The position numbers were made by a program, and so were the translations under genes. Under the pieces are notes generated by a model. The model was not told where the DNA came from and ran no database searches. It saw only the letters and a list, made by a program, of their open reading frames with translations. DNA of 64,000 bases, taken from Meghimatium bilineatum. Its lineage: Eukaryota > Mollusca > Gastropoda > Stylommatophora > Philomycidae. The DNA lies in contig CM067316.1 of NCBI GenBank assembly GCA_034231615.1, positions 61,775,353-61,839,352 on the forward strand, written 5' to 3'. Positions 1-64,000 of the stretch are shown piece by piece (position 1 is the first letter of the stretch; each line of letters opens with the position of its first letter).

Positions 1-369
1 GCTTCAGAATTAAAACAGACATGTGTCCTTCAAAATTGAATCATTCAGTTTGATGTAATTTTACATTATTTTTATGAAAATGTATTTTTGTAAATTGTAG
101 GTTCTTTAAAGCTAGTCTTGTGCCATGATTTTATTCCATTTATTGCAAATATACTCATGACATTCCTTTACTGTTATTTGACACATGTAGGACTATTTAC
201 ATTTATTTTACTCTACACGTGTATTTATGTTTATTGTGATTTGATATGTTTACAACAAGAAGCCAGTGTTATGATACTATTTGAAAATGATCATGTATTT
301 CTTTATGCAATTCATTCTTTTTTAACAGACATGAGAGTGAGCGGAAAATCTTAGCTCACCATATCACTC
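1..369. other. Unassigned AT-rich DNA
   Basis: No gene, RNA or repeat is recognised here. A 78-codon open frame starting at 118 is hydrophobic, AT-driven and has no recognisable motif. I treat the stretch as intergenic, downstream of the receptor gene. Confidence 0.5.
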
Positions 370-690
370 ACTGCCACAATACTCACCTACCAAAACACTT
401 GTCGCAATACTCACCTGTTGCAACACATCACAATGATCACCTACCAAAACATTTATCTCAACACTCACCTGTCACAGCTCTCACCTACCAAAAAAAACAT
501 TTATCACAATACCCACCTGTCACAGATTCACCTACCAAAGTACTTATCACGATACTAACCTGTCACAACACTCACCTACAACAAAAATCAACTGTCACAA
601 CATACACCTGCCACAAGACTCACCTACGATACATTTCTATAACACTCACCATTTGACAGCACTCTCATCTACCACAACCATCCATACAAC
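370..690. repeat. Degenerate minisatellite, left arm of an inverted pair
   Basis: The motif CTCACCTACCAAAACA recurs with variation at roughly 30-40 bp spacing. The sequence reads like the reverse complement of the array at 4690-5190. Its right edge, ACTCACCATTTGACAGCACT followed by CATCTACCACAACCA, matches the reverse complement of 4700-4760 closely. It is therefore one arm of an imperfect inverted repeat. Confidence 0.7.
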
Positions 691-694
691 TACT

Positions 695-3206
695 CCTTTG
701 TCACACCAACATCATACACACCAGCATCATACACACCAACATCATACACGCCAACATCATACACACCAACATCATACACACACCAACACCATACACACAA
801 CATCATACACACACCAACATCATACACACACCTCATCATACACACCAACATCATACACACCAACATCATACACACACCAACATCATACACACCAACATCA
901 TACACACCAACATCATACACGCCAACATCATACACACCAACATCATACACACACCAACACCATACACACAACATCATACACACACCAACATCATACACAC
1001 ACCTCATCATACACACCAACATCATACACACCAACATCATACACACCAACATCATACACACCAACATCATACACACCAACATCATACACACACCAACATC
1101 ATACACACACCAACATCATACACACCAACACCATACACACAACACCATACACACACCAACATCATACACACACCAACATCATACACACCAACATCATACA
1201 CACCAACATCATACACACACCAACATCATACACACACCAACATCATACACACCAACATCATACACACCAACATCATACACACCACCATCATACACACACC
1301 AACATCATACACACACCAACATCATACACACACCAACATCATACACACACCAACATCATACACACACCAACATCATACACACCAACATCATACACACCAA
1401 CATCATACACACACCAACATCATACACACACCAACATCATACACACACCAACATCATACACACACCAACATCATACACACACCTCATCATACACACCAAC
1501 ATCATACACACCAACATCATACACACCAACATCATACACACCAACATCATACACACCAACATCATACACACCAACATCATACACACCAACATCACAACAT
1601 CATATACACCAACATCATACACACCAACATCATACACACCAACATCATACACACCAACATCACAACATCATATACACCAACATCATATACACCAACATCA
1701 TACACACCAACATCATACACACCAACATCACAACATCATATACACCAACATCATATACACCAACATCATATACACCAACATCATATACACCAACATCATA
1801 CACACCAACATCATACACACCACATCATACACACCAACATCATATACACCAACATCATACACACCAACATCATACACACCACATCATACACACCAACATC
1901 ATACACACACCACATCATACACACAACATCATACACACCAACATCATACACACCAACATCATACACACCAACATCACAACATCATATACACCAACATCAT
2001 ACACACCAACATCATACACACCAACATCACAACATCATATACACCAACATCATATACACCAACATCATACACACCAACATCATACACACCAACATCACAA
2101 CATCATATACACCAACATCATATACACCAACATCATATACACCAACATCATACACACCAACATCATACACACCACATCATACACACCAACATCATATACA
2201 CCAACATCATACACACCAACATCATACACACCAACATCATATACACCAACATCATATACACCAACATCATATACACCAACATCATATACACCAACATCAT
2301 ACACACCAACATCATACACACCACATCATACACACCAACATCATATACACCAACATCATACACACCACATCATACACACAACATCATACACACCAACATC
2401 ATACACACCACATCATACACACCACATCATACACACCAACATCATACACACCAACATCATACACACAACATCATACACACCAACATCACAACATCATACA
2501 CACCACATCATACACACCACATCATACACACCAACATCATACACACCACATCATACACACCAACATCACAACATCATACACACCACATCATACACACCAC
2601 ATCATACACACCAACATCATATACACCAACATCACCACATCATACACACCAACATCACAACATCATACACACCAACATCATACACATCACATCATACACA
2701 CAACATCATATACACCAACATCACCACATCATACACACCAACATCATACACACCACATCATATACACCAACATCATACACACCAACATCATACACACCAA
2801 CATCATACACATCACATCATACACACAACATCATATACACCAACATCACAACATCATACACACCAACATCATACACACCAACATCATACACATCACATCA
2901 TACACACAACATCATACACACCAACATCATACACATCACATCATACACACAACATCATATACACCAACATCACCACATCATACACACCAACATCATACAC
3001 ACCACATCATATACACCAACATCATACACACCAACATCATACACACCAACATCATACACATCACATCATACACACCACATCATATACACCAACATCACCA
3101 CATCATACACACCAACATCATACACACCAACATCATACACACCAACATCATATACACCAACATCATACACACCAACATCATACACACCACATCATATACA
3201 CCAAAA
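695..3206. repeat. Large minisatellite, 15-bp ATCATACACACCAAC unit
   Basis: About 2.5 kb of near-perfect tandem units ATCATACACACCAAC, with 12-, 13- and 17-bp variants and ATACACC/ATCACAAC sub-variants. It keeps an 878-codon His/Thr-rich frame open on the plus strand, but that follows from the repeat composition: there is no domain and the minus strand is open too. The array sits between the two conserved halves of the left inverted-repeat arm. Confidence 0.95.
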
Positions 3207-3300
3207 TTTGTCTTATATCAACACTACTACCACATTTACAAATAATAATGTCATCTTGTCTAACAGAATGTAACCTATATCTACATTAACATGTACTATA
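3207..3300. repeat. Second half of left inverted-repeat arm
   Basis: CATTTACAAATAATAATGTC and CATCTTGTCTAACAGAATGT here match the reverse complement of about 4600-4660 (CATTTACAAATAATTATGCC, CATCTTGTCCAACAAAATGT). In the right arm the two conserved blocks are only about 50-60 bp apart. Here they are separated by the 2.5-kb satellite. Confidence 0.7.
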
Positions 3301-3371
3301 TTCAACACAAATTACATAACTTGCCCCCTGCTTGCCAGATTGTTTTGTTAATTGCATAATGATGAAAAAGA

Positions 3372-3480
3372 GTGTGGCGTAAGGCTGAGAGGTTACAACT
3401 TTGGTCTCACACTAGTGAGGTCTAGAGTTCGCCCAGGTAAGGACTGGTTTTGTTTTTTCTGTCTGAGGGTAAATTAAAAA
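3372..3480 (+). mobile_element. tRNA-like SINE head
   Basis: TGTGGCGTAAGGCTGAGAGG resembles an A box, and TAGAGTTCGCCC about 45 bp later resembles a B box (consensus GGTTCGANTCC). The body is short and ends in A/T-rich sequence. No target-site duplication was confirmed, so the limits are approximate. Confidence 0.4.
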
Positions 3481-4599
3481 CAAAACCTGTACATGACGTG
3501 GAAATAGCAAGAGCATTCTGCCTTTATCATACAGTTAAAAAATCCCTCCCTGGAACTCCTTAATGGGAAAAATGCAGTATTTGACAGTTGGTTTTTTTTT
3601 TATAGTGATGAAAAAATTCATCGGAAAATATTTTTTAAATGATAGACTTGTGTTCTTGTCTAAGCAATTAATTTTTTTTAATAAATTCCTATTCCTCTCT
3701 TTATTTCTAATGAAATTTATAAGGTTATTTTTATATCTAAACTTAGCAAAATAAAACACGTAGATGTCACTGACCTTTGATCCAATCTTGAGTAGATCTA
3801 AGTATATTTCTCGACTCACTTCACAAACAACGTGATGTAATTTCAATGCATAGTATCTGTATGTAATATTGCGTTGTCATTTCATAATTAAACTGATGGG
3901 TTCCATAATATTTTCTTTGAAATTAAATGTAATTCCCAACAATTCCTTATTATTAGAAACACAATCCACTAGAATTTCACTAAAAGTGGATTTGTTTCAA
4001 CTCGATGTACGTTGATTGTTAAAATTTCAGGTTTTTATTTTCCAATATTTTTTTGCATGCACGTTTGACAAAAATAAAGCTAGATTTGCTTGCAGTGTTG
4101 CCACTCTTTCTGATACTCTACAGGGATCAGTGACCATGTTTCTACAGAACAAAAAGCTAACATAATTAAATGGAACAAAATTCAAATAAAAATGCATATA
4201 CAGACGCATCCAATGTTCTACGTGTTTGCAATGAGAGCCTGATCACTCGATAAGTGTGCAACACACTGAGTCTGGGAGGGGGGGGGGAACAGCCAGTGTT
4301 GTGCGTGCAAATCGCTAGATTGGTATCTGAAATTAAAACTTTTTAAATTTCCAAGTCACTGAAGCTCTGTGCAATATTGTATGAAATTAAAAAGTTGGTA
4401 TTTTGTCACATGATTTGGTCACTGATTCTTGTATTGAATCATATTTCTTTCCAGAAGAAAAGCCAACTTTAAACAGCGTTTAATCATAGTTACAAAATTG
4501 CTTAGTGATGGATGCAATTCTGCTACCATGGCATTCAGCAGAGTTCAACTGGTAGTGGGTTTATATTCAGTATGATGGCTTGAAGAAGGTTAACCTTTG
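3481..4599. other. Loop between inverted-repeat arms, unassigned
   Basis: This is AT-rich DNA between the two arms. A 103-codon minus frame at 3535-3846 is Lys/Asn/Phe-rich with no recognisable domain and is probably chance. A poly-G run lies near 4271. Confidence 0.5.
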
Positions 4600-5190
4600 A
4601 ATATAGATTACATTTTGTTGGACAAGATGGCATAATTATTTGTAAATGTTGAAGTGATGATATCATAGTTAAATTTTGATGTATAATGAAGTATGATAGT
4701 GGAGTAGTGGTAGATTAGGTGGTTGTGGTAGATGAGTGTTGTCAAAGGGTGAGTGTTGTAGTGCAAAAATGTTATAGTACGTGAGTTTTGTAGCTGAAGA
4801 GTGTTGTAGCTGAAGAGTGTTGTGGTAGGAGAGTTTTGTGGTGAGTTTTGTAGCTGACGAGTGATGTGGTAGGAGAGTTTTGTGGTGAGTTTTGTAGCTG
4901 AAGAGTGATGTGGTAGGAGAGTTTTGTGGTGAGTTTTGTAGCTGAAGAGTGATGTTGTAGGAGAGTTTTGTAGCTGAAGAGTGTTGTGGTAGGAGAGTTT
5001 TGTGGTGAGTTTTGTAGCTGAAGAGTGTTGTGGTAGGAGAGTTTTGTGGTGAGTTTTGTAGCTGAAGAGTGTTGTGGTAGGAGAGTTTTGTGGTGAGTTT
5101 TGTAGCTGAAGAGTGTTGTGGTAGGAGAGTTTTGTGGTGAGTTTTGTAGCTGAAGAGTGTTGTGGTAGGAGAGTTTTGTGGTGAGTTTTA
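4600..5190. repeat. Right inverted-repeat arm with 44-bp minisatellite
   Basis: From about 4770 to 5187 there are roughly nine copies of a 44-bp unit with core GTGGTGAGTTTTGTAGCTGA, followed by GAGTGTTGTGGTAGGAGAG. Positions 4600-4765 match the reverse complement of 3225-3290 and 640-690. The array and its left flank form the right arm of the inverted pair with 370-3300. Confidence 0.85.
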
Positions 5191-6179
5191 TAACAGTTTC
5201 AGTTGAAGGTAGCAAAGTATCTCACTATTCTCGTAAGTAGTAGTTATGTAGAACACAGGTTTTTTTTCATTTGAACACAACAGACAGGCTATCACTAAGA
5301 CTAAGGGGTTATGCGATGTAAACACGAAAATATACAAATTACAATACACAAGAGATTTTCTATTTTTCAAATATTTAAGTCTTTCTCAAGAATATGGAAA
5401 ACAGTGAAAAACAATGAAAACTGTAAAAACAATGTTACCACCACAGAGGCACTAGATACAATATTGATATGTTGAATGATTGGTTGCTGATCCAGCGGTC
5501 CATGGGCTCATGCCCTTTGACCTAATGCCATTAAATGACATTATATTGCTGGGAAGTCTGTGGATTTTCGGCCCACCCCGGGACAGAGCCAGAAAATAAC
5601 TATCACACCTCCAGGATGGTAGGTTTCAACCTATGCACTGTTCCTAGCCACTGTAGCCAATATAGGGTTCACTGTGCTCATTCCCTGCCACCAATTTACT
5701 ACTGGTTATACCGAACTTCTCTATTGCTCCAGGCATGCAACCAAATGTTCAAGTCAAAAGGATTGTCACATCCTGAGTCACTGCGCCTCTAAGATGGGTT
5801 TCAGCCATAGGAAAAACAGTGATGTCAGTCTCCTCCTCCCCAGTGCTGCACAGTACATCTCTGGCTCCCTCCCAACCACAGATTGTGCATACATATATAT
5901 TCAGGTAAACACATTTCAACAACAAAATAAAAGCATAATTGTATAGTTGATGTGCCATGAAGCTTCTCTAAGAAGATAACCTCAATATAACAGCATGTTT
6001 TATATTGTCTAAGGTTTTCTGTTGCATGGGTAGTATGTCTAGTGGTCCATTGATGAGACCCACAGACGCAACCACATACATATATCGATATGTAAACAAT
6101 ATGTAGTTCAAGGTGACAATATTACCTTATATTGAATATCAGACAAGTCAACATTATGTTTTATTTGTAAATATGAAGT
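5191..6179. other. Unassigned intergenic DNA
   Basis: No gene or recognised transposon. The part from about 5480 to 5880 is less AT-rich and resembles dispersed repeat sequence, but I found no second copy in the window. Confidence 0.4.
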
Positions 6180-6262
6180 ATTTTACACTTGCCCGGTGTG
6201 TCAGTATTTTACACTTGCCCGGTGTGTCAGTATTTTACACTTGCCCGGTGTGTCAGTATTTA
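6180..6262. repeat. Triplicated 26-bp repeat
   Basis: Three identical tandem copies of a 26-bp unit with core ACTTGCCCGGTGTGTCAG, which stands out as GC-rich against its flanks. Confidence 0.9.
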
Positions 6263-6380
6263 TGATATGTAAATAAAATATCATTCTCTTAGATTTTATC
6301 TTATTTTGTCTAGGAGGAAGAAAGGATGGAAGAATTATGAGTGAAAGGACAAGGCAGTAATAATTCATATTGATATTATT

Positions 6381-6552
6381 TCAGACTGATCTTCTTCTTC
6401 AGCGTTCATTCTCAAACTCCCATTGGATCTCTCTTGCAGCAGAACAATGACCCTACTAGATTTCCAGCAGGATATAGTCCAGAGAATGGAAATGTGTTGT
6501 GTTGCTGTTTTATTTGCGCCAATGGCCCGACACATCTATCTTCGGTGGGATT
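6381..6552 (+). repeat. Dispersed repeat, copy 1
   Basis: About 170 bp are shared with 15609-15775, for example TAGATTTCCAGCAGGAT and TTTTATTTGCGCC/TAATGGCCC. The frame is broken here and open in the other copy. The family is not recognised. Confidence 0.65.
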
Positions 6553-6565
6553 TCAGAATGATCAA

Positions 6566-6650
6566 TCAATAAACCCGTAACCCTTCAGGGTCGTAGGGGT
6601 ACCACATTGGATGCTTCAGCACACAGAGTTCTCCAGCGAAGTCTTATGTT
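6566..6650 (-). mobile_element. LINE family B, short 3' fragment
   Basis: CAGGGTCGTAGGGGTACCAC and CTCCAGCGAA are the antisense of the 3' end of the family B element at 20200-20290, including the ATTGATTGAT tail. The fragment is heavily 5'-truncated. Confidence 0.75.
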
Positions 6651-6754
6651 ATCGAATAACATAAGAGTTCTCTTTATATTTATGTAGAAGCACAGAAGTG
6701 AGACATGTCAATATTTTTTGATGTAAATAAAACAGTGACACAACACATTTCCAA

Positions 6755-6960
6755 TCTCTGGACTACATCCTACTATAAATCTAGTAAATTTATTGTCCTA
6801 CATCCTACTGTATATCTAGTAAATTTGTTGTCCTGCTACAAGAGAGATCCCTGGACTACATCCTACTGTATATCTAGTAAATTTGTTGTCCTGCTACAAG
6901 AGAGATCCCTGGACTACATCCTACTGTAAATTTATTGTCCTACTACAAGAGAGATCTCTG
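6755..6960. repeat. Tandem repeat, about 56-70 bp
   Basis: TCTAGTAAATTTRTTGTCCT and ACAAGAGAGATCCCTGGACT alternate three to four times with partial units. Confidence 0.8.
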
Positions 6961-7007
6961 CTAAGAAAAGAATGGTGGGACTTACTGAACAACTCATATG
7001 TGCAACA

Positions 7008-7396
7008 TCTTACGGTAACATTGTTACATGCTTTCATTAATTTCTCTTACGGTAACATTGTTACATGCTTTCATTAATTTCTCTTACGGTAACATTGTTA
7101 CATGCTTTCATTAATTTCTCTTACGGTAACATTGTTACATGCTTTCATTAATTTCTCTTACGGTAATATTGTTACATGCTTTCATTAATTTCTCTTACGG
7201 TAACATTGTTACATGCTTTCATTAATTTCTCTTACGGTAACATTGTTACATGCTTTCATTAATTTCTCTTACGGTAACATTGTTACATGCTTTCATTAAT
7301 TTCTCTTACGGTAACATTGTTACATGCTTTCATTAATTTCTCTTATGGTAACATTGTTACATGCTTTCATTAATTTCTCTTACGGTAACATTGTTA
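7008..7396. repeat. 37-bp minisatellite with internal palindrome
   Basis: About ten near-identical copies of a 37-bp unit. Each contains GTAACATTGTTAC, a 13-bp palindrome with an odd centre, followed by ATGCTTTCATTAATTTCT. Confidence 0.95.
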
Positions 7397-8069
7397 CTCA
7401 CATACTTTCCCTTAATGTGGTTTTGTCTATTCTTATAACAGCTTTTATGGTTTTCTTTATCTTGACAAAGACCCTGTGGTCGAATTGTTTAATGTATGTA
7501 TTTGGTCTATTTGTAAAGCTGAAATGTAGCCATTTGTGTTTATTTTTTATTTAAAAATTGTGTTTTATTTACCATGTGGTAGACAGTTTTACTGCAGTTT
7601 TCTTTCATTTTCTTTTTCCTCAGAGATCAGAAATACTTCCTTGACATCATTTGATTTGTGTCTTGTAAAGCTTTCTTACAACAAGAGTTCACTTGAGTAG
7701 ATCAAATACTTGCAGGCATCTCTTACACTCGTTAATATCTGTCTGTCTGTGATCTTATGTTACTGACAAGTTTGAGGATATCATCTGATGACTCATGCCT
7801 TGCACACAGGTTGTTCAACTATTCCTCTGTATGAATCTCATTACAGTCAATTATTCTGGACCAGTATACATCTTTATTTTATTTCTTACACACAGATTTG
7901 TCTTATGTTCTCTATATGAGATGCACAAGATTTGTATTTGAAGGCCTGTAGCTGTCATTCTTGAGAAACACATCCAAAACAGCTGACATTTGTTTTAAGA
8001 TCCTAACAGAAAATGCGTGGATGGTGAACAGAACTACGCTTCAGTGACTCTCTAAAAGTGTCTCTAAAA
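7397..8069. other. Unassigned DNA
   Basis: No gene or repeat is recognised between the two arrays. Confidence 0.4.
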
Positions 8070-8325
8070 GAGCTTAAACATTGACATTGTCTGCTGAGAA
8101 TTCATCAGTGAATCTATGAAACATTGACATTGTCTGCTGAGAATTCATCAGTGAATCTATGAAACATTGACATTGTCTGCTGAGAATTCATCAGTGAATC
8201 TATGAAACATTGACATTGTCTGCTGAGAATTAATCAATCTGTGACATTGACATTGTCTGCTGATAATTAATCAATCAGTGAATCTGTGAAACATTGACAT
8301 TGACTGCTGAGAATTGATCAGTGAA
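8070..8325. repeat. 43-bp minisatellite
   Basis: Five to six copies containing ACATTGACATTGTCTGCTGA followed by GAATTCATCAGTGAATC. The last copies are more diverged. Confidence 0.9.
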
Positions 8326-8710
8326 TGTCAAATATTATCTGATTACAGGTTTGGAGATTAGTATATCATACTTGTGGGATACACATTTGATTCACATTAA
8401 TACACAGCCTAGTATCACTAAATTGAACTCACTTCTGCAGCTGAAACTCTGTGTCTAACTACAAAATGTTATAACATTTTTATATGAAAAAATGACTCCA
8501 ATTAATTGTGAAAATAACAAACAATGATAATCATATTTATTGCACATGACACCAGGAAAGTATAATTATTAAAAACACATTTATTCAACTTGTAAGTAGT
8601 GCCTACATGATCTAGTTGACACCTAGTTGTATTTATCAGAATCTAACGGAATTTATCAATAGAAACAACAACTCTATACACAAACATTTGACAAATACTA
8701 CAGGAATAAT

Positions 8711-8977
8711 GGGAGCTGCATTGGCGCAGTGGTTAGCGCACTGTCTTTGCATATTAGTGGTCCTGGGTTCATTCCCCAGTTGAGGCGGAAATGTTTTTCA
8801 GATTGCAACAGCTCCCAGGTCGACCCAGCCTTAATTGGGTACCGGATTAATCCGGGAAGTAAAGACTACGAGGGAGAGGAGATGGCTACCGCCCTCATTT
8901 GCAGAGCCTCTGAAATGTGAGTACGCTAACATCTCACACCCCTACGGCATTAATAAATGATGTGAGCTACTTGACTT
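8711..8977 (+). mobile_element. tRNA-derived SINE with 12-bp target duplication
   Basis: TGGCGCAGTGGTTAGCGCACT-type A box and GGGTTCATTCCCC B box lie about 35 bp apart, as in a tRNA head. The body contains CAGGTCGACCCAGCC and AATTGGGTACCGG and may carry one of the conserved SINE central domains. The direct repeat TACAGGAATAAT flanks it at 8699-8710 and 8978-8989, so the insertion limits are well defined. Confidence 0.85.
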
Positions 8978-8992
8978 TACAGGAATAATTTC

Positions 8993-9170
8993 AGTTTCAT
9001 AGTCATTAGTAAAATAATTAATTCATCACTCAAGTTTCTTATTAGTAAAATAGTTTAGGAATTCATCACTCAAGTTTCTTATTAGTAAAATAAATCATTT
9101 TAGTTTCTTACAATTATTAAGGGTTAAGTAACTTATCATTCACATTTCTTATCATTTCCTAAAATAGTTC
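8993..9170. repeat. Degenerate tandem repeat
   Basis: TTCATCACTCAAGTTTCTTA and TTAGTAAAATA recur two to four times with divergence. Confidence 0.65.
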
Positions 9171-9329
9171 ATTGACTTAATGAAAATTCACGACAAAAGA
9201 GAGACAGATGAACATATGGTTAAAACACTTGTATATAAAACAGGTGAATCAGTCTGTCTCCAAGGAAAATGATAATATTTGTGTAAACATAAATGGTGTT
9301 TTTAAAAATACCATAATAGACAGAAAAAA

Positions 9330-9830
9330 ATATGTATAAAACAAACCTCGAAAAAAAAACAACCTCAAATGATACACAAGCAATAATTATAACATGCTAC
9401 ATCTATTCTATGTTAATGTATGGCTCAGAAACATGGACACTAAATAAACAATCAGAAGACAGAATTGATGCCTTTGAGATGCGGGTATGTATAAGAATAG
9501 GGAGAACATCATGGAAAGAGAATAAAACAAATAAAGAGGTGCTAAAGACACTTAATATGAAGAAAGAAATACTAAGAGAAATAAAGATTAGGCAAATAAA
9601 ATATTTTGGACATTAAAAGACATGACACCTTGTCGAAGACTTTGCTTGAGGGTGGAGTCAAGGGGAGGCGAGCAAGAGGTAGGCAGAGATACAAGTGAGA
9701 GAGTGACATCATAAGACGGACAGGTTATAGTCTAGCAGAGTGCATCACCAAGACAAGAGACGGGGTGTTGGAGATCCGTTGCAACCAACCTTCGTTGCGG
9801 AGACGACACTTGATGATCACGAGAACTAAA
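9330..9830 (+). mobile_element. LINE 3' fragment (RT C-terminal region)
   Basis: The 94-codon frame contains YGSETWTLNKQ, EMRVCIRIGRTSWK and IRQIKYFGH, the sequence that follows the RT thumb in many non-LTR retrotransposons. It is 5'-truncated. The downstream frame is broken but still shows GRRARGRQRYK-like coding. A related antisense copy lies at 16440-17070. Confidence 0.8.
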
Positions 9831-10091
9831 AAAAGTTAACAACGATGAGGTTAATGGCTGCGTTTTTTGTGACCAACGTCTTCTCGCAGTACTCTATCAA
9901 GGGTTAGTCATGTCAGAATTAGAGTATCCTGACCATTAGATGACCAACGCAGATTGATGGTCCTGGTAAGATATCCAATGAAGCTGTATCGTTATTGGAT
10001 GCCTCAAAGCTACAGAAATAGTGGCTTGTGTTTCTTGCTGGAGTATCGTACCCTTTCCCAGCACTGCAGACAACCATCCATTACATGGATT

Positions 10092-10205
10092 CATCATCAT
10101 CATCAGGTGCCATGCTGGCTGGCGTAGGTGGTCATGGCTCTCCACAGCTCTCTGTCCACAGTATTATTTATCAAGGTCGTTTTTTCCTTGCCGTGCCAGG
10201 TTGAA
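10092..10205 (-). mobile_element. LINE family A, 3'-terminal fragment
   Basis: CATCATCATCATCAGGTGCC through TGCCGTGCCAGGTTG matches the last 115 bp of the intact family A element (45764-45878), including the TGA-repeat tail. The homology stops where the fragment at 14337 roughly begins. Confidence 0.85.
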
Positions 10206-10759
10206 TTACATGGATTACATGGTAATATTGCAATTATCAAAGGAAACATATTAAACAATCATGATGTGGCAGGGCAGAGGAGGTTGTTAAACATGAATGA
10301 ACATTAGTGGACATAGAACCTGGAGGTATGAACATTAGTGGACACAGAACCTGGAGAAGATTGGGAAAGTCAGAATGTCAAGTTTGCAACTTCCACTAAA
10401 GTGGTCATCACACTGTCAAGGAAACGTGGCAATGATATTTCAGTAAATGGATTCAAAAGTACAGGCTCTGATTTGTGAGAATTCATCCGGTGGGGATATT
10501 ATTGTCTACACTGATGTGCCCATAGTTCGTCACGTGTGCAGAGTATGGACATTCATAGCTCAGTGCAGAGGAAAGTGCATTAAGTAATCAAGTATGGCCT
10601 TCTGTACAACTACTAGCAGCATTACGACGAAGGTAATGGCGGTAACCAAGAGAATGATGTGGATGGATACTCACAGTGCCACCTGTGACTATCTTTTAAA
10701 AACTGATACAGGTGAGCCATCTTTAGCGTCAGTACCTGGAGTCGATGATGATGCTTAAG
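10206..10759. other. Unassigned DNA
   Basis: No gene is seen. A short direct repeat (GAACATTAGTGGACA twice near 10300) is the only structure noted. Confidence 0.4.
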
Positions 10760-12060
10760 CGAAAATTAGAAGCAGACAATCAAGATTTTTAAGGTATGTG
10801 ATGAGAAAAGTAAAACTTAAACATTTAGTAACCACCGGAAATATCAAGGAGAGAAGAGACATAGGTAGATAAAGAGAGACATTTGTGAATGGATTGTCAC
10901 TTTGGCACAAACAAATGTTACCAACTGAACTATTGACAAATGTTACCAACTGACCAAGAAGACGATGGACTGACGACATTAAAGATAACATGAATACATC
11001 GCTAGAAAATGCAAGCCACATCGCCCAAGACAGAGAGAGGTTCAGAGAGTTCATTGGGAAGACAACGTTCTGGAAGGAATACGTCACATGACACTACCAA
11101 CTGAACTATTGACAAATTTTACCAACTGAACTATTGACAAATTTTACCAACTGAACTATTGACAAATATTACCAACTGAACTATTGACAAATATTACCAA
11201 CTGAACTATTGACAAATGTTACCAACTGAACTATTGACATATGTTACCAACGGAACTATTGACAAATGTTACCAACTGAACTATTGACAAATATTACCAA
11301 CTGAACTATTGACAAATTTTAGCAACTGAACTATTGACAAAATGTTACCAACTGAACTATTGACAAATGTTACCAACTGAACTATTGACATATGTTACCA
11401 ACGGAACTATTGACAAATGTTTCCAACTGAACTATTGACAAATATTACCAACTGAACTATTGACAAATTTTAGCAACTGAACTATTGACAAATGTTACCA
11501 ACTGAACTATTGACAAAATGTTACCAACTGAACTATTGACAAATATTACCAACTGAACTATTGACAAATATTACCAACTGAACTATTGACAAAATGTTAC
11601 CAACTGAACTATTGACAAAATGTTACCAACTGAACTATTGACAAAATGTTACCAACTGAACTATTGACAAAATGTTACCAACTGAACTATTGACAAATGT
11701 TACCAACTGAACTATTGACAATATGTTACCAACTGAACTATTGACAAATATTACCAACTGAACTATTGACAAATATTACCAACTGAACTATTGACAAAAT
11801 GTTACCAACTGAACTATTGACAAAATGTTACCAACTGAACTATTGACAAAATGTTACCAACTGAACTATTGACAAAATGTTACCAACTGAACTATTGACA
11901 AAATGTTACCAACTGAACTATTGACAAAATGTTACCAACTGAACTATTGACAACACAAGAGACAGAGAGTTGTAGAGAAGCCAGAGAAGTCTAAATCACT
12001 CGGCATTGCACTTGATTGATTGATTGATTGATTGTTTGATTATTGATTGAGCAGCTTGAT
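10760..12060 (+). mobile_element. LINE 3' end, expanded by a minisatellite and a nested fragment
   Basis: GCAGACAATCAAGAT, GGTATGTGATGAGAAAAG and AACATTTAGTAACCACCGGA match the LINE end at 39680-39740. The far part, AACACAAGAGACAGAGAGTT, then a (TTGA)n tail at 12015-12040, matches 39835-39950. Between them lies a piece of another LINE end (10948-11092, CGATGGACTGACGACATTAA, shared with 28400-28520) and the array at 11086-11952. Confidence 0.75.
11086..11952. repeat. 25/26-bp minisatellite grown inside a LINE end
   Basis: About 33 copies of ACCAACTGAACTATTGACAA plus ATGTT, ATATT or AATGTT. The unit derives from the host LINE, whose other copy at 39825-39845 carries ACCAACTGAACTTCTCAACA once. 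The last unit here runs directly into the LINE sequence CAACACAAGAGACAGAGAG. Confidence 0.93.
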
Positions 12061-12165
12061 TGATTGATTACTTACTACTACACATTAAAATGCTTACGTT
12101 CTAATGGACATACATATCTGACAAATAAATAGAGATAGCCTATAGGTTACTAGTAACTTGTAGCA

Positions 12166-12412
12166 TCAGCAGCATCTGTGTTGACATATTTCTCGTGTGT
12201 ATTGTATATAGTCTAGAGAGGGTGGAATAGAACTCTGACCACTACTGTTATCTTGACTAGTGTTTAGAAACGTATCTGACATCGTATTTGTTTCAGATAC
12301 GTAAGAAATATATTCATTTATATTTGGTATACAACATGTATCAGCCCTTTCATTCGCCTGACTCTGTTCAGCTGAAGTTCTAGTATCAGCCCTTTCATTC
12401 AACAGACACATT
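12166..12412 (-). pseudogene. Out-of-frame distal tail of the receptor
   Basis: After the premature stop at 12413-12415, the frame used by the rest of the 45-bp array stays open for about 80 codons to a TGA at 12166-12168. It continues the 15-residue repeats ([15 protein letters not shown]) and then gives unique sequence with NEYISYV and SLDYIQYTREI. Because the array unit lacks 2 bp at 12420/12421 (CTGGTCC where neighbours have CTGGAGTCC), this distal coding piece is out of frame in the sequence as given. It may be a real truncating allele or a sequencing error. Confidence 0.7.
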
Positions 12413-13055
12413 TCAGCTGGTCCTAGTGTCAGCCCTTTCATTCAACAGACACATTTCAGCTGGAGTCCTAGTATCATCCCTTTCATTCACCTGACACAGT
12501 TCAGTTGAAGTCCTAGTATCATCCCTTTCATTCACCTGACACATTTCAGCTGGAGTCCTAGTGTCAGCCCTTTCATTCAACAGACACATTTCAGCTGGAG
12601 TCCTAGTATCATCCCTTTCATTCACCTGACGCAGTTCAGCTGGAGTCCTAGTATCAGCCCTTTCATTCACCTGACACATTTCAGCTGGAGTCATAGTATC
12701 ATCCCTTTCATTCACCTGACGCAGTTCAACTGGAGTCCTAGTATCAGCCCTTTCATTCACCTGACGCAGTTCAACTGGAGTTCTAGTATCAGCCCTTTCA
12801 TTCACCTGACGCAGTTCAGCTGGAGTCCTAGTATCAGCCCTTTCATTCACCTGACACATTTCAGCTGGAGTCCTAGTATCATCCATTTCATTCACCTGAC
12901 GCAGTTCAACTGGGGTCCTAGTATCAGCCCTTTCATTCACCTGACGCAGTTCAACTGGAGTCCTAGTATCAGTCCTTTCATTCATCTGACGCAGTTCAAC
13001 TGGAGTCCTAGTATCAGCCCTTTTATTTATCTGACGCAGTTCAACTGACGTTCTA
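12365..13055. repeat. Coding 45-bp minisatellite (15-residue unit)
   Basis: About 16-17 tandem 45-bp units on the minus strand encode [15 protein letters not shown], with A/V, R/D and LRQ/MCQ variants. The period is a multiple of three and the frame is maintained through about 15 units until the 2-bp shortfall at 12420/12421. Confidence 0.93.
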
Positions 13056-13987
13056 ATGTCACCAGTCACAGTTTCTACGTTATGACATAATAAAGTGGTC
13101 GTGGCTGGCGTTGCTATATCGACATTTTCAAATGTTCCAGAAAATGATGTTTCCGCCAGTTTGTCTCTATGTCTTGATTCAACATGGAAGCAACTGGTAT
13201 ATTCTTCTGTGTCTGCCTCCTCTTCAATGTCAATATTTCCTACAGGTATTTGTACATGAAACACAATAGCATTTAAAGGTGAAGAAATTATAAGTTGGGC
13301 TATTGGGAGCACAGGAAGTTCTGAAATACTTGAGTTATTTAGACCAAAAATTGTGTCTGACTCTTGTCCTGATGGCACATATTCATGATCTACGGAAGCA
13401 GACATTTGTCCCAACTGAAGGTATTCAGGATCTGTAGAAACAGACTCGTGTCCTGATGGCACATATTCGTGATCTACGGAAGCAGACATTTGTCCCAACT
13501 GAAGGTATTCAGGATCTGTAGAAACAGACTCGTGTCCTGATGGCACATATTCGTGATCTACGGAAGCAGACATTTGTCCCAACTGAAGGTATTCAGGATC
13601 TGTAGAAACAGACTCGTGTCCTGATGGCACATATTCGTGATCTACGGAAGCAGACATTTGTCCCAACTGAAGGTATTCAGGATCTGTAGAAACAGACTCA
13701 TGTCCTGATGGCACAGATTTGTGATCTCTGAGTGCATAAATTTGTCCCAATTGCATATATTCAGGATCTGTAGAAACAAACTCTTGTCCTGATTGCACAG
13801 ATTCAAGATTAATAGTTTGTTGCATACATTCAGAAGTAACACACTTCACCAGACATTTTATAGAAGTATCTGTGTCCTCTGTACTATTTTCCAACGTAAT
13901 TCGACTAGTAACCTCTGCCTGTGATGTTGCTATTATCCCAACTTCGTTTTCTTGGTGAAGATGTGCACGTGTTGTATTAACTACAGA
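12413..13987 (-). CDS. Receptor exon 17: cytoplasmic tail with tyrosine ladder
   Basis: Begins after TTTCAG at 13988-13993, in phase 0 with exon 16, and runs 524 codons to TGA at 12413-12415. Six copies of a 28-residue unit occur at the start. The first two are degenerate (ECMQ, EYMQL); the next four carry both EYLQL and HEYVPSG, so tyrosines fall at residues 888, 902, 916, 930, 944, 958, 972 and 986. A unique linker follows ([23 protein letters not shown]), then the 15-residue repeats. YLQL fits the Y-x-x-L class of SH2 docking sites; which partner binds is not known. The stop is probably premature (see the 12166-12412 entry). Confidence 0.85.
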   Translation of the reverse strand, partial: SVVNTTRAHLHQENEVGIIATSQAEVTSRITLENSTEDTDTSIKCLVKCVTSECMQQTINLESVQSGQEFVSTDPEYMQLGQIYALRDHKSVPSGHESVSTDPEYLQLGQMSASVDHEYVPSGHESVSTDPEYLQLGQMSASVDHEYVPSGHESVSTDPEYLQLGQMSASVDHEYVPSGHESVSTDPEYLQLGQMSASVDHEYVPSGQESDTIFGLNNSSISELPVLPIAQLIISSPLNAIVFHVQIPVGNIDIEEEADTEEYTSCFHVESRHRDKLAETSFSGTFENVDIATPATTTLLCHNVETVTGDIRTSVELRQINKRADTRTPVELRQMNERTDTRTPVELRQVNERADTRTPVELRQVNEMDDTRTPAEMCQVNERADTRTPAELRQVNERADTRTPVELRQVNERADTRTPVELRQVNERDDTMTPAEMCQVNERADTRTPAELRQVNERDDTRTPAEMCLLNERADTRTPAEMCQVNERDDTRTSTELCQVNERDDTRTPAEMCLLNERADTRTS

Positions 13988-16900
13988 CTGAAACATCAAT
14001 AAAATGGTTTATTATTTACAATATATCAGCACAAAACCATTAAAACTGTTACATTATCAAGCAGTATTATATCTGGCATTACATTCTGTCTATCTGTTGT
14101 CTTTTATATACTTTTATTGTAGGGGTCTTATGTCCAATCATAATTGAGGGTACAATCAAAATCCTTCCTGTACATGTCGCGGCGTCTGCTATGGCAAAAA
14201 TACCGTTATTCCCACAGCCCACAGAAAGCCTCCCTGCACACCTTCACAGGAAAACATGCAGTAACGAAAGTTATTGTAAGGATTGAATGATGGTTGTTTT
14301 ACGAGCTATGACACGTTTTGGTCACCAATGTGCAGTTTCTCATGTTGTCGCCCTCTATCTCTGTTGCCTTCAATCTTATTTGTTGTGACTATGTTCTCAA
14401 AATCTACCTGTCTAACGAAGTGGCCAAAAAATGAAGATTGTCTTTTATTTTATTGATTAAGCTCCGTTACGCATTTGACTCTTAGACACTTCCACAGTTG
14501 TTTTTCCGGCAGTCCATGGTATTCTCAGCATTCTTCTGTAGAACCACATCTCAACTACCTCTAATTTCCCACTTTCTTATTTGTTTATTGTCCAAGACTC
14601 GCATCCATATGTTAGTATAGGTGTTAGTATAGGGGTTATATAGCACTGCAGAACTCTCTTTCTCACCTCTAATGACAAAGTCATATTACACAGTATATTT
14701 TTCATTTTTCTGAATGTTGTTTTTGCCTGCCCTATTTTGCTTCTTATTTCTGTTGAACTTCTTCCATCTGCTGTAATCGTTGTACCTAGATATTTGAATA
14801 TTTGAAAATATTTGAATTGGTGGACCTGTTTTAATACTATATCATTCACTTTAATCTTGCAAGTTATAGCATTTTGTTTCTTTGAAATAACCATTACTTC
14901 TGTTTTCTTGATATTTAGGAAGAGGCCTTTCTCTTTGCTTTCTGTGACTACTACTTTAATTAAGTGTTTAAGGTCTTCCTCACTTTTTGCAATCAGAACA
15001 GTGTCATCCGCATATCTTAAATTATTTATGTTATGTCCTCCCACTGATATTCCTGGGATATCTACTATTGCACACAATATGTTTTCACTGTATAGAGAGA
15101 ACAGGTCTGGTGAAAGCACGCATCCCTGTCTGACTCCTTGTTTTATTTGTTGAAAAGGGCCAAATTGATTTCCTACTCTTATTGCTGCTGTTTTGTCTGT
15201 AACTACTACATTAATTCATTCTTAAACCTTGTTAACTTCTTCATTTCACATTTTTCAAGAATGTTTTTCAATATAGTTGACCACTTACGTTGTTCCAACA
15301 GTTTCTTGTAATCTTTTCATTTCTCACATGATCTCTTCTTGTAATCTTTTCATTTCTAACATGATCTCATCTTGTAATCTTTTCATTTCTAACATGATCT
15401 CATCTTGTTCTGTTTCATTCTTTTCTTAGGCATCTCATTTCACACCTGGTAAGCTTTCTTTATTGTTTTATATAGTTAGTGTACATGTCTAACATTGATA
15501 GCATAATATTGGTATGAAGATTGAGTTTATGTTTTGTCTTTTGGTTTCCATTGGGATAGATTTCATGCATCACATTACTTTATGCTATTTGTGTTATTTT
15601 AATGTTATTTCTTTGTCTTCTTCAGAGTTCATTCTCAAACTGTTGATGGATCTCTCTTGTAGCAGGACATTTATCTTACTAGATTTCCAGCAGGATGCAG
15701 TTCAGAGAATGAAAATGAGTTGTGTCGTCGTTTTATTTGCGCTAATGGCCCAACACATTTGTCTTAGGTGGTTAATTTTATGTATCTGCCCGTATTTAGT
15801 GTGTTATTTTTTCATCACAAGTCATGATGACCATTTATTACTTCCACTTTATGAAATTTGCATGTGGTCCATATATAGGAACCGGGAGGATTAAAGGTGG
15901 GGAGGAGGACAACAAAGTGAACATTCTTAGAATTGGGTTGGACTACAAACCCATTCAGTGTACACACTAGAACGGTGGTCAACAAGAATTGATAGAGATA
16001 AAGCTTAAAATGCCTTCGCGACCTGTACAGAAAGTCAATGACCTACTGTCTTTGTTGAGGGGAGCACCGGAGGAGGGGCAGGGAAGAAGGAAAATTTTTT
16101 TCCAAAGATGGGAGGGGATGCTATTTTTCCCATCTGTATATTTTTCCACATTCAATAATTTAATAAGTATTTAATACTTTAATAGTAATACTTTAACAGT
16201 AATAATTTAATAGTAATAATTTAATAAAATATTCTCAAATTAATATTTTATAAATTGGCGGACCAGAGGCCCATCCTTTGGGGGAGGGGGAAGGAAGGTG
16301 TCTACTTGAACGAAAAGCAACAAGAAATATATAGACTTAAAAGGATTAAGCGGATTATCTAGGCAGTAAATGATCTAGGCAGAAACGTGGAAAAGAGTAA
16401 TAACGGAAACACATATCTTTCTTTTCACTTTAACCCTTTCTGCCTTACATCGTCAGGGGTAGAAGAATTCGCTTTATATATGTTTGTTTTCGCGGTCTCT
16501 TCTATTTCTGTAATCCATCTTTTGCATGTCCAGCTTATGGCTTTGTATCCATCGTGTCTGTATAGCAATGCTTTATGAGTGCCACTATTTGATGGTAGTC
16601 TGGAAGTTTGAGAAAACCACTTAATCGGTTGTCTTCTAATGCAATGCAGGATTGGTATTGTGTTTGTTAGTCTTCCGATGTTTTAAATTCTGTTTCTGTC
16701 TCTTATAGTTACTCTGAGAATTCTACGTACACAAGTCATTTCTGTTGTAACAAATTTTCTATTGTGTTTTGTTGTTAGTGTCCATGTTTGACATTGATAG
16801 CATAGTGATACACATAATGTACACAAACCGACGTTTCTTCAACGAAGTGTTATATCTTTTAATATGTCCTAAATATTGTGTTTGATTTGTATTTCTTTAA

Positions 16901-19900
16901 TATTATTTTTTCATACCCATCGACGTCAGAGTCTGTCTGCTTCTTATCTTTTCTTTCCATGAAATGTTTCCTATTCTATATATCCACATCTCAATTCTGT
17001 CTTCAAGCAGTTTGATCATTACCCATGTTTCTGAACTATTCATTAAATGTAGAATAGATGTAACGCTTTATCATCCTCATGTTTATTGTGTGATTTGTTT
17101 GAATGGTAAATATTAAAACACCTAAAAAATATATACAGATCAGAGATTTAACCAAAATTTTGGTAGATTTAATTTACTTTAAAAGTGCCCCACTTGTCGT
17201 GTGTTCATGCTGAAATCATTTCTTACAGATTTACACGAGAGATATCAAACTTAAAAAATAGTATTTAGACACTACCTCAAGTTCTGTCACTGCTGTGTCT
17301 GATTCCAAGACAGACGTAGAATCACCAGAACTGTTGAAACTGTGGGCATTTGTTTTATACGAGCCAATAAACTGATAATCCATCTGTAAAGGGAGATAAT
17401 AACAATGTTAATGCTACTTGTGTCATTCTACGATTGTTGAACTCCAATATAATACCTATATTAACATATGGTTCTACGATTGTTGAACTCCAATATAATA
17501 CCTATATTAACATATGATTCTACGATTGTTGAACTCCATTATAATACCTATATTAACATATGATTCTACGATTGTTGAACTCCATTATAATACCTATATT
17601 AGCGTATGATTCTACGATTGTTGAACTCCAATATAATACCTATATTAACATATGATTCTACGATCACTCAGACGACAAAAAGTATATAAGGCCTAATTAG
17701 TGACAAACTAAAATCACATCAATAATCGAAAACATCGCGTAAGAAGGCTTATTCGCTTATTCTGCTGTGTTTAGATTTTGTTGTTAGGTCTTACGTGGCT
17801 AACGTTCGATGTGCAGAGAGGATAATCTTTCAACTAACAGTAGCAACATTTGAAACAGACTATACTAGTACGTACATAATATATGGTAGGACTTTTGAAA
17901 CAGACTATACTAGTACGTACATAACATCAATATCAATATATCAATAAAACCCATAACCCTTCAGGGTCGTAGGGGTACCACATTGGAAGCTTCTGCACAC
18001 AGAGTCCTCCAGCGAATTCTATCCTCAGCGATGCGGATGAGTGTGAAAATATCTAGCCCTGTCCATTCCTTGATGTTGTCTGTCCATGTCTTTATTTGTC
18101 CTCCTCTGCTTCTTCCACCCTCGACAGTTCCCTGCAGTATTGTTTTTGACAAGGAATCGTGCCTGCATACATGTCCGAACCATGCTAACCATGTACATAA
18201 CATATGGATCGTTGTAATCGACGATGACCAAAACTCAAACATAATAATAATAACAATAGGTAATAAAAAATTAATAAAGTTAATAGTGCGTTTTTAAATG
18301 ACTAACAAGTCCAATGCCCACACAAAATGTTCTTTTACAGAATTGACAACTGTAAAGGGTGTCTATGGGACGTTGAGATGTTTTTTCTCTTCTACGTGCC
18401 CGCTTCTGTCTTGCAGTATCTTGTCTGGTCTCTTCCGCCGCTAGTGCTCCCGTTCTAATGTTTAATGCCACGCTGTTATATCCTGAGCGAAGCTCTCCTA
18501 AGCGCCTACGTTAATGTTAAGATGTTTCAAGGACGACTTGAGCATGTCTTTGAAGCGCCATTTCTGTCCACCAGCTTTTCGAATTCCTGCCTTGAGTGCT
18601 CCATAATATATTTGTTTTGGCAAACGCGAGTTCTCCATACGCACAAGATGACTTGCCCAGCGTGCTTTCTCCTTCATAAGTATTGTGTAGATGCGTATTG
18701 AGGTTGATTTTATTAAGACCTCGTAGTCTGGTACTTTGTCCCACCAATGGATGTTTAGTAATTTATGTAGGCAGGTAAGATGGAAATCCTGTAAGTAAAG
18801 TGTAATCCTGACTACACGATATTAGAGAGTTCTGAACTAAACAACAGAGAAATAGGAAATGCAGAAATTCTAGCAGATGAAGTAAAAGATGCCATACGAA
18901 CACTGAAAGGAGGGAAGTCACCTGGTGTAGACAACATTCCAGCAGAATTGTTGAAAAACGGGGGGGGGGGGGGCTTAATGTGATAAATATTATGACCAAA
19001 ATATATGGAGCACAAAACAATGGCCCACTAATTGGACACAATCACTAATAATACCAATTCCCAAGTAAGGAAATTTGAAAGTGTGTACGAATTACAGAAC
19101 AATTAGCCTTATAACACACCCTAGTAAAGTGATGCTCAAAATACTACTGAACAGAATAAAACACAAGTCGGAAGAAATAATTGCATAAGAACAAGCTGGC
19201 TTCAGAGCAAACAGAAGCACCGTTGAACAAATATTTAACATCCGAACACTAATCGAAAAACATATTCAACACCAACGTGATCTATACCACAACTTCATTG
19301 ACTTTACAAAGGCCTTTGACCGTGTTTGGCATGATGGTCTGTGGCATATATTAGGCAATTTAATTTTGACAACACAATTATAGATATTATTGCAGCTCTG
19401 TACAAAAATGCAAACAGTGCTGGCTTGTCAAACAATACAATTGGAGAGTTCTTCAAAACAAATGTGGGAGCTCGACAGGGATGCATAATGTCCCCAGTAC
19501 TTTTCAAAATATACTTAGAGTACATAATGCAAAAGACATTACATGATTACAACACGTCTATATCGATCGGAGGTCGCCCTATTTGCAACTTGCGTTTCGC
19601 TGATGATATTGATCTTATAGCTGTGACAGAACAATCATTGCAAGAATTAACATCAAAGTTTGAAAAAGTTAACAGCAAGTACGGAATGGAAATCAATACA
19701 GATAAGAGCAAAATCTTGGTAAACAGCAGATATACAGAAAACCAGACTAATATCATGATGAATGGACATAAGCTTGAGGGGGTGAATACCTTCAAATACC
19801 TCGGATCCAGTATATGCAGCGATGGTAAATGCAAAGCAGAACTAAAAATAAGGCTGGAGATGGCTTTAGCTCCCTTGTCAAGGCTGTGATTTGGAAAAGC

Positions 19901-22900
19901 AATGTCAGTGTTGGAGTACAAATCAAACTGTATAAGTCGCTGGTGCTTTCTGTTGTTTTGTTGGTTGTGAGAGTTGGAGACTCACTGCGGACATGGAGAG
20001 AAGATTTTCTCTCAATTTGCTTTCAATAGTGAAACGATGAAAACTAGCATGGTTCGGACATTTATGCAGGCACGATTCCTTGTCAAAAACAATACTGCAG
20101 GGAACTGTCGAGTGTGGAAGAAGCAGAGGAGGGAAAATAAAGGCATGGACAGACAACATCAAGGAATGGACAGGGCAAGATATTTGCACACTTATCCGCA
20201 TCGCTGAGGATAGAATTCGCTGGAGGACTCTGTGTACTGAGGCATCCAATGTGGTACCCCTACGACCATGAAGGGTTTCGGATTTATTGATTGATATTGA
20301 AGATGGAAATGATTTAATTTTCCTGCATGCGTATAGTAGGGTAACAGCCGCATGATATACTTGAAGTTTGGTGGTTGTTCTTCTTCTTCTTCTGTCCCAT
20401 ACATTGTTGCGTAATCTGCCAAATACAGCACTAGCTTTTAACATATGGATATGACATGCGGGGATGTCTGGCAATGGAACATAAGACAGTTGACATTAAA
20501 CGAAACAGAAGTACTAGTGAGTTTGATTATGAGAAAAGAGACATTGACAATTAAATCATAATAAAAACATTTTCTAAATGAGGACACATGATTTGAGGAA
20601 TTGTATTAATTTCATTGTAAATTATATTCATAATCTATGAATATTGTGATTCTAGATGTTTATATTGTGATTATAGATGTTTATATTGTGATTCTAGATG
20701 TTTATATTGTGATTATAGATGTTTATATTGTGATTATAGATGTTTATATTGTGATTCTAGATGTTTATATTGTGATTCTAGATGTTTATATTGTGATTCT
20801 AGATGTTTATATTGTGATTATAGATGTTTATATTGTGATTATAGATGTTTATATTGTGATTCTAGATGTTTATATTGTGATTCTAGATGTTTATATTGTG
20901 ATTATAGATGTTTATACCGCGTGCTATATCCTGTATTACAAGATCATCGTCTGCCATAAATGTTGTTATGGAGAACTCCATACTGGTTCCCACAAAGTCA
21001 GATGACACAAGAAGCGTTTCAAAGACATCCCTGACTCACTACAAATTAGACATAAATTCATGGGAGAATCTTGCACAAGACAGATCTGACTGGGGTCACA
21101 GAATCAAGAGTGGTGCTGCAGCGGCATAAAACTTTCTAAAGGAAAAAAAATCATTAAAAAACGTCTTGAGTAGCATATGATAACAACTTATGAGCAGAAA
21201 GCAGAGGATGAGGGGATGGGTAAAGAAAACGTGTACAAGTGAGAGACAGGGACCAGCAATACGTACACTTTTAATCGTACACTTTAAACTTGAAACAGCA
21301 CACACTTGTGGATTTTCCATTGTGTGAACACCGATGTAGTAAACTAAAAACTCCGACTAAGAAATCCACTTGTAGCAGGCAGACATCTACAGATACTTAA
21401 ACATGGCGCTTCTTCTGTGCTCTTACTTCTTAAACTTATGCAGGTAAAATAAACAATTTTTTTGTTTTGTTTCAATGTTATACAAACGTGCTAAAATAAT
21501 TAGAAATATAGAAGAAAATCTGGTAAGTTTCAATGTACATACCACTTTGTCAGCTAGTGTCCGGATCGTCTTTCTGCGAGATTGACATTTTCTGTGAACA
21601 ATGAAATAAAATTGCTGATGGATAAACCACAATTATGTGAAAAAATAATATATATATAAATGACTAAATCCACAACTCTATGTTTTTGTTTACTCTATCA
21701 CGGGTATATTCATTTGGGTAATGTAAAGTTATGTCCCCTGGTAGCAACCTGCCGTCGGGGATGAAGATAACTCTGCATGTAATTAGCAGCAGCAACTATT
21801 AGCCACATCCCTTCCTTGTTGTCTTTACCTCCCCTAACACATGCGTCACGTACTCTTTTACAGCTGAGTGTGTAACAGTAACATTGTCTGCCCTTGTGCG
21901 TGACAGAAACAACTTGTTACCGAAAACATATAGTCAACTGTCTGTCCTGGACAGACTAGTGTGACAGAAAGAAGATCTGCAGTGTCACAATAATTTGCGA
22001 CGGAATAAAATGCCTTTTAGGACTTACTGGAATACTAGTGCTGTGACCAGGTCTAAATCTGTGTAATACTGCTCGACATCAATCAGTTAACTCCTTCACA
22101 AGAATATGAGGTTTATTTACACAAGTTGATATACATCAATTAATAGCATCATACTCATAAGAAAGGCAAATAAACACAAGGCACTAGTCCTAATCTAGTC
22201 TTATTGGAGTTCGTCCTCAACTCGGCAGACTAATCCTAAATTATCTGCAACTGGGCAATAATATAATCATCTCAAATTACAAATTACGCTAACACATCCA
22301 GGAATTGCTTAACTCGGGTTCTAATCTAAGTCTTAGAGCGTATACCGACTATCTGACTCTGTGACTGTTGCTAAACTAACTAGGACTTGTCTCTCCGGGG
22401 AGACAAGTACTGACTCTCTGGACTGTCTCCGGGGACTCTGTCCGGGGACTCTCTAACTGCTCCTGGAGACCGTCTGAGGGGCCCTCCGACTGCCCTCCTC
22501 TAGCACTCTTCACCCACTTTTTGTGTGCTCCGGTGAGGTCCTCAACTCCACCCTTCTTCTTACTCCCCACCTATCAACTTCTCTTCTCGGTACGCACTTC
22601 TGCTGTTTCTGACTCCGCTTCTATATTATCACCTGTCAAACTCCTGTATGCGTTTATTAAACCATGCGTAACGTTAGATGTTCCTCTCTGGTAAGAGGCT
22701 ATGCCCCTAGCGTTACGCAACTTAATACTCTTCCCAATTCCATTGTCTGGTTGTTGCGAGTATCCACGATTTCAGACGGACTCTGTGTGAGTTTGTAGAC
22801 ACTCGTCTTAACCTAGTCCAAACATCCCATTGTCCTTCCTGAGGTATGGTATAGTGGCGTCATGTCTACCTCCCGTCTCCGAGTGCGTAAGATGCAGACT

Positions 22901-25900
22901 TGTGATAAATAATATTGCCTTTAGCTAAAGCGTACTAGCTTGTCTCAGACTTTCTGTCTGACATGTGCGCGAACAACTCGTCTACAATTTAAAGTATTTG
23001 TACCAGCATTTACACAAGAGCAAAACATTCAATGTGTTGCATTTCCCCCGTCCATCTCTTGCTATCTGTGAAGGGTTCTCACTTCTTACTGCGAAGCCCC
23101 CTGACTGTGAAGGGTTCCGCAAACCAGATACTATCACAAGTGGACTGGAGGAATGGTCGCGTCAAGCGGGAAATCACAAATCCGAGTTTTTTGTATGTCC
23201 GGACGTGGTTTCGAACGTGGCAGGCAGTAACCCAGTAATAGCAAGCAAACTCACTATCAACTAGTCTACCGCGCTCCTCATTTGGGTATGTGTTCTAAAA
23301 GAATATCCGACTTTGAAACATGTGTACACGGGTTTCCGCAGGGTAAGGCGTTAGCCAAGAGTAAATGACGTAATATTTTTCAGTGTTTTGTTTTTGTGCA
23401 GAACCTTGAACGATTCTACGTGATGCCAAAGCGGAGGCTGGGGAAATAAAAGTCAAATATGCAGATGAACTGAAATAAATATGTCTTACGCATACTTATA
23501 CAATACACTTGACCTCAAACTTGACTTGACCTCAAACTTGACGTGTTCTCACTGTCCCTGGCTATATATGATTAATCAGTATCTTAGAATACTGCTGGGC
23601 ATAGACAGTTGAAATTATAAGTCTAATAATGATGATGATGCTTGTGCAGATGATGGTGACAAAGATGTTGATAATGATGAGGAGGATGATAATTATGAGG
23701 ATGATAGTGACGAGGAGAATGATAATGATGATTAGGATGACAAAGATTTTGAAAATTATGACTAGGATAAGGATAACAATACTTATGATGAGGCTTATGA
23801 TGTTGATAATGGTGATGATAAAATGAAACTTAAGGAAAAATAAAGTTATATGAATATGAATATTATTAGCCACAATCATTAACTGATGTTAGAATCCAAA
23901 TAAATAATTCTTACATGACTGAACTCACCTGTAGACAACAATAACAATTGCCAAGAGAAATACCGCACTAGCTAGCCCTCCGAAAATGGCCCCCAGTGGT
24001 GTTGCAACACCTGTAAGAAGGATTACAATTAAATTTTGGCACATATTCACAAGGTCATTTATCAAAAATTGAGGAAGACATACAGACATTGTCTGTTAAT
24101 AAGGTATCCGATAATAGTAGGGGTACCACATTCGACGCATCAACACACAGAGCTGCTTTATTCATGTAAAAACCAATAAAGAAAGATAGACTGTGAGGAA
24201 AGTATGATATTCTGTTGTGCCATCTGCTTCTTCCACCCTCGACTGTTCCCTGTAAATGTATTATATTTGTTAATTGTCTTTTCTCTGTTTTTGCTGTAAG
24301 ACGTTGCAGGATTGAATAACGATCGGTGTTCGGGCTATGTCAGGTTTGTTCGCCTGATACGCAGTAAAATTGTGATGTCTTTTTGGTAACAATTCAATCC
24401 ACCTTCACGTTGATCTTCCTCTGCCTCTTGCTGTCTCCATTCTCATGTTGTATGCTCTTTTTTTCTGGCCATTATGAGTCCATTCTCATTAAGTGGCTGA
24501 ACCATTTCAGTCTTTTTTTGTTTCAATTTGAGCACAGACGATGCTCTAACAGTTCTTGTAATCTCTTTATTTCTCACATGATCTCTTCGTGTTCTGTTTA
24601 CTGCTTTTCTTAGACATCTCATTTCACACAATATATGTTTGAATGTCTTAACAAAATAGCATCTTGTTTTGGAGATGCGTTTAGTCAAGCACGGAAAAAT
24701 CCGTTTACTCTAAGTTGTCAGGCGATTTGGTGCCGTCAGAACGGACTGGTTTAATTCACGTTAGTCTCAATAATTTGTAATTTATCATGCTTCCTACTTA
24801 AATTTACTTGTATACGCAATTATTTGAAACAAAATTGTACTGTCTGTATGTTATTTATGCTTACAAGAAGACCTATTGGCCCTCGTAGAACGAATACGGA
24901 TGTTATATGTTTGTGTTGTTGAGGATACTGCATACTTGTACGGTATGTTCGTTGTTGTTATAATAGTCCTTGCCTCGATTGGTCCATTCTAAGTGACTTG
25001 AGTACACAGTTGAATGTCTTGACAAAATCACATGTTTTTTTTTAGATGCGGTTAGTGAAGCACGGAAAACCTGTTTACTCTAGTTGCCAGGCACATCGCC
25101 GTCAGAACTGTGCCGTCAGAACTGTGCCGTCAGAACTGTGCCGTCAGAACAGACTGGTTCAATACCCGTTGGTCTCAAGAATGTCACAAAATGTAAGATT
25201 TCTCTCTTGTTTGTTAGTTTTTGTCCACATCTGACATTGATAACACAATATTGGTATGAGAACACGGTGTGTATGTAATAAAATAAACGCAGTATATACA
25301 GTCCAACCAATATACAATAAATATAATTGGGATTTTGAAAAGTGTTGCTGTAACAAGGAAGTTGTTATAAAAGTATGCGCTATAGAGGGACTCCACTACA
25401 TGGTCATTATCACTTCAGCTGTGGAGTTACTCCCATACTCTGAGCAATACTGTCAGCTGGTACCATGCTGCACTGTTGAGTGTCACTAACTAAATAAAGG
25501 AAAATTCACGTACAATGAAGCCAGTTCTCTGCAAATTTTTACACATATTTAATTGACAACTTGGAGAAAATATACGATAGAAGTTCTCAATGATTTCGGA
25601 ATTACATGAAAATATCTGGAAATTAAACCTAGAGAAAGGTAGACTGGGAAGAAATTGTCTGTGGTCTATGCTTTAATGTGCGTCGACCAATGTATATATG
25701 TCAAGTATGTGTGAAGAGCAAACCTGCATCAGATGGCAAGACGCTCCTCCAAGGTGTAACCTCCGGTCCCGTAACATTAAACGATACAGGCTGCACAGTG
25801 ACACAATAGCCCACGTTGGCTGTAAGAGATGGTATCGTGTACGATGAGGCTCTCGCTAATACAGTGGCTTGTGATACCGCTGTCTGTGATACCGTGTCTG

Positions 25901-28900
25901 TTCGTAAATCTGAAATAAATGCCATCATGTTTTATCAACATTTCAGACTGAATAGCAAAATATACGTTTGCTAATTGTGTAAACATATTTCCAATTTATA
26001 CATAGTAGGTCTAGTTCATACATAGTAAGTATAGTTTATACATAGTAAGTATAGTTTATACATAGTAGGTATAGTTTATATATAGTAGGTATAGTTTATA
26101 TATAGTAGGTATAGTTTATACATAGTAGGTATAGTTTATACATAGTAGGTATAGTTTATACATAGTAGGTCTAGTTCATACATAGTTCAGATTGAATAAC
26201 AAAATATACGTTTACTAATTGTGTAAACATATATTCAATTCATACATAGTAGGTCTAGTTTATACATAGTAAGTATAGTTTATACATAGTAAGTATAGTT
26301 TATACATAGTAGGTATAGTTTATACATAGTAGGTATAGTTTATACATAGTAGGTATAGTTTATACATAGTAGGTATAGTTTATACATAGTAGGTATAGTT
26401 TATACATAGTAGGTATAGTTTATACATAGTAGGTATAGTTTATACATAGTAGGTATAGTTTATACATAGTAGGTATAGTTTATACATAGTAGGTATAGTT
26501 TATATATAGTATGTATAGTTTATATATAGTAGGTATAGTTTATACATAGTAGGTATAGTTTATACATAGTAGGTATAGTTTATACATAGTAGGTATAGTT
26601 CATACATAGTAGGTCTAGTTTATACATAGTAGGTATAGTTCATACATAGTAGGTATAATTTATACATAGTAGGTATAGTTCATACATAGTAGGTATAATT
26701 TATACATAGTAGGTATAGTTTATATATAGTAGGTATAGTTTATATATAGTAGGTATTATTACGGTATTATTGATTGAATTATATAGAACACAAGGCAAAT
26801 ATATTCGCTTTGCAGCAAATAAACAAACTTGCAGGTTATCAAGAATCAATTTGGCAGAGTGAAACTGCTTGTTTGTGATATTATACATCTTGTTATTCAC
26901 AATGAGTTGAAGTAAATAAGAGTGTTGATGATAACTTCATTACTTACCCTTACACAAATCAGATTTCCGCCATTTGATGATGTACTGCGTAAACTGAACC
27001 TGGTACTCATAAGAACACCAGGTAGCGTCCCAGCTGACAAAAGCACTCTCAATCATGCTGGTTACGTTCATATTCGACACAGGTAGCAGATTGGCTGTTT
27101 GCGAGAGAACAATTTTACAGTTAAATCTCATTATAACAACTTGGCCTGGACCGATAAAATATGTATGTAATAATAAAATTCGCTATATAAGGTACAAAGA
27201 ATAAATATAATTGGGGATTTTGAAAAGTGTTGTTATATAGGGAAATTTGTTATAACAGAATGTGCTACTGAGAAATTTCACTGAATATCATAAAGAAGAA
27301 TGAATTGAACTACCACCATGATAACTAGGTATTTAGAAAGCTGTATAAGTATAAACCTAAATTTAAATAAATATGGCTGATGACTGTGTGCCAACCAGAG
27401 CCTGGATGACTTCTAGTTCAGGGTGCAAAGAATAGGACTACTGTCTTCTTTCCAGATATGTCATAGGTGACTAAGAAAAGTTGGGAAATGGTCTGACAAC
27501 CAGTCATCTGTGACAGCCAGTCATCGGTGAAAAAATCATTGTCATTGCATGTCTTGTCTAAATCTGTTACTTTTGTCTTCTTTCAAACAATTCCCATGGA
27601 TGACGGAGAGATGCCAACCCAACGGTCATTACACCTTTGTCCTTTTGTGAAGGACTTCTTGATGGCGGGGAATGCTAGATGTGCCATTACTACAGATACT
27701 GTCAACCGATCTGACGGAAGGATGATGAACTAGAACCATCTGGCAGAAGAATGATGTACTAGCTATATCAGAAGTATATGCTACACTCCTAGGAAGACTT
27801 TATAATCCTCGGATACTGTCACACTCGAATGTCTCTCTCCTGGAAGGACGTTATAATCCTCGGATACTGCCACACCGAAATGTCTCCCTTAGGGGACTAA
27901 AATTTCCTCAATTATCCATCCACCCCCACCCTTCTTCAACACAACCAAGCTTTTGAAACAGCAAACATTACGTGTTTGAGTGTCACTTCAGTCTCTCAAC
28001 TGTGACGGACACATACTTATGTCAGAAGGGCTATGAGCTGTTAAGATGTACTTTTTTACAACAAAAGCTATTATTTCATCATTACAACCAGATATGTGTA
28101 ATAAGGCTTCTGACAAAATGACCGACTAGAACGAATGTGTTCTCTTTGCGGGGTTCGATTAGCGGTTGTTTCTTTCCGAAAGTAATGGCAACCTACGGGA
28201 ATATTGTGCCTAGAAATTTCAAATGGATTAATCTAACTTTTTCTCTGATATTGTAAACACATTGAAGATTCCAGAGTGTTGGTTACTAAACACAGTAACA
28301 AAACGAAAACTACACCTATTTGGTCATATAAAGAGACACAACTGTTTAGAAAGACAAATAATGGAGGACAGAGTACCTGGGAAGAGGAGAAAGGGCAAAC
28401 CAAGAAGACGATGGACTGACGACATTAAAGATAGCATGCATCGTTGGAAAATGCAAGCCGCATCGCCCAAGACAGAGAGGGGTTCAGTGAATTCATTGGG
28501 AAGACAACGTTAAGGAGAGAATACGTCACATGACAATGTCTAATAATTCAGTTAAACTTTCAGGACACAGAAATAAACAAATATAGTTCAGTTTGTAAAG
28601 CACTCATAACTCCTGCCTTTTTAGAAAAAAATGTATATACTATTTGGTTACATCCCTTAGTGTTCCTAAACACTGAGACATATAAACTATCCATATTTAG
28701 ACATAGAATATAATATATACAAATAAAATATATGCACTACAATAAATATATATGTTCCTTGTAATAAATGTCGTATGTTCTTAAGAAAACGTCATTTCTT
28801 GTTAGTTATGACTAAAGTACAGGGTTTCCAGAATTTGGCCATCTCATGGTCACAAATTCTTCTATTTTTAACTGTTACTGGCAATGAGACTGATGTTTGA

Positions 28901-31900
28901 TTATTTGTTTCTATTAATGGTAATTAAAAAGGTAATAACAAGTTAAGAAGTTTTATCAATTTTGGCAATATGTTATCTGAAATTTTACCAGTGTAAAAAT
29001 AAATTTTAACCATATGACAACCCTGCAACAGTATATAAAACAATTTAAGCGTTTCAACCATAAGGTCTTATCCAGAAAATACAAAACAAATACTGAACAA
29101 TCAATAGCAATAAAGTCACTACCACAAATACATCAGACGACAGATATTTCAAAATATAGATATCCTAAGTAACAGGTACGTACATATAATTATTGCCATA
29201 GAGTCGTGCATTAAAAATACATATGAAATGAGAACGAAACAAAACGATTATGACTGAGAACAAAAAAATGAAAACAAATATGAATGACAACACAACAAAG
29301 TCCATACCACCCAAAATCTAAATAAATGAATCATCCAATGATCTGTATTAAAACCAAAATGCTAAAGGGTACCAAACTGCAATAAAGGTACCAAACTGCA
29401 ATAAGGGTACCAAACTGCAATAAGGGTACCAAACTGCAATAAGGGTACCAAACTGCAATAAGGGTACCAAACTGCAATAAGGGTGCCAAACTGCAATACG
29501 GGTACCAAACTGCAATAAGGGTACCAAACGGCAATATCTAGGCCTAATGATATTACAGAGCATTCCGCTACACGCACTTTCTTACAATCTCTAGCAGATA
29601 AATATCTCCAACAGATAAATATCTCCAACAGATAAATATCTCCAACAGATAAATATCTCCAACAGATAAATATCTCCAACAGATAAATATCTCCAATAGA
29701 TATCTCCAACAGATAACTATCTCCAACATATAAATATCCCCAACAGATAAATATCTCCAACAGATAAATATCTCCAATAGATAAATATCTCCAACAGATA
29801 AATATCTCCAACAGATAAATATCTCCAACAGATAAATATCTCCAACAGATAAATATCTCCAACAGATAAATATCTCCAACAGATAAATAGCTTCCACTAA
29901 CTAGTTTTCTGTCAACAACTCAAAATTTATTTTAGAAAAAAGTGGTAAAATATTACACTGTGTATTTTCACTGTATATAAACCTAGTACACACGTGCTGT
30001 ACAGAGTGTGATAACAATTCTTGTATGATAGCACACATCGGCATAAAGTAGGACACACTGTATTGCCAATATGCACAAAGTTCATACAGAGCAAAATCAT
30101 TGCAAAGAGTGTGACAATTTTGCATGGAATGAAGCACGATTGTAGAGAGTGTGACAATTTTGCATGGAGTAAAGCAGGATTGTAGAAAGTTTGACAATTT
30201 TGCATGGAATGAAGCACGAATGTAGAGAGTGTGACAATTTTGCATGGAGTAAAGCACGATTGTAAAATGTGTGACAATTTGCATGGAGTAAAGCACGATT
30301 GTAGAAAGTGTGACAATTTTGCATGGAGTAAAGCACGATTGTGGAGAGTGTGACAATTTGAATCGAATGCAGAAATATTGAAAAAAGCTGATAAATCTGC
30401 ATAGAGCGCAACACGGCTATAAATAAGGGTGATAATATGCATAAAGTTGTATAAAGGATAACAAAAGTGTAGTGAGTGTGACAATTTTGTATTTTGATGG
30501 AACACATTTATGTAGAGTGGGACAAGTCTGTAAAGAATATAAGAAGTTTGCATATCGTATATCAAGTTTGTATGCAGATAAAATACGTTTGTGTAGACAA
30601 GTTTTCATAGAATGTGACAAGTCTGCATAGAGTGTGACCTGACTCACGAGGCTGACGCTTGAATAAACACTGTGACCAGGATATCTCTGATGCCATCCCT
30701 GTTCGAATATCTGTGACTGAAATCCCATACAGGTATTCCCCAGCATCTGCACCAGATATCGGCAAGTCGTAGTATGTCTGTTCGCCTGGTACTTCAGCCC
30801 AGTTGATCTTGCTCTGTGTACAAGTTATGTACAATTAGAATACTATAGAATGATAATATGATTGAAAATGTAAAATTGATATATGTGTATGTATGTAAAA
30901 TATATCTGTATGTATGTAAAATATATGTGTATGTATGTAAAATATATGTGTATGTATGTAAAATATATGTGTATGTATGTAAAATATATGTGTATGTATG
31001 TAAAATATATGTGTATGTATGTAAATTATGTGTGTATGAATGTAAAATAATGTGTATGAATGTAAATTATGTGTGTATGTATGTAAATTATGTGTGTATG
31101 TATGTAAATTATGTGTGTATGTATGTAAATTATGTGTGTATGTATGTAAATTATGTGTGTATGTATGTAAATTATGTGTGTATGTATGTAAATTATGTGT
31201 GTATGTATGTAAATTATGTGTGTATGTATGTAAATTATGTGTGTATGTATGTAAATTATGTGTGTATGTATGTAAATTATGTGTGTATGTATGTAAATTA
31301 TGTGTGTATGTATGTAAATTATGTGTGTATGTATGTAAATTATGTGTGTATGTATGTAAATTATGTGTGTATGTATGTAAATTATGTGTGTATGTATGTA
31401 AATTATGTGTGTATGTATGTAAATTATGTGTGTATGTATGTAAATTATGTGTGTGTGTATGTATGTAAATTATGTGTGTATGTATGTAAATTATGTGTGT
31501 GTGTATGTATGTAAATTATGTGTGTATGTATGTATGTAAATTATGTGTGTATGTATGTAAATTATGTGTGTATGTATGTAAATTATGTGTGTATGTATGT
31601 AAATTATGTGTGTATGTATGTAAATTATGTGTGTATGTATGTAAATTATGTGTGTATGTATGTAAATTATGTGTGTATGTATGTAAATTATGTGTGTATG
31701 TATGTAAATTATGTGTGTATGTATGTAAATTATGTGTGTATGTATGTAAATTATGTGTGTATGTATGTAAATTATGTGTGTATGTATGTAAATTATGTGT
31801 GTATGTATGTAAATTATGTGTGTATGTATGTAAATTATGTGTGTATGTATGTAAATTATGTGTGTATGTATGTAAATTATGTGTGTATGTATGTAAATTA

Positions 31901-34900
31901 TGTGTGTGTGTATGTATGTAAATTATGTGTGTATGTATGTAAATTATGTGTGTGTGTATGTATGTAAATTATGTGTGTATGTATGTATGTAAATTATGTG
32001 TGTATGTATGTAAATTATGTGTGTATGTATGTAAATTATGTGTGTATGTATGTAAATTATGTGTGTATGTATGTAAATTATGTGTGTATGTATGTAAATT
32101 ATGTGTGTATGTATGTAAATTATGTGTGTGTGTATGTATGTAAATTATGTGTGTATGTATGTAAATTATGTGTGTGTGTATGTATGTAAATTATGTGTGT
32201 ATGTATGTATGTAAATTATGTGTGTATGTATGTAAATTATGTGTGTATGTATGTAAATTATGTGTGTATGTATGTAAATTATGTGTGTATGTATGTAAAT
32301 TATGTGTGTATGTATGTAAATTATGTGTGTATGTATGTAAATTATGTGTGTATGTATGTAAATTATGTGTGTATGTATGTAAATTATGTGTGTATGTATG
32401 TAAATTATGTGTGTATGTATGTAAATTATGTGTGTATGTATGTAAATTATGTGTGTGTATGTATGTAAATTATGTGTGTATGTATGTAAATTATGTGTGT
32501 GTGTATGTATGTAAATTATGTGTGTATGTATGTATGTAAATTATGTGTGTATGTATGTAAATTATGTGTGTATGTATGTAAATTATGTGTGTATGTATGT
32601 AAATTATGTGTGTATGTATGTAAATTATGTGTGTATGTATGTAAATTATGTGTGTGTGTATGTAAATTATGTGTGTATGTATGTAAATTATATGTGTATG
32701 TATGTAAATTATGTGTGTATGTATGTAAATTATGTGTGTATGTATGTATGTAAAATATGTGTGTATGTATGTAAATTATGTATGTGTGTATGTATGTAAA
32801 TTATGTGTGTATGTATGTATGTAAATTATGTGTGTATGTATGTAAATTATGTGTGTATGTATGTAAATTATGTGTGTATGTATGTAAATTATGTGTGTAT
32901 GTATATAAATTATGTGTGTATGTATGTAAATTATGTGTGTATGTATGTAAATTATGTGTGTATGTATGTAAATTATGTGTGTATGTATGTAAATTATGTG
33001 TGTATGTATGTAAATTATGTGTGTATGTATGTAAATTATGTGTGTATGTATGTAAATTATGTGTGTATGTATGTAAATTATGTGTGTATGTATATTGTGT
33101 GTGTGTGTGTATGTATAGGTCTACCGTTCATGTTGTTAATGCTAGGAATCGTATATAATGAGGTTACGATAACCTAGTATGTCTGTGTGTGTGTGTGTGT
33201 GTGTGTGCGTGTGTGTGTGCGTGTGTGTGCGTGTGTGTGTGCGTGTGTGTGCGTGTGTGTGTGCGTGTGTGTGCGTGTGTGTGCGTGTGTGTGTGCATGT
33301 GTGTGCGTGTGATTAAAATAAAAATTTTAAAAAACCTATATGAAAAATGTTTAACTTTAGTAATCACCTAAACATCACTGAAAGTAAAATTATTATCATG
33401 GTTGACAAGTTATCATCATGGTTGAAAAGTTATCATCATGGTTGAAAAGTTATTATCATGGTTGACAAGTTATCATCATGGTTGAAAAGTTATCATCATG
33501 GTTGAAAAGTTATTATCATGGTTGACAAGTTATCATCATGGTTGAAAAGTTATCATCATGGTTGAAAAGTTATCAGTACCATCATGAAAATTGCGAAATA
33601 TCGTTATATGAAAACGACAAGACTATTATATCGTAAAAACCAAATTACAGCCGTTATTGAAAAGATATTCCTGCAATACTTCGGGACACTCTGCTGGTAA
33701 TGTTAACATTCTACTTAAATATCATTTGTTTCACACACAACCACAACACACACACACACACACACTCACACACTCACAAACACACACATAAATAAACATT
33801 ATACTCAAATATCATTATTCACCTCAACGCTTAACGGCAAGTGTGGATACGATCAACCACCTGGGGATAGGCAATATGCTAGTCTTGCAATGTAAACATT
33901 TTACTCAAATATCATTTGCTTCACACATAAAACTAAACATTATGGCCAAATATCATGTGTTTCACACATAAATCTAAACATTATGACCAAGTATCATGTG
34001 TTTCACACATTCACCTAAACAATATGACCAAGTATCATGTGTTACACACATTCACCTAAACATTATGACAAAATATCATGTGTTTCACACATAAACCTAA
34101 ACATTATGACCAAATATCATGTGTTTCACATATAAACATAAATCTTACATTGCAAGTCTGTACTTGACGTTCGCACCAAAATATTGTGTAATTCATTTCT
34201 TGCCAAGACTCAGAAACTTGCCACGATAAATGAAGTTGCTCTTTAGACTGATTGAAATTATTCAATGTTGTAATCTCTACAGTCAAAGTATCTTGTGTTT
34301 CCTTAGGAACTGCAACATAAACGTATAAAACGAGAATATATGAAGCACATGCTGTGAAAGGCAGTGCTTCTTGAATATTGATTACAAACCAGCTTCACGC
34401 ACATGGGGCATTAACATAAGTGCTCCGCTCTCTGTTGCAGCAGCGATCCAAGAGTATGCAGACTCAAAGTTACAGTCAGACGTTGAGTATGTGATCTTCG
34501 TAGCTCTCCAGAGAGTACACTTTCTCCACTCACCACTGGTTATCTACACATCTGTCACTGAGTACGCTTACACTATCAACTTCAGCAGCATCTTCTTCAC
34601 TCTGCAGTAAATTAACGACCGCCCTTATTAGGTCTGCCCTAACTATCTGCAATATTGTGCCATTAAGCACAGCACTACCCGCCAATGAGTCTGCTCTTTC
34701 GTTATCTCTAATCCCCGCATTACCAAGGACATCATATCCATGAAATTATTTGAACAAGCGAGTTGTTCAGTAACGTGACCAAATCCTTATAACATTCACT
34801 TTTTGTATCTTCCGCAGCCAGAACACCCTGGGAATCTGAGAGTATCCCCGTGTGCTCAGGGAATCTGAGAATATTTCATCGTGTGAGTTGATATTTCAGT

Positions 34901-35654
34901 CACCAGTCGAGTGCCGCAGAGACATTGTCAACAATTATTACATTCGTAGGCTTCACAACATATTTTAGTAACATTGCTAGAATTATATGAAACGTCATGG
35001 CCTACAATGCGCTTGGCACCACAGCCAAATGTGTACGAGCTAAGACTATTGAATTATTTTTTCTTAATTCTGAAATTTAAAAAAAAAGGACATCTCATTT
35101 TGAAGAAATGTTGTCATACCTTAAGATACTTGAATTCACGAAACTCACACACCTTCTCTCATATACCTCCTCGCAAAAACCACATTCCACAAATATTACT
35201 TACCACTGAATGAGGTTGGTGAAACAACCAGAACAGAAGGTCGCAGGGAATAGCCCACCTCATTTTGTGCATAAATCTTGAGATATGACACGGAACTGCA
35301 TGGAAGTTCGACAACTGTTGAGTACACACCAGCTGCAACATTTATCGAACTTAGTTCCCTTACTTCGATGCGGTAACCGTTAATGACGCCATTTTGAGCT
35401 TCTTTATCAGCTTCCTATTGAACGAAAATATAACACTTATATTTGAGAGAAGTAGTATAAATGATTACACGTATACAGTGAAATCCCGTTATAACAACTT
35501 GATCGGGACTGACCAAATAAATATGCTATAACAGAAATTCGTTATATATAATACAATCAGTAATAAATAAATATAATTGGTAATTAAAAGGTGTTGTTAA
35601 ATAGGGAAGTTTGTGATAAAAGGATGCGCTTTAGAGGGATTCCAGTGTGTCATT

Positions 35655-35694
<40 letters not shown>

Positions 35695-38600
35695 CCCGTA
35701 ACCATTCAGGGTCGTAGGGGTACCACATTGGATGCTTTAGCAAACAGATTCCTCCAGCGAATTCTATCCTCATGCGGATAAGTGTGCAACTATCTTGTTC
35801 TGTCCATTCCTTGATGTTGTCTGTCAATGCTTTATTTGCCCTCCTCTGCTTCTCTCCCCATCGACGGTTCCGTGCATTATTATTTTTGACAAGGAATCAT
35901 ATCTACATACATGTCCAAACCATGCTAGTTTTCGTCGTTTCACTATTGAAAACAATGGTTCTCGTACACCTGTATACATCTCTACTTTATTTCTTACGCA
36001 CAAATTGGTCTTATGTTCCCTACATGAAATTCGTAGAATTCGTCTGTAGTATTTGTACTCGAAAGCTTGTAATCGTCTCTCTGTGCCCGCAGTGAGTGTC
36101 CAATCCTCACAACCATACAGCACAAAAGAAAGCGCCAGCGACTTATACAGTTTGACTTTCACTCCAACACTGATGTTGCTTTTACATATCACAGTTAGCC
36201 TTGACAAGGACGCTAAAGCCATCTCCAGCCTTATTTTTAGTTCTGCTTAGCATTTTTCCATCGCTGCATATGTTGGAACCTATTTAAAGGTATTCACCAC
36301 TTCAAGCTTGTGTCCGATCCATTCATCTTGGTGTTAGTCTGTTATCCTGTGTCTTTGCTGTTAACCAAGATATTCCTCTTTTCTGTGTTGATTTCCATTC
36401 TGTACTTGCTGGTAACTTTTTCCAACTTTGCTGTTAACTCTTGTAATTTTTGTTCTGTCACAGCTATACGATCAATATCATTAGCGAAACGCAAGTTGCA
36501 AATAGGGCGACCTCCGATCGATATAGATGTGTTATAATTATGAAGTGTCCCATGTATGATGTATATATATATATATATACCGGAATAATTATTTTTTTAA
36601 GTTGATATATCTACAAAATCTAGTATAAATGAACATTTTTTAATATCATTTTCGTTTTCAGCACCCCAAAATTATTTAAGATCAACTTTTCCCATTACTG
36701 GCACAATTTTGATGTAGATTAATTCAATATGTCAGACTGCTATACAACTGTATAACAACATTAGTTACATAAAATACCGGATCGATCAGATTTACGAAAC
36801 AATGAACACACAGACTAGCAGACTATATGGTATGTAGAATAGTAACAGTATACAAGACAGTTTCAACGTTTCAACCTTTAAGCTTTAAAAAAAAATAATA
36901 GTGTTGTATTATGGGGAATTAATGGATAGAAGTTTAGTCCCCGAAGGCAGATATCACAACGCAGCAGTATCCAGGATGACCACGTTTTACCATAAGCGCA
37001 GCGCCCATTTCCAAGTCTTCATTCTTTTGTCGGATCTGTTGACCAATCCGTTGTGATGGCACACCTAGCATTCTCCGCTACCTAAGTCTGCCACAAAAGG
37101 AGAAATATGCCCTATTCTCTGTCTTGCATCTCTTTGTCGTCCATGGAATCATTTGATAGAAGACAAAATTAAGACATTTGAGAGAAGACAAAAGTAAGAC
37201 ATTTGAGAGAAGACAAAAGTAAGACATTTAATAGAAGACAAAAGTAAGACATTTGATAGAAGACAAAGGTAAGATATTTGATAGAAGTACGATGGCAAGA
37301 AAATACATGCAGTAACAATGATAACAAATTATCAGCGAAACTTCCAACTTTCCTTAGTTGTCTCCTAGGATATGCATGTACAAGCATATAATCTGTGTGG
37401 TCAAACCACACAACCACGTGCAGTCACATAATCTGTGTGGTGAAACCACACAACCACGTGCAGTCATATAATATGTGTGGTCAAACCACACAACCACCTG
37501 CAGTCATATAATATTTGTGGTCAAACCACACAACCACCTACAGTCATATAATCTGTGTGGTCAAAATTGAGCGACATTGGTACAAACAAATTGTTGCAAT
37601 CGCTCACGTGATTCGATGTCAGTAGGTAAACTTGTGGAAGATGCCCTTTACACACCCCAATGAATCCCTGTGAGTCGGTCGGAGGTTGCTGACAGTATTA
37701 AACACCACTGGAAACTTGAGTATTCTGGATTTGAAGTCTTAGGAAGGACCTCACCCCGGTCCCCCACAAAAAGAAATATATTTAATCACGTAGTAAACAA
37801 GAGCTTAATGTGTCCTTCTTTTTCATCTTTCTCTTCGGTTCTCAAATTCCTTAATTTCCAGGATGTAGTCCGAAGAGCGGACTGCATTGTGTCATGATTT
37901 ACACCATTGCTGTGTTACCTGCGCAATTCGGATTAATTCAGCACTGCTTCTGTTTCAAATTGACGCTAAATGGAAAAGGGACAGTCAACTTCACCGCACA
38001 ACCCCCTCAGTCACCTCTTACGACATTCATCAAAGGTAAACAGTGTTGCTAATCTTTGCTCCCCTTTCTGCCCCTTCAACATACCAGAGCATTACTTATA
38101 ATTCCCCGTCAATCTAAATCAACAAATATAGCCATCTTCAGGTGTTAAACATTCCTTACTTGCCACATGATGGTGACGTTTCTCAGTTCCCCAACACACC
38201 TTGTACTTGTGTAACTACCATTCCTTGTTCGCGGACCAAGATCTGGAGCTATTTAGACATTAGGAAAATGTTATATATCAAGTTAAATTATATATTCCAA
38301 TCTAGGATTTGGAAGTGGTAGGATTACCTTAACCACGACCAGTATAGTATTCTGATAATTTGAGATAAATACATTTTTTACTGTTTGTCTGTTATTTTGT
38401 TAATACGTCCTTTTCTCTCATATTACCCATCCAGTAATTTCTCTCCTACGACAATGACAATCCATAAAAGTAACTTCTCTCATACTACAATGACAATCCA
38501 TTCAGTAACTTCTTTCCTACCGCAATGACAATCCATTCTGTAACTTCTCTCAAGACACAATGACAACCCAAGAATTCCAACAACTTAAGAATGACATTGG

Positions 38601-41600
38601 TTCACACTTATGAAAATCTTCCGAGAGCTCCCTTAGCACGTTATCTATGTCAGATCGATCCATTGATGCAATTATAAACATTGTGACTAAGCTCGCCTGT
38701 GTATCAACTCGTTCACTGCCTGCATCATCCGCATGTAATAACACGAATAAATATCATAAGTGTATTAACTTCAAGATGGAAGTTGCTGAGAGTTTTTTTG
38801 CATATTTTTGAATCAGTGAATTAAAAAAAATTAGTTATATTATATTACATTTTAAATTAGTTACATTATATTACATTTTAAATTAGTTAAATTATATTAC
38901 ATTTTAAATTAGTTATATGATATTACAATTTAAATTAGTTATATTTTATTACATTTTAAATTAGTTATATTACATTACATTTTAAATTAGTTATATTACA
39001 TTACATTTTAAATTAGTTATATTACATTACATTTTAAATTAGTTATATTATATTACATTTTAAATTAGTTATATTACATTACATTTTAAATTAGTTATAT
39101 TACATTACATTTTAAATTAGTTATATTACATTACATTTTAAATTAGTTATATTACATTACATTTTAAATTAGTTTATGACATTTTAAATTAGTTATATTA
39201 TATTACATTTTAAATTAGTTATATTATATTACATTTTAAATTAGTTTATTACATTTTAAATTAGTTATATTATATTACATTTTAAATTAGTTATATGATA
39301 TTACAATTTAAATTAGTTATATTTTATTATATTTTAAATTAGTTATATTACATTACATTTTAAATTAGTTATATTATATTACATTTTAAATTAGTTATAT
39401 TATATTACATTTTAAATTAGTTATATTATATTACATTTTAAATTAGTTATATTATATTACATTTTAAATTAGTTATATTATATTACATTTGTCATTGATA
39501 AAGAGTACACTATCAATGCATGTGTGAATTCGAGTGCTAGGATGTTATATCCAACCAATTCTTCTTTATGAATGTCAAGCACGAATAGTAAACAATATTT
39601 CATGGACATCCAAGAAAACTAATGTAGAAATGCTCAGAGATGCTCGAGTAAAGAGACAAGTTATAGCAAAAATAAGCAGCAGACAATCAAGATGTCTAGG
39701 GCATGTGATGAGAAAAGCAAAAACTTGAACATTTAGTAACCCCCGGAAAGATCAAGTGGAGAAGAGACAGAGGAAGATAAAGAGAGAAATTTCTGGATGT
39801 GTTGTCACTGTTGTATGAGAGAATGTCACCAACTGAACTTCTCAACAACACAAGAGAGAGAGAGAGAGAGATTTGGGGAGAAGCATGATCGCCTACGCCA
39901 CTCTTCATGACACTAGATTGATGTGATTGATTAATTGATTGATATATGTAATTCGAAATGCACCACATGACAACCTCACCTGACATTCGAGTCCAAGCAT
40001 CTATGTAAGATGGGTCACTCCAGTATCCAGAACACGGATATGTTGGATAGCACTCCACAGAGAAGTTGTGTTGAGTGTATGGTTTATACCCACAGGCAGT
40101 AAATGTTGCATTGCTTAAGTTATCTGTTAGAATCTGTCATAAGTCGTCAAATAAAGTGATGAAAAGTCTGAAGTTATCTGTTAGAATCTGTCATACGTCG
40201 TCAAATAAAGTGATGGAAAGTCTGAAGTTATCTGTTAGAATCTGTCATAAGTCGTCAAATAAAGTGATGAAAAGTCTGAAGTTATGCTCTAAAATAATGT
40301 TATATGTTATACAACACACTTGAGCAAAATGTCATGAGCCAATGGATCGCTGAATCATCAACCAACAAAACATGTACAACAAACATGAGTCAAATGTCAC
40401 GAACATATGGCCCACAGATCATCAACCAACAATCTACAACAAACACACAACAACAAAATTTACAATCTGCTATAGCCTTGTTACAAATAAAATTTACAAT
40501 CTGCTATAGCCTTGTTACAAATAAAATTTACAATCTGCTATAGCCTTGTTACAAATAAAATGTCGGTGTCGATTTTCTCAATAACTACAGTCTTATAGAC
40601 TCGTCGGGAATCATCCCTCAAAATGACGCTATGTTGCTTTTCCCGTGATTTTTATTGGCTGTCGACACAAAATGGCTTATTGTATTGTTGAAAGTCATTT
40701 TGTTAGAAATACCTATTTTTGTAATGTGTGTTTCCAGTAATTAGCATTACTTTATTACCCGGTTTCTAGTAATTAACATTACTTTATTCCCTGTTTCCAG
40801 TAATTACTACATTATCTGTTCTAGTAATTATCATTACTTCATTACCCTGTTTCCAGTAATTATCAGTACTTCATTATCTGTTTCTAGTAATTTATCATCA
40901 TTATCATGTTTCCAGTAATTATCATGTTTCCAGTAATTATCATTACTTCATTATCTGTTTCCAGTAATTATCATTACGTGATTATCCTGTTTCTAGTAAT
41001 TATCATTACTTCATTATCTGTTTCCCGTAATTATCATTACGTGATAATCCTGTTTCTAGTAATTATCATTACTTCATTATCTGTTTCCAGTAATTATAAT
41101 TACGTGATTATCCTTTTTCCAGTAATTATCATTTCTTCATTACCCTGTTTCTAGTAATTATCACTTCATTACATTGTTTCCAAGTGTATCAGGTGAAACA
41201 GGAGGCATTATCCTATGTTTTCTATATATAGATTTCATTTTAGTATTACTGGGTAAATGTAAAGTCCCATTTTAGTATTACTGGTAAATGTAAAGTCCCA
41301 TTTTAGTATTACTGGGTAAATGTAAAGTCCCATTTTAGTATTACTGGTAAATGTAAAGTCCCATTTTAGTATTACTGGGTAAATGTAAAGTCCCATTTTA
41401 GTATTACTGGGTAAATGTAAAGTCCCATTTTGCTATGGATGTAGCAGTTCAACCGTGTCCCATATTTACGGTCTTGACCCTTCTGTTATGAAATCTGGTA
41501 AATTATCAAAGAACAGAATGGAGAATTGAACACTGTGCAAACTTACATCAAACGTCCCAGACGTCACGTTCTGATGTTTAATTCTGAAGACTTTGTCCCA

Positions 41601-41959
41601 ATATTTTCGTGAATGTGTCCAGGACAGAATCAAACATCCAGGCATGCTCGCGTCTGCACCAGCTTGAAGTTCTATGACAGGTTCAGGTTTTACTGAAACA
41701 GATTAACATTGTTTCCTCACTTAACTTTCATAACTGAAAAACAATATCAAGTAGATAATTTTACAATGTTGCATTTGTAAATACCCGTGGAAATGTAAGC
41801 AAGGGTTCTCAATATTTTCAGATGATTGGCACTCCCCCAAAAGTAATACTCAAGATAGTAGTAATAGTAGTGCGCAGTTTTCCGTCTTTCCACAAGATTT
41901 TTTTAATTGTTGTGCTATAAGAAATGTAATCTGTAATCCATGTTGTGCTATAAGAAATG

Positions 41960-42006
<47 letters not shown>

Positions 42007-44321
42007 CCATGTTCTTCTATAAGAAATCTATAATCCATGTTGTTCTATAGGAAATGTAATCTATAATCTATCTTGTGCTATACGAAATGTAATCTGTAAG
42101 ATATGTTGTTCTATAAGAAATGTAATCTATAATCCATGTTGTGCTATAATAAATGTAATCTATATATAATCCATGTTGTGCTATACTAAATGTAATCTAT
42201 AATCTATGTTGTGTTATAATAAATGCAATCTATAATCCACGACGATTATGGATGTGACTCATAAGGCTAATCTGAAGCGCACAAAGTCTTTCACTGTATG
42301 TACAAGTACATCATCCACTAGCACTACCACTGTATGTACAGGCAATCATAGGGCACCTCGTGCCATCCTATTCTGTTGTGTGTCGTCTTAGACTTGCAGT
42401 CCTTGGACTATCTGCTATCATTTCATCTTTTATCTTTATGTTATTCTCCCTGTATACTACACGACCCGTTACATCCAGTTCCCATGATTTCGTATCAATG
42501 CTTGTGTCATGTATATCGCGTTTGCATACGCCTATGTACAGAAGTATAGGTCGACCCTCAGAGGTTCTCCCAGACTATATTTCCCTACAACGTACATTCA
42601 TCGGTATTCAGCAATCCCCCACCTTGCTAGTGTATCCCAGCCATTATTTTAAAAAAAACTTTGACATTGCCGGATCTTTCCAATACATCAGTGATGGTGA
42701 CTTTGTTTTGCCATACATCATTGTTGGTAACTTTGTCCTACCATACATCAGTGTTGGTGACTTTGTTCTTCCATACATCAGAGTTGGTGACTTTATCTTT
42801 TCATACATCAGTGTTGGTGACTTTATCTTTTCATACATCAGTGTTGGTGACTTTGTCCTACCATACATCAGTGTTAGTGACTTTGTCTTACCATACATCA
42901 GTGTTAGTGACTTTGCCCTACCATACATCAGTGTTAGTGACTTTGTCTTACCATACATCAGTGTTAGTGACTTTGTTTTACCATACATCAGTGTTGGTGA
43001 CTTTATCTTACCATACATCAGTGTTAGTGACTTTGCCCTACCATACTTCAGTGTTGGTAACTTTGTTTTTCCATACATCAGTGTTGGCGACTTTTTCCTA
43101 CCATACATCAGTGTAGGTGACTTTGTCGTACCATACATCAGTGTTAGTGACTTTGTCCTACCATACATCAGTGTTGGTGACTTTGTTCTTCCATACATCA
43201 GAGTTGGGGACTTTATCTTTTCATACATCAGTGTTGGTGACTTTGTCCTACCATACATCAGTGTTGGTGACTTTGTCTTACCATACATCAGTGTTAGTGA
43301 CTTTGTCCTTACATACATCAGTGTTGGTGACCGTGTCCTACCATACATCAGTGTTAGGAGCTTTGTCCTTCCATATATCAGTGTTGGTGACTTTGACCTG
43401 CCATACATCAGTGTTAGTGACTTTGTCCTTCCATACATCAGTGTTGGTGACTTTGTCCTACCATACATCAGTGTTAGTGAATTTGTCCTTCCATACATCA
43501 GTGTTGGTGACTTTGTTTTACCATACATCAGTGTTAGTGACTATGTCCTTCCATACATCAGTGTTGGTGACTTTGTCCTACCATACATCAGTGTTGGTGA
43601 CTTTGTTCTTCCATACATCAGAGTTGGTGACTTTATCTTTTCATACATCAATGTTGGTGACTTTGTCTTTCCATACATCAGTGTTGGTGACTTTGTCCTG
43701 CCACCTAACTCCAAGAATTCTTTGTAGGCTCCACCTGAAAGCTGTTTAGTCGTCTCCCCTGATGCATATAGATGTCCATATTACACTGTCATGGAGGAGT
43801 GTGCTGAGAACACAGGCATGGTAACACAGGATGTGAGTACCTGCACTATAATATACAATATGTAATAAATATATATCTATATGTTTTGTCTACATAACCT
43901 TCTTCACTGCACTTCACACAAATACAACGCAAAAATGTTGATAAAATACACGGTGTCTACATAGTCACTGTGCACTCAAACATGTTGGTGGTGATACTTG
44001 TATTGCGTTATGTAAATTATGACTTTATTATGATTTAACACTTATGGGTCTCCCTAGCGCAATGGTTAAGCTGTTGTGTTCAAGAAGTCATAAGTTCGAA
44101 TCCAGCTCGTGTCGTCTTGTTTAGAAGATGCATTTTTTCGGAGATCCCTGTGAATCTCGATTGATTAGTAGTCGTAGCACTTGAAGCTACTGAGTTACGT
44201 GCTATGAGTGGTACTTTCGGCAGGTGGCGTGCCGTTTCGGTGAGAGTGTATATATGGGAAATCGAGTACAGTGAAGCCATTCCTCTGCGACTTTTGAACG
44301 TTTTTGAATAAATTATTACTA

Positions 44322-44387
<66 letters not shown>

Positions 44388-47300
44388 ATTACCGCAGGAA
44401 TTAAATAAGCGTGTTTTCGTGAGTGTGTTGATTCTGTGGAAGTAGGACCACACCCTCTGTGAATATATGTCTTAGGAAGCGATTAAGGAAATTTGGTGGC
44501 ATGGGCTGACAGTTACTCTGTAATAGTATGTCTTGTCTCGATTTCTTACTGCTGTCTTCTGCCACATCGTCGCCATGGATGGCGAAGAGATGCGTACCAG
44601 CCATATTGCCGCCCCTTTTGTGACAGACTTCAATGTGGCGTGGAGTTTTAGTTACGACGTCACTGCATAGGGGTCTGCACATGTGACAGAAGAATGATGT
44701 ACTAGTTGACTTAGAAGTGTAATGCTGGGCTCCTGGCAGGATCTGATAATCCCGGGATACTGCCGCACTAGATCAATGCCTCCCTACTGGGACTACATTC
44801 ATTCATAACTACACTAACGACAACCATGCCTCTGTGGCAGCGAACCATATACCAGTTCGGGTGTATACTTGTTTACTCAATGGGGGGGGGGGGGAAGACG
44901 GTTACTGTTGTTTTATCTGAATTGTTCTGTTCTGTTAGGATCAACCTGCTCACAGTTGAAGAATTACTTCATCATCATCATGTGCCAATAGCTACCTGCT
45001 CACAGCTAACGAAATTACTTCATCATCATCATGTGCCAAGTGCTACATGCTCACAGCTAAAGAAATTACCTCATCACTACCATCCATATTCCCGGTACAA
45101 GATAAATATAACAAGTCTCGATCACAGCATATGTCTTCCTTATTATACAAGAAACTGAAAATTGTGACAGTAATTGCAGAGTTTAAAATCGAAGATATTC
45201 TATTTGTGGTAATAAATAATCATAGCAAAATTACCCAGCAGCCATCATTGATCAACCGGAGCACAACTAGAAATCTATAAATAGATACATAGTAAACAAT
45301 GAAACAAGCACGGCTAATGAGGGTTGCATATTTTCTAACTAACTATTGTTCCTGAAATAGATACAGGGCGTGAATTTTTAGAATATTTTTGCAGTGTAGC
45401 TCTTCAATAACAATTGGGATCTTTCCGAAGCGTAAGTGCTGAAGAAAAATGTACATTTTTGTGTGTTTTATTGTATCATTGATAATGATGTCCTGTAATT
45501 GTAATATCTGCTTTCAATTCTCTTTTGTGTGATTTTTCGTTTTGTTTTTTCGCTCCATCTCTTATCATGAACGTTCTGGGATTACTAAATTATCTATACG
45601 ATTAGTTATCTATACGATAAGTTATCTATACGATAAGTTATCTATACGATAAATTATCTATACGATAAGTTATCTATACGATTAGTTATAAATTATCTAT
45701 ACGATTAGTTATAAATTATGTATACGATTAGTTATCTATACGATTAGTTATAAATTATCTATCATCATCATCATCAGGTGCCATGCCGGGTGGCGTAGGC
45801 GGTCATGGCTCTCCACAGCTCTCTATCCACAGTATTATGTATCAAAGTCGTTGTTGTTTCTTTGCCGTGCCAGGTTGTCAAACTGTCTAATATTTTCTCA
45901 CGTTGTCGCCCTCTGTCTCTGGTGCCTTCAATCTTGCCTGTTGTGATTATGTTTTCTAAACCTGCCTGTCTCATGAAGTGGCCAAAAAAAGAAGATTGCC
46001 TTTTTCTTATATTCTTGATTAAGGTCCGTTTCGCATTTAACTCTTTTAACACCTCTACATTAGTTTTTCTGGCAGTCCATGGTATTCTCAGCATTCTTCT
46101 GTAGAACCACATCTCTGTTGCCTCCAATCTCCCACTTTCCAGTTTGTTTATTGTCCACGACTCGCACCCATATGTTAGTATAGGGGTTATATGGCACTGC
46201 AGAACTCTCTTTCTCACCTCTAATGACAAGGTCATATTACGCAGTATATTTTTCATTTTTCTGAATGTTGTTTTTGCCTGTCCTATTCTGCATCTTATTT
46301 CTGTTGAACTTCTTCCATCTGCTGTAATAATTGTACCTAGATATTTGAATTGGTGGACCTGTTTTAATACTATATCATTCACTATGATCTTGCAAGGTGT
46401 GTTATTTTCTTTCTTTGAAATAACCATTACTTCTGTTTTCTTGATATTTAGGAAGAGGCCTTTCTCTTTGCTTTCTGTGACTACTACTTTAATTAAGTTT
46501 TGAAGGTCTTCCTCACTTTTTGCAATCAGAACAGTGTCATCCGCATATCTCAAATTATTTATGTTATGTCCTCCCACTGATATTCCTGGGATATCTACTA
46601 TTGCCCGCAATATGTTTTCACTGTATAGAGAGAACAGGTCTGGTGAAAGCACGCATCCCTGTCTGACTCCTTGTTTTATTTGTTGAAAAGGGCCAAATTG
46701 ATTTCCTACTCTTATTGCTGCTGATTGTTGCCAGTACATGTTCTTGATTATTCTTAAATCCTTGCTGTCAATGTTCAGATTCTCTAGCATGTGTATAATT
46801 TCGCTATGTTTAACTTTGTCAAAAGCTTTAGTGTAGTCTATAAAACAGAGGTACAGATCTGTTTTTACTTCTATAGAACTCTCTATTAGTGTTCTCAATA
46901 TATAAATCGCATTGTTGGTGCCTTTGCCTTCTACAAATCCACATTGTTCTGGACTTATTTCTGATTTTATTTTGTTTCTCACTCTCTTCATGATGATTCT
47001 GAGAAATATTTTGGTTATTTGGCTCATGAGGCTGATTGTACGGTGTTCTTCACATTCGGTGGTCCCTGGTTTCTTAGGTAATGCTATGAATATGGATCTC
47101 ATTAAGTCATCGGGTATGTTTCCGCTGTTATATATGTCATTCAGCAATTTTGTGATTATTTCAACTCCAAAGTCATCTAAAGCTGCTAATTCTTCTAATG
47201 TGATATTGTCTGGACCTGGGGCTTTGCCATATTTCATGTGTCTTAGTGCCTCCCTTACTTCTGCTGTGAGTATTGATGGACCCTCGCCGTTATCTTGTAT

Positions 47301-50300
47301 GTTTATTTCGGGTCTATTGTCATCATAAAGTTCTTTGATATATTCTGACCATCTCTGTACTATGTGATCTATTCCCATTAATACCTGACCTGTCTTAGAT
47401 TTTAGACACCCTGTAACTGTTTGCGTTCTCTTTCCTGTTATCATCTCAATTTTCTTATATAGTAATGTTGTATCTTGGTTGTAATGCAATTCTATTTCTG
47501 TGCATTTCTTGTTCAGCCAGCTTTCTTTTGCTATTTTGCATTTCTCTCGTATCTCCTTATGTATTTTCTGATATTCCACTATTTTGTGTTTATTTTTCCT
47601 TCTGGTGCTCATCAATTCTAATATTTCTTCTGTCATCCATTTTTGTTTTGATGTATGGTTTACTTTTGGTATTATCTCTTTAGATGTTTGGTTTATCGAC
47701 TGTTTTAGCATGTTCCATTGATCTTCAATACTCTGAATCTTTGCAATGGCATTGTATCTATTTTGTACAATTATGTTGTATCTTTCTTTAATGTCAGCAT
47801 CTGATTTCAATAAAGCTAAATCTAATTTCATATTCCTTGGTGCTCTCTTGATCTTCTTTAATCTTATACACAATTTCGCTACCAGTAGTATATGATCACT
47901 GTTGCAGTCAGCACCTGGCCTTGTTTTCATAGATCTAATGCTGTTTCTATGTCTTTTAGAGACTAAAATGTAATCAATTTGGTTCCGAGTATTATCACCT
48001 GGGCTAATCCATGTACACAGCCTTCTTGGATATTGCTTGAACCATGTATTCCCTATTATTAAATTATGTGCCTGTGCCCACTCTATCAATAAATCATCTC
48101 TTTCATTCTTAGTTCCTAAACCAAATCTTCCTGTCACATCTTTTATTTCTGTATCTCCTACTTTTGCGTTAAAGTCCCCCATTACTATAGTTACTTCATG
48201 ATTTTTACACTGTTTCATTGCGATTTCTAGATCTTCATAGAAAATTTCGATGTCTTCCTCTGAACTGCTTGATGTAGGTGCATATACCTGCACAATATTG
48301 ATATCCAACGGTTTTCCTGTTAGTTTAACTAATATTACCCGATCTGATATTGCCATAAAACCCTTCACCGTTTTTCCTGTTTCTGTGTCTAATAATACTC
48401 CTACCCCCCTCTCGTGTTTTTGTCCTCCTGAGTATATGACTTTAAATTTATCTGACTGTAACTCTCCTGCCCCAGTCCACCTCATTTCGCTCATTCCTAG
48501 GATATTTATGTTCATTCTTTCCATTTCCTTCTTGATGTTGTCTAATTTACCACACTGCGCTAACGATCTGACGTTCCATGTTGCTATATTAACACTAACT
48601 GTAGGCCTACTTCTGTGTGTCGCCATGACTTTCATCTTGGGAGAATAATGTGGTAGTTTCCCGTTGCTTTCCACATCCATATGGGGGATATCCATTTGTA
48701 TCCGCTCCCTTTGACAATATTTTATATCGGGACAAATGGGTGCCCCGCCCTGCTCAGTTGCAGAGCTACCACTTATACCGGTGGCTATCGGTCGCTTCCT
48801 TGTTCGCGCCTAGCGAACATCATGACGGCACGATCAACGACTAAACTCCAGACATCCCTCCAGGAATATTCAGCTTTCCACACTAGAAAACACACAAGGA
48901 ATTTTCTGCACATTACAGTTATTAGTCAATCACTTAAAATAACACATAATACAATCAAAATAATCCTCAAGTGACGACTGAGGGAATAACGTTCAAGCTT
49001 GCGCCATGTTGACACCGGAAGTCTATATTAAAATTTAATATACGATTTATATATACACAAATTATCTATACGATTAGTTATCTATACGATTAGTTATCTA
49101 TACGATTAGTTGATATGATGTGTCACATCTATCTATCATCATCTCTTACCATCATCATCTAGCGCCGGACTAGGAATTTTGAGACCATTGACATATTTCC
49201 TCCCTCCCACGTGACAAAAAGTACTTTTCTATTACCATTTTAGTCTTTCAACAAAAGAAAATATTATCACTGTCCCCCTTCGCAAAAGTGAAGTGAAAAG
49301 TATTTTTCCGTTTCTTCAAGGAAATCCACCCACCGCTTTCTTTTAAACAAAGTCGCATCTTCGACCGTGTAAACCATACCATATACGTTCTAAGACATGT
49401 TGGCTAATTGGAAAGCATTCTGTTAAAATGATTCATTATACTTTTCTCGTGGTTTTTATTGGATACCGCCACAAAGTATACACATCATAACAAATGAAAA
49501 TCACGGGAAACAGTAAAACTAGTCCTTTTAAAAGGCTATTCTTCAATTATACTTGACAAGAAAACTGTTACGTCAATGTTGATATAAAGAACAAATACAA
49601 TTTGAGAACAGAGAAGTCATCAATTGTGTGTCACTATCGGTGTGGTTAAAGTCTTCTAATAATGCTCCACTCCTGAAGAAAGAAATAGAAATAGAATGAG
49701 AAATGAAGGAACAAAACTTGAATAAGAAATGAAGGAAGAAACATAATTTGAATAAGAAATGAAGGAACAAAACTTGAATGATAAATGAAGGAAGAAACAT
49801 AATTTGAATGAGAAATGAAGGAACAAAACTTGAATGATAAATGAAGGAAGAAACATAATTTGAATGAGAAATGAAGGAACAAAACTTGAATGATAAATGA
49901 AGGAAGAAACATAATTTGAATGAGAAATTAAAGAAGAAACAGAATGGGAAATAGAAATGAAGAAATAAATAAAAGTTAAATGAGAGATAAGGACGGAACG
50001 ACATTGAACAAAGTATTACAACCACATAAAAGCGAGGAAGGAAGCAAATCCCTGAAATATTTTTGTTTAGTAAGATATATCAATTCTATTTACATGTGTA
50101 TTGTGTTTTGTTGTTTCTTGACAAAGGTCCATTGACCGCAACTTCGAAAAAGTCTTTGTTTTTATCACTATTTTGTATCACTTATATTGATCCATTAGTT
50201 ATTTATCTATTATATATAGCTATATAATAGCGTATCTGTATATTATATATTTCTTTTATAAGTAACATTTTCTAAAGTTATCCCTATTGTGATCACTCTA

Positions 50301-53300
50301 AAATAAAGATTGACTTAACTAACCAATGTTGTATGTGTCGATTTTAAATGATGTTGCCACTGAGCTGTTCTTGCATTTATTAGAAACCTCAACGTGTACT
50401 ATGTACGTGCCGGGTGCAACACCGTTCTCTTGGTTCCATAGACAGTAGGTGATGTTGGGATTCGGACATGCCTTGAATACATCTAAACTAGACAACATGT
50501 AATGACAAAATATTTTATGAGATATTTGGATGATATAGATAAAAATATTGTGTGATATTCATAAACATTACATGTCATCTCTGCAATGAAGATTGCCTGC
50601 AACAGACCTCAACATCCCCTGTCTCTTGTATTGGTGGTAAACTCTGCTAGACTGTAACCTGTCCATCTCATGATGTTACTCTCCACTTGTACCTCTGCCC
50701 ACCTCTTGCTCGCCTCGACTCTACTTTTTGACAAGTCTGTCTCAGACATGTCAGAAATACCTATACCATCATCAACGTATCCATGAAATAGAAATTAAAA
50801 TGGACCTTCATGTGCCTCCAAAACCTGATACTCAAGATGTCCCATGAAAATACACGCATAACTGGGTCCCATCTTAGTGGTCAAATCAACACCACTGATT
50901 TGATTTAAAAAGTGGACATCGAATTCAAAAGAGTTGAGTATAAGCAGTAGTTCAACAAGGCGGATAAAAGTGGAAGTGGTAACAGAGGGATTGGGCTCTT
51001 ATCTACACACACAAAAACTGCAAAGCCCTAAGATTATCAGATCGAGTTATAGAAGTATATAAAGAATAAACGTCAAGTAAGAACAGACGATAAGTGTGGT
51101 CAGAAGAAAACTGAACAGAAGAAAATATAGTTAAAGAATGCTTATTATCTTTTAAGAATGAAGGTAGTTTCTCTACTAAATGTTGGAACATATCAATGAA
51201 ATCAGATACGCGCTCAGTGGAACACGAGCAAGCAGAGATAATAGATATATCAGGATTAGATTCTTTGCGAATTGAAGCATAAAACCACTGACATTTTAAA
51301 AATTGTCAATTTCATGAAATCTATCTTATCGCTAAACCCTTTGTTGGCTTTAGGGTTAGGGTTAGGGTAACAGCGTCAGGGGTAGAAGAAGTTTTTGGAG
51401 ATGGCCCTCTTGTGTGTTGAGTATATTGGGGAATTTGTCACCTCTTTTATTTCAGTGGCCCATCGTTTTTGTGGTTGGCCTCTAGGTCTGCCTTTCCTGT
51501 AGCTAATTAGCATAGCTTGCTGTGGTATGCTGTCTGGTGGTAGTCTGCTGATGTGTGCAAACCATGTGATCTGTTGTCTCTTAATATATTCCAAGATTGG
51601 GGTGGTGCCTGGTTTGTGTTGAATGTCTTCATTTCTCACTTTGTCTACACAAGAGCCCCTTTATTTACAATAAATTTCATTAAATGTGGTCATAAAATGA
51701 CAAATTTCTGGTAACTATGATTAGAATATACACAAAGTCAGCGTCGTTACATTTAAAACATCCTGCAAATCGCCAGAATATCCTGCAAATCGCCAGAAGA
51801 AGGAGAACAGACGTGAAAGACTTAAGTAATACACTACATACAGGGTGTCTATATACCCGCTATACACTTATTTACATTCCTAGTGACAGTATGTCACATG
51901 AATTATGGGTATTTAGTAGGGCCTTTGTGACGTCATTGACACTACAACATTTATGGGGAAAAACACTACTGCAGATATCAATTTCATATTGGGTAAAGTG
52001 GGTTATATCACTACAAAGTTATGTCGTGGTCAGTGAATCAACGTTAACTCTGTAAATAACAGCAATCCGGTGACTCACACTGTACGCTGCATCCTGGGAA
52101 ACATTCAATAATGTCATGTGTTGCACATATATTTAATTTCAAATTCAGTTCACTGTAATTTTATAGACACCCTGTATAACCAAAGATAAAATTAGCGAAA
52201 TTTTGACAAATCCTAATTGATAGTGACTACTGAATTTCAGATAGAAATAATGGAACAGAATGATCTTACCTCAGGATCAAATATGACGACGTGACAGCAA
52301 TATTATTCCAGTTCACATAATTTACTGGGTGTTGCCAGGAGCACATCATTGACTCGAACCAATTATAGACCACACAGGTAAAGTTGACAACATTCCGCAG
52401 GTTATCTGGCATTGACAGAACACAATTAAATAGTGTACACAACGTGTATATTATTCAAGCGGTTCTGAATCTTTTTTGTTTTGTCTCCCATAGCATGTTT
52501 TCAGTTTGAATGTCATTTTACGAAAGCCACCATCCTCCCGTCCAACCAAGCCAATGAACATTTCTTTTATTACTGAATATTTCCAGCGTATTAGGTTCCA
52601 GTATGCCAAATATGTAAAAGAAATAAAATTGTGTTTGTCAGAATTACAGATATAATACCTTATAATGCACCCGATTAAATTGATGCTCAAAATACATATG
52701 AACAGAATAAAGCACAAGCTGGAAGAAGTAATTGCAGAAGAATAAGTTGGCTTCAGAGCAAACAGAAGAACAAGCTGGCTTCAGAGCAAACAGAAGAACA
52801 AGCTGGCTTCAGAGCAGACAGAAGAACAAGCTGGCTTCAGAGCAAACAGAGGAACAAGCTGGCTTCAGAGCAAACAGAAGCACTGTTGAAAAAATATTTA
52901 ACATTAGAATATTAATTGAAAAACATATTCAGCACCAACGTGATCTTTAGCAAACGAAAAGACAACACATAGAAATGGCAATATATAGAAATGGCAATAT
53001 ATAGAAAATACAGTAGAAAGAAAAGACAATAGATGGAAAAGACAAGAGATAGTAATGTTGGGAGAAGACTAATATCTGGAAAGGGTCGTATGGGTTTGGA
53101 AAGACTGGGGTTATGGTCTGGGTTATGTAGATGCCCTGTATCTGCTCATTCCCTATTATATCATAGTACATACGTACTGCATATCCACACGCAAGTAGGC
53201 TTAAAAAACTTATGGTAGCCATTTTGTTTCTAGAACTGAGCCGGCAGTCAGTGACGTCACAATATTTAACAAAATTTTGAATCGGCGCATATTTTATTAA

Positions 53301-56300
53301 AAGGTGGAATGGTAGGCCCGTTAACAAACATGACAGTAAGATAAAAGACTTCAGTAAAACAGAAGACACAAGTTAGACAGAAGACACAAGTAAACCATAA
53401 AACAAAACTTTGTTCCCTGTGACAATATAACCCACGATGAGAACCACTGCACTGCTGCACACAACACAAATATACGAATTGTTCTGAAATTTTGTGAACG
53501 TCAGACTTTGTGTGGACGAATTTTAGAATATCGTATTCAAAATGTATTCGCTTTATGTTACATAAGTCAGTTATTAAAAAGTAAATTCACAACATCGGCG
53601 ATTTCCTACGTTGTGCATCTCGCTCTGTTGTCTTAGTTTGACACCCATTTATATATCTGGATGGTCTAGAGGATGACCGCCCAGAGATTCACACCCACAC
53701 ACTGTGATAATAGAGGAATTTTTGTTGCTGTGAAGACACAATGTCTTGTCGTGTTGAGTATACCATAATTGTTGGTGCGCCTCTTGACCTGGTATCTCCG
53801 ACATTAGCACTTGTGCTTGGATGGGCAGGACTGTAGTTCTGCTCGATGTATAGGATGGTACAATCAATCTTAGTTTCTAGCCTCTGCTGGCCGAACTGAG
53901 CCCTATCTAGCCTCTGCTGGCCGAACTGAGCCCTATCTAGCCTCTGCTGGCCGAACTGAGCCCTAACTAGCCTCTGCTGGCCGAACTAAGTCCTATCTAG
54001 CCTCTGCTGGCCGAACTGAGCCCTATCTAGCCTCTGCTGGCCGAACTGAGCCCTATCTAGCCTCTGCTGGCCGAACTGAACTCTATCTAGCCTCTGCTGG
54101 CCGAACTGAGCCCTATCTAGCCTCTGCTGGCCGAACTGAGCCCTATCTTCCATTTAAGGAGTTGAACTCGATAGCCTTATAAAGGGGTACAACCTCAGTC
54201 TATGGGATCAACCTAACTGACTAGAGATATGGGGGCTGGGGGCAACCAATGGCAACAGAGCAATAAGTCCACTTTGCTAATACACCATCATGAGATTCCT
54301 GCAGACGACACAAAATACAAGAAAACAAATATGTAATATGCTTCTTACAGATCAGAAAGCAGCATCGCCTCAATGCTAGACCAGAAAAAATAATGTCTAG
54401 TAATTTAATTATTTTTAACCGAAGCCATTGTTATATAATATACACTGATCCCAAAGTTAGAAAAATACCGCAGAAAACAAGCTATCTCAGCCATGCTGCA
54501 TAGTATGGTACTACCAAGTGATAAGGAAGAAATTATTACACCACAAATTATATGTTACTAGAAGAGAACCTTGTTGTCCGCCAGCAATGTCTGATGTTAG
54601 ACAATATTTCACAATAGTCGGACATTACAAGTTTCTTAATGTAGAGAAAAACTATCGGCCGTTGACGACAACGATCACGATGTCCGATGTCACCTCAAAT
54701 GAGCTAACCAAAACAATTTCCTTGCGTCATTCTACACGGAGAGTGTTAATTTTAGCCTACTCACCCATCTACTCGCCCACCTATTCACCTATCTACTCAC
54801 CCATCCACTTACACATCCTCTCACACATCCACTCACACATCCACTCACCCATCCACTCACACATACACTCACCCATCCACTCACCCATCCACTCACCCAT
54901 CCACTCACACATACACTCACACATCCACTCACACATACACTCACACATCCACTCACACATACACTCACACATCCACTCACACATACACTCACACATACAC
55001 TCACACATCCACTCACCCATCCACTCACACATCCACTTACACATCCACTCACACATCCACTCACACATACACTCACACATCCACTCACACATACACTCAC
55101 ACATCCACTCACACATCCACTTACACATCCACTTACACATCCACTCACACATCCACTCACACATTCACTCACACATCCACTCATCCATGCACTCACACAC
55201 CAACTCACACATCCACCCACACATCCACTCTCACATTCACTCACACATCCACGCATACATCCACCCACACATTCACTCACACACACACACACCCACTCAC
55301 ACATAAACTCACACACTCACTCACACATTCACTCACACATCGACTCACACATCCACTCATTCATCCACTCACTCACACACCCACTCACAAATTCACTCAC
55401 CCATCCACTCACACATCCACTCGCCCATCCACTCACACATCCACTCACACACACACATCCACTCACACACACACATCCACTCACATATCCACTCACCATC
55501 ATCCACTCACCATCATCCACTCACCATCATCCACTCACCATCATCCACTCACCAACATCCACTCACCAACATCCACTCACCATCATCCACTCACCATCAT
55601 CCACTCACCCATCCACTCACCATCATCCACTCACCATCATACACTCACCATCATCCACTCACCATCATCCACTCACACATCCACTCACACATACACTCAC
55701 ACATCCACCCACCCATCCACACACACATACACTCACACATACACCCACCCATCCACACACACATACACTCACACATCCACCCACCCATCCACACACACAT
55801 ACACTCACACATCCACCCACCCATCCACACACCCATCCACTCACACATCCACTCACACACTCACACATCCACTCACACACTCACACATCCACTCACACAC
55901 TCACACATCCACCCACCCATCCACTCACCCATCCACTCACACATCCACTCACACTCACACATCCACTCACACATCCACTCACACATCCACTCACACATCC
56001 ACTCACACATCCACTCACACTCACACATCCACTCACACATAAAAGTGACCCAATAATGTTCAAAATAATCCAGTTCACATTTGATGAATACTCACAATCA
56101 ACTATGACGTCATTAGCAAAACCAACCACACCCATATTTGGGTTGACACTGCCTTCCAACCCGAGACCATCTGCTACAACACACGTGTACTGTCCTGCAT
56201 CGTTCACAGTCACATTGCGAACAGTAACCATTGCCGCTGTTAAGTTTATAACCGCCATGCTGGACATAGGCAAGAGCTTGCTAACACTGTTCAACTATTA

Positions 56301-59300
56301 CAGATATATAAACATCATTTAATTGTAAGATATATCCACTGTGGTAAAAGTAACAGTCAACTACAATGTACATCACGACTTTTATAGCACATAGGGGATT
56401 GGTGGGGGGGGGGGCTGCCTATTAATTATCCCAGCGATTAAGGGCGGGTGTATGAAAAGTCTGAGGTCGACAAAAGTCGCCGTGAACAAAACTGTGTTGT
56501 ATACAACAATTACATAAATTTTAGAAAAAATTCTAAAATAAGAAAAACTCCATTAAAAAAAAATACTCTCTTTCTGCCCCAAAAATTATTACGTTTTGGG
56601 AGGGGCGGGGGTATGGAACTCTGCTTTCAATCTCAATAGGTGGAGTTCTGAAATCATATGCAAGTTTTTATTTCGGTGGTTGGGGGGCGGGGGGAATTGA
56701 CCCCAAAATTTGTTGACGTAACCTATGAGCAGTTCCCCCTCTCCCTCCCCCAAGGATACGTTACCATTAACACAGCATTTTTGGCTGTGATGATTTTCTA
56801 GGCAATATAAATACGCTCAGTAGTTTGCTATTACTTTCCGAACTGTCCTGATGCACAGCTGCATGCGGCGGGATTTCATTCCAGTATCTTGGCCGTCATA
56901 GGCGCTGTCGGGGTCCAAAGGGTACCGCATTGCTCTCGCGAACCCAGGGTTAGCAGATAACCATTTGGAGATCGTGTCCCTGAATGTGGAGGTAGCAGAT
57001 GGAAAAATATTTGACTGCAAAAAGACGGGCAATATCTCCGACACCTCTACGCCAACACATGCAGCAACACTGTCGACACATATTGAGGCTAGTCAGTTCG
57101 ACAGAACATTAGCGGGGCGGCCAAGGCAGATGTTACTAAGTAGGCAGATGTTACGAAGTGGGCAGATGTTACGATAACTATTAAGAACCGGTGTGTCAGT
57201 CACCATAAGGATTGTATACTGAGTACACTGAGTGGACAGTGCGGAACTAGAGGGCATCGTCATGTGCAAAGAGAACTAGAAAACGTTTCAAAGAAATCGG
57301 AACTTCAGTTTTGTAAGCTCGAGGCAAGCTTCTAGAGTTTTTCCTATACCATGCTCGCGGAGAAAAAAGGTTCAGTGCCCGACTGGTTCAGGCACAACCG
57401 TGCAAGCCGTGCTAGTCACAAATGTAAATACACATGTCAAACATGAGATGTAATACAAATGTCAAACATGACATGTAAAACAAATGTCAAACATGACATG
57501 TAATACAAATGTCAAACATGATTTGGAATACAAATGTCAAACATGACATGTAATACAAATGTCAAACATGACTTGGAATACAAATGTCAAACATGGCATG
57601 TAATACAAATGTCGAAATACGATTACCTTTAGCGGTTCTGAGAAATTGAATGTTATGTTTTTAGAAGAGTAATTTTTTCGATGTTCTTCATCCAGACTAC
57701 AGGTAAGCTTGAGATCATCCCCAATATACAGGCATGTATCACCTGTTACTAAGGTAGACAGCGTACCTGTGGAAAAGGTAAACTGTAGGCCTAAGCTTAA
57801 ATGATATATATAAACCCTATATTAATTACACAGTGAGACAACACTTATTAACTGTGACTTAACTGTGACTTAACTGTGACTTAACTGTGACTTAACTGTG
57901 CATTTACCTGATGGTCGTTGTGTAACTCCATGTGGCTACCGGAGCATGGACTCATGGACTCGGAGTGCATAGAACATGGCCACTGTCTTCTTTCCAAGCA
58001 TGTCGTAGGAAGAGTTTAAAGAAAGTTGGGCGTTAGGCTGATAACCTGTTACCTATGATAGGCTGATAACCTGTCACCTATGATAGGCTGATAACCTGTC
58101 ACCTATGATAGGCTCATAACCTGTCACCTAAGTTAGGCTGATTACCTGTCACCTATGATAGGCTGATTACCTGTCACCTATGATAGGCTCATAACCTGTC
58201 ACCAATGATAGGCTGATAACCTGTCGACTATGATAAGCTGATAACCTGTTATATATTACAGGCTGATAAAATGTTACATATGATAAGCTGATAACCTGTC
58301 ACATATGATAAGCTGACAACATGACACATATGATAAGCTGATAACTTGTCACATATGATAAGCTGACAGCCTGTCACATATAATAAGCTGATAACCTGTC
58401 ACATATGATTAGCTGATAACCTGTCACCTATACAATTATTGTCACGGTATATCTTGTCCCAATTTCTGACATATGTTTGCTTTCTTATTAATTCACACGT
58501 TGCCCCAGGTAGTGACTGGACTATGTGTCTCGGTAGTTCACACGTTGCCTAACATAGTGACTGGACTATGTGTCTCGATAATTCACACGTTGTCTCAAGT
58601 AGGGACTGGACTATGTGTCTCGATAATTCACACGTTGTCTCAAGTAGGGACTGGACTATGTGTCTCGATAATTCACACGTTGTCTCAAGTAGGGACTGGA
58701 CTATGTGTCTCGATAATTCACAAGTTGCCTCAAGTAGGGACTGGACTATGTGTCTCGATAATTCACAAGTTGCCTCAAGTAGGGATTGGACTATGTGTCT
58801 CGATAATTCACAAGTTGCCTCAAGTAGGGATTGGACTATGTGTCTCGGTAATTTCCCCTAACCTTCTTTCTGACCGTGTGTTAAGACGCAAAATGTCATC
58901 ACCAGCATCATCAACACAATCACCATTATCGTCACCATCATCGTAACCATCCTCATCACCATCATCATCACCGCCATCATCACCGTCATCATCACCATGA
59001 CCATCACAATGACCATCATCATCAACACAATCACCATCCACAGAATAAGTTACCTAATCATATGCCTAACCTCCTTAGTCGTCTTGTGCAAAAAACATCA
59101 CAAGTCATAGTTTTAACATCGTTGCTTCTCCTTCGATTACCTGCAATCCACATATGAACTGAATGTCTTTATTTCTGATTTCCTAATCAATAAAAAAGAA
59201 TTTCAAAAACTTACTAAGCAAAGACTGAACATTGTTAAAAGTGTCTTTCTCCACTGGTAGGGAAGATGGCACAGGCTCTGGTGTGGATACAGCCAGTGTA

Positions 59301-59425
59301 TTCTCTATTGTTAAAGGAGAACATGTAATCTCTTCTGCAACAGCTTTCGGTGTACTCCGTACCATCACAGAAGAAGATAGTAGTAGATGTACGCAGATAA
59401 TGTTGATGTAAGCGGTGACCCTCAT
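12413..59425 (-). CDS. gp130-like class I cytokine receptor (17 exons, joined gene)
   Basis: My hand-assembled join of 17 exons, all GT-AG with closing split codons, gives about 1307 residues. Layout: signal peptide 1-24; Ig-like domain about 75-180 (C93, D149-x-G-x-Y153-x-C155); cytokine-receptor D1 184-283 with C194, C205-S-W207, C236 and C244; D2 284-384 ending in WSDPS at 370-374; fibronectin III domains about 385-483, 484-592 and 593-703; transmembrane helix about 708-730; cytoplasmic tail 731-1307. The family binds helical cytokines at the cell surface and signals through JAK and STAT; that function is inferred from the family. The order matches vertebrate gp130/LIFR and is richer than a minimal receptor. 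No clear Box 1 proline motif was found after the membrane. No promoter element was identified. A non-coding first exon is possible, since CACTTCAG precedes position 59436. Confidence 0.85.
13366..13790. repeat. Coding 84-bp minisatellite (28-residue unit)
   Basis: Four nearly identical 84-bp units plus diverged outer copies. Each encodes [14 protein letters not shown] and [14 protein letters not shown] on the minus strand. The near-identity at DNA level implies recent amplification or homogenisation. Confidence 0.93.
14337..15193 (-). mobile_element. LINE family A, truncated RT fragment
   Basis: Matches the intact element at 45897-46725 in the same orientation, with the [16 protein letters not shown] block, [17 protein letters not shown] and [10 protein letters not shown]. 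It carries small internal duplications (TTAGTATAGG twice; ATATTTGAA repeated) and stops. Both ends are truncated: the 3'-most 115 bp of the element are missing here but are found at 10092-10205. Confidence 0.9.
15295..15420. repeat. 33-bp tandem repeat, probably LINE-derived
   Basis: CTTGTAATCTTTTCATTTCT and ACATGATCTC recur three times. A single copy of the same block occurs at 24553-24625, followed by the same TTTCTTAG-CATCTCATTTCACAC sequence. Confidence 0.8.
15609..15775 (+). repeat. Dispersed repeat, copy 2
   Basis: Second copy of the block at 6381-6552. The frame here is open for about 50 codons ([16 protein letters not shown]), but the other copy is full of stops in that frame. Confidence 0.6.
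15800..15870 (-). mobile_element. LINE family C, 3'-end remnant
   Basis: CATCACAAGTCATGATGACC matches the family C 3' end near 61676 (CATCACAAGTGATGATGACC). Confidence 0.55.
15871..16439. other. Unassigned DNA
   Basis: Purine-rich and AT-rich segments with an AATAATTTAATAGT-type degenerate repeat near 16150-16230. No gene is recognised. Confidence 0.4.
16440..17075 (-). mobile_element. LINE 3' fragment, antisense to plus
   Basis: The minus strand reads [20 protein letters not shown] and IGNISWKEK, then degenerate coding, and ends at TCTTCTACCCCTGACGATGT. That 3' end is shared with 51368-51390. Coding is broken by stops and frameshifts. Confidence 0.75.
17276..17383 (-). CDS. Receptor exon 16: juxtamembrane cytoplasmic
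   Basis: 108 bp, phase 0 to 0, acceptor CTTTACAG and donor GAG|GTAGTG. Encodes residues 748-783, beginning [10 protein letters not shown] and ending DTAVTELE. It has two tyrosines (Y750, Y756) and a Ser/Thr-rich acidic stretch. Assignment rests on splice sites and phase. A proline-based Box 1 is not visible in it. Confidence 0.65.
17429..17664. repeat. 46-bp minisatellite 45 bp upstream of exon 16
   Basis: About five copies containing TTCTACGATTGTTGAACTCC and ATACCTATATTAACATATG. The array lies in the acceptor-side intron flank of exon 16. Confidence 0.93.
17928..18192 (-). mobile_element. LINE family B, 5'-truncated insertion with TSD
   Basis: Antisense copy of the last 250 bp of family B (GGGTCGTAGGGGTACCAC, CTCCAGCGAATTCTATCCTC). 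The direct repeat GTACATAACAT flanks it at 17917-17927 and 18193-18203, defining a target-primed insertion. It landed next to the 3' end of the family C copy. Confidence 0.88.
18204..18776 (-). mobile_element. LINE family C, 3' portion
   Basis: The minus strand reads [39 protein letters not shown] and [10 protein letters not shown]. After a break it continues with [15 protein letters not shown] and a terminal C2H2-like finger [21 protein letters not shown]. This is the usual C-terminus of one class of non-LTR retrotransposon. The ATCGTCGATTACAACGAT 3' end follows. It joins in frame to 20300-20470 across the family B insertion. Confidence 0.85.
18788..20299 (+). mobile_element. LINE family B, 5'-truncated insertion with 11-bp TSD
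   Basis: Reverse transcriptase remnant: [20 protein letters not shown] finger, [11 protein letters not shown] (after an in-frame stop), [43 protein letters not shown] (the FADD catalytic motif) and [14 protein letters not shown], then a frameshifted thumb and a 3' end with CCTACGACCATGAAGGGTTT and ATTGATTGAT. A long poly-G run near 18960 interrupts the 5' part. AAGATGGAAAT flanks it at 18777-18787 and 20300-20310. It is inactive: several frameshifts and stops, and no endonuclease. Confidence 0.92.
20300..20470 (-). mobile_element. LINE family C, upstream portion
   Basis: The minus strand reads [39 protein letters not shown] and, with a frame change, GKLNHFHL. That last block continues directly into the 18776 end as [19 protein letters not shown] once one copy of AAGATGGAAAT is removed. 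It is therefore the same element as 18204-18776, split by family B. Confidence 0.85.
20634..20917. repeat. 21-bp minisatellite
   Basis: About 13 copies of TAGATGTTTATATTGTGATT plus A or C. The plus frame is open only because the period is a multiple of three. Confidence 0.95.
20925..21130 (+). mobile_element. LINE fragment related to family C
   Basis: The plus strand reads [19 protein letters not shown] and then, in another frame, [20 protein letters not shown] and [11 protein letters not shown]. This is the block that precedes the finger in family C. It is frameshifted and truncated. Confidence 0.75.
21543..21591 (-). CDS. Receptor exon 15: basic juxtamembrane segment
   Basis: A 49-bp exon with acceptor GTTCACAG and donor GTG|GTATGT. 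It completes the AG|A split codon from exon 14 and encodes [16 protein letters not shown] (residues 732-747), a basic stop-transfer segment directly after the membrane helix. Phase and chemistry both fit. It is short, so some doubt remains. Confidence 0.7.
21650..23300. other. Intronic stretch with a GC-richer island, unassigned
   Basis: No coding domain is recognised. From about 22370 to 22620 the base composition is richer in C and G, with CCGGGGACTCT repeated and a perfect 9-bp hairpin ACTTGTCTC/GAGACAAGT at 22385-22393 and 22400-22408. The piece from 22100 to 22850 reads like a non-coding mobile element, but I found no second copy or terminal repeats. Confidence 0.4.
23624..23830. repeat. 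GAT/GATGAT simple-sequence tract
   Basis: Degenerate GATGATAATGATGA sequence open in both directions. It lies about 100 bp from exon 14 on the donor side. Confidence 0.85.
23929..24010 (-). CDS. Receptor exon 14: transmembrane helix
   Basis: 82 bp, acceptor CTTCTTACAG and donor AG|GTGAGT. Encodes [20 protein letters not shown] then AIVIVVYR (residues 704-731), an uninterrupted hydrophobic helix of about 23 residues followed by the basic exon 15. A separate phase 1 to phase 2 exon for the membrane helix is usual in this receptor class. Confidence 0.88.
24112..24256 (-). mobile_element. LINE family B, decayed 3' fragments
   Basis: GTAGGGGTACCACATTCGAC and TGCTTCTTCCACCCTCGAC match two blocks of the antisense family B 3' end, with the sequence between them diverged or deleted. 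Confidence 0.6.
25093..25150. repeat. 15-bp repeat, four copies
   Basis: GCCGTCAGAACTGT is repeated in tandem. A single related block occurs at 24733-24750 (TGCCGTCAGAACGGACTGGT), so the flanking 300 bp may be a diverged duplication of 24690-25010. Confidence 0.8.
25299..25397. mobile_element. Pogo-like MITE, internally deleted copy
   Basis: CAGTCCAACC at one end and GAGGGACTCCACTA at the other, with internal AAATATAATTGGGATTTTGA shared with 27118-27293 and 35476-35647. TA precedes the left end. Confidence 0.65.
25724..25909 (-). CDS. Receptor exon 13: second half of last FNIII domain
   Basis: 186 bp, acceptor TTTATTTCAG and donor GCAG|GTTTGC. Encodes about residues 642-703, starting [20 protein letters not shown] and including [20 protein letters not shown], the F-G strand region of a fibronectin III fold. 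It ends with the membrane-proximal stalk. Phase 1 on both sides. Confidence 0.85.
25995..26757. repeat. 20-bp minisatellite with duplicated flank
   Basis: About 36 copies of ATACATAGTAGGTATAGTTT. At 26187-26250 the array is interrupted by a second copy of the unique sequence that precedes it (AAAATATACGTTTRCTAATT, TGTGTAAACATAT), so array and flank were duplicated together. Confidence 0.95.
26948..27094 (-). CDS. Receptor exon 12: first half of last FNIII domain
   Basis: 147 bp, acceptor CGCAAACAG and donor AAGG|GTAAGT. Encodes about residues 593-641, beginning [20 protein letters not shown] and including SWDATW and [20 protein letters not shown]. This matches the A-C strands of a fibronectin III domain with the conserved core Trp. 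A MITE end lies 23 bp upstream of the acceptor. Confidence 0.87.
27118..27293. mobile_element. Pogo-like MITE beside exon 12
   Basis: CAGTTAAATCTCATTATAAC at the left end and GAGAAATTTCACTG at the right end form imperfect terminal inverted repeats, flanked by TA on the left. CAGTG...GTTATAAC ends are typical of pogo/Tigger-derived non-autonomous elements of the Tc1/mariner superfamily. Confidence 0.75.
27370..27900 (+). repeat. Dispersed repeat family F, copy 1
   Basis: Shared blocks: ACTGTCTTCTTTCCA and GAAAAGTTGGG with 57975-58030; ATGGATGRCGRAGAGATGC and CAGAAGAATGATGTACTAG with 44570-44705. The 85-codon and shorter frames inside it have no domain. Probably a non-coding interspersed element. 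Confidence 0.7.
28262..28545 (+). mobile_element. LINE 3' fragment
   Basis: The open frame reads [36 protein letters not shown] and [18 protein letters not shown], the post-RT tail of a non-LTR retrotransposon. It is shared with 10948-11092, where the ending CGTCACATGACA also occurs. 5'-truncated. Confidence 0.82.
28546..29360. other. Unassigned intronic DNA
   Basis: AT-rich, with no gene or repeat recognised. Confidence 0.4.
29367..29538. repeat. 19-bp minisatellite
   Basis: About nine copies of GGTACCAAACTGCAATAAG, each with a KpnI-type GGTACC palindrome except one GGTGCC copy. Confidence 0.95.
29594..29888. repeat. 17-bp minisatellite
   Basis: About 17 copies of AACAGATAAATATCTCC, with AATAGAT variants. 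It starts only about 55 bp after the 19-bp array ends. Confidence 0.95.
30100..30640. repeat. 39/40-bp minisatellite running into exon 11
   Basis: About six good copies with GTGTGACAATTTTGCATGGA and AAAGCACGATTGTAGA (30100-30360), then increasingly degenerate units (AGAGTGTGACAA, GACAAGTCTGCATAGAG) up to about 8 bp from the exon 11 donor. Confidence 0.88.
30648..30813 (-). CDS. Receptor exon 11: second half of middle FNIII domain
   Basis: 166 bp, acceptor TGTACACAG and donor CCTC|GTGAGT. Encodes about residues 538-592, [20 protein letters not shown] through [20 protein letters not shown] and SQCLFK. The YxxGIS...W..C pattern resembles the membrane-proximal fibronectin domains of gp130 and LIFR. 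The degenerate minisatellite abuts the donor. Confidence 0.88.
30880..33100. repeat. 21-bp minisatellite, about 105 copies, with higher-order structure
   Basis: Unit GTGTGTATGTATGTAAATTA plus T. The variants GTGTGTGTATG and ATGTATGTATG occur in a fixed order in blocks near 31450-31545, 31905-32000, 32128-32215 and 32490-32545. The first units (30880-31020) are an AAATATAT variant. All plus-strand frames are repeat artefacts. Confidence 0.97.
33182..33312. repeat. (GT)n microsatellite with GCGTGT interruptions
   Basis: Alternating purine-pyrimidine tract of about 130 bp (GTGTGC repeated), a candidate Z-DNA former. Confidence 0.95.
33394..33575. repeat. 20-bp minisatellite
   Basis: About nine copies of ATCATGGTTGAAAAGTTATC. 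A GTTGACAAGTTAT variant recurs every third unit, a three-unit higher-order period. Confidence 0.93.
33880..34140. repeat. About 41-bp minisatellite abutting exon 10
   Basis: Six copies with ACATTATGACCAAATATCAT and GTGTTTCACACAT. The array ends about 9 bp before the exon 10 donor. A diverged single copy lies near 33705-33740. Confidence 0.88.
34149..34309 (-). CDS. Receptor exon 10: first half of middle FNIII domain
   Basis: 161 bp, acceptor TTATGTTGCAG and donor AAT|GTAAGA. Encodes about residues 484-537, [20 protein letters not shown] through [20 protein letters not shown] and [10 protein letters not shown]. The L-x-L-x-W core and the YTIFWC...C pair match the corresponding domain of gp130-type receptors. 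Minisatellite sequence begins just beyond the donor. Confidence 0.88.
34400..34960 (-). mobile_element. LINE remnant with RNase H domain
   Basis: The minus strand reads [38 protein letters not shown] and, after a break, [20 protein letters not shown]. These fit the RNase H DSQ and NERAD motifs carried by I/R1-type non-LTR retrotransposons. Stops and a frame change show decay. Confidence 0.75.
35204..35414 (-). CDS. Receptor exon 9: FNIII domain following the CHR
   Basis: 211 bp, acceptor GTTCAATAG and donor AGTG|GTAAGT. Encodes about residues 414-483, [20 protein letters not shown] through [20 protein letters not shown] and [19 protein letters not shown] and the YxxNxxGYS segment are standard fibronectin III C and F-G strands. 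Confidence 0.9.
35476..35647. mobile_element. Pogo-like MITE
   Basis: CAGTGAAATCCCGTTATAAC at the left end, preceded by TA, and GAGGGATTCCAGTG at the right. The internal sequence matches 27118-27293 and 25299-25397. Confidence 0.75.
35659..35692. repeat. (AT)n microsatellite
   Basis: Perfect AT dinucleotide run. It sits at the 3' end of the adjacent antisense LINE and may be its tail. Confidence 0.95.
35693..36553 (-). mobile_element. LINE family B, truncated antisense copy
   Basis: Matches 19515-20290 in reverse: [13 protein letters not shown] RT palm (the FADD becomes FAND here), FKx[62 protein letters not shown]. Better preserved in the thumb than the copy at 18788. Degraded at both ends; not functional. 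Confidence 0.9.
36554..37150. other. Unassigned intronic DNA
   Basis: AT-rich, with no gene or clear repeat. A short (AT)n lies near 36560. Confidence 0.4.
37160..37285. repeat. 27-bp minisatellite
   Basis: About five copies of GAAGACAAAAGTAAGACATT plus TGATAGA or TGAGAGA. Confidence 0.92.
37378..37565. repeat. 40-bp minisatellite with hairpin in each unit
   Basis: About five copies. Each contains TGTGTGGTCAAACCACACA, an 8-bp stem with a 3-base loop, followed by ACCACGTGCAGTCATATAAT. The last unit loses the second arm. Confidence 0.93.
37566..38159. other. Unassigned intronic DNA
   Basis: Downstream of exon 8 on the minus strand. No gene or repeat copy was identified. Confidence 0.4.
38160..38248 (-). 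CDS. Receptor exon 8: start of first post-CHR FNIII domain
   Basis: 89 bp, acceptor CTAAATAG and donor CAA|GTAAGG. Closes a G|CT split codon and encodes about residues 384-413, [20 protein letters not shown] then [10 protein letters not shown], the A-B strands ending in the core Trp of a fibronectin III domain completed by exon 9. Confidence 0.85.
38836..39490. repeat. 24-bp minisatellite
   Basis: About 27 copies of ATTACATTTTAAATTAGTTA plus TATT, with 15-bp deletion variants. Extremely AT-rich. Confidence 0.96.
39520..39950 (+). mobile_element. LINE 3' end
   Basis: [40 protein letters not shown] and [17 protein letters not shown] are post-RT sequence. After a frameshift come CCGGAAAGATCAAGTGGAGA, ACCAACTGAACTTCTCAACA and a (TTGA)n-like tail at 39920-39945. 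The same family as 10760-12060. Confidence 0.82.
39980..40133 (-). CDS. Receptor exon 7: CHR D2 second half with WSDPS
   Basis: 154 bp, acceptor TTATGACAG and donor TCAG|GTGAGG. Encodes residues 333-383, [40 protein letters not shown] and [21 protein letters not shown] is the F strand before the WSXWS site, and WSDPS (370-374) stands in the WSXWS position with Trp to Pro at the fourth place. Only the most exon-proximal of three tandem acceptor copies gives an open frame; the upstream ones would bring in TGA. Confidence 0.88.
40116..40290. repeat. 54-bp minisatellite containing the exon 7 acceptor
   Basis: Three copies with GTTATCTGTTAGAATCTGTC and GTCGTCAAATAAAGTGATG. The unit includes the first coding bases and the AG acceptor of exon 7, so the splice acceptor is present three times. 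Confidence 0.93.
40455..40560. repeat. 35-bp repeat, three copies
   Basis: AAATTTACAATCTGCTATAG and CCTTGTTACAAATAA are tandemly triplicated. Confidence 0.93.
40735..41185. repeat. About 31-bp minisatellite
   Basis: About 15 degenerate copies with GTTTCCAGTAATTATCATTA and CTTCATTATCT. Several units contain near-palindromic GTAATTATCATTAC. Confidence 0.9.
41236..41430. repeat. 31/32-bp minisatellite near exon 6
   Basis: Six copies with CATTTTAGTATTACTGGGTA and AATGTAAAGTCC. Lies 117 bp from the exon 6 donor. Confidence 0.93.
41547..41692 (-). CDS. Receptor exon 6: CHR D2 first half
   Basis: 146 bp, acceptor TCTGTTTCAG and donor GAT|GTAAGT. Closes a G|TA split codon and encodes about residues 284-332, [20 protein letters not shown] then [28 protein letters not shown] and the L-x-L-x-W core are the usual start of the second cytokine-receptor domain. 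Confidence 0.9.
41930..42245. repeat. Degenerate 33-bp repeat with (AT)n insert
   Basis: ATGTTGTGCTATAAGAAATG and TAATCTATAATCC recur about eight times. An (AT)n run of about 45 bp lies at 41960-42004. Confidence 0.85.
42246..42667. other. Unassigned unique sequence before the 30-bp array
   Basis: The plus frame entering the array is open from 42360 and would give a hydrophobic N-terminus ([19 protein letters not shown]). It has no acceptable gene context and I regard it as chance or a decayed repeat. Confidence 0.35.
42668..43700. repeat. 30-bp minisatellite, about 34 copies
   Basis: Unit CATACATCAGTGTTGGTGAC plus TTTGTCCTAC, with substitutions but almost no length change. Three reading frames stay open across it (two plus, one minus). 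Plus-frame translation has the period [10 protein letters not shown]. No splice context or domain supports coding. Confidence 0.95.
44046..44320 (+). mobile_element. tRNA-derived SINE with (AT)n tail
   Basis: CCTAGCGCAATGGTTAAG resembles an A box and ATAAGTTCGAATCCAGC contains a perfect GTTCGAATCC B box, spaced as in a tRNA. A 200-bp body follows and ends in TTGAATAAATTATTACTACC. An (AT)n run at 44325-44385 follows. Confidence 0.82.
44440..44800 (+). repeat. Dispersed repeat family F, copy 2
   Basis: CGCCATGGATGGCGAAGAGA, CAGAAGAATGATGTACTAGT and GATAATCCCGGGATACTGCC match 27596-27870. Better conserved than the 27-kb copy in its 3' half. Confidence 0.7.
44880..45080. repeat. Poly-G run and about 57-bp triplicate
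   Basis: A run of about 12 G occurs at 44882-44894. TGCTCACAGCTAAMGAAATT and ACTTCATCATCATCATGTGC then recur about three times to 45080. Confidence 0.85.
45588..45762. repeat. 16-bp repeat, left side of LINE target
   Basis: ATCTATACGATTAGTT repeats about ten times. The same array resumes at 49059-49112, so the family A LINE inserted into it. Confidence 0.92.
45763..49058 (-). mobile_element. Apparently full-length RTE-like LINE (family A)
   Basis: 3.3 kb with a single long frame, a 5' leader of about 360 bp (49058-48696), almost no 3' UTR and a TGATGATGATGATGA tail. AAATTATCTAT at 45752-45762 and 49059-49069 can be read as a target-site duplication; the target is itself repetitive, so this is less decisive than at family B. 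One apurinic-type endonuclease plus RT with a trinucleotide tail fits the RTE clade. Confidence 0.88.
45774..48695 (-). CDS. LINE endonuclease/reverse transcriptase, intact 973 codons
   Basis: This protein nicks target DNA and copies the element RNA at the nick. Endonuclease motifs in order: [10 protein letters not shown] (N41), GMSEMRW (E70), [21 protein letters not shown] motifs: [55 protein letters not shown] and [13 protein letters not shown] with the catalytic YADD near residue 718. The C-terminal part has [24 protein letters not shown] and [12 protein letters not shown]. No internal stop or frameshift is seen over 973 codons, so it may be recently active. The TGA stop is the first unit of the 3' (TGA)n tail. 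It lies in intron 5 of the receptor, in the same orientation. The start ATG used is the first in frame; a later ATG at residue 21 or 24 is possible. Confidence 0.93.
49059..49112. repeat. 16-bp repeat, right side of LINE target
   Basis: ATCTATACGATTAGTT, about three copies; continuation of 45588-45762. Confidence 0.9.
49113..49654. other. Unassigned intronic DNA
   Basis: No gene or clear repeat. Confidence 0.4.
49655..49960. repeat. 52-bp minisatellite (two 26-bp halves)
   Basis: ATGAAGGAACAAAACTTGAA alternates with ATGAAGGAAGAAACATAATT, each followed by TGA-rich filler; about five double units. Confidence 0.92.
50324..50487 (-). CDS. Receptor exon 5: CHR D1 second half
   Basis: 164 bp, acceptor GTTGTCTAG and donor ATTG|GTTAGT. 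Closes an AG|T split codon and encodes residues 229-283, [39 protein letters not shown] and [14 protein letters not shown]236 and C244-L-W246 supply the second conserved disulphide pair of the domain. Confidence 0.9.
50488..51349. other. Unassigned intronic DNA
   Basis: No coding domain is recognised. The minus-strand frame at 51003-51191 includes [16 protein letters not shown], which recalls the reverse transcriptase of Penelope-like or tyrosine-recombinase elements, but it is too short to call. Confidence 0.35.
51350..51367. repeat. Interstitial telomere-like (TTAGGG)3
   Basis: Three perfect TTAGGG units, immediately next to the 3' end of an antisense LINE fragment. Confidence 0.9.
51368..51650 (-). 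mobile_element. LINE 3' fragment ending on telomere-like repeat
   Basis: The open frame reads [59 protein letters not shown]. The 3' end TTCTACCCCTGACGCTGT is shared with 16440. 5'-truncated. Confidence 0.8.
52270..52405 (-). CDS. Receptor exon 4: CHR D1 first half
   Basis: 136 bp, acceptor TCAATGCCAG and donor TGAG|GTAAGA. Closes a T|AT split codon and encodes residues 184-228, [20 protein letters not shown] then [16 protein letters not shown]194-x10-C205-S-W207 and the NW pair are the diagnostic start of a class I cytokine-receptor domain. This exon is the strongest single piece of evidence for the family. Confidence 0.92.
52640..52950 (+). mobile_element. LINE family B fragment carrying a 27-bp minisatellite
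   Basis: ATACCTTATAATGCACCC, GAATAAAGCACAAGCTGGAA and ATATTTAACATTAGAATATT match 19105-19285. Inside it, GAACAAGCTGGCTTCAGAGC plus AAACAGA is repeated about five times (52743-52870). That DNA encodes EQAGFRANR, a conserved RT motif present once in the parent element. Confidence 0.88.
53649..53870 (-). other. Unrecognised 72-codon frame
   Basis: Open frame [20 protein letters not shown] with [19 protein letters not shown] and HPLDHPDI. Its composition is less biased than the chance frames around it. No domain is recognised and no splice sites tie it to the receptor. It could be a decayed mobile-element protein. Confidence 0.25.
53871..54150. repeat. 30-bp minisatellite, nine copies
   Basis: TAGCCTCTGCTGGCCGAACT plus GAGCCCTATC, nearly perfect. 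GC-rich for this window. Confidence 0.95.
54151..54764. other. Unassigned intronic DNA
   Basis: No gene or repeat recognised. Confidence 0.4.
54765..56045. repeat. 12-bp minisatellite, about 100 copies, near exon 3
   Basis: Unit CACACATCCACT with ACACATACACTC, CACCATCATCCACT and CCACCCACCCAT variants. It ends about 50 bp from the exon 3 donor. The long open frames on both strands are repeat artefacts. Confidence 0.96.
56096..56294 (-). CDS. Receptor exon 3: Ig-like domain second half
   Basis: 199 bp, acceptor ATCTGTAATAG and donor GATT|GTGAGT. Encodes residues 118-183, [40 protein letters not shown] and [27 protein letters not shown] is the D-x-G-x-Y-x-C signature of an Ig F strand. Phase 0 in, phase 1 out. 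Confidence 0.92.
56295..56816. other. Unassigned intronic DNA
   Basis: Contains poly-G runs near 56405 and 56685. No gene is recognised. Confidence 0.4.
56817..57110 (-). other. Unrecognised frame of about 90 codons
   Basis: Open minus frame containing [40 protein letters not shown] and [15 protein letters not shown]. It has balanced composition and is probably part of a mobile-element protein. I do not recognise the family, and it is not spliced into the receptor as far as I can see. Confidence 0.3.
57425..57615. repeat. 25-bp minisatellite abutting exon 2
   Basis: About eight copies of ATACAAATGTCAAACATGAC plus ATGTA. It ends about 11 bp before the exon 2 donor. Confidence 0.94.
57627..57766 (-). 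CDS. Receptor exon 2: Ig-like domain first half
   Basis: 140 bp, acceptor CTTTTCCACAG and donor AAAG|GTAATC. Closes an A|GT split codon and encodes residues 71-117, [38 protein letters not shown] and [17 protein letters not shown] is the Ig B strand; C93 would pair with C155 in exon 3. Confidence 0.88.
57845..57903. repeat. 11-bp repeat
   Basis: TTAACTGTGAC repeated about five times. Confidence 0.93.
57930..58470 (+). repeat. Dispersed repeat family F, copy 3, with 25-bp array
   Basis: ACTGTCTTCTTTCCAAGCAT and AAGAAAGTTGGG match 27438-27490. From 58035 to 58432 about 16 copies of GATAGGCTGATAACCTGTCA follow. Copy 1 has only two related units there (CTGACAACCAGTCATC, TGACAGCCAGTCATC). Both then resume with the TGTC...CTTGTC block. 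Confidence 0.78.
58495..58858. repeat. 45-bp minisatellite
   Basis: About eight copies with ACTGGACTATGTGTCTCGAT and TCACACGTTGTCTCAAGTAG. Two plus frames stay open because the period is a multiple of three. Confidence 0.94.
58895..59040. repeat. CATCAC/CATCAT simple sequence
   Basis: Degenerate CAT-based tract about 175 bp from the exon 1 donor. Confidence 0.88.
59215..59425 (-). CDS. Receptor exon 1: signal peptide and N-terminus
   Basis: ATG at 59425-59423, donor CTTA|GTAAGT at 59214-59213. Encodes residues 1-70, [24 protein letters not shown] then a Pro/Ser/Thr-rich stretch ([14 protein letters not shown]). The n- and h-regions fit a cleavable signal peptide of about 24 residues. A possible 3' splice site CACTTCAG just upstream of 59436 suggests that the 5' leader may begin in another exon. 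Confidence 0.82.
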
Positions 59426-59700
59426 TCTTCTTGACCCTGAAGTGACAATAAGGTGGAAACTTTGACATTTTTAACACAATGGTCGTAGATACAATTTTAC
59501 TAAATAGAAGGGCTGTTATAATAGGATATTATTTTCCCCTTTACAAGGTTGCTATTATAAAATTCTTTGATTTTCGCTTTGGGTACGTTGCTGTTATCAT
59601 AGGTTTTTTTATTCTCTTGTGGGTACGTTGTTGGTGTTCTTTATGAAATCTGATTTGTTACCGTATTGTCATTTATTTCTGAAAATTAAATCTTGTGTTC
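59426..59700. other. Upstream region of the receptor, unassigned
   Basis: The promoter should lie here or farther right, depending on whether a leader exon exists. No TATA-type or other element can be defended from the sequence. Confidence 0.35.
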
Positions 59701-59708
59701 GTCTTTGT

Positions 59709-59900
59709 GGCGGCATTGTAGAGTGGGCATCTGTGGAGGCTATGGTACCGGTTCGAATCCTTCGGCAAGCAACTCTGCAACCAGATCGTCCATAAAGCTA
59801 TGGAATACTACTGAGAGCATTTATATTGCCTAGAAAATGAATGCAGAAGAAAGAATGATTGATCAATGGCTACATCCTAAGTAGGATATGCTGCCTAATT
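59709..59900 (+). mobile_element. tRNA-like SINE
   Basis: GTGGCGGCATTGTAGAGTGG resembles an A box and ACCGGTTCGAATCCTTCG contains a perfect GGTTCGAATCC B box. Body limits uncertain. Confidence 0.65.
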
Positions 59901-60559
59901 TTTAAATATAGATGTACATTGTTCTAAGAAACGCAACTTCCATCCCCCCTCCCCACATGCTTTCCCTATCTACTGTGGAGAAATGGAAAATGTAAATACG
60001 TTGCATCGAGGAATCATTGGAGAAATCTGAAAGCAGTAGAAGTGATTTGAACTAGGTCCAATCAGCTGATAGGTCCGTTGCATCTTGAGACAACACGTTT
60101 TCGTGGGTGAGGTGGGGGGGGGGGTTGATGGCAAAAGTAGACGTCATAAATAACATTTTTTCATCTATCTATTGTCTTTTCCACAAATGGTGTTAGGCGT
60201 CGTGGGGAGTTGAATATTTCTGTCTTTGGCCATTTTTGTTGTGCCTTCTATGGTTAGGCCATTTATGTCGTGCCTTCCATGGCTAGGCCATATTTGTCGT
60301 GTCTTCTATGATTAGGCCTATTTTTGTTGTAAAACAATTTCTCTGATTGAATCTTCTCATCTTATTTGTGGTCTTGCTCTTGCGTTATAGCTGTTCTTTC
60401 TTCTGATGGATGTTTTAGTCTGGATACATTTGTTACATGCGTCAATAAAACAGTTTGAAAGTGAAATAATGTTTAGAAAAATATGCACAAATCTTGTGAG
60501 TTTTGTTTAAACAAGCGGGAGGGGGTGGTAACATATTTCCACAAAACTGTTGATATCAT
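59901..60559. other. Unassigned DNA
   Basis: A poly-G run lies near 60113. TTAGGCCATTTTTGT/TCGTGCCTTCTATGG-type short repeats occur at 60225-60330. No gene. Confidence 0.4.
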
Positions 60560-61040
60560 TTATGAATACTCCTTAGGGCACTTCTAAACAATGTATGGAA
60601 GCGTATTTCTAGTAGTAATTTATGGTTGTGAGACATGGGCACATTATAACTCAGTGGCAAAGAGAATTTCTTTCCTAGAAATGAGATTCCGCAGAAAGTT
60701 ATTGAGAATATGATTGACAGCGAAAAAGACGAACGCATAAGTGTTAAGACCAGACAGCGTGTAAGAGAGTTGGTTCCTAGACAATATCCTAACAAGAAAG
60801 ATGTACTTTTTCTAGCAATGTAAAGAGACATAACAGCATTAAAAAAATAATAAAAGAGAGTATGATTATTTGTAACAGCGGATTATAACCAACCAAAACG
60901 ACGATGGAGAAGAGACATCTCGGATTATTTAAATATTCATTGTTTGCGACATATCAACTCGTCCAGCATCGTCAGGAGGGCAGATCTTCCATACAGAAGA
61001 CTATGTTCTTGAAGGATTATGTCATCTGAAGATAGGAAAA
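60560..61040 (+). mobile_element. LINE 3' fragment, decayed
   Basis: The plus strand shows VIYGCETWAHYNSVAKRISF-like coding, then NQPKRRWRRDISDYL and LHTEDYVLEGLCHLK-like pieces separated by stops and frameshifts, as in post-RT LINE sequence. Confidence 0.65.
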
Positions 61041-61369
61041 TAACGCAGTTATTATAACGCAGAAGATAACGCAGTGTTTGAATACCTACTTTATAACCTT
61101 GTGTCTCAGAGTTCAATTCTCAGTTAAGGATTAATTGATTTAGACACATTAAAAATATGATCTTAATACCGTATACGACACATTTCATCATTGATGTGAA
61201 ATTACCAGTAATTTATTGTTAGTATATATTGAAAAGAAATTCATATAAAAAGGGTTAAATAGCAGTTTTACGTTGAATAATACACAGGATCAACGTTTCG
61301 ACTAGAAAGTCTTCATCGAGAAAGGAACGAACAAACACAGAGCGGGGAAACAAAATAAAACAGAGACTA

Positions 61370-61475
61370 CATTCAAACATGCAACATTTAATCAATGTTA
61401 TACTATATGCATACATGCAACATTTAAGCAATGTTATACTACATGCATACATGCAACATTTAAGCAATGTTATAT
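61370..61475. repeat. 36-bp repeat, three copies
   Basis: CATACATGCAACATTTAAGC plus AATGTTATACTAC, tandem. Confidence 0.93.
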
Positions 61476-61669
61476 AGGTCTAGAAATCAATAAATAGAGA
61501 AGAATTAATTTTAGAACACAGAAATTGTGGTTACATGATGTGAAAGTACAGTAGTGTACTCAATGACATGAAGTTTTTTCTTTGTGTGCCTTAATGTACT
61601 ATCTCATAATGTCATCACATTCACACGGCTAACTCATCTCTTTGTCTCTGTTTCTCTGTTTTTTGTTGT

Positions 61670-61935
61670 TCGTCCATCACAAGTGATGATGACCATTTGT
61701 TACATCCACTTTTGAAAATTCAATTTTAGTTATGTCCTTGATTATGAGTTCGTAGATGGCTAATGAGCCCTATTCGAGCTTAAATGTCATTGGACAGTTT
61801 GGACATGGAATAACGACTGTAGACGGATCTTGGTCTATCCGTGATTTTCTAGCTGCTCTCCGCTGTTGAGCTGCTGCATTTCTCTTCTTTTCACAAGATG
61901 ATGCGCTCTTTTTAATTTTAGAACGCCATGTTTGT
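61670..61935 (-). mobile_element. LINE family C, 3' end with degenerate finger
   Basis: The minus strand reads RRAARKSRIDQDPSTVVIPC, PNCPMTFK and, after a frame change, GLISHLRTHNQGH. The 3' end CATCATCACTTGTGATGGAC follows, as at 15805. Confidence 0.78.
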
Positions 61936-62259
61936 CTGTATACTGTACATTATAACATTGTTTGTGTATGTAGTCTCTATTTTATTGTGTGATTCTATTC
62001 TGTTTGTTCGTTCCGTTCTTGAGAAACACTTATTTTGTCACACGATTCTAAATTATATTTTACCCAAAATATTTATTTACCATTTGATACAAAGTTTTCC
62101 GCAGTCAATCGATCAGTCAATTCTTGAGTAAAATAGAGGCTAACAAGCATAAGTACATAAGTCACCTATTTGTCTGGTTTATTTTTTCCACACCTACGGA
62201 GACCTATATATTCTACACTGGTCTCTTTCATAATGTCAATAATTTAAATAAAATCCTTG
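61936..62259. other. Unassigned DNA
   Basis: No gene recognised; the short open frames are AT-driven. Confidence 0.4.
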
Positions 62260-62540
62260 TAATTGAGAAGGAGCATAGAAACGAAAATATGAGACTAGAA
62301 ACTGAAATAAGGAACAAAAAGTTGACGTATGTAACTGGAAAATAAAATAAGAAACTGAAAACTAAAATGAGAAACTGGAAAATTAAATAAGAGGCTGGAA
62401 TAAGAAACTGGAAAGGAAATGAGAGACTGGAAACGGAAAGAGAAACTGAAAATTAACGTACTTAACTGGAAAATGAAACGCGAAGCTAGAATGAAATATT
62501 AAACTGGAAACTGAAATGAGAAGATGGAAAGTTTTTTGGG
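62260..62540. repeat. Degenerate GAAACTGGAAAATGA repeat
   Basis: AGAAACTGGAAA, TGAAATAAG and AAACTGAAA motifs recur at 10-25 bp spacing, purine-rich on the plus strand. Confidence 0.8.
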
Positions 62541-62564
62541 TTAACTTACAAGAAATGATTACAA

Positions 62565-63022
62565 CGCGACGTGCTGTTTCGTTCATTGTTGTTTGATTGA
62601 TTGCTTTCACACCCATACAATCACATTATTTTTTGATTGATTGCTTTCACACCCATACAATCACATTATTGTTTTATTGATTGCTTTGACAACCCAAAAA
62701 TTACATTCTTGTTTGATTGATTGCTTTGACAACCCAAAAATCACATTCTTGTTTGATTGATTGCTTTGACATCCCTAAAATCACATTCTTGTTTTATTGA
62801 TTGCTTTGACAACCCTAAAATCATATTCTTGTTTGATTGATTGCTTTGACAACCCTAAAATCAGATTCTTGTTTGATTGATTGCTTTGACAACCATAACA
62901 TCACATTCTTGTTTTATTGATTGCTTTGACAACCCTAAAATCACATTCTTGTTTGATTGATTGCTTTGACACCCATACAATCACATTCTTGTTTGATTGA
63001 TTGCTTTGACACCCTTACAATC
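62565..63022. repeat. 40-bp minisatellite
   Basis: About 11 copies with TTGTTTGATTGATTGCTTTG and ACAACCCTAAAATCACATTC. Confidence 0.95.
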
Positions 63023-63242
63023 ATTAGATGAAAGCGTCAGTGAAAGTGTCTAATTATTCAGAACTGTATGTACAGCAACAAAGTTCCTACACTTTAAATA
63101 TGGACGTAATTCGAGGAACGTTTCAATAACAAATCTTACTTGTATGTCATCTTCTACAGGTCATCGCATAGTTATCATAGATTGGCATCTATATTATCCT
63201 CTCACATGGTCTATGCCAAGGAACTCTTGGGACACCTGCCAT

Positions 63243-63440
63243 TATAAGACTAGATGTAATTCATTATAAGATTAGATGTAATTCATTATAAGATTAGATG
63301 ACATTCATTATAAGATTAGATGTAATTCATTATAAGATTATATGACATTATAAGATTATATAACATTATAAGATTAGATGACATTATAAGATTAGATGTA
63401 ATTCATTATAAGATTAGATGACATTCATTATAAGATTAGA
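63243..63440. repeat. 22-bp minisatellite
   Basis: About nine copies of CATTATAAGATTAGATGTAA plus TT, with GACATT variants. Confidence 0.93.
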
Positions 63441-63489
63441 TCATGTCATGTTTTATGTCATCTTTTTAATAAAATTTTGTAAAGTTTAC

Positions 63490-63962
63490 ATTTGACATAC
63501 TTTCATATGTACACATTTGACATACTTTCATATGTACACATTTGACATACTTTCATATGTACACATTTGACATACTTTCATATGTACACATTTGACATAC
63601 TTTCATATGTACACATTTGACATACTTTCATATGTACACATTTGACATACTTTCATATGTACACATTTGACATACTTTTATATGTACACATTTGACATAC
63701 TTTCATATGTACACATTTGACATACTTTCATATGTACACATTTGACATACTTTCATATGTACACAATTGACATACTTTCATATGTACACATTTGACATAC
63801 TTTCATATGTACACATTTGACATACTTTTATATGTACACATTTGACATACTTTCATATGTACACATTTGACATACTTTCATATGTACACATTTGACATAC
63901 TTTCATATGTACACAATTGACATACTTTCATATGTACACATTTGACATACTTTCATATGTAT
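63490..63962. repeat. 25-bp minisatellite
   Basis: About 19 copies of ATGTACACATTTGACATACT plus TTCAT. Ends about 40 bp before the window edge. Confidence 0.96.
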
Positions 63963-64000
63963 AAAATATCCTCCTCTCAGGTTTAAAAAAAATATTTATT

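Follow-up and report, generated by a model that had tools for sequence, protein, structure and literature searches.

According to the extract of PMC10746620 used here, gp130 (IL6ST) is built of an Ig domain, the cytokine-receptor pair D2-D3, three FN3 domains, a helix and a long tail, in that order. The extract of PMC13203501 traces IL6R homologues from Mollusca on, and describes IL6R and gp130 as normally comprising an Ig domain, an IL6R domain, 3-4 FN3 domains, a transmembrane segment and a tail. A gp130-like gene has been described in the sea squirt Ciona (PMC1963337), and among invertebrate class I receptors, Domeless and Latran carry a cytokine-binding module, with three FN3 domains in Dome as in GP130 (PMC2914635). 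As far as the latter extract goes, these two form a duplicated pair of one signalling and one non-signalling member, and share a region of about 200 aa that is absent from vertebrate receptors. For the sea urchin, the statement in the extract of PMC3296744 that there is no cytokine receptor system stands against PMC13203501. The extracts of PMC13203501 and PMC1963337 mention neither a four-copy set of such receptors nor chains lacking Box1.

The gene described here, gene A, lies in the window, which is the whole stretch of 64,000 nucleotides that was analysed and is part of contig C19 in the assembly that was searched (1.61 Gb, 32 contigs). It runs on the minus strand from 59425 to 12413 and, as a chain of 17 exons, encodes 1289 aa (Table 1). 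To rebuild the chain, splice sites and open frames were combined with the residues named in a preliminary description of the locus; the result agrees with that description letter for letter and in all numbers. All 16 introns are GT-AG with compatible phases, no exon except the last exceeds 211 bp, and residues C194, C205-S-W207, C236, C244-L-W246 and WSDPS at 370-374 are all reproduced; two elements, E16 (17383-17326) and the acceptor at 13980, were not confirmed by the comparison with paralogues given below. By a simple score, the acceptors fall within the best 0.5-17% of all AG on the minus strand and the donors within the best 0.1-13% of all GT.

A phase-1 intron is present at all six domain borders (Ig/D2, D2/D3, D3/D4, D4/D5, D5/D6 and D6/helix), and each outer domain is made of two exons. 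The cytokine pair D2-D3 is spread over four exons with phases 1-2-1-0-1, which we take to be the pattern of vertebrate class I receptors. In GP130 and the Ciona gp130-like gene the pair is split in a largely conserved manner, whereas the module of Drosophila dome lies in a single exon, as described in the extract of PMC1963337. If the animal is a protostome, the many-exon gp130-like module would predate the split between protostomes and deuterostomes, and the single-exon dome module would be derived.

Gene A very probably codes for a single-pass cell-surface receptor that belongs to the gp130-like group (group 2) of class I cytokine receptors, a reading drawn from its sequence and that of its copies. 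By analogy with the class, D2-D3 (with D1) would bind a helical cytokine and D4-D6 would set the geometry of the dimer.

Table 1. Exons of gene A, features of its tail, and the other copies. Positions are those of the window unless a contig is given.
Feature	Position	Strand	Details
E1: start codon, signal peptide, linker	59215..59425	-	211 bp, ends phase 1; hydropathy 1.72 at residues 3-4
E2: Ig domain, first half	57627..57766	-	140 bp, phase 1->0; B copy 45% identical
E3: Ig domain, second half	56096..56294	-	199 bp, phase 0->1; Pfam ig 1.6e-6 for E2+E3
E4: D2 first half, C194-x10-C205-S-W207	52270..52405	-	136 bp, phase 1->2
E5: D2 second half, C236-x7-C244-L-W246	50324..50487	-	164 bp, phase 2->1
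E6: D3 first half, PGCLILSW	41547..41692	-	146 bp, phase 1->0
E7: D3 second half, WSDPS 370-374	39980..40133	-	154 bp, phase 0->1
E8: FN3 D4 first half	38160..38248	-	89 bp, phase 1->0
E9: FN3 D4 second half	35204..35414	-	211 bp, phase 0->1
E10: putative FN3 D5 first half, NYTIFWCE	34149..34309	-	161 bp, phase 1->0
E11: putative FN3 D5 second half	30648..30813	-	166 bp, phase 0->1
E12: FN3 D6 first half	26948..27094	-	147 bp, phase 1->1
E13: FN3 D6 second half	25724..25909	-	186 bp, phase 1->1; fn3 3.1e-6 for E12+E13
E14: single transmembrane helix	23929..24010	-	82 bp, phase 1->2; hydropathy 2.78 at 711
E15: basic juxtamembrane exon	21543..21591	-	49 bp, phase 2->0
E16 of the preliminary description: not supported, at most an alternative exon	17326..17383	-	0.12 occurrences expected by chance in Markov-resampled sequence
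Last exon, revised start 13987, cytoplasmic tail	12413..13987	-	phase 0; acceptor ...gatgtttcag; 524 codons + stop
84-bp tandem array, 28-aa unit, two tyrosines (EYLQL, EYVPS)	13359..13804	-	
45-bp tandem array, 15-aa unit	12338..13047	-	
Open stretch in another frame, non-repetitive past the array	12169..12441	-	INEYISYVSETN...SLDYIQYTREICQHRCC
Copy B	C19:61.72-61.76 Mb	opposite to A	tail to tail with A
Copy C	C19:61.998-62.045 Mb	-	
Copy D	C18:32.268-32.297 Mb		

Homology of the extracellular part

When D2-D3 was compared with the PDB, the best match was gp130 (E 1.7e-6, residues 8-192 of 201); gp130 or G-CSFR made up all nine rows at E <= 0.0025, and gp130, G-CSFR or CNTFR made up 12 of the 14 rows at E <= 10. 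The reversed D2-D3 sequence, used as a control, returned no receptor among its five rows (best E 0.54). A profile of the pair from four copies, in whose alignment copy B was entered without its E5, returned class I receptors in 14 of 14 rows at E <= 0.18 and in 21 of 26 at E <= 1, with gp130 at 3.1e-7, IL-23R at 2.4e-5, G-CSFR at 4.6e-4 and the prolactin receptor at 0.019. The other five rows were a kinase, a hypothetical protein, two DCC rows and a ribosomal protein. By sequence, gene A is closest to gp130, IL-23R and G-CSFR, with gp130 as the best match.

D4 alone (E8+E9) also gave gp130 first against the PDB (9.1e-4, 9 of 17 rows), in a match that sums two stretches (D4 and D6 of gp130), each insignificant; DSCAML1 came next at 0.0016 with one stretch. 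D1 matched Ig domains of FGFR, neuronal growth regulator and titin. Among longer pieces compared with structures, the 520-aa D2-D6 piece gave gp130 only at E 0.008, the 660-aa Ig-to-helix piece listed FGFR and other Ig proteins first with gp130 at 0.011, and D4-D6 as one piece returned no cytokine receptor in its three rows. With Pfam, an 859-aa piece of the model matched fn3 at 1.5e-8 and the separate pieces matched Ig (1.6e-6), fn3 in D4 (0.0043) and fn3 in D6 (3.1e-6); D2 alone matched only a bacterial family (0.001), and D3 alone had no Pfam match. D5 alone gave nothing related in the PDB and no Pfam match, and its pattern and paralogues suggest an FN3 domain. The outer part contains 18 N-glycosylation sequons against 8.9 expected from composition, and the tail five against 4.8.

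The chain could also be read as an Ig/FN3 adhesion-type protein, like DSCAM, contactin, RPTP or a netrin receptor, that shows the C/W pattern by chance. The Ig matches of D1 and the DSCAML1 match of D4, about as good as that of gp130, are consistent with such a protein, but the match of D2-D3 is specific to class I receptors and covers the pair from one end to the other, generic FN3 proteins appear in the D2-D3 and four-copy profile searches only at E >= 0.5, and C-x10-C-[ST]-W is kept in all four copies in the pair alignment. We find the adhesion-type reading barely credible. A profile search had been proposed in the preliminary description as a check on the C/W pattern; Ig and fn3 were matched, and the pair was placed within class I receptors in every row at E <= 0.18. 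The accompanying label of gp130/LIFR type is borne out for gp130, the best match, and its LIFR half reflects membership of the same group, Pfam LIFR_D4 being matched in two of the four copies (best E 4e-4).

The class I definition in PMC1963337, as given in its extract, was compared with gene A motif by motif. C-x(9-10)-C-x-W is present at C194 to W207 with a spacing of x10, W-x(26-32)-C is present as W207-x28-C236, and the pair matches class I receptors from end to end. The second cysteine pair, C-x(10-15)-C in the definition, is C236-x7-C244; the x7 spacing recurs in copies C and D, B is without the first cysteine, and the gp130 chains in the D2-D3 alignments have x7 (7z0l) and x9 (8upa), so that the range fails gp130 too. 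In place of WSxWS, described in the same extract as slightly variable, as in GHR, gene A has WSDPS; WSDP is found in A, C and D and PSDP in B. An Ig domain, the cytokine pair and FN3 domains precede one membrane helix, so the order of Ig, cytokine pair, three FN3 domains, one helix and long tail first proposed for the gene stands, as a group 2 class I ectodomain. No credible Box1 (PxP or PxxPxP near the membrane, PMC7444064) was found in gene A, a result that depends on the exon model, and the pYxxQ STAT3 docking motif of group 2 occurs in none of the tails of A, B and C.

Because the second cysteine spacing, WSxWS and Box1 fail the strict definition, we class gene A with the diverged variants rather than with gp130 itself, as one that appears to descend with the class I receptors known outside vertebrates. 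That this receptor class exists there, as the preliminary description stated with reference to Drosophila Domeless and related receptors, agrees with the extracts of PMC1963337, PMC2914635 and PMC13203501. The differences from gp130 are WSDPS, the lack of a credible Box1, the lack of YxxQ and tyrosines coded by repeats. Gene A is likened to Domeless and Latran by their descriptions, and the IL6R-like receptors of Mollusca and the gp130-like receptor of Ciona are likened to the copies by description only, within the extracts cited.

Copies in the genome

The genome-wide search for copies, with E1 left out of the query, gave 51 matches at E <= 10, of which 15 fell in A, 11 in B, 12 in C, 11 in D and two elsewhere. 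Copies A, B and C are clustered on C19 in a span of some 325 kb, and D lies on C18. In copy B, within the neighbouring 70 kb, E2-E4 and E6-E13 are all matched in the order of gene A, with identities of 37-66% and E values from 6e-18 to 6e-6; E1, which was within that query, had no match there. Given this recurrence in order, gene A is, as judged from sequence, more than a chance chain of exons. The E5 of copy B was located in a search with the E5 of copy D (E 0.026) and from splice sites, and has the same length as in A (164 bp).

Exon lengths were largely kept. E7 (154 bp) and E11 (166 bp) are equal in all four copies, E8 (89 bp) is equal in A, B and D, and E6 is 146 bp in A, C and D and 143 bp in B; the E6 and E7 of C are second-ranked candidates. 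E4 is 142-145 bp and E9 208-211 bp in the copies, E5 is 155 bp in C and 158 bp in D, E10 is 164 bp in D, and in C E3 is 196 bp (phases imposed) and E13 165 bp. The E8 of C and the E12 and E13 of D were not placed. The phases of the model were imposed in the exon scans of C and D, where phase agreement is partly built in, and most sites of copy B were listed without a phase condition.

Across 320-510 aligned codons of placed exons, dN was 0.42-0.49 and dS 1.45-3.0 in all six pairs; the four copies appear to be old and under purifying selection, with dS near saturation. A decaying pseudogene of the receptor family would be expected to show defects such as the frame shift in the last repeat array and the lack of a credible Box1 described below. 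E1-E15 of gene A are nevertheless open with good splice sites, many exon lengths are kept in the copies, and dN/dS is 0.16-0.28 in the three pairs with A, although a pairwise ratio says nothing of constraint on A's own branch. Decay of gene A is considered very unlikely.

None of the 7988 candidates scored from 5.8 billion predicted proteins matched the joined receptor at E <= 0.01. This is indirectly in keeping with the earlier expectation that ORF-based annotation would miss the gene.

Inner exons and cytoplasmic tail

A scan for the membrane exon after D6, with phase 1->2 and hydropathy imposed, left a single candidate in each of B, C and D; in A, the E14 already proposed came first of three. 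The E15 of copy B is KCLSRRRAVKRLTTNL (49 bp), a counterpart weak by sequence (E 2.3, then 0.051 in another search), and those of C, NCIKGRKKTTTLATLSRM (55 bp), and D, KFQRRGMMFRDMRND (46 bp), were each picked from several candidates by site score. In Markov-resampled sequence, an exon like E15 of gene A would be expected 0.02 times. A last exon that appears to continue from E15 in phase 0 was found in B (319 codons, acceptor 7.4) and in C (263 codons, acceptor 7.1), the scan in B having covered phase-0 starts only; for D no last exon or tail was found in the sequence examined.

In B and C no exon seems to intervene between E15 and the phase-0 last exon, and the last exon of gene A therefore probably starts at 13987, where a phase-0 acceptor outscores that at 13980 (6.8 vs 6.2). 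With this acceptor, E16 and the 13980 acceptor are unneeded, and the revised protein would be 747 + 524 = 1271 aa. The chain might yet be right as first drawn, with E16 perhaps belonging to an alternative transcript, as the sites of E16 are good (acceptor top 1.1%, donor top 7.9%) and its phases compatible. We regard this as quite improbable, given the apparent direct passage from E15 to the last exon in B and C, the stronger acceptor at 13987 and the occurrence of an E16-like exon in 12 of 100 Markov-resampled sequences; no counterpart of E16 was seen in copies B or C. The paralogues thus appear to support E2-E13, the membrane exon and E15, and not E16.

The tail of gene A, as modelled from 13987, contains two tandem arrays. 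Near 12415 a unit of the 45-bp array is two bases short, which puts the stop at 12413, while another frame runs on to 12169; this open stretch is a possible natural C-terminus of the gene, and its earlier designation as complete is doubtful. In the gene frame, the 84-bp array shows six silent and 14 replacement changes and the 45-bp array 15 silent and 64 replacement changes. Neither array shows a bias to silent change in that frame: under neutrality about one change in four would be silent, and both values lie near that. The arrays therefore do not prove coding. They sit in a repeat-rich neighbourhood: the window has 110 tandem-repeat rows (overlapping ones counted) with a wide choice of periods; units of 15 bp, for example, fill 2.5 kb at 702-3204, and units of 21 bp fill 2.2 kb at 30880-33093.

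A 226-aa piece of the A tail, used as query, barely aligned with the tails of B and C (best E 0.32 and 0.021 in single comparisons). Its tyrosines lie in EYLQL (four), EYMQL (one) and EYVPS (four); the tail of C has AYLQI near its end and that of B has YTRL and YTKL, so that YxxL is present in the A and B tails. In the extract of PMC7444064, pYxxL is a STAT5-type and pYxxQ a STAT3-type site. The tail of copy B (L016:62-1021) ends in DDYVKY. In that of copy C (L057) there is a 27-bp repeat (RPHTNVSTQ), and the chain stops shortly past AYLQI.

The last exon of copy B has at its start, directly behind the basic exon, a Box1 of the PxxPxP form, TPTAPAMPAPS. The modelled tails of gene A and copy C yielded no credible Box1. 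Between the membrane exon and the last exon of gene A, 24 open phase-2 exons with PxP were found in a scan that took phase-2 exons with any GT-AG and other phases only under site thresholds. They were rejected, as none of the 24 is matched in the copies and the majority are antisense LINE sequence, hydrophobic or flanked by poor splice sites. The nearest lookalike, WLTPYPAE at 23415-23312, has a weak donor.

Signalling components and genome context

The preliminary description called the gene a signalling receptor, a term stronger than the sequence supports, as the chain as modelled has no credible Box1, WSDPS for WSxWS and C-x7-C. In a receptor of this class, JAK-phosphorylated tail tyrosines in YxxL or YLQ[LI] would dock STATs. 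As gene A showed no credible Box1, we tentatively suggest that it may be one chain of a complex in which a partner with Box1, such as B, supplies JAK; this is the least certain step of the reading. Recruitment of JAK by gene A itself through an unrecognised motif is considered slightly less likely.

Gene A could instead be a ligand-binding or dampening receptor without signalling, as Latran is to Domeless in the extract of PMC2914635. Besides this precedent, such a role would fit the lack of a credible Box1 near the membrane in A, while B has TPTAPAMPAPS, as well as the tail repeats without constraint and the frame shift near the end of A. Yet the A tail is long with its frame kept open, and YxxL motifs recur in it. 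The tail of C is also without PxP, and group 5 receptors lack a canonical Box1 (PMC7444064, in extract); absence may therefore mean a changed motif and not loss. A non-signalling role is likewise viewed with some doubt.

A broader scheme, which we consider unlikely, is a multi-chain gp130-type system that an invertebrate lineage built independently of vertebrates. Chain B, with Box1, and chains A and C, without it, would share a diverged ectodomain family of four copies; the tasks of recruiting JAK and docking STATs would be split among the chains, and last-exon minisatellites, two arrays in A and the 27-bp repeat in C, would let individuals differ in the number of docking sites in the tail. 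At this invertebrate locus, heteromeric cytokine receptors may have had an origin separate from the vertebrate one, and gene A offers a test of whether a chain without Box1 can join JAK-STAT signalling.

STAT_bind exons were found above the cut-off at two loci of the assembly. For JAK, the FERM_F2 profile gave no match in the assembly and was also silent in the control genomes, and the Jak1_Phl profile gave one sub-threshold match in a low-complexity frame (E 0.115) with no control genome positive; both are narrow family probes and cannot exclude JAK. Of the tyrosine-kinase matches listed, the best four are split evenly between C18 and C19, the contigs that carry receptor copy D and copies A-C respectively. 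This placement could reflect an old duplication of these chromosomes.

A COX1 fragment at C2:121989805-121990428, inside a 122-Mb contig, would be a nuclear copy or an assembly join. It is open under the invertebrate mitochondrial code, with six AGA/AGG codons that are stops under the vertebrate code, and its best named hit is Octopus vulgaris (78%), with flies (77%) and a sea anemone (76%) about equally near. The earlier impression of an invertebrate-like genome is thinly supported by this fragment.

Within the window, an ORF of 1011 aa at 45774-48809 on the minus strand encodes the endonuclease and reverse transcriptase domains of a LINE, presumably RTE-like, and has 784 relatives at E <= 1e-20. 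LINE-like fragments are also present in introns of gene A at 14577-15215 (-), 19335-19889 (+) and 35824-36246 (-). An Rfam tRNA match of 34.9 bits at 8715-8787 (+), which was not called by ARAGORN, is perhaps a tRNA-derived repeat. Elsewhere in the assembly, C9:41.90-42.04 Mb has dozens of fn3 matches over about 140 kb on one strand, with the look of a titin- or twitchin-type gene.
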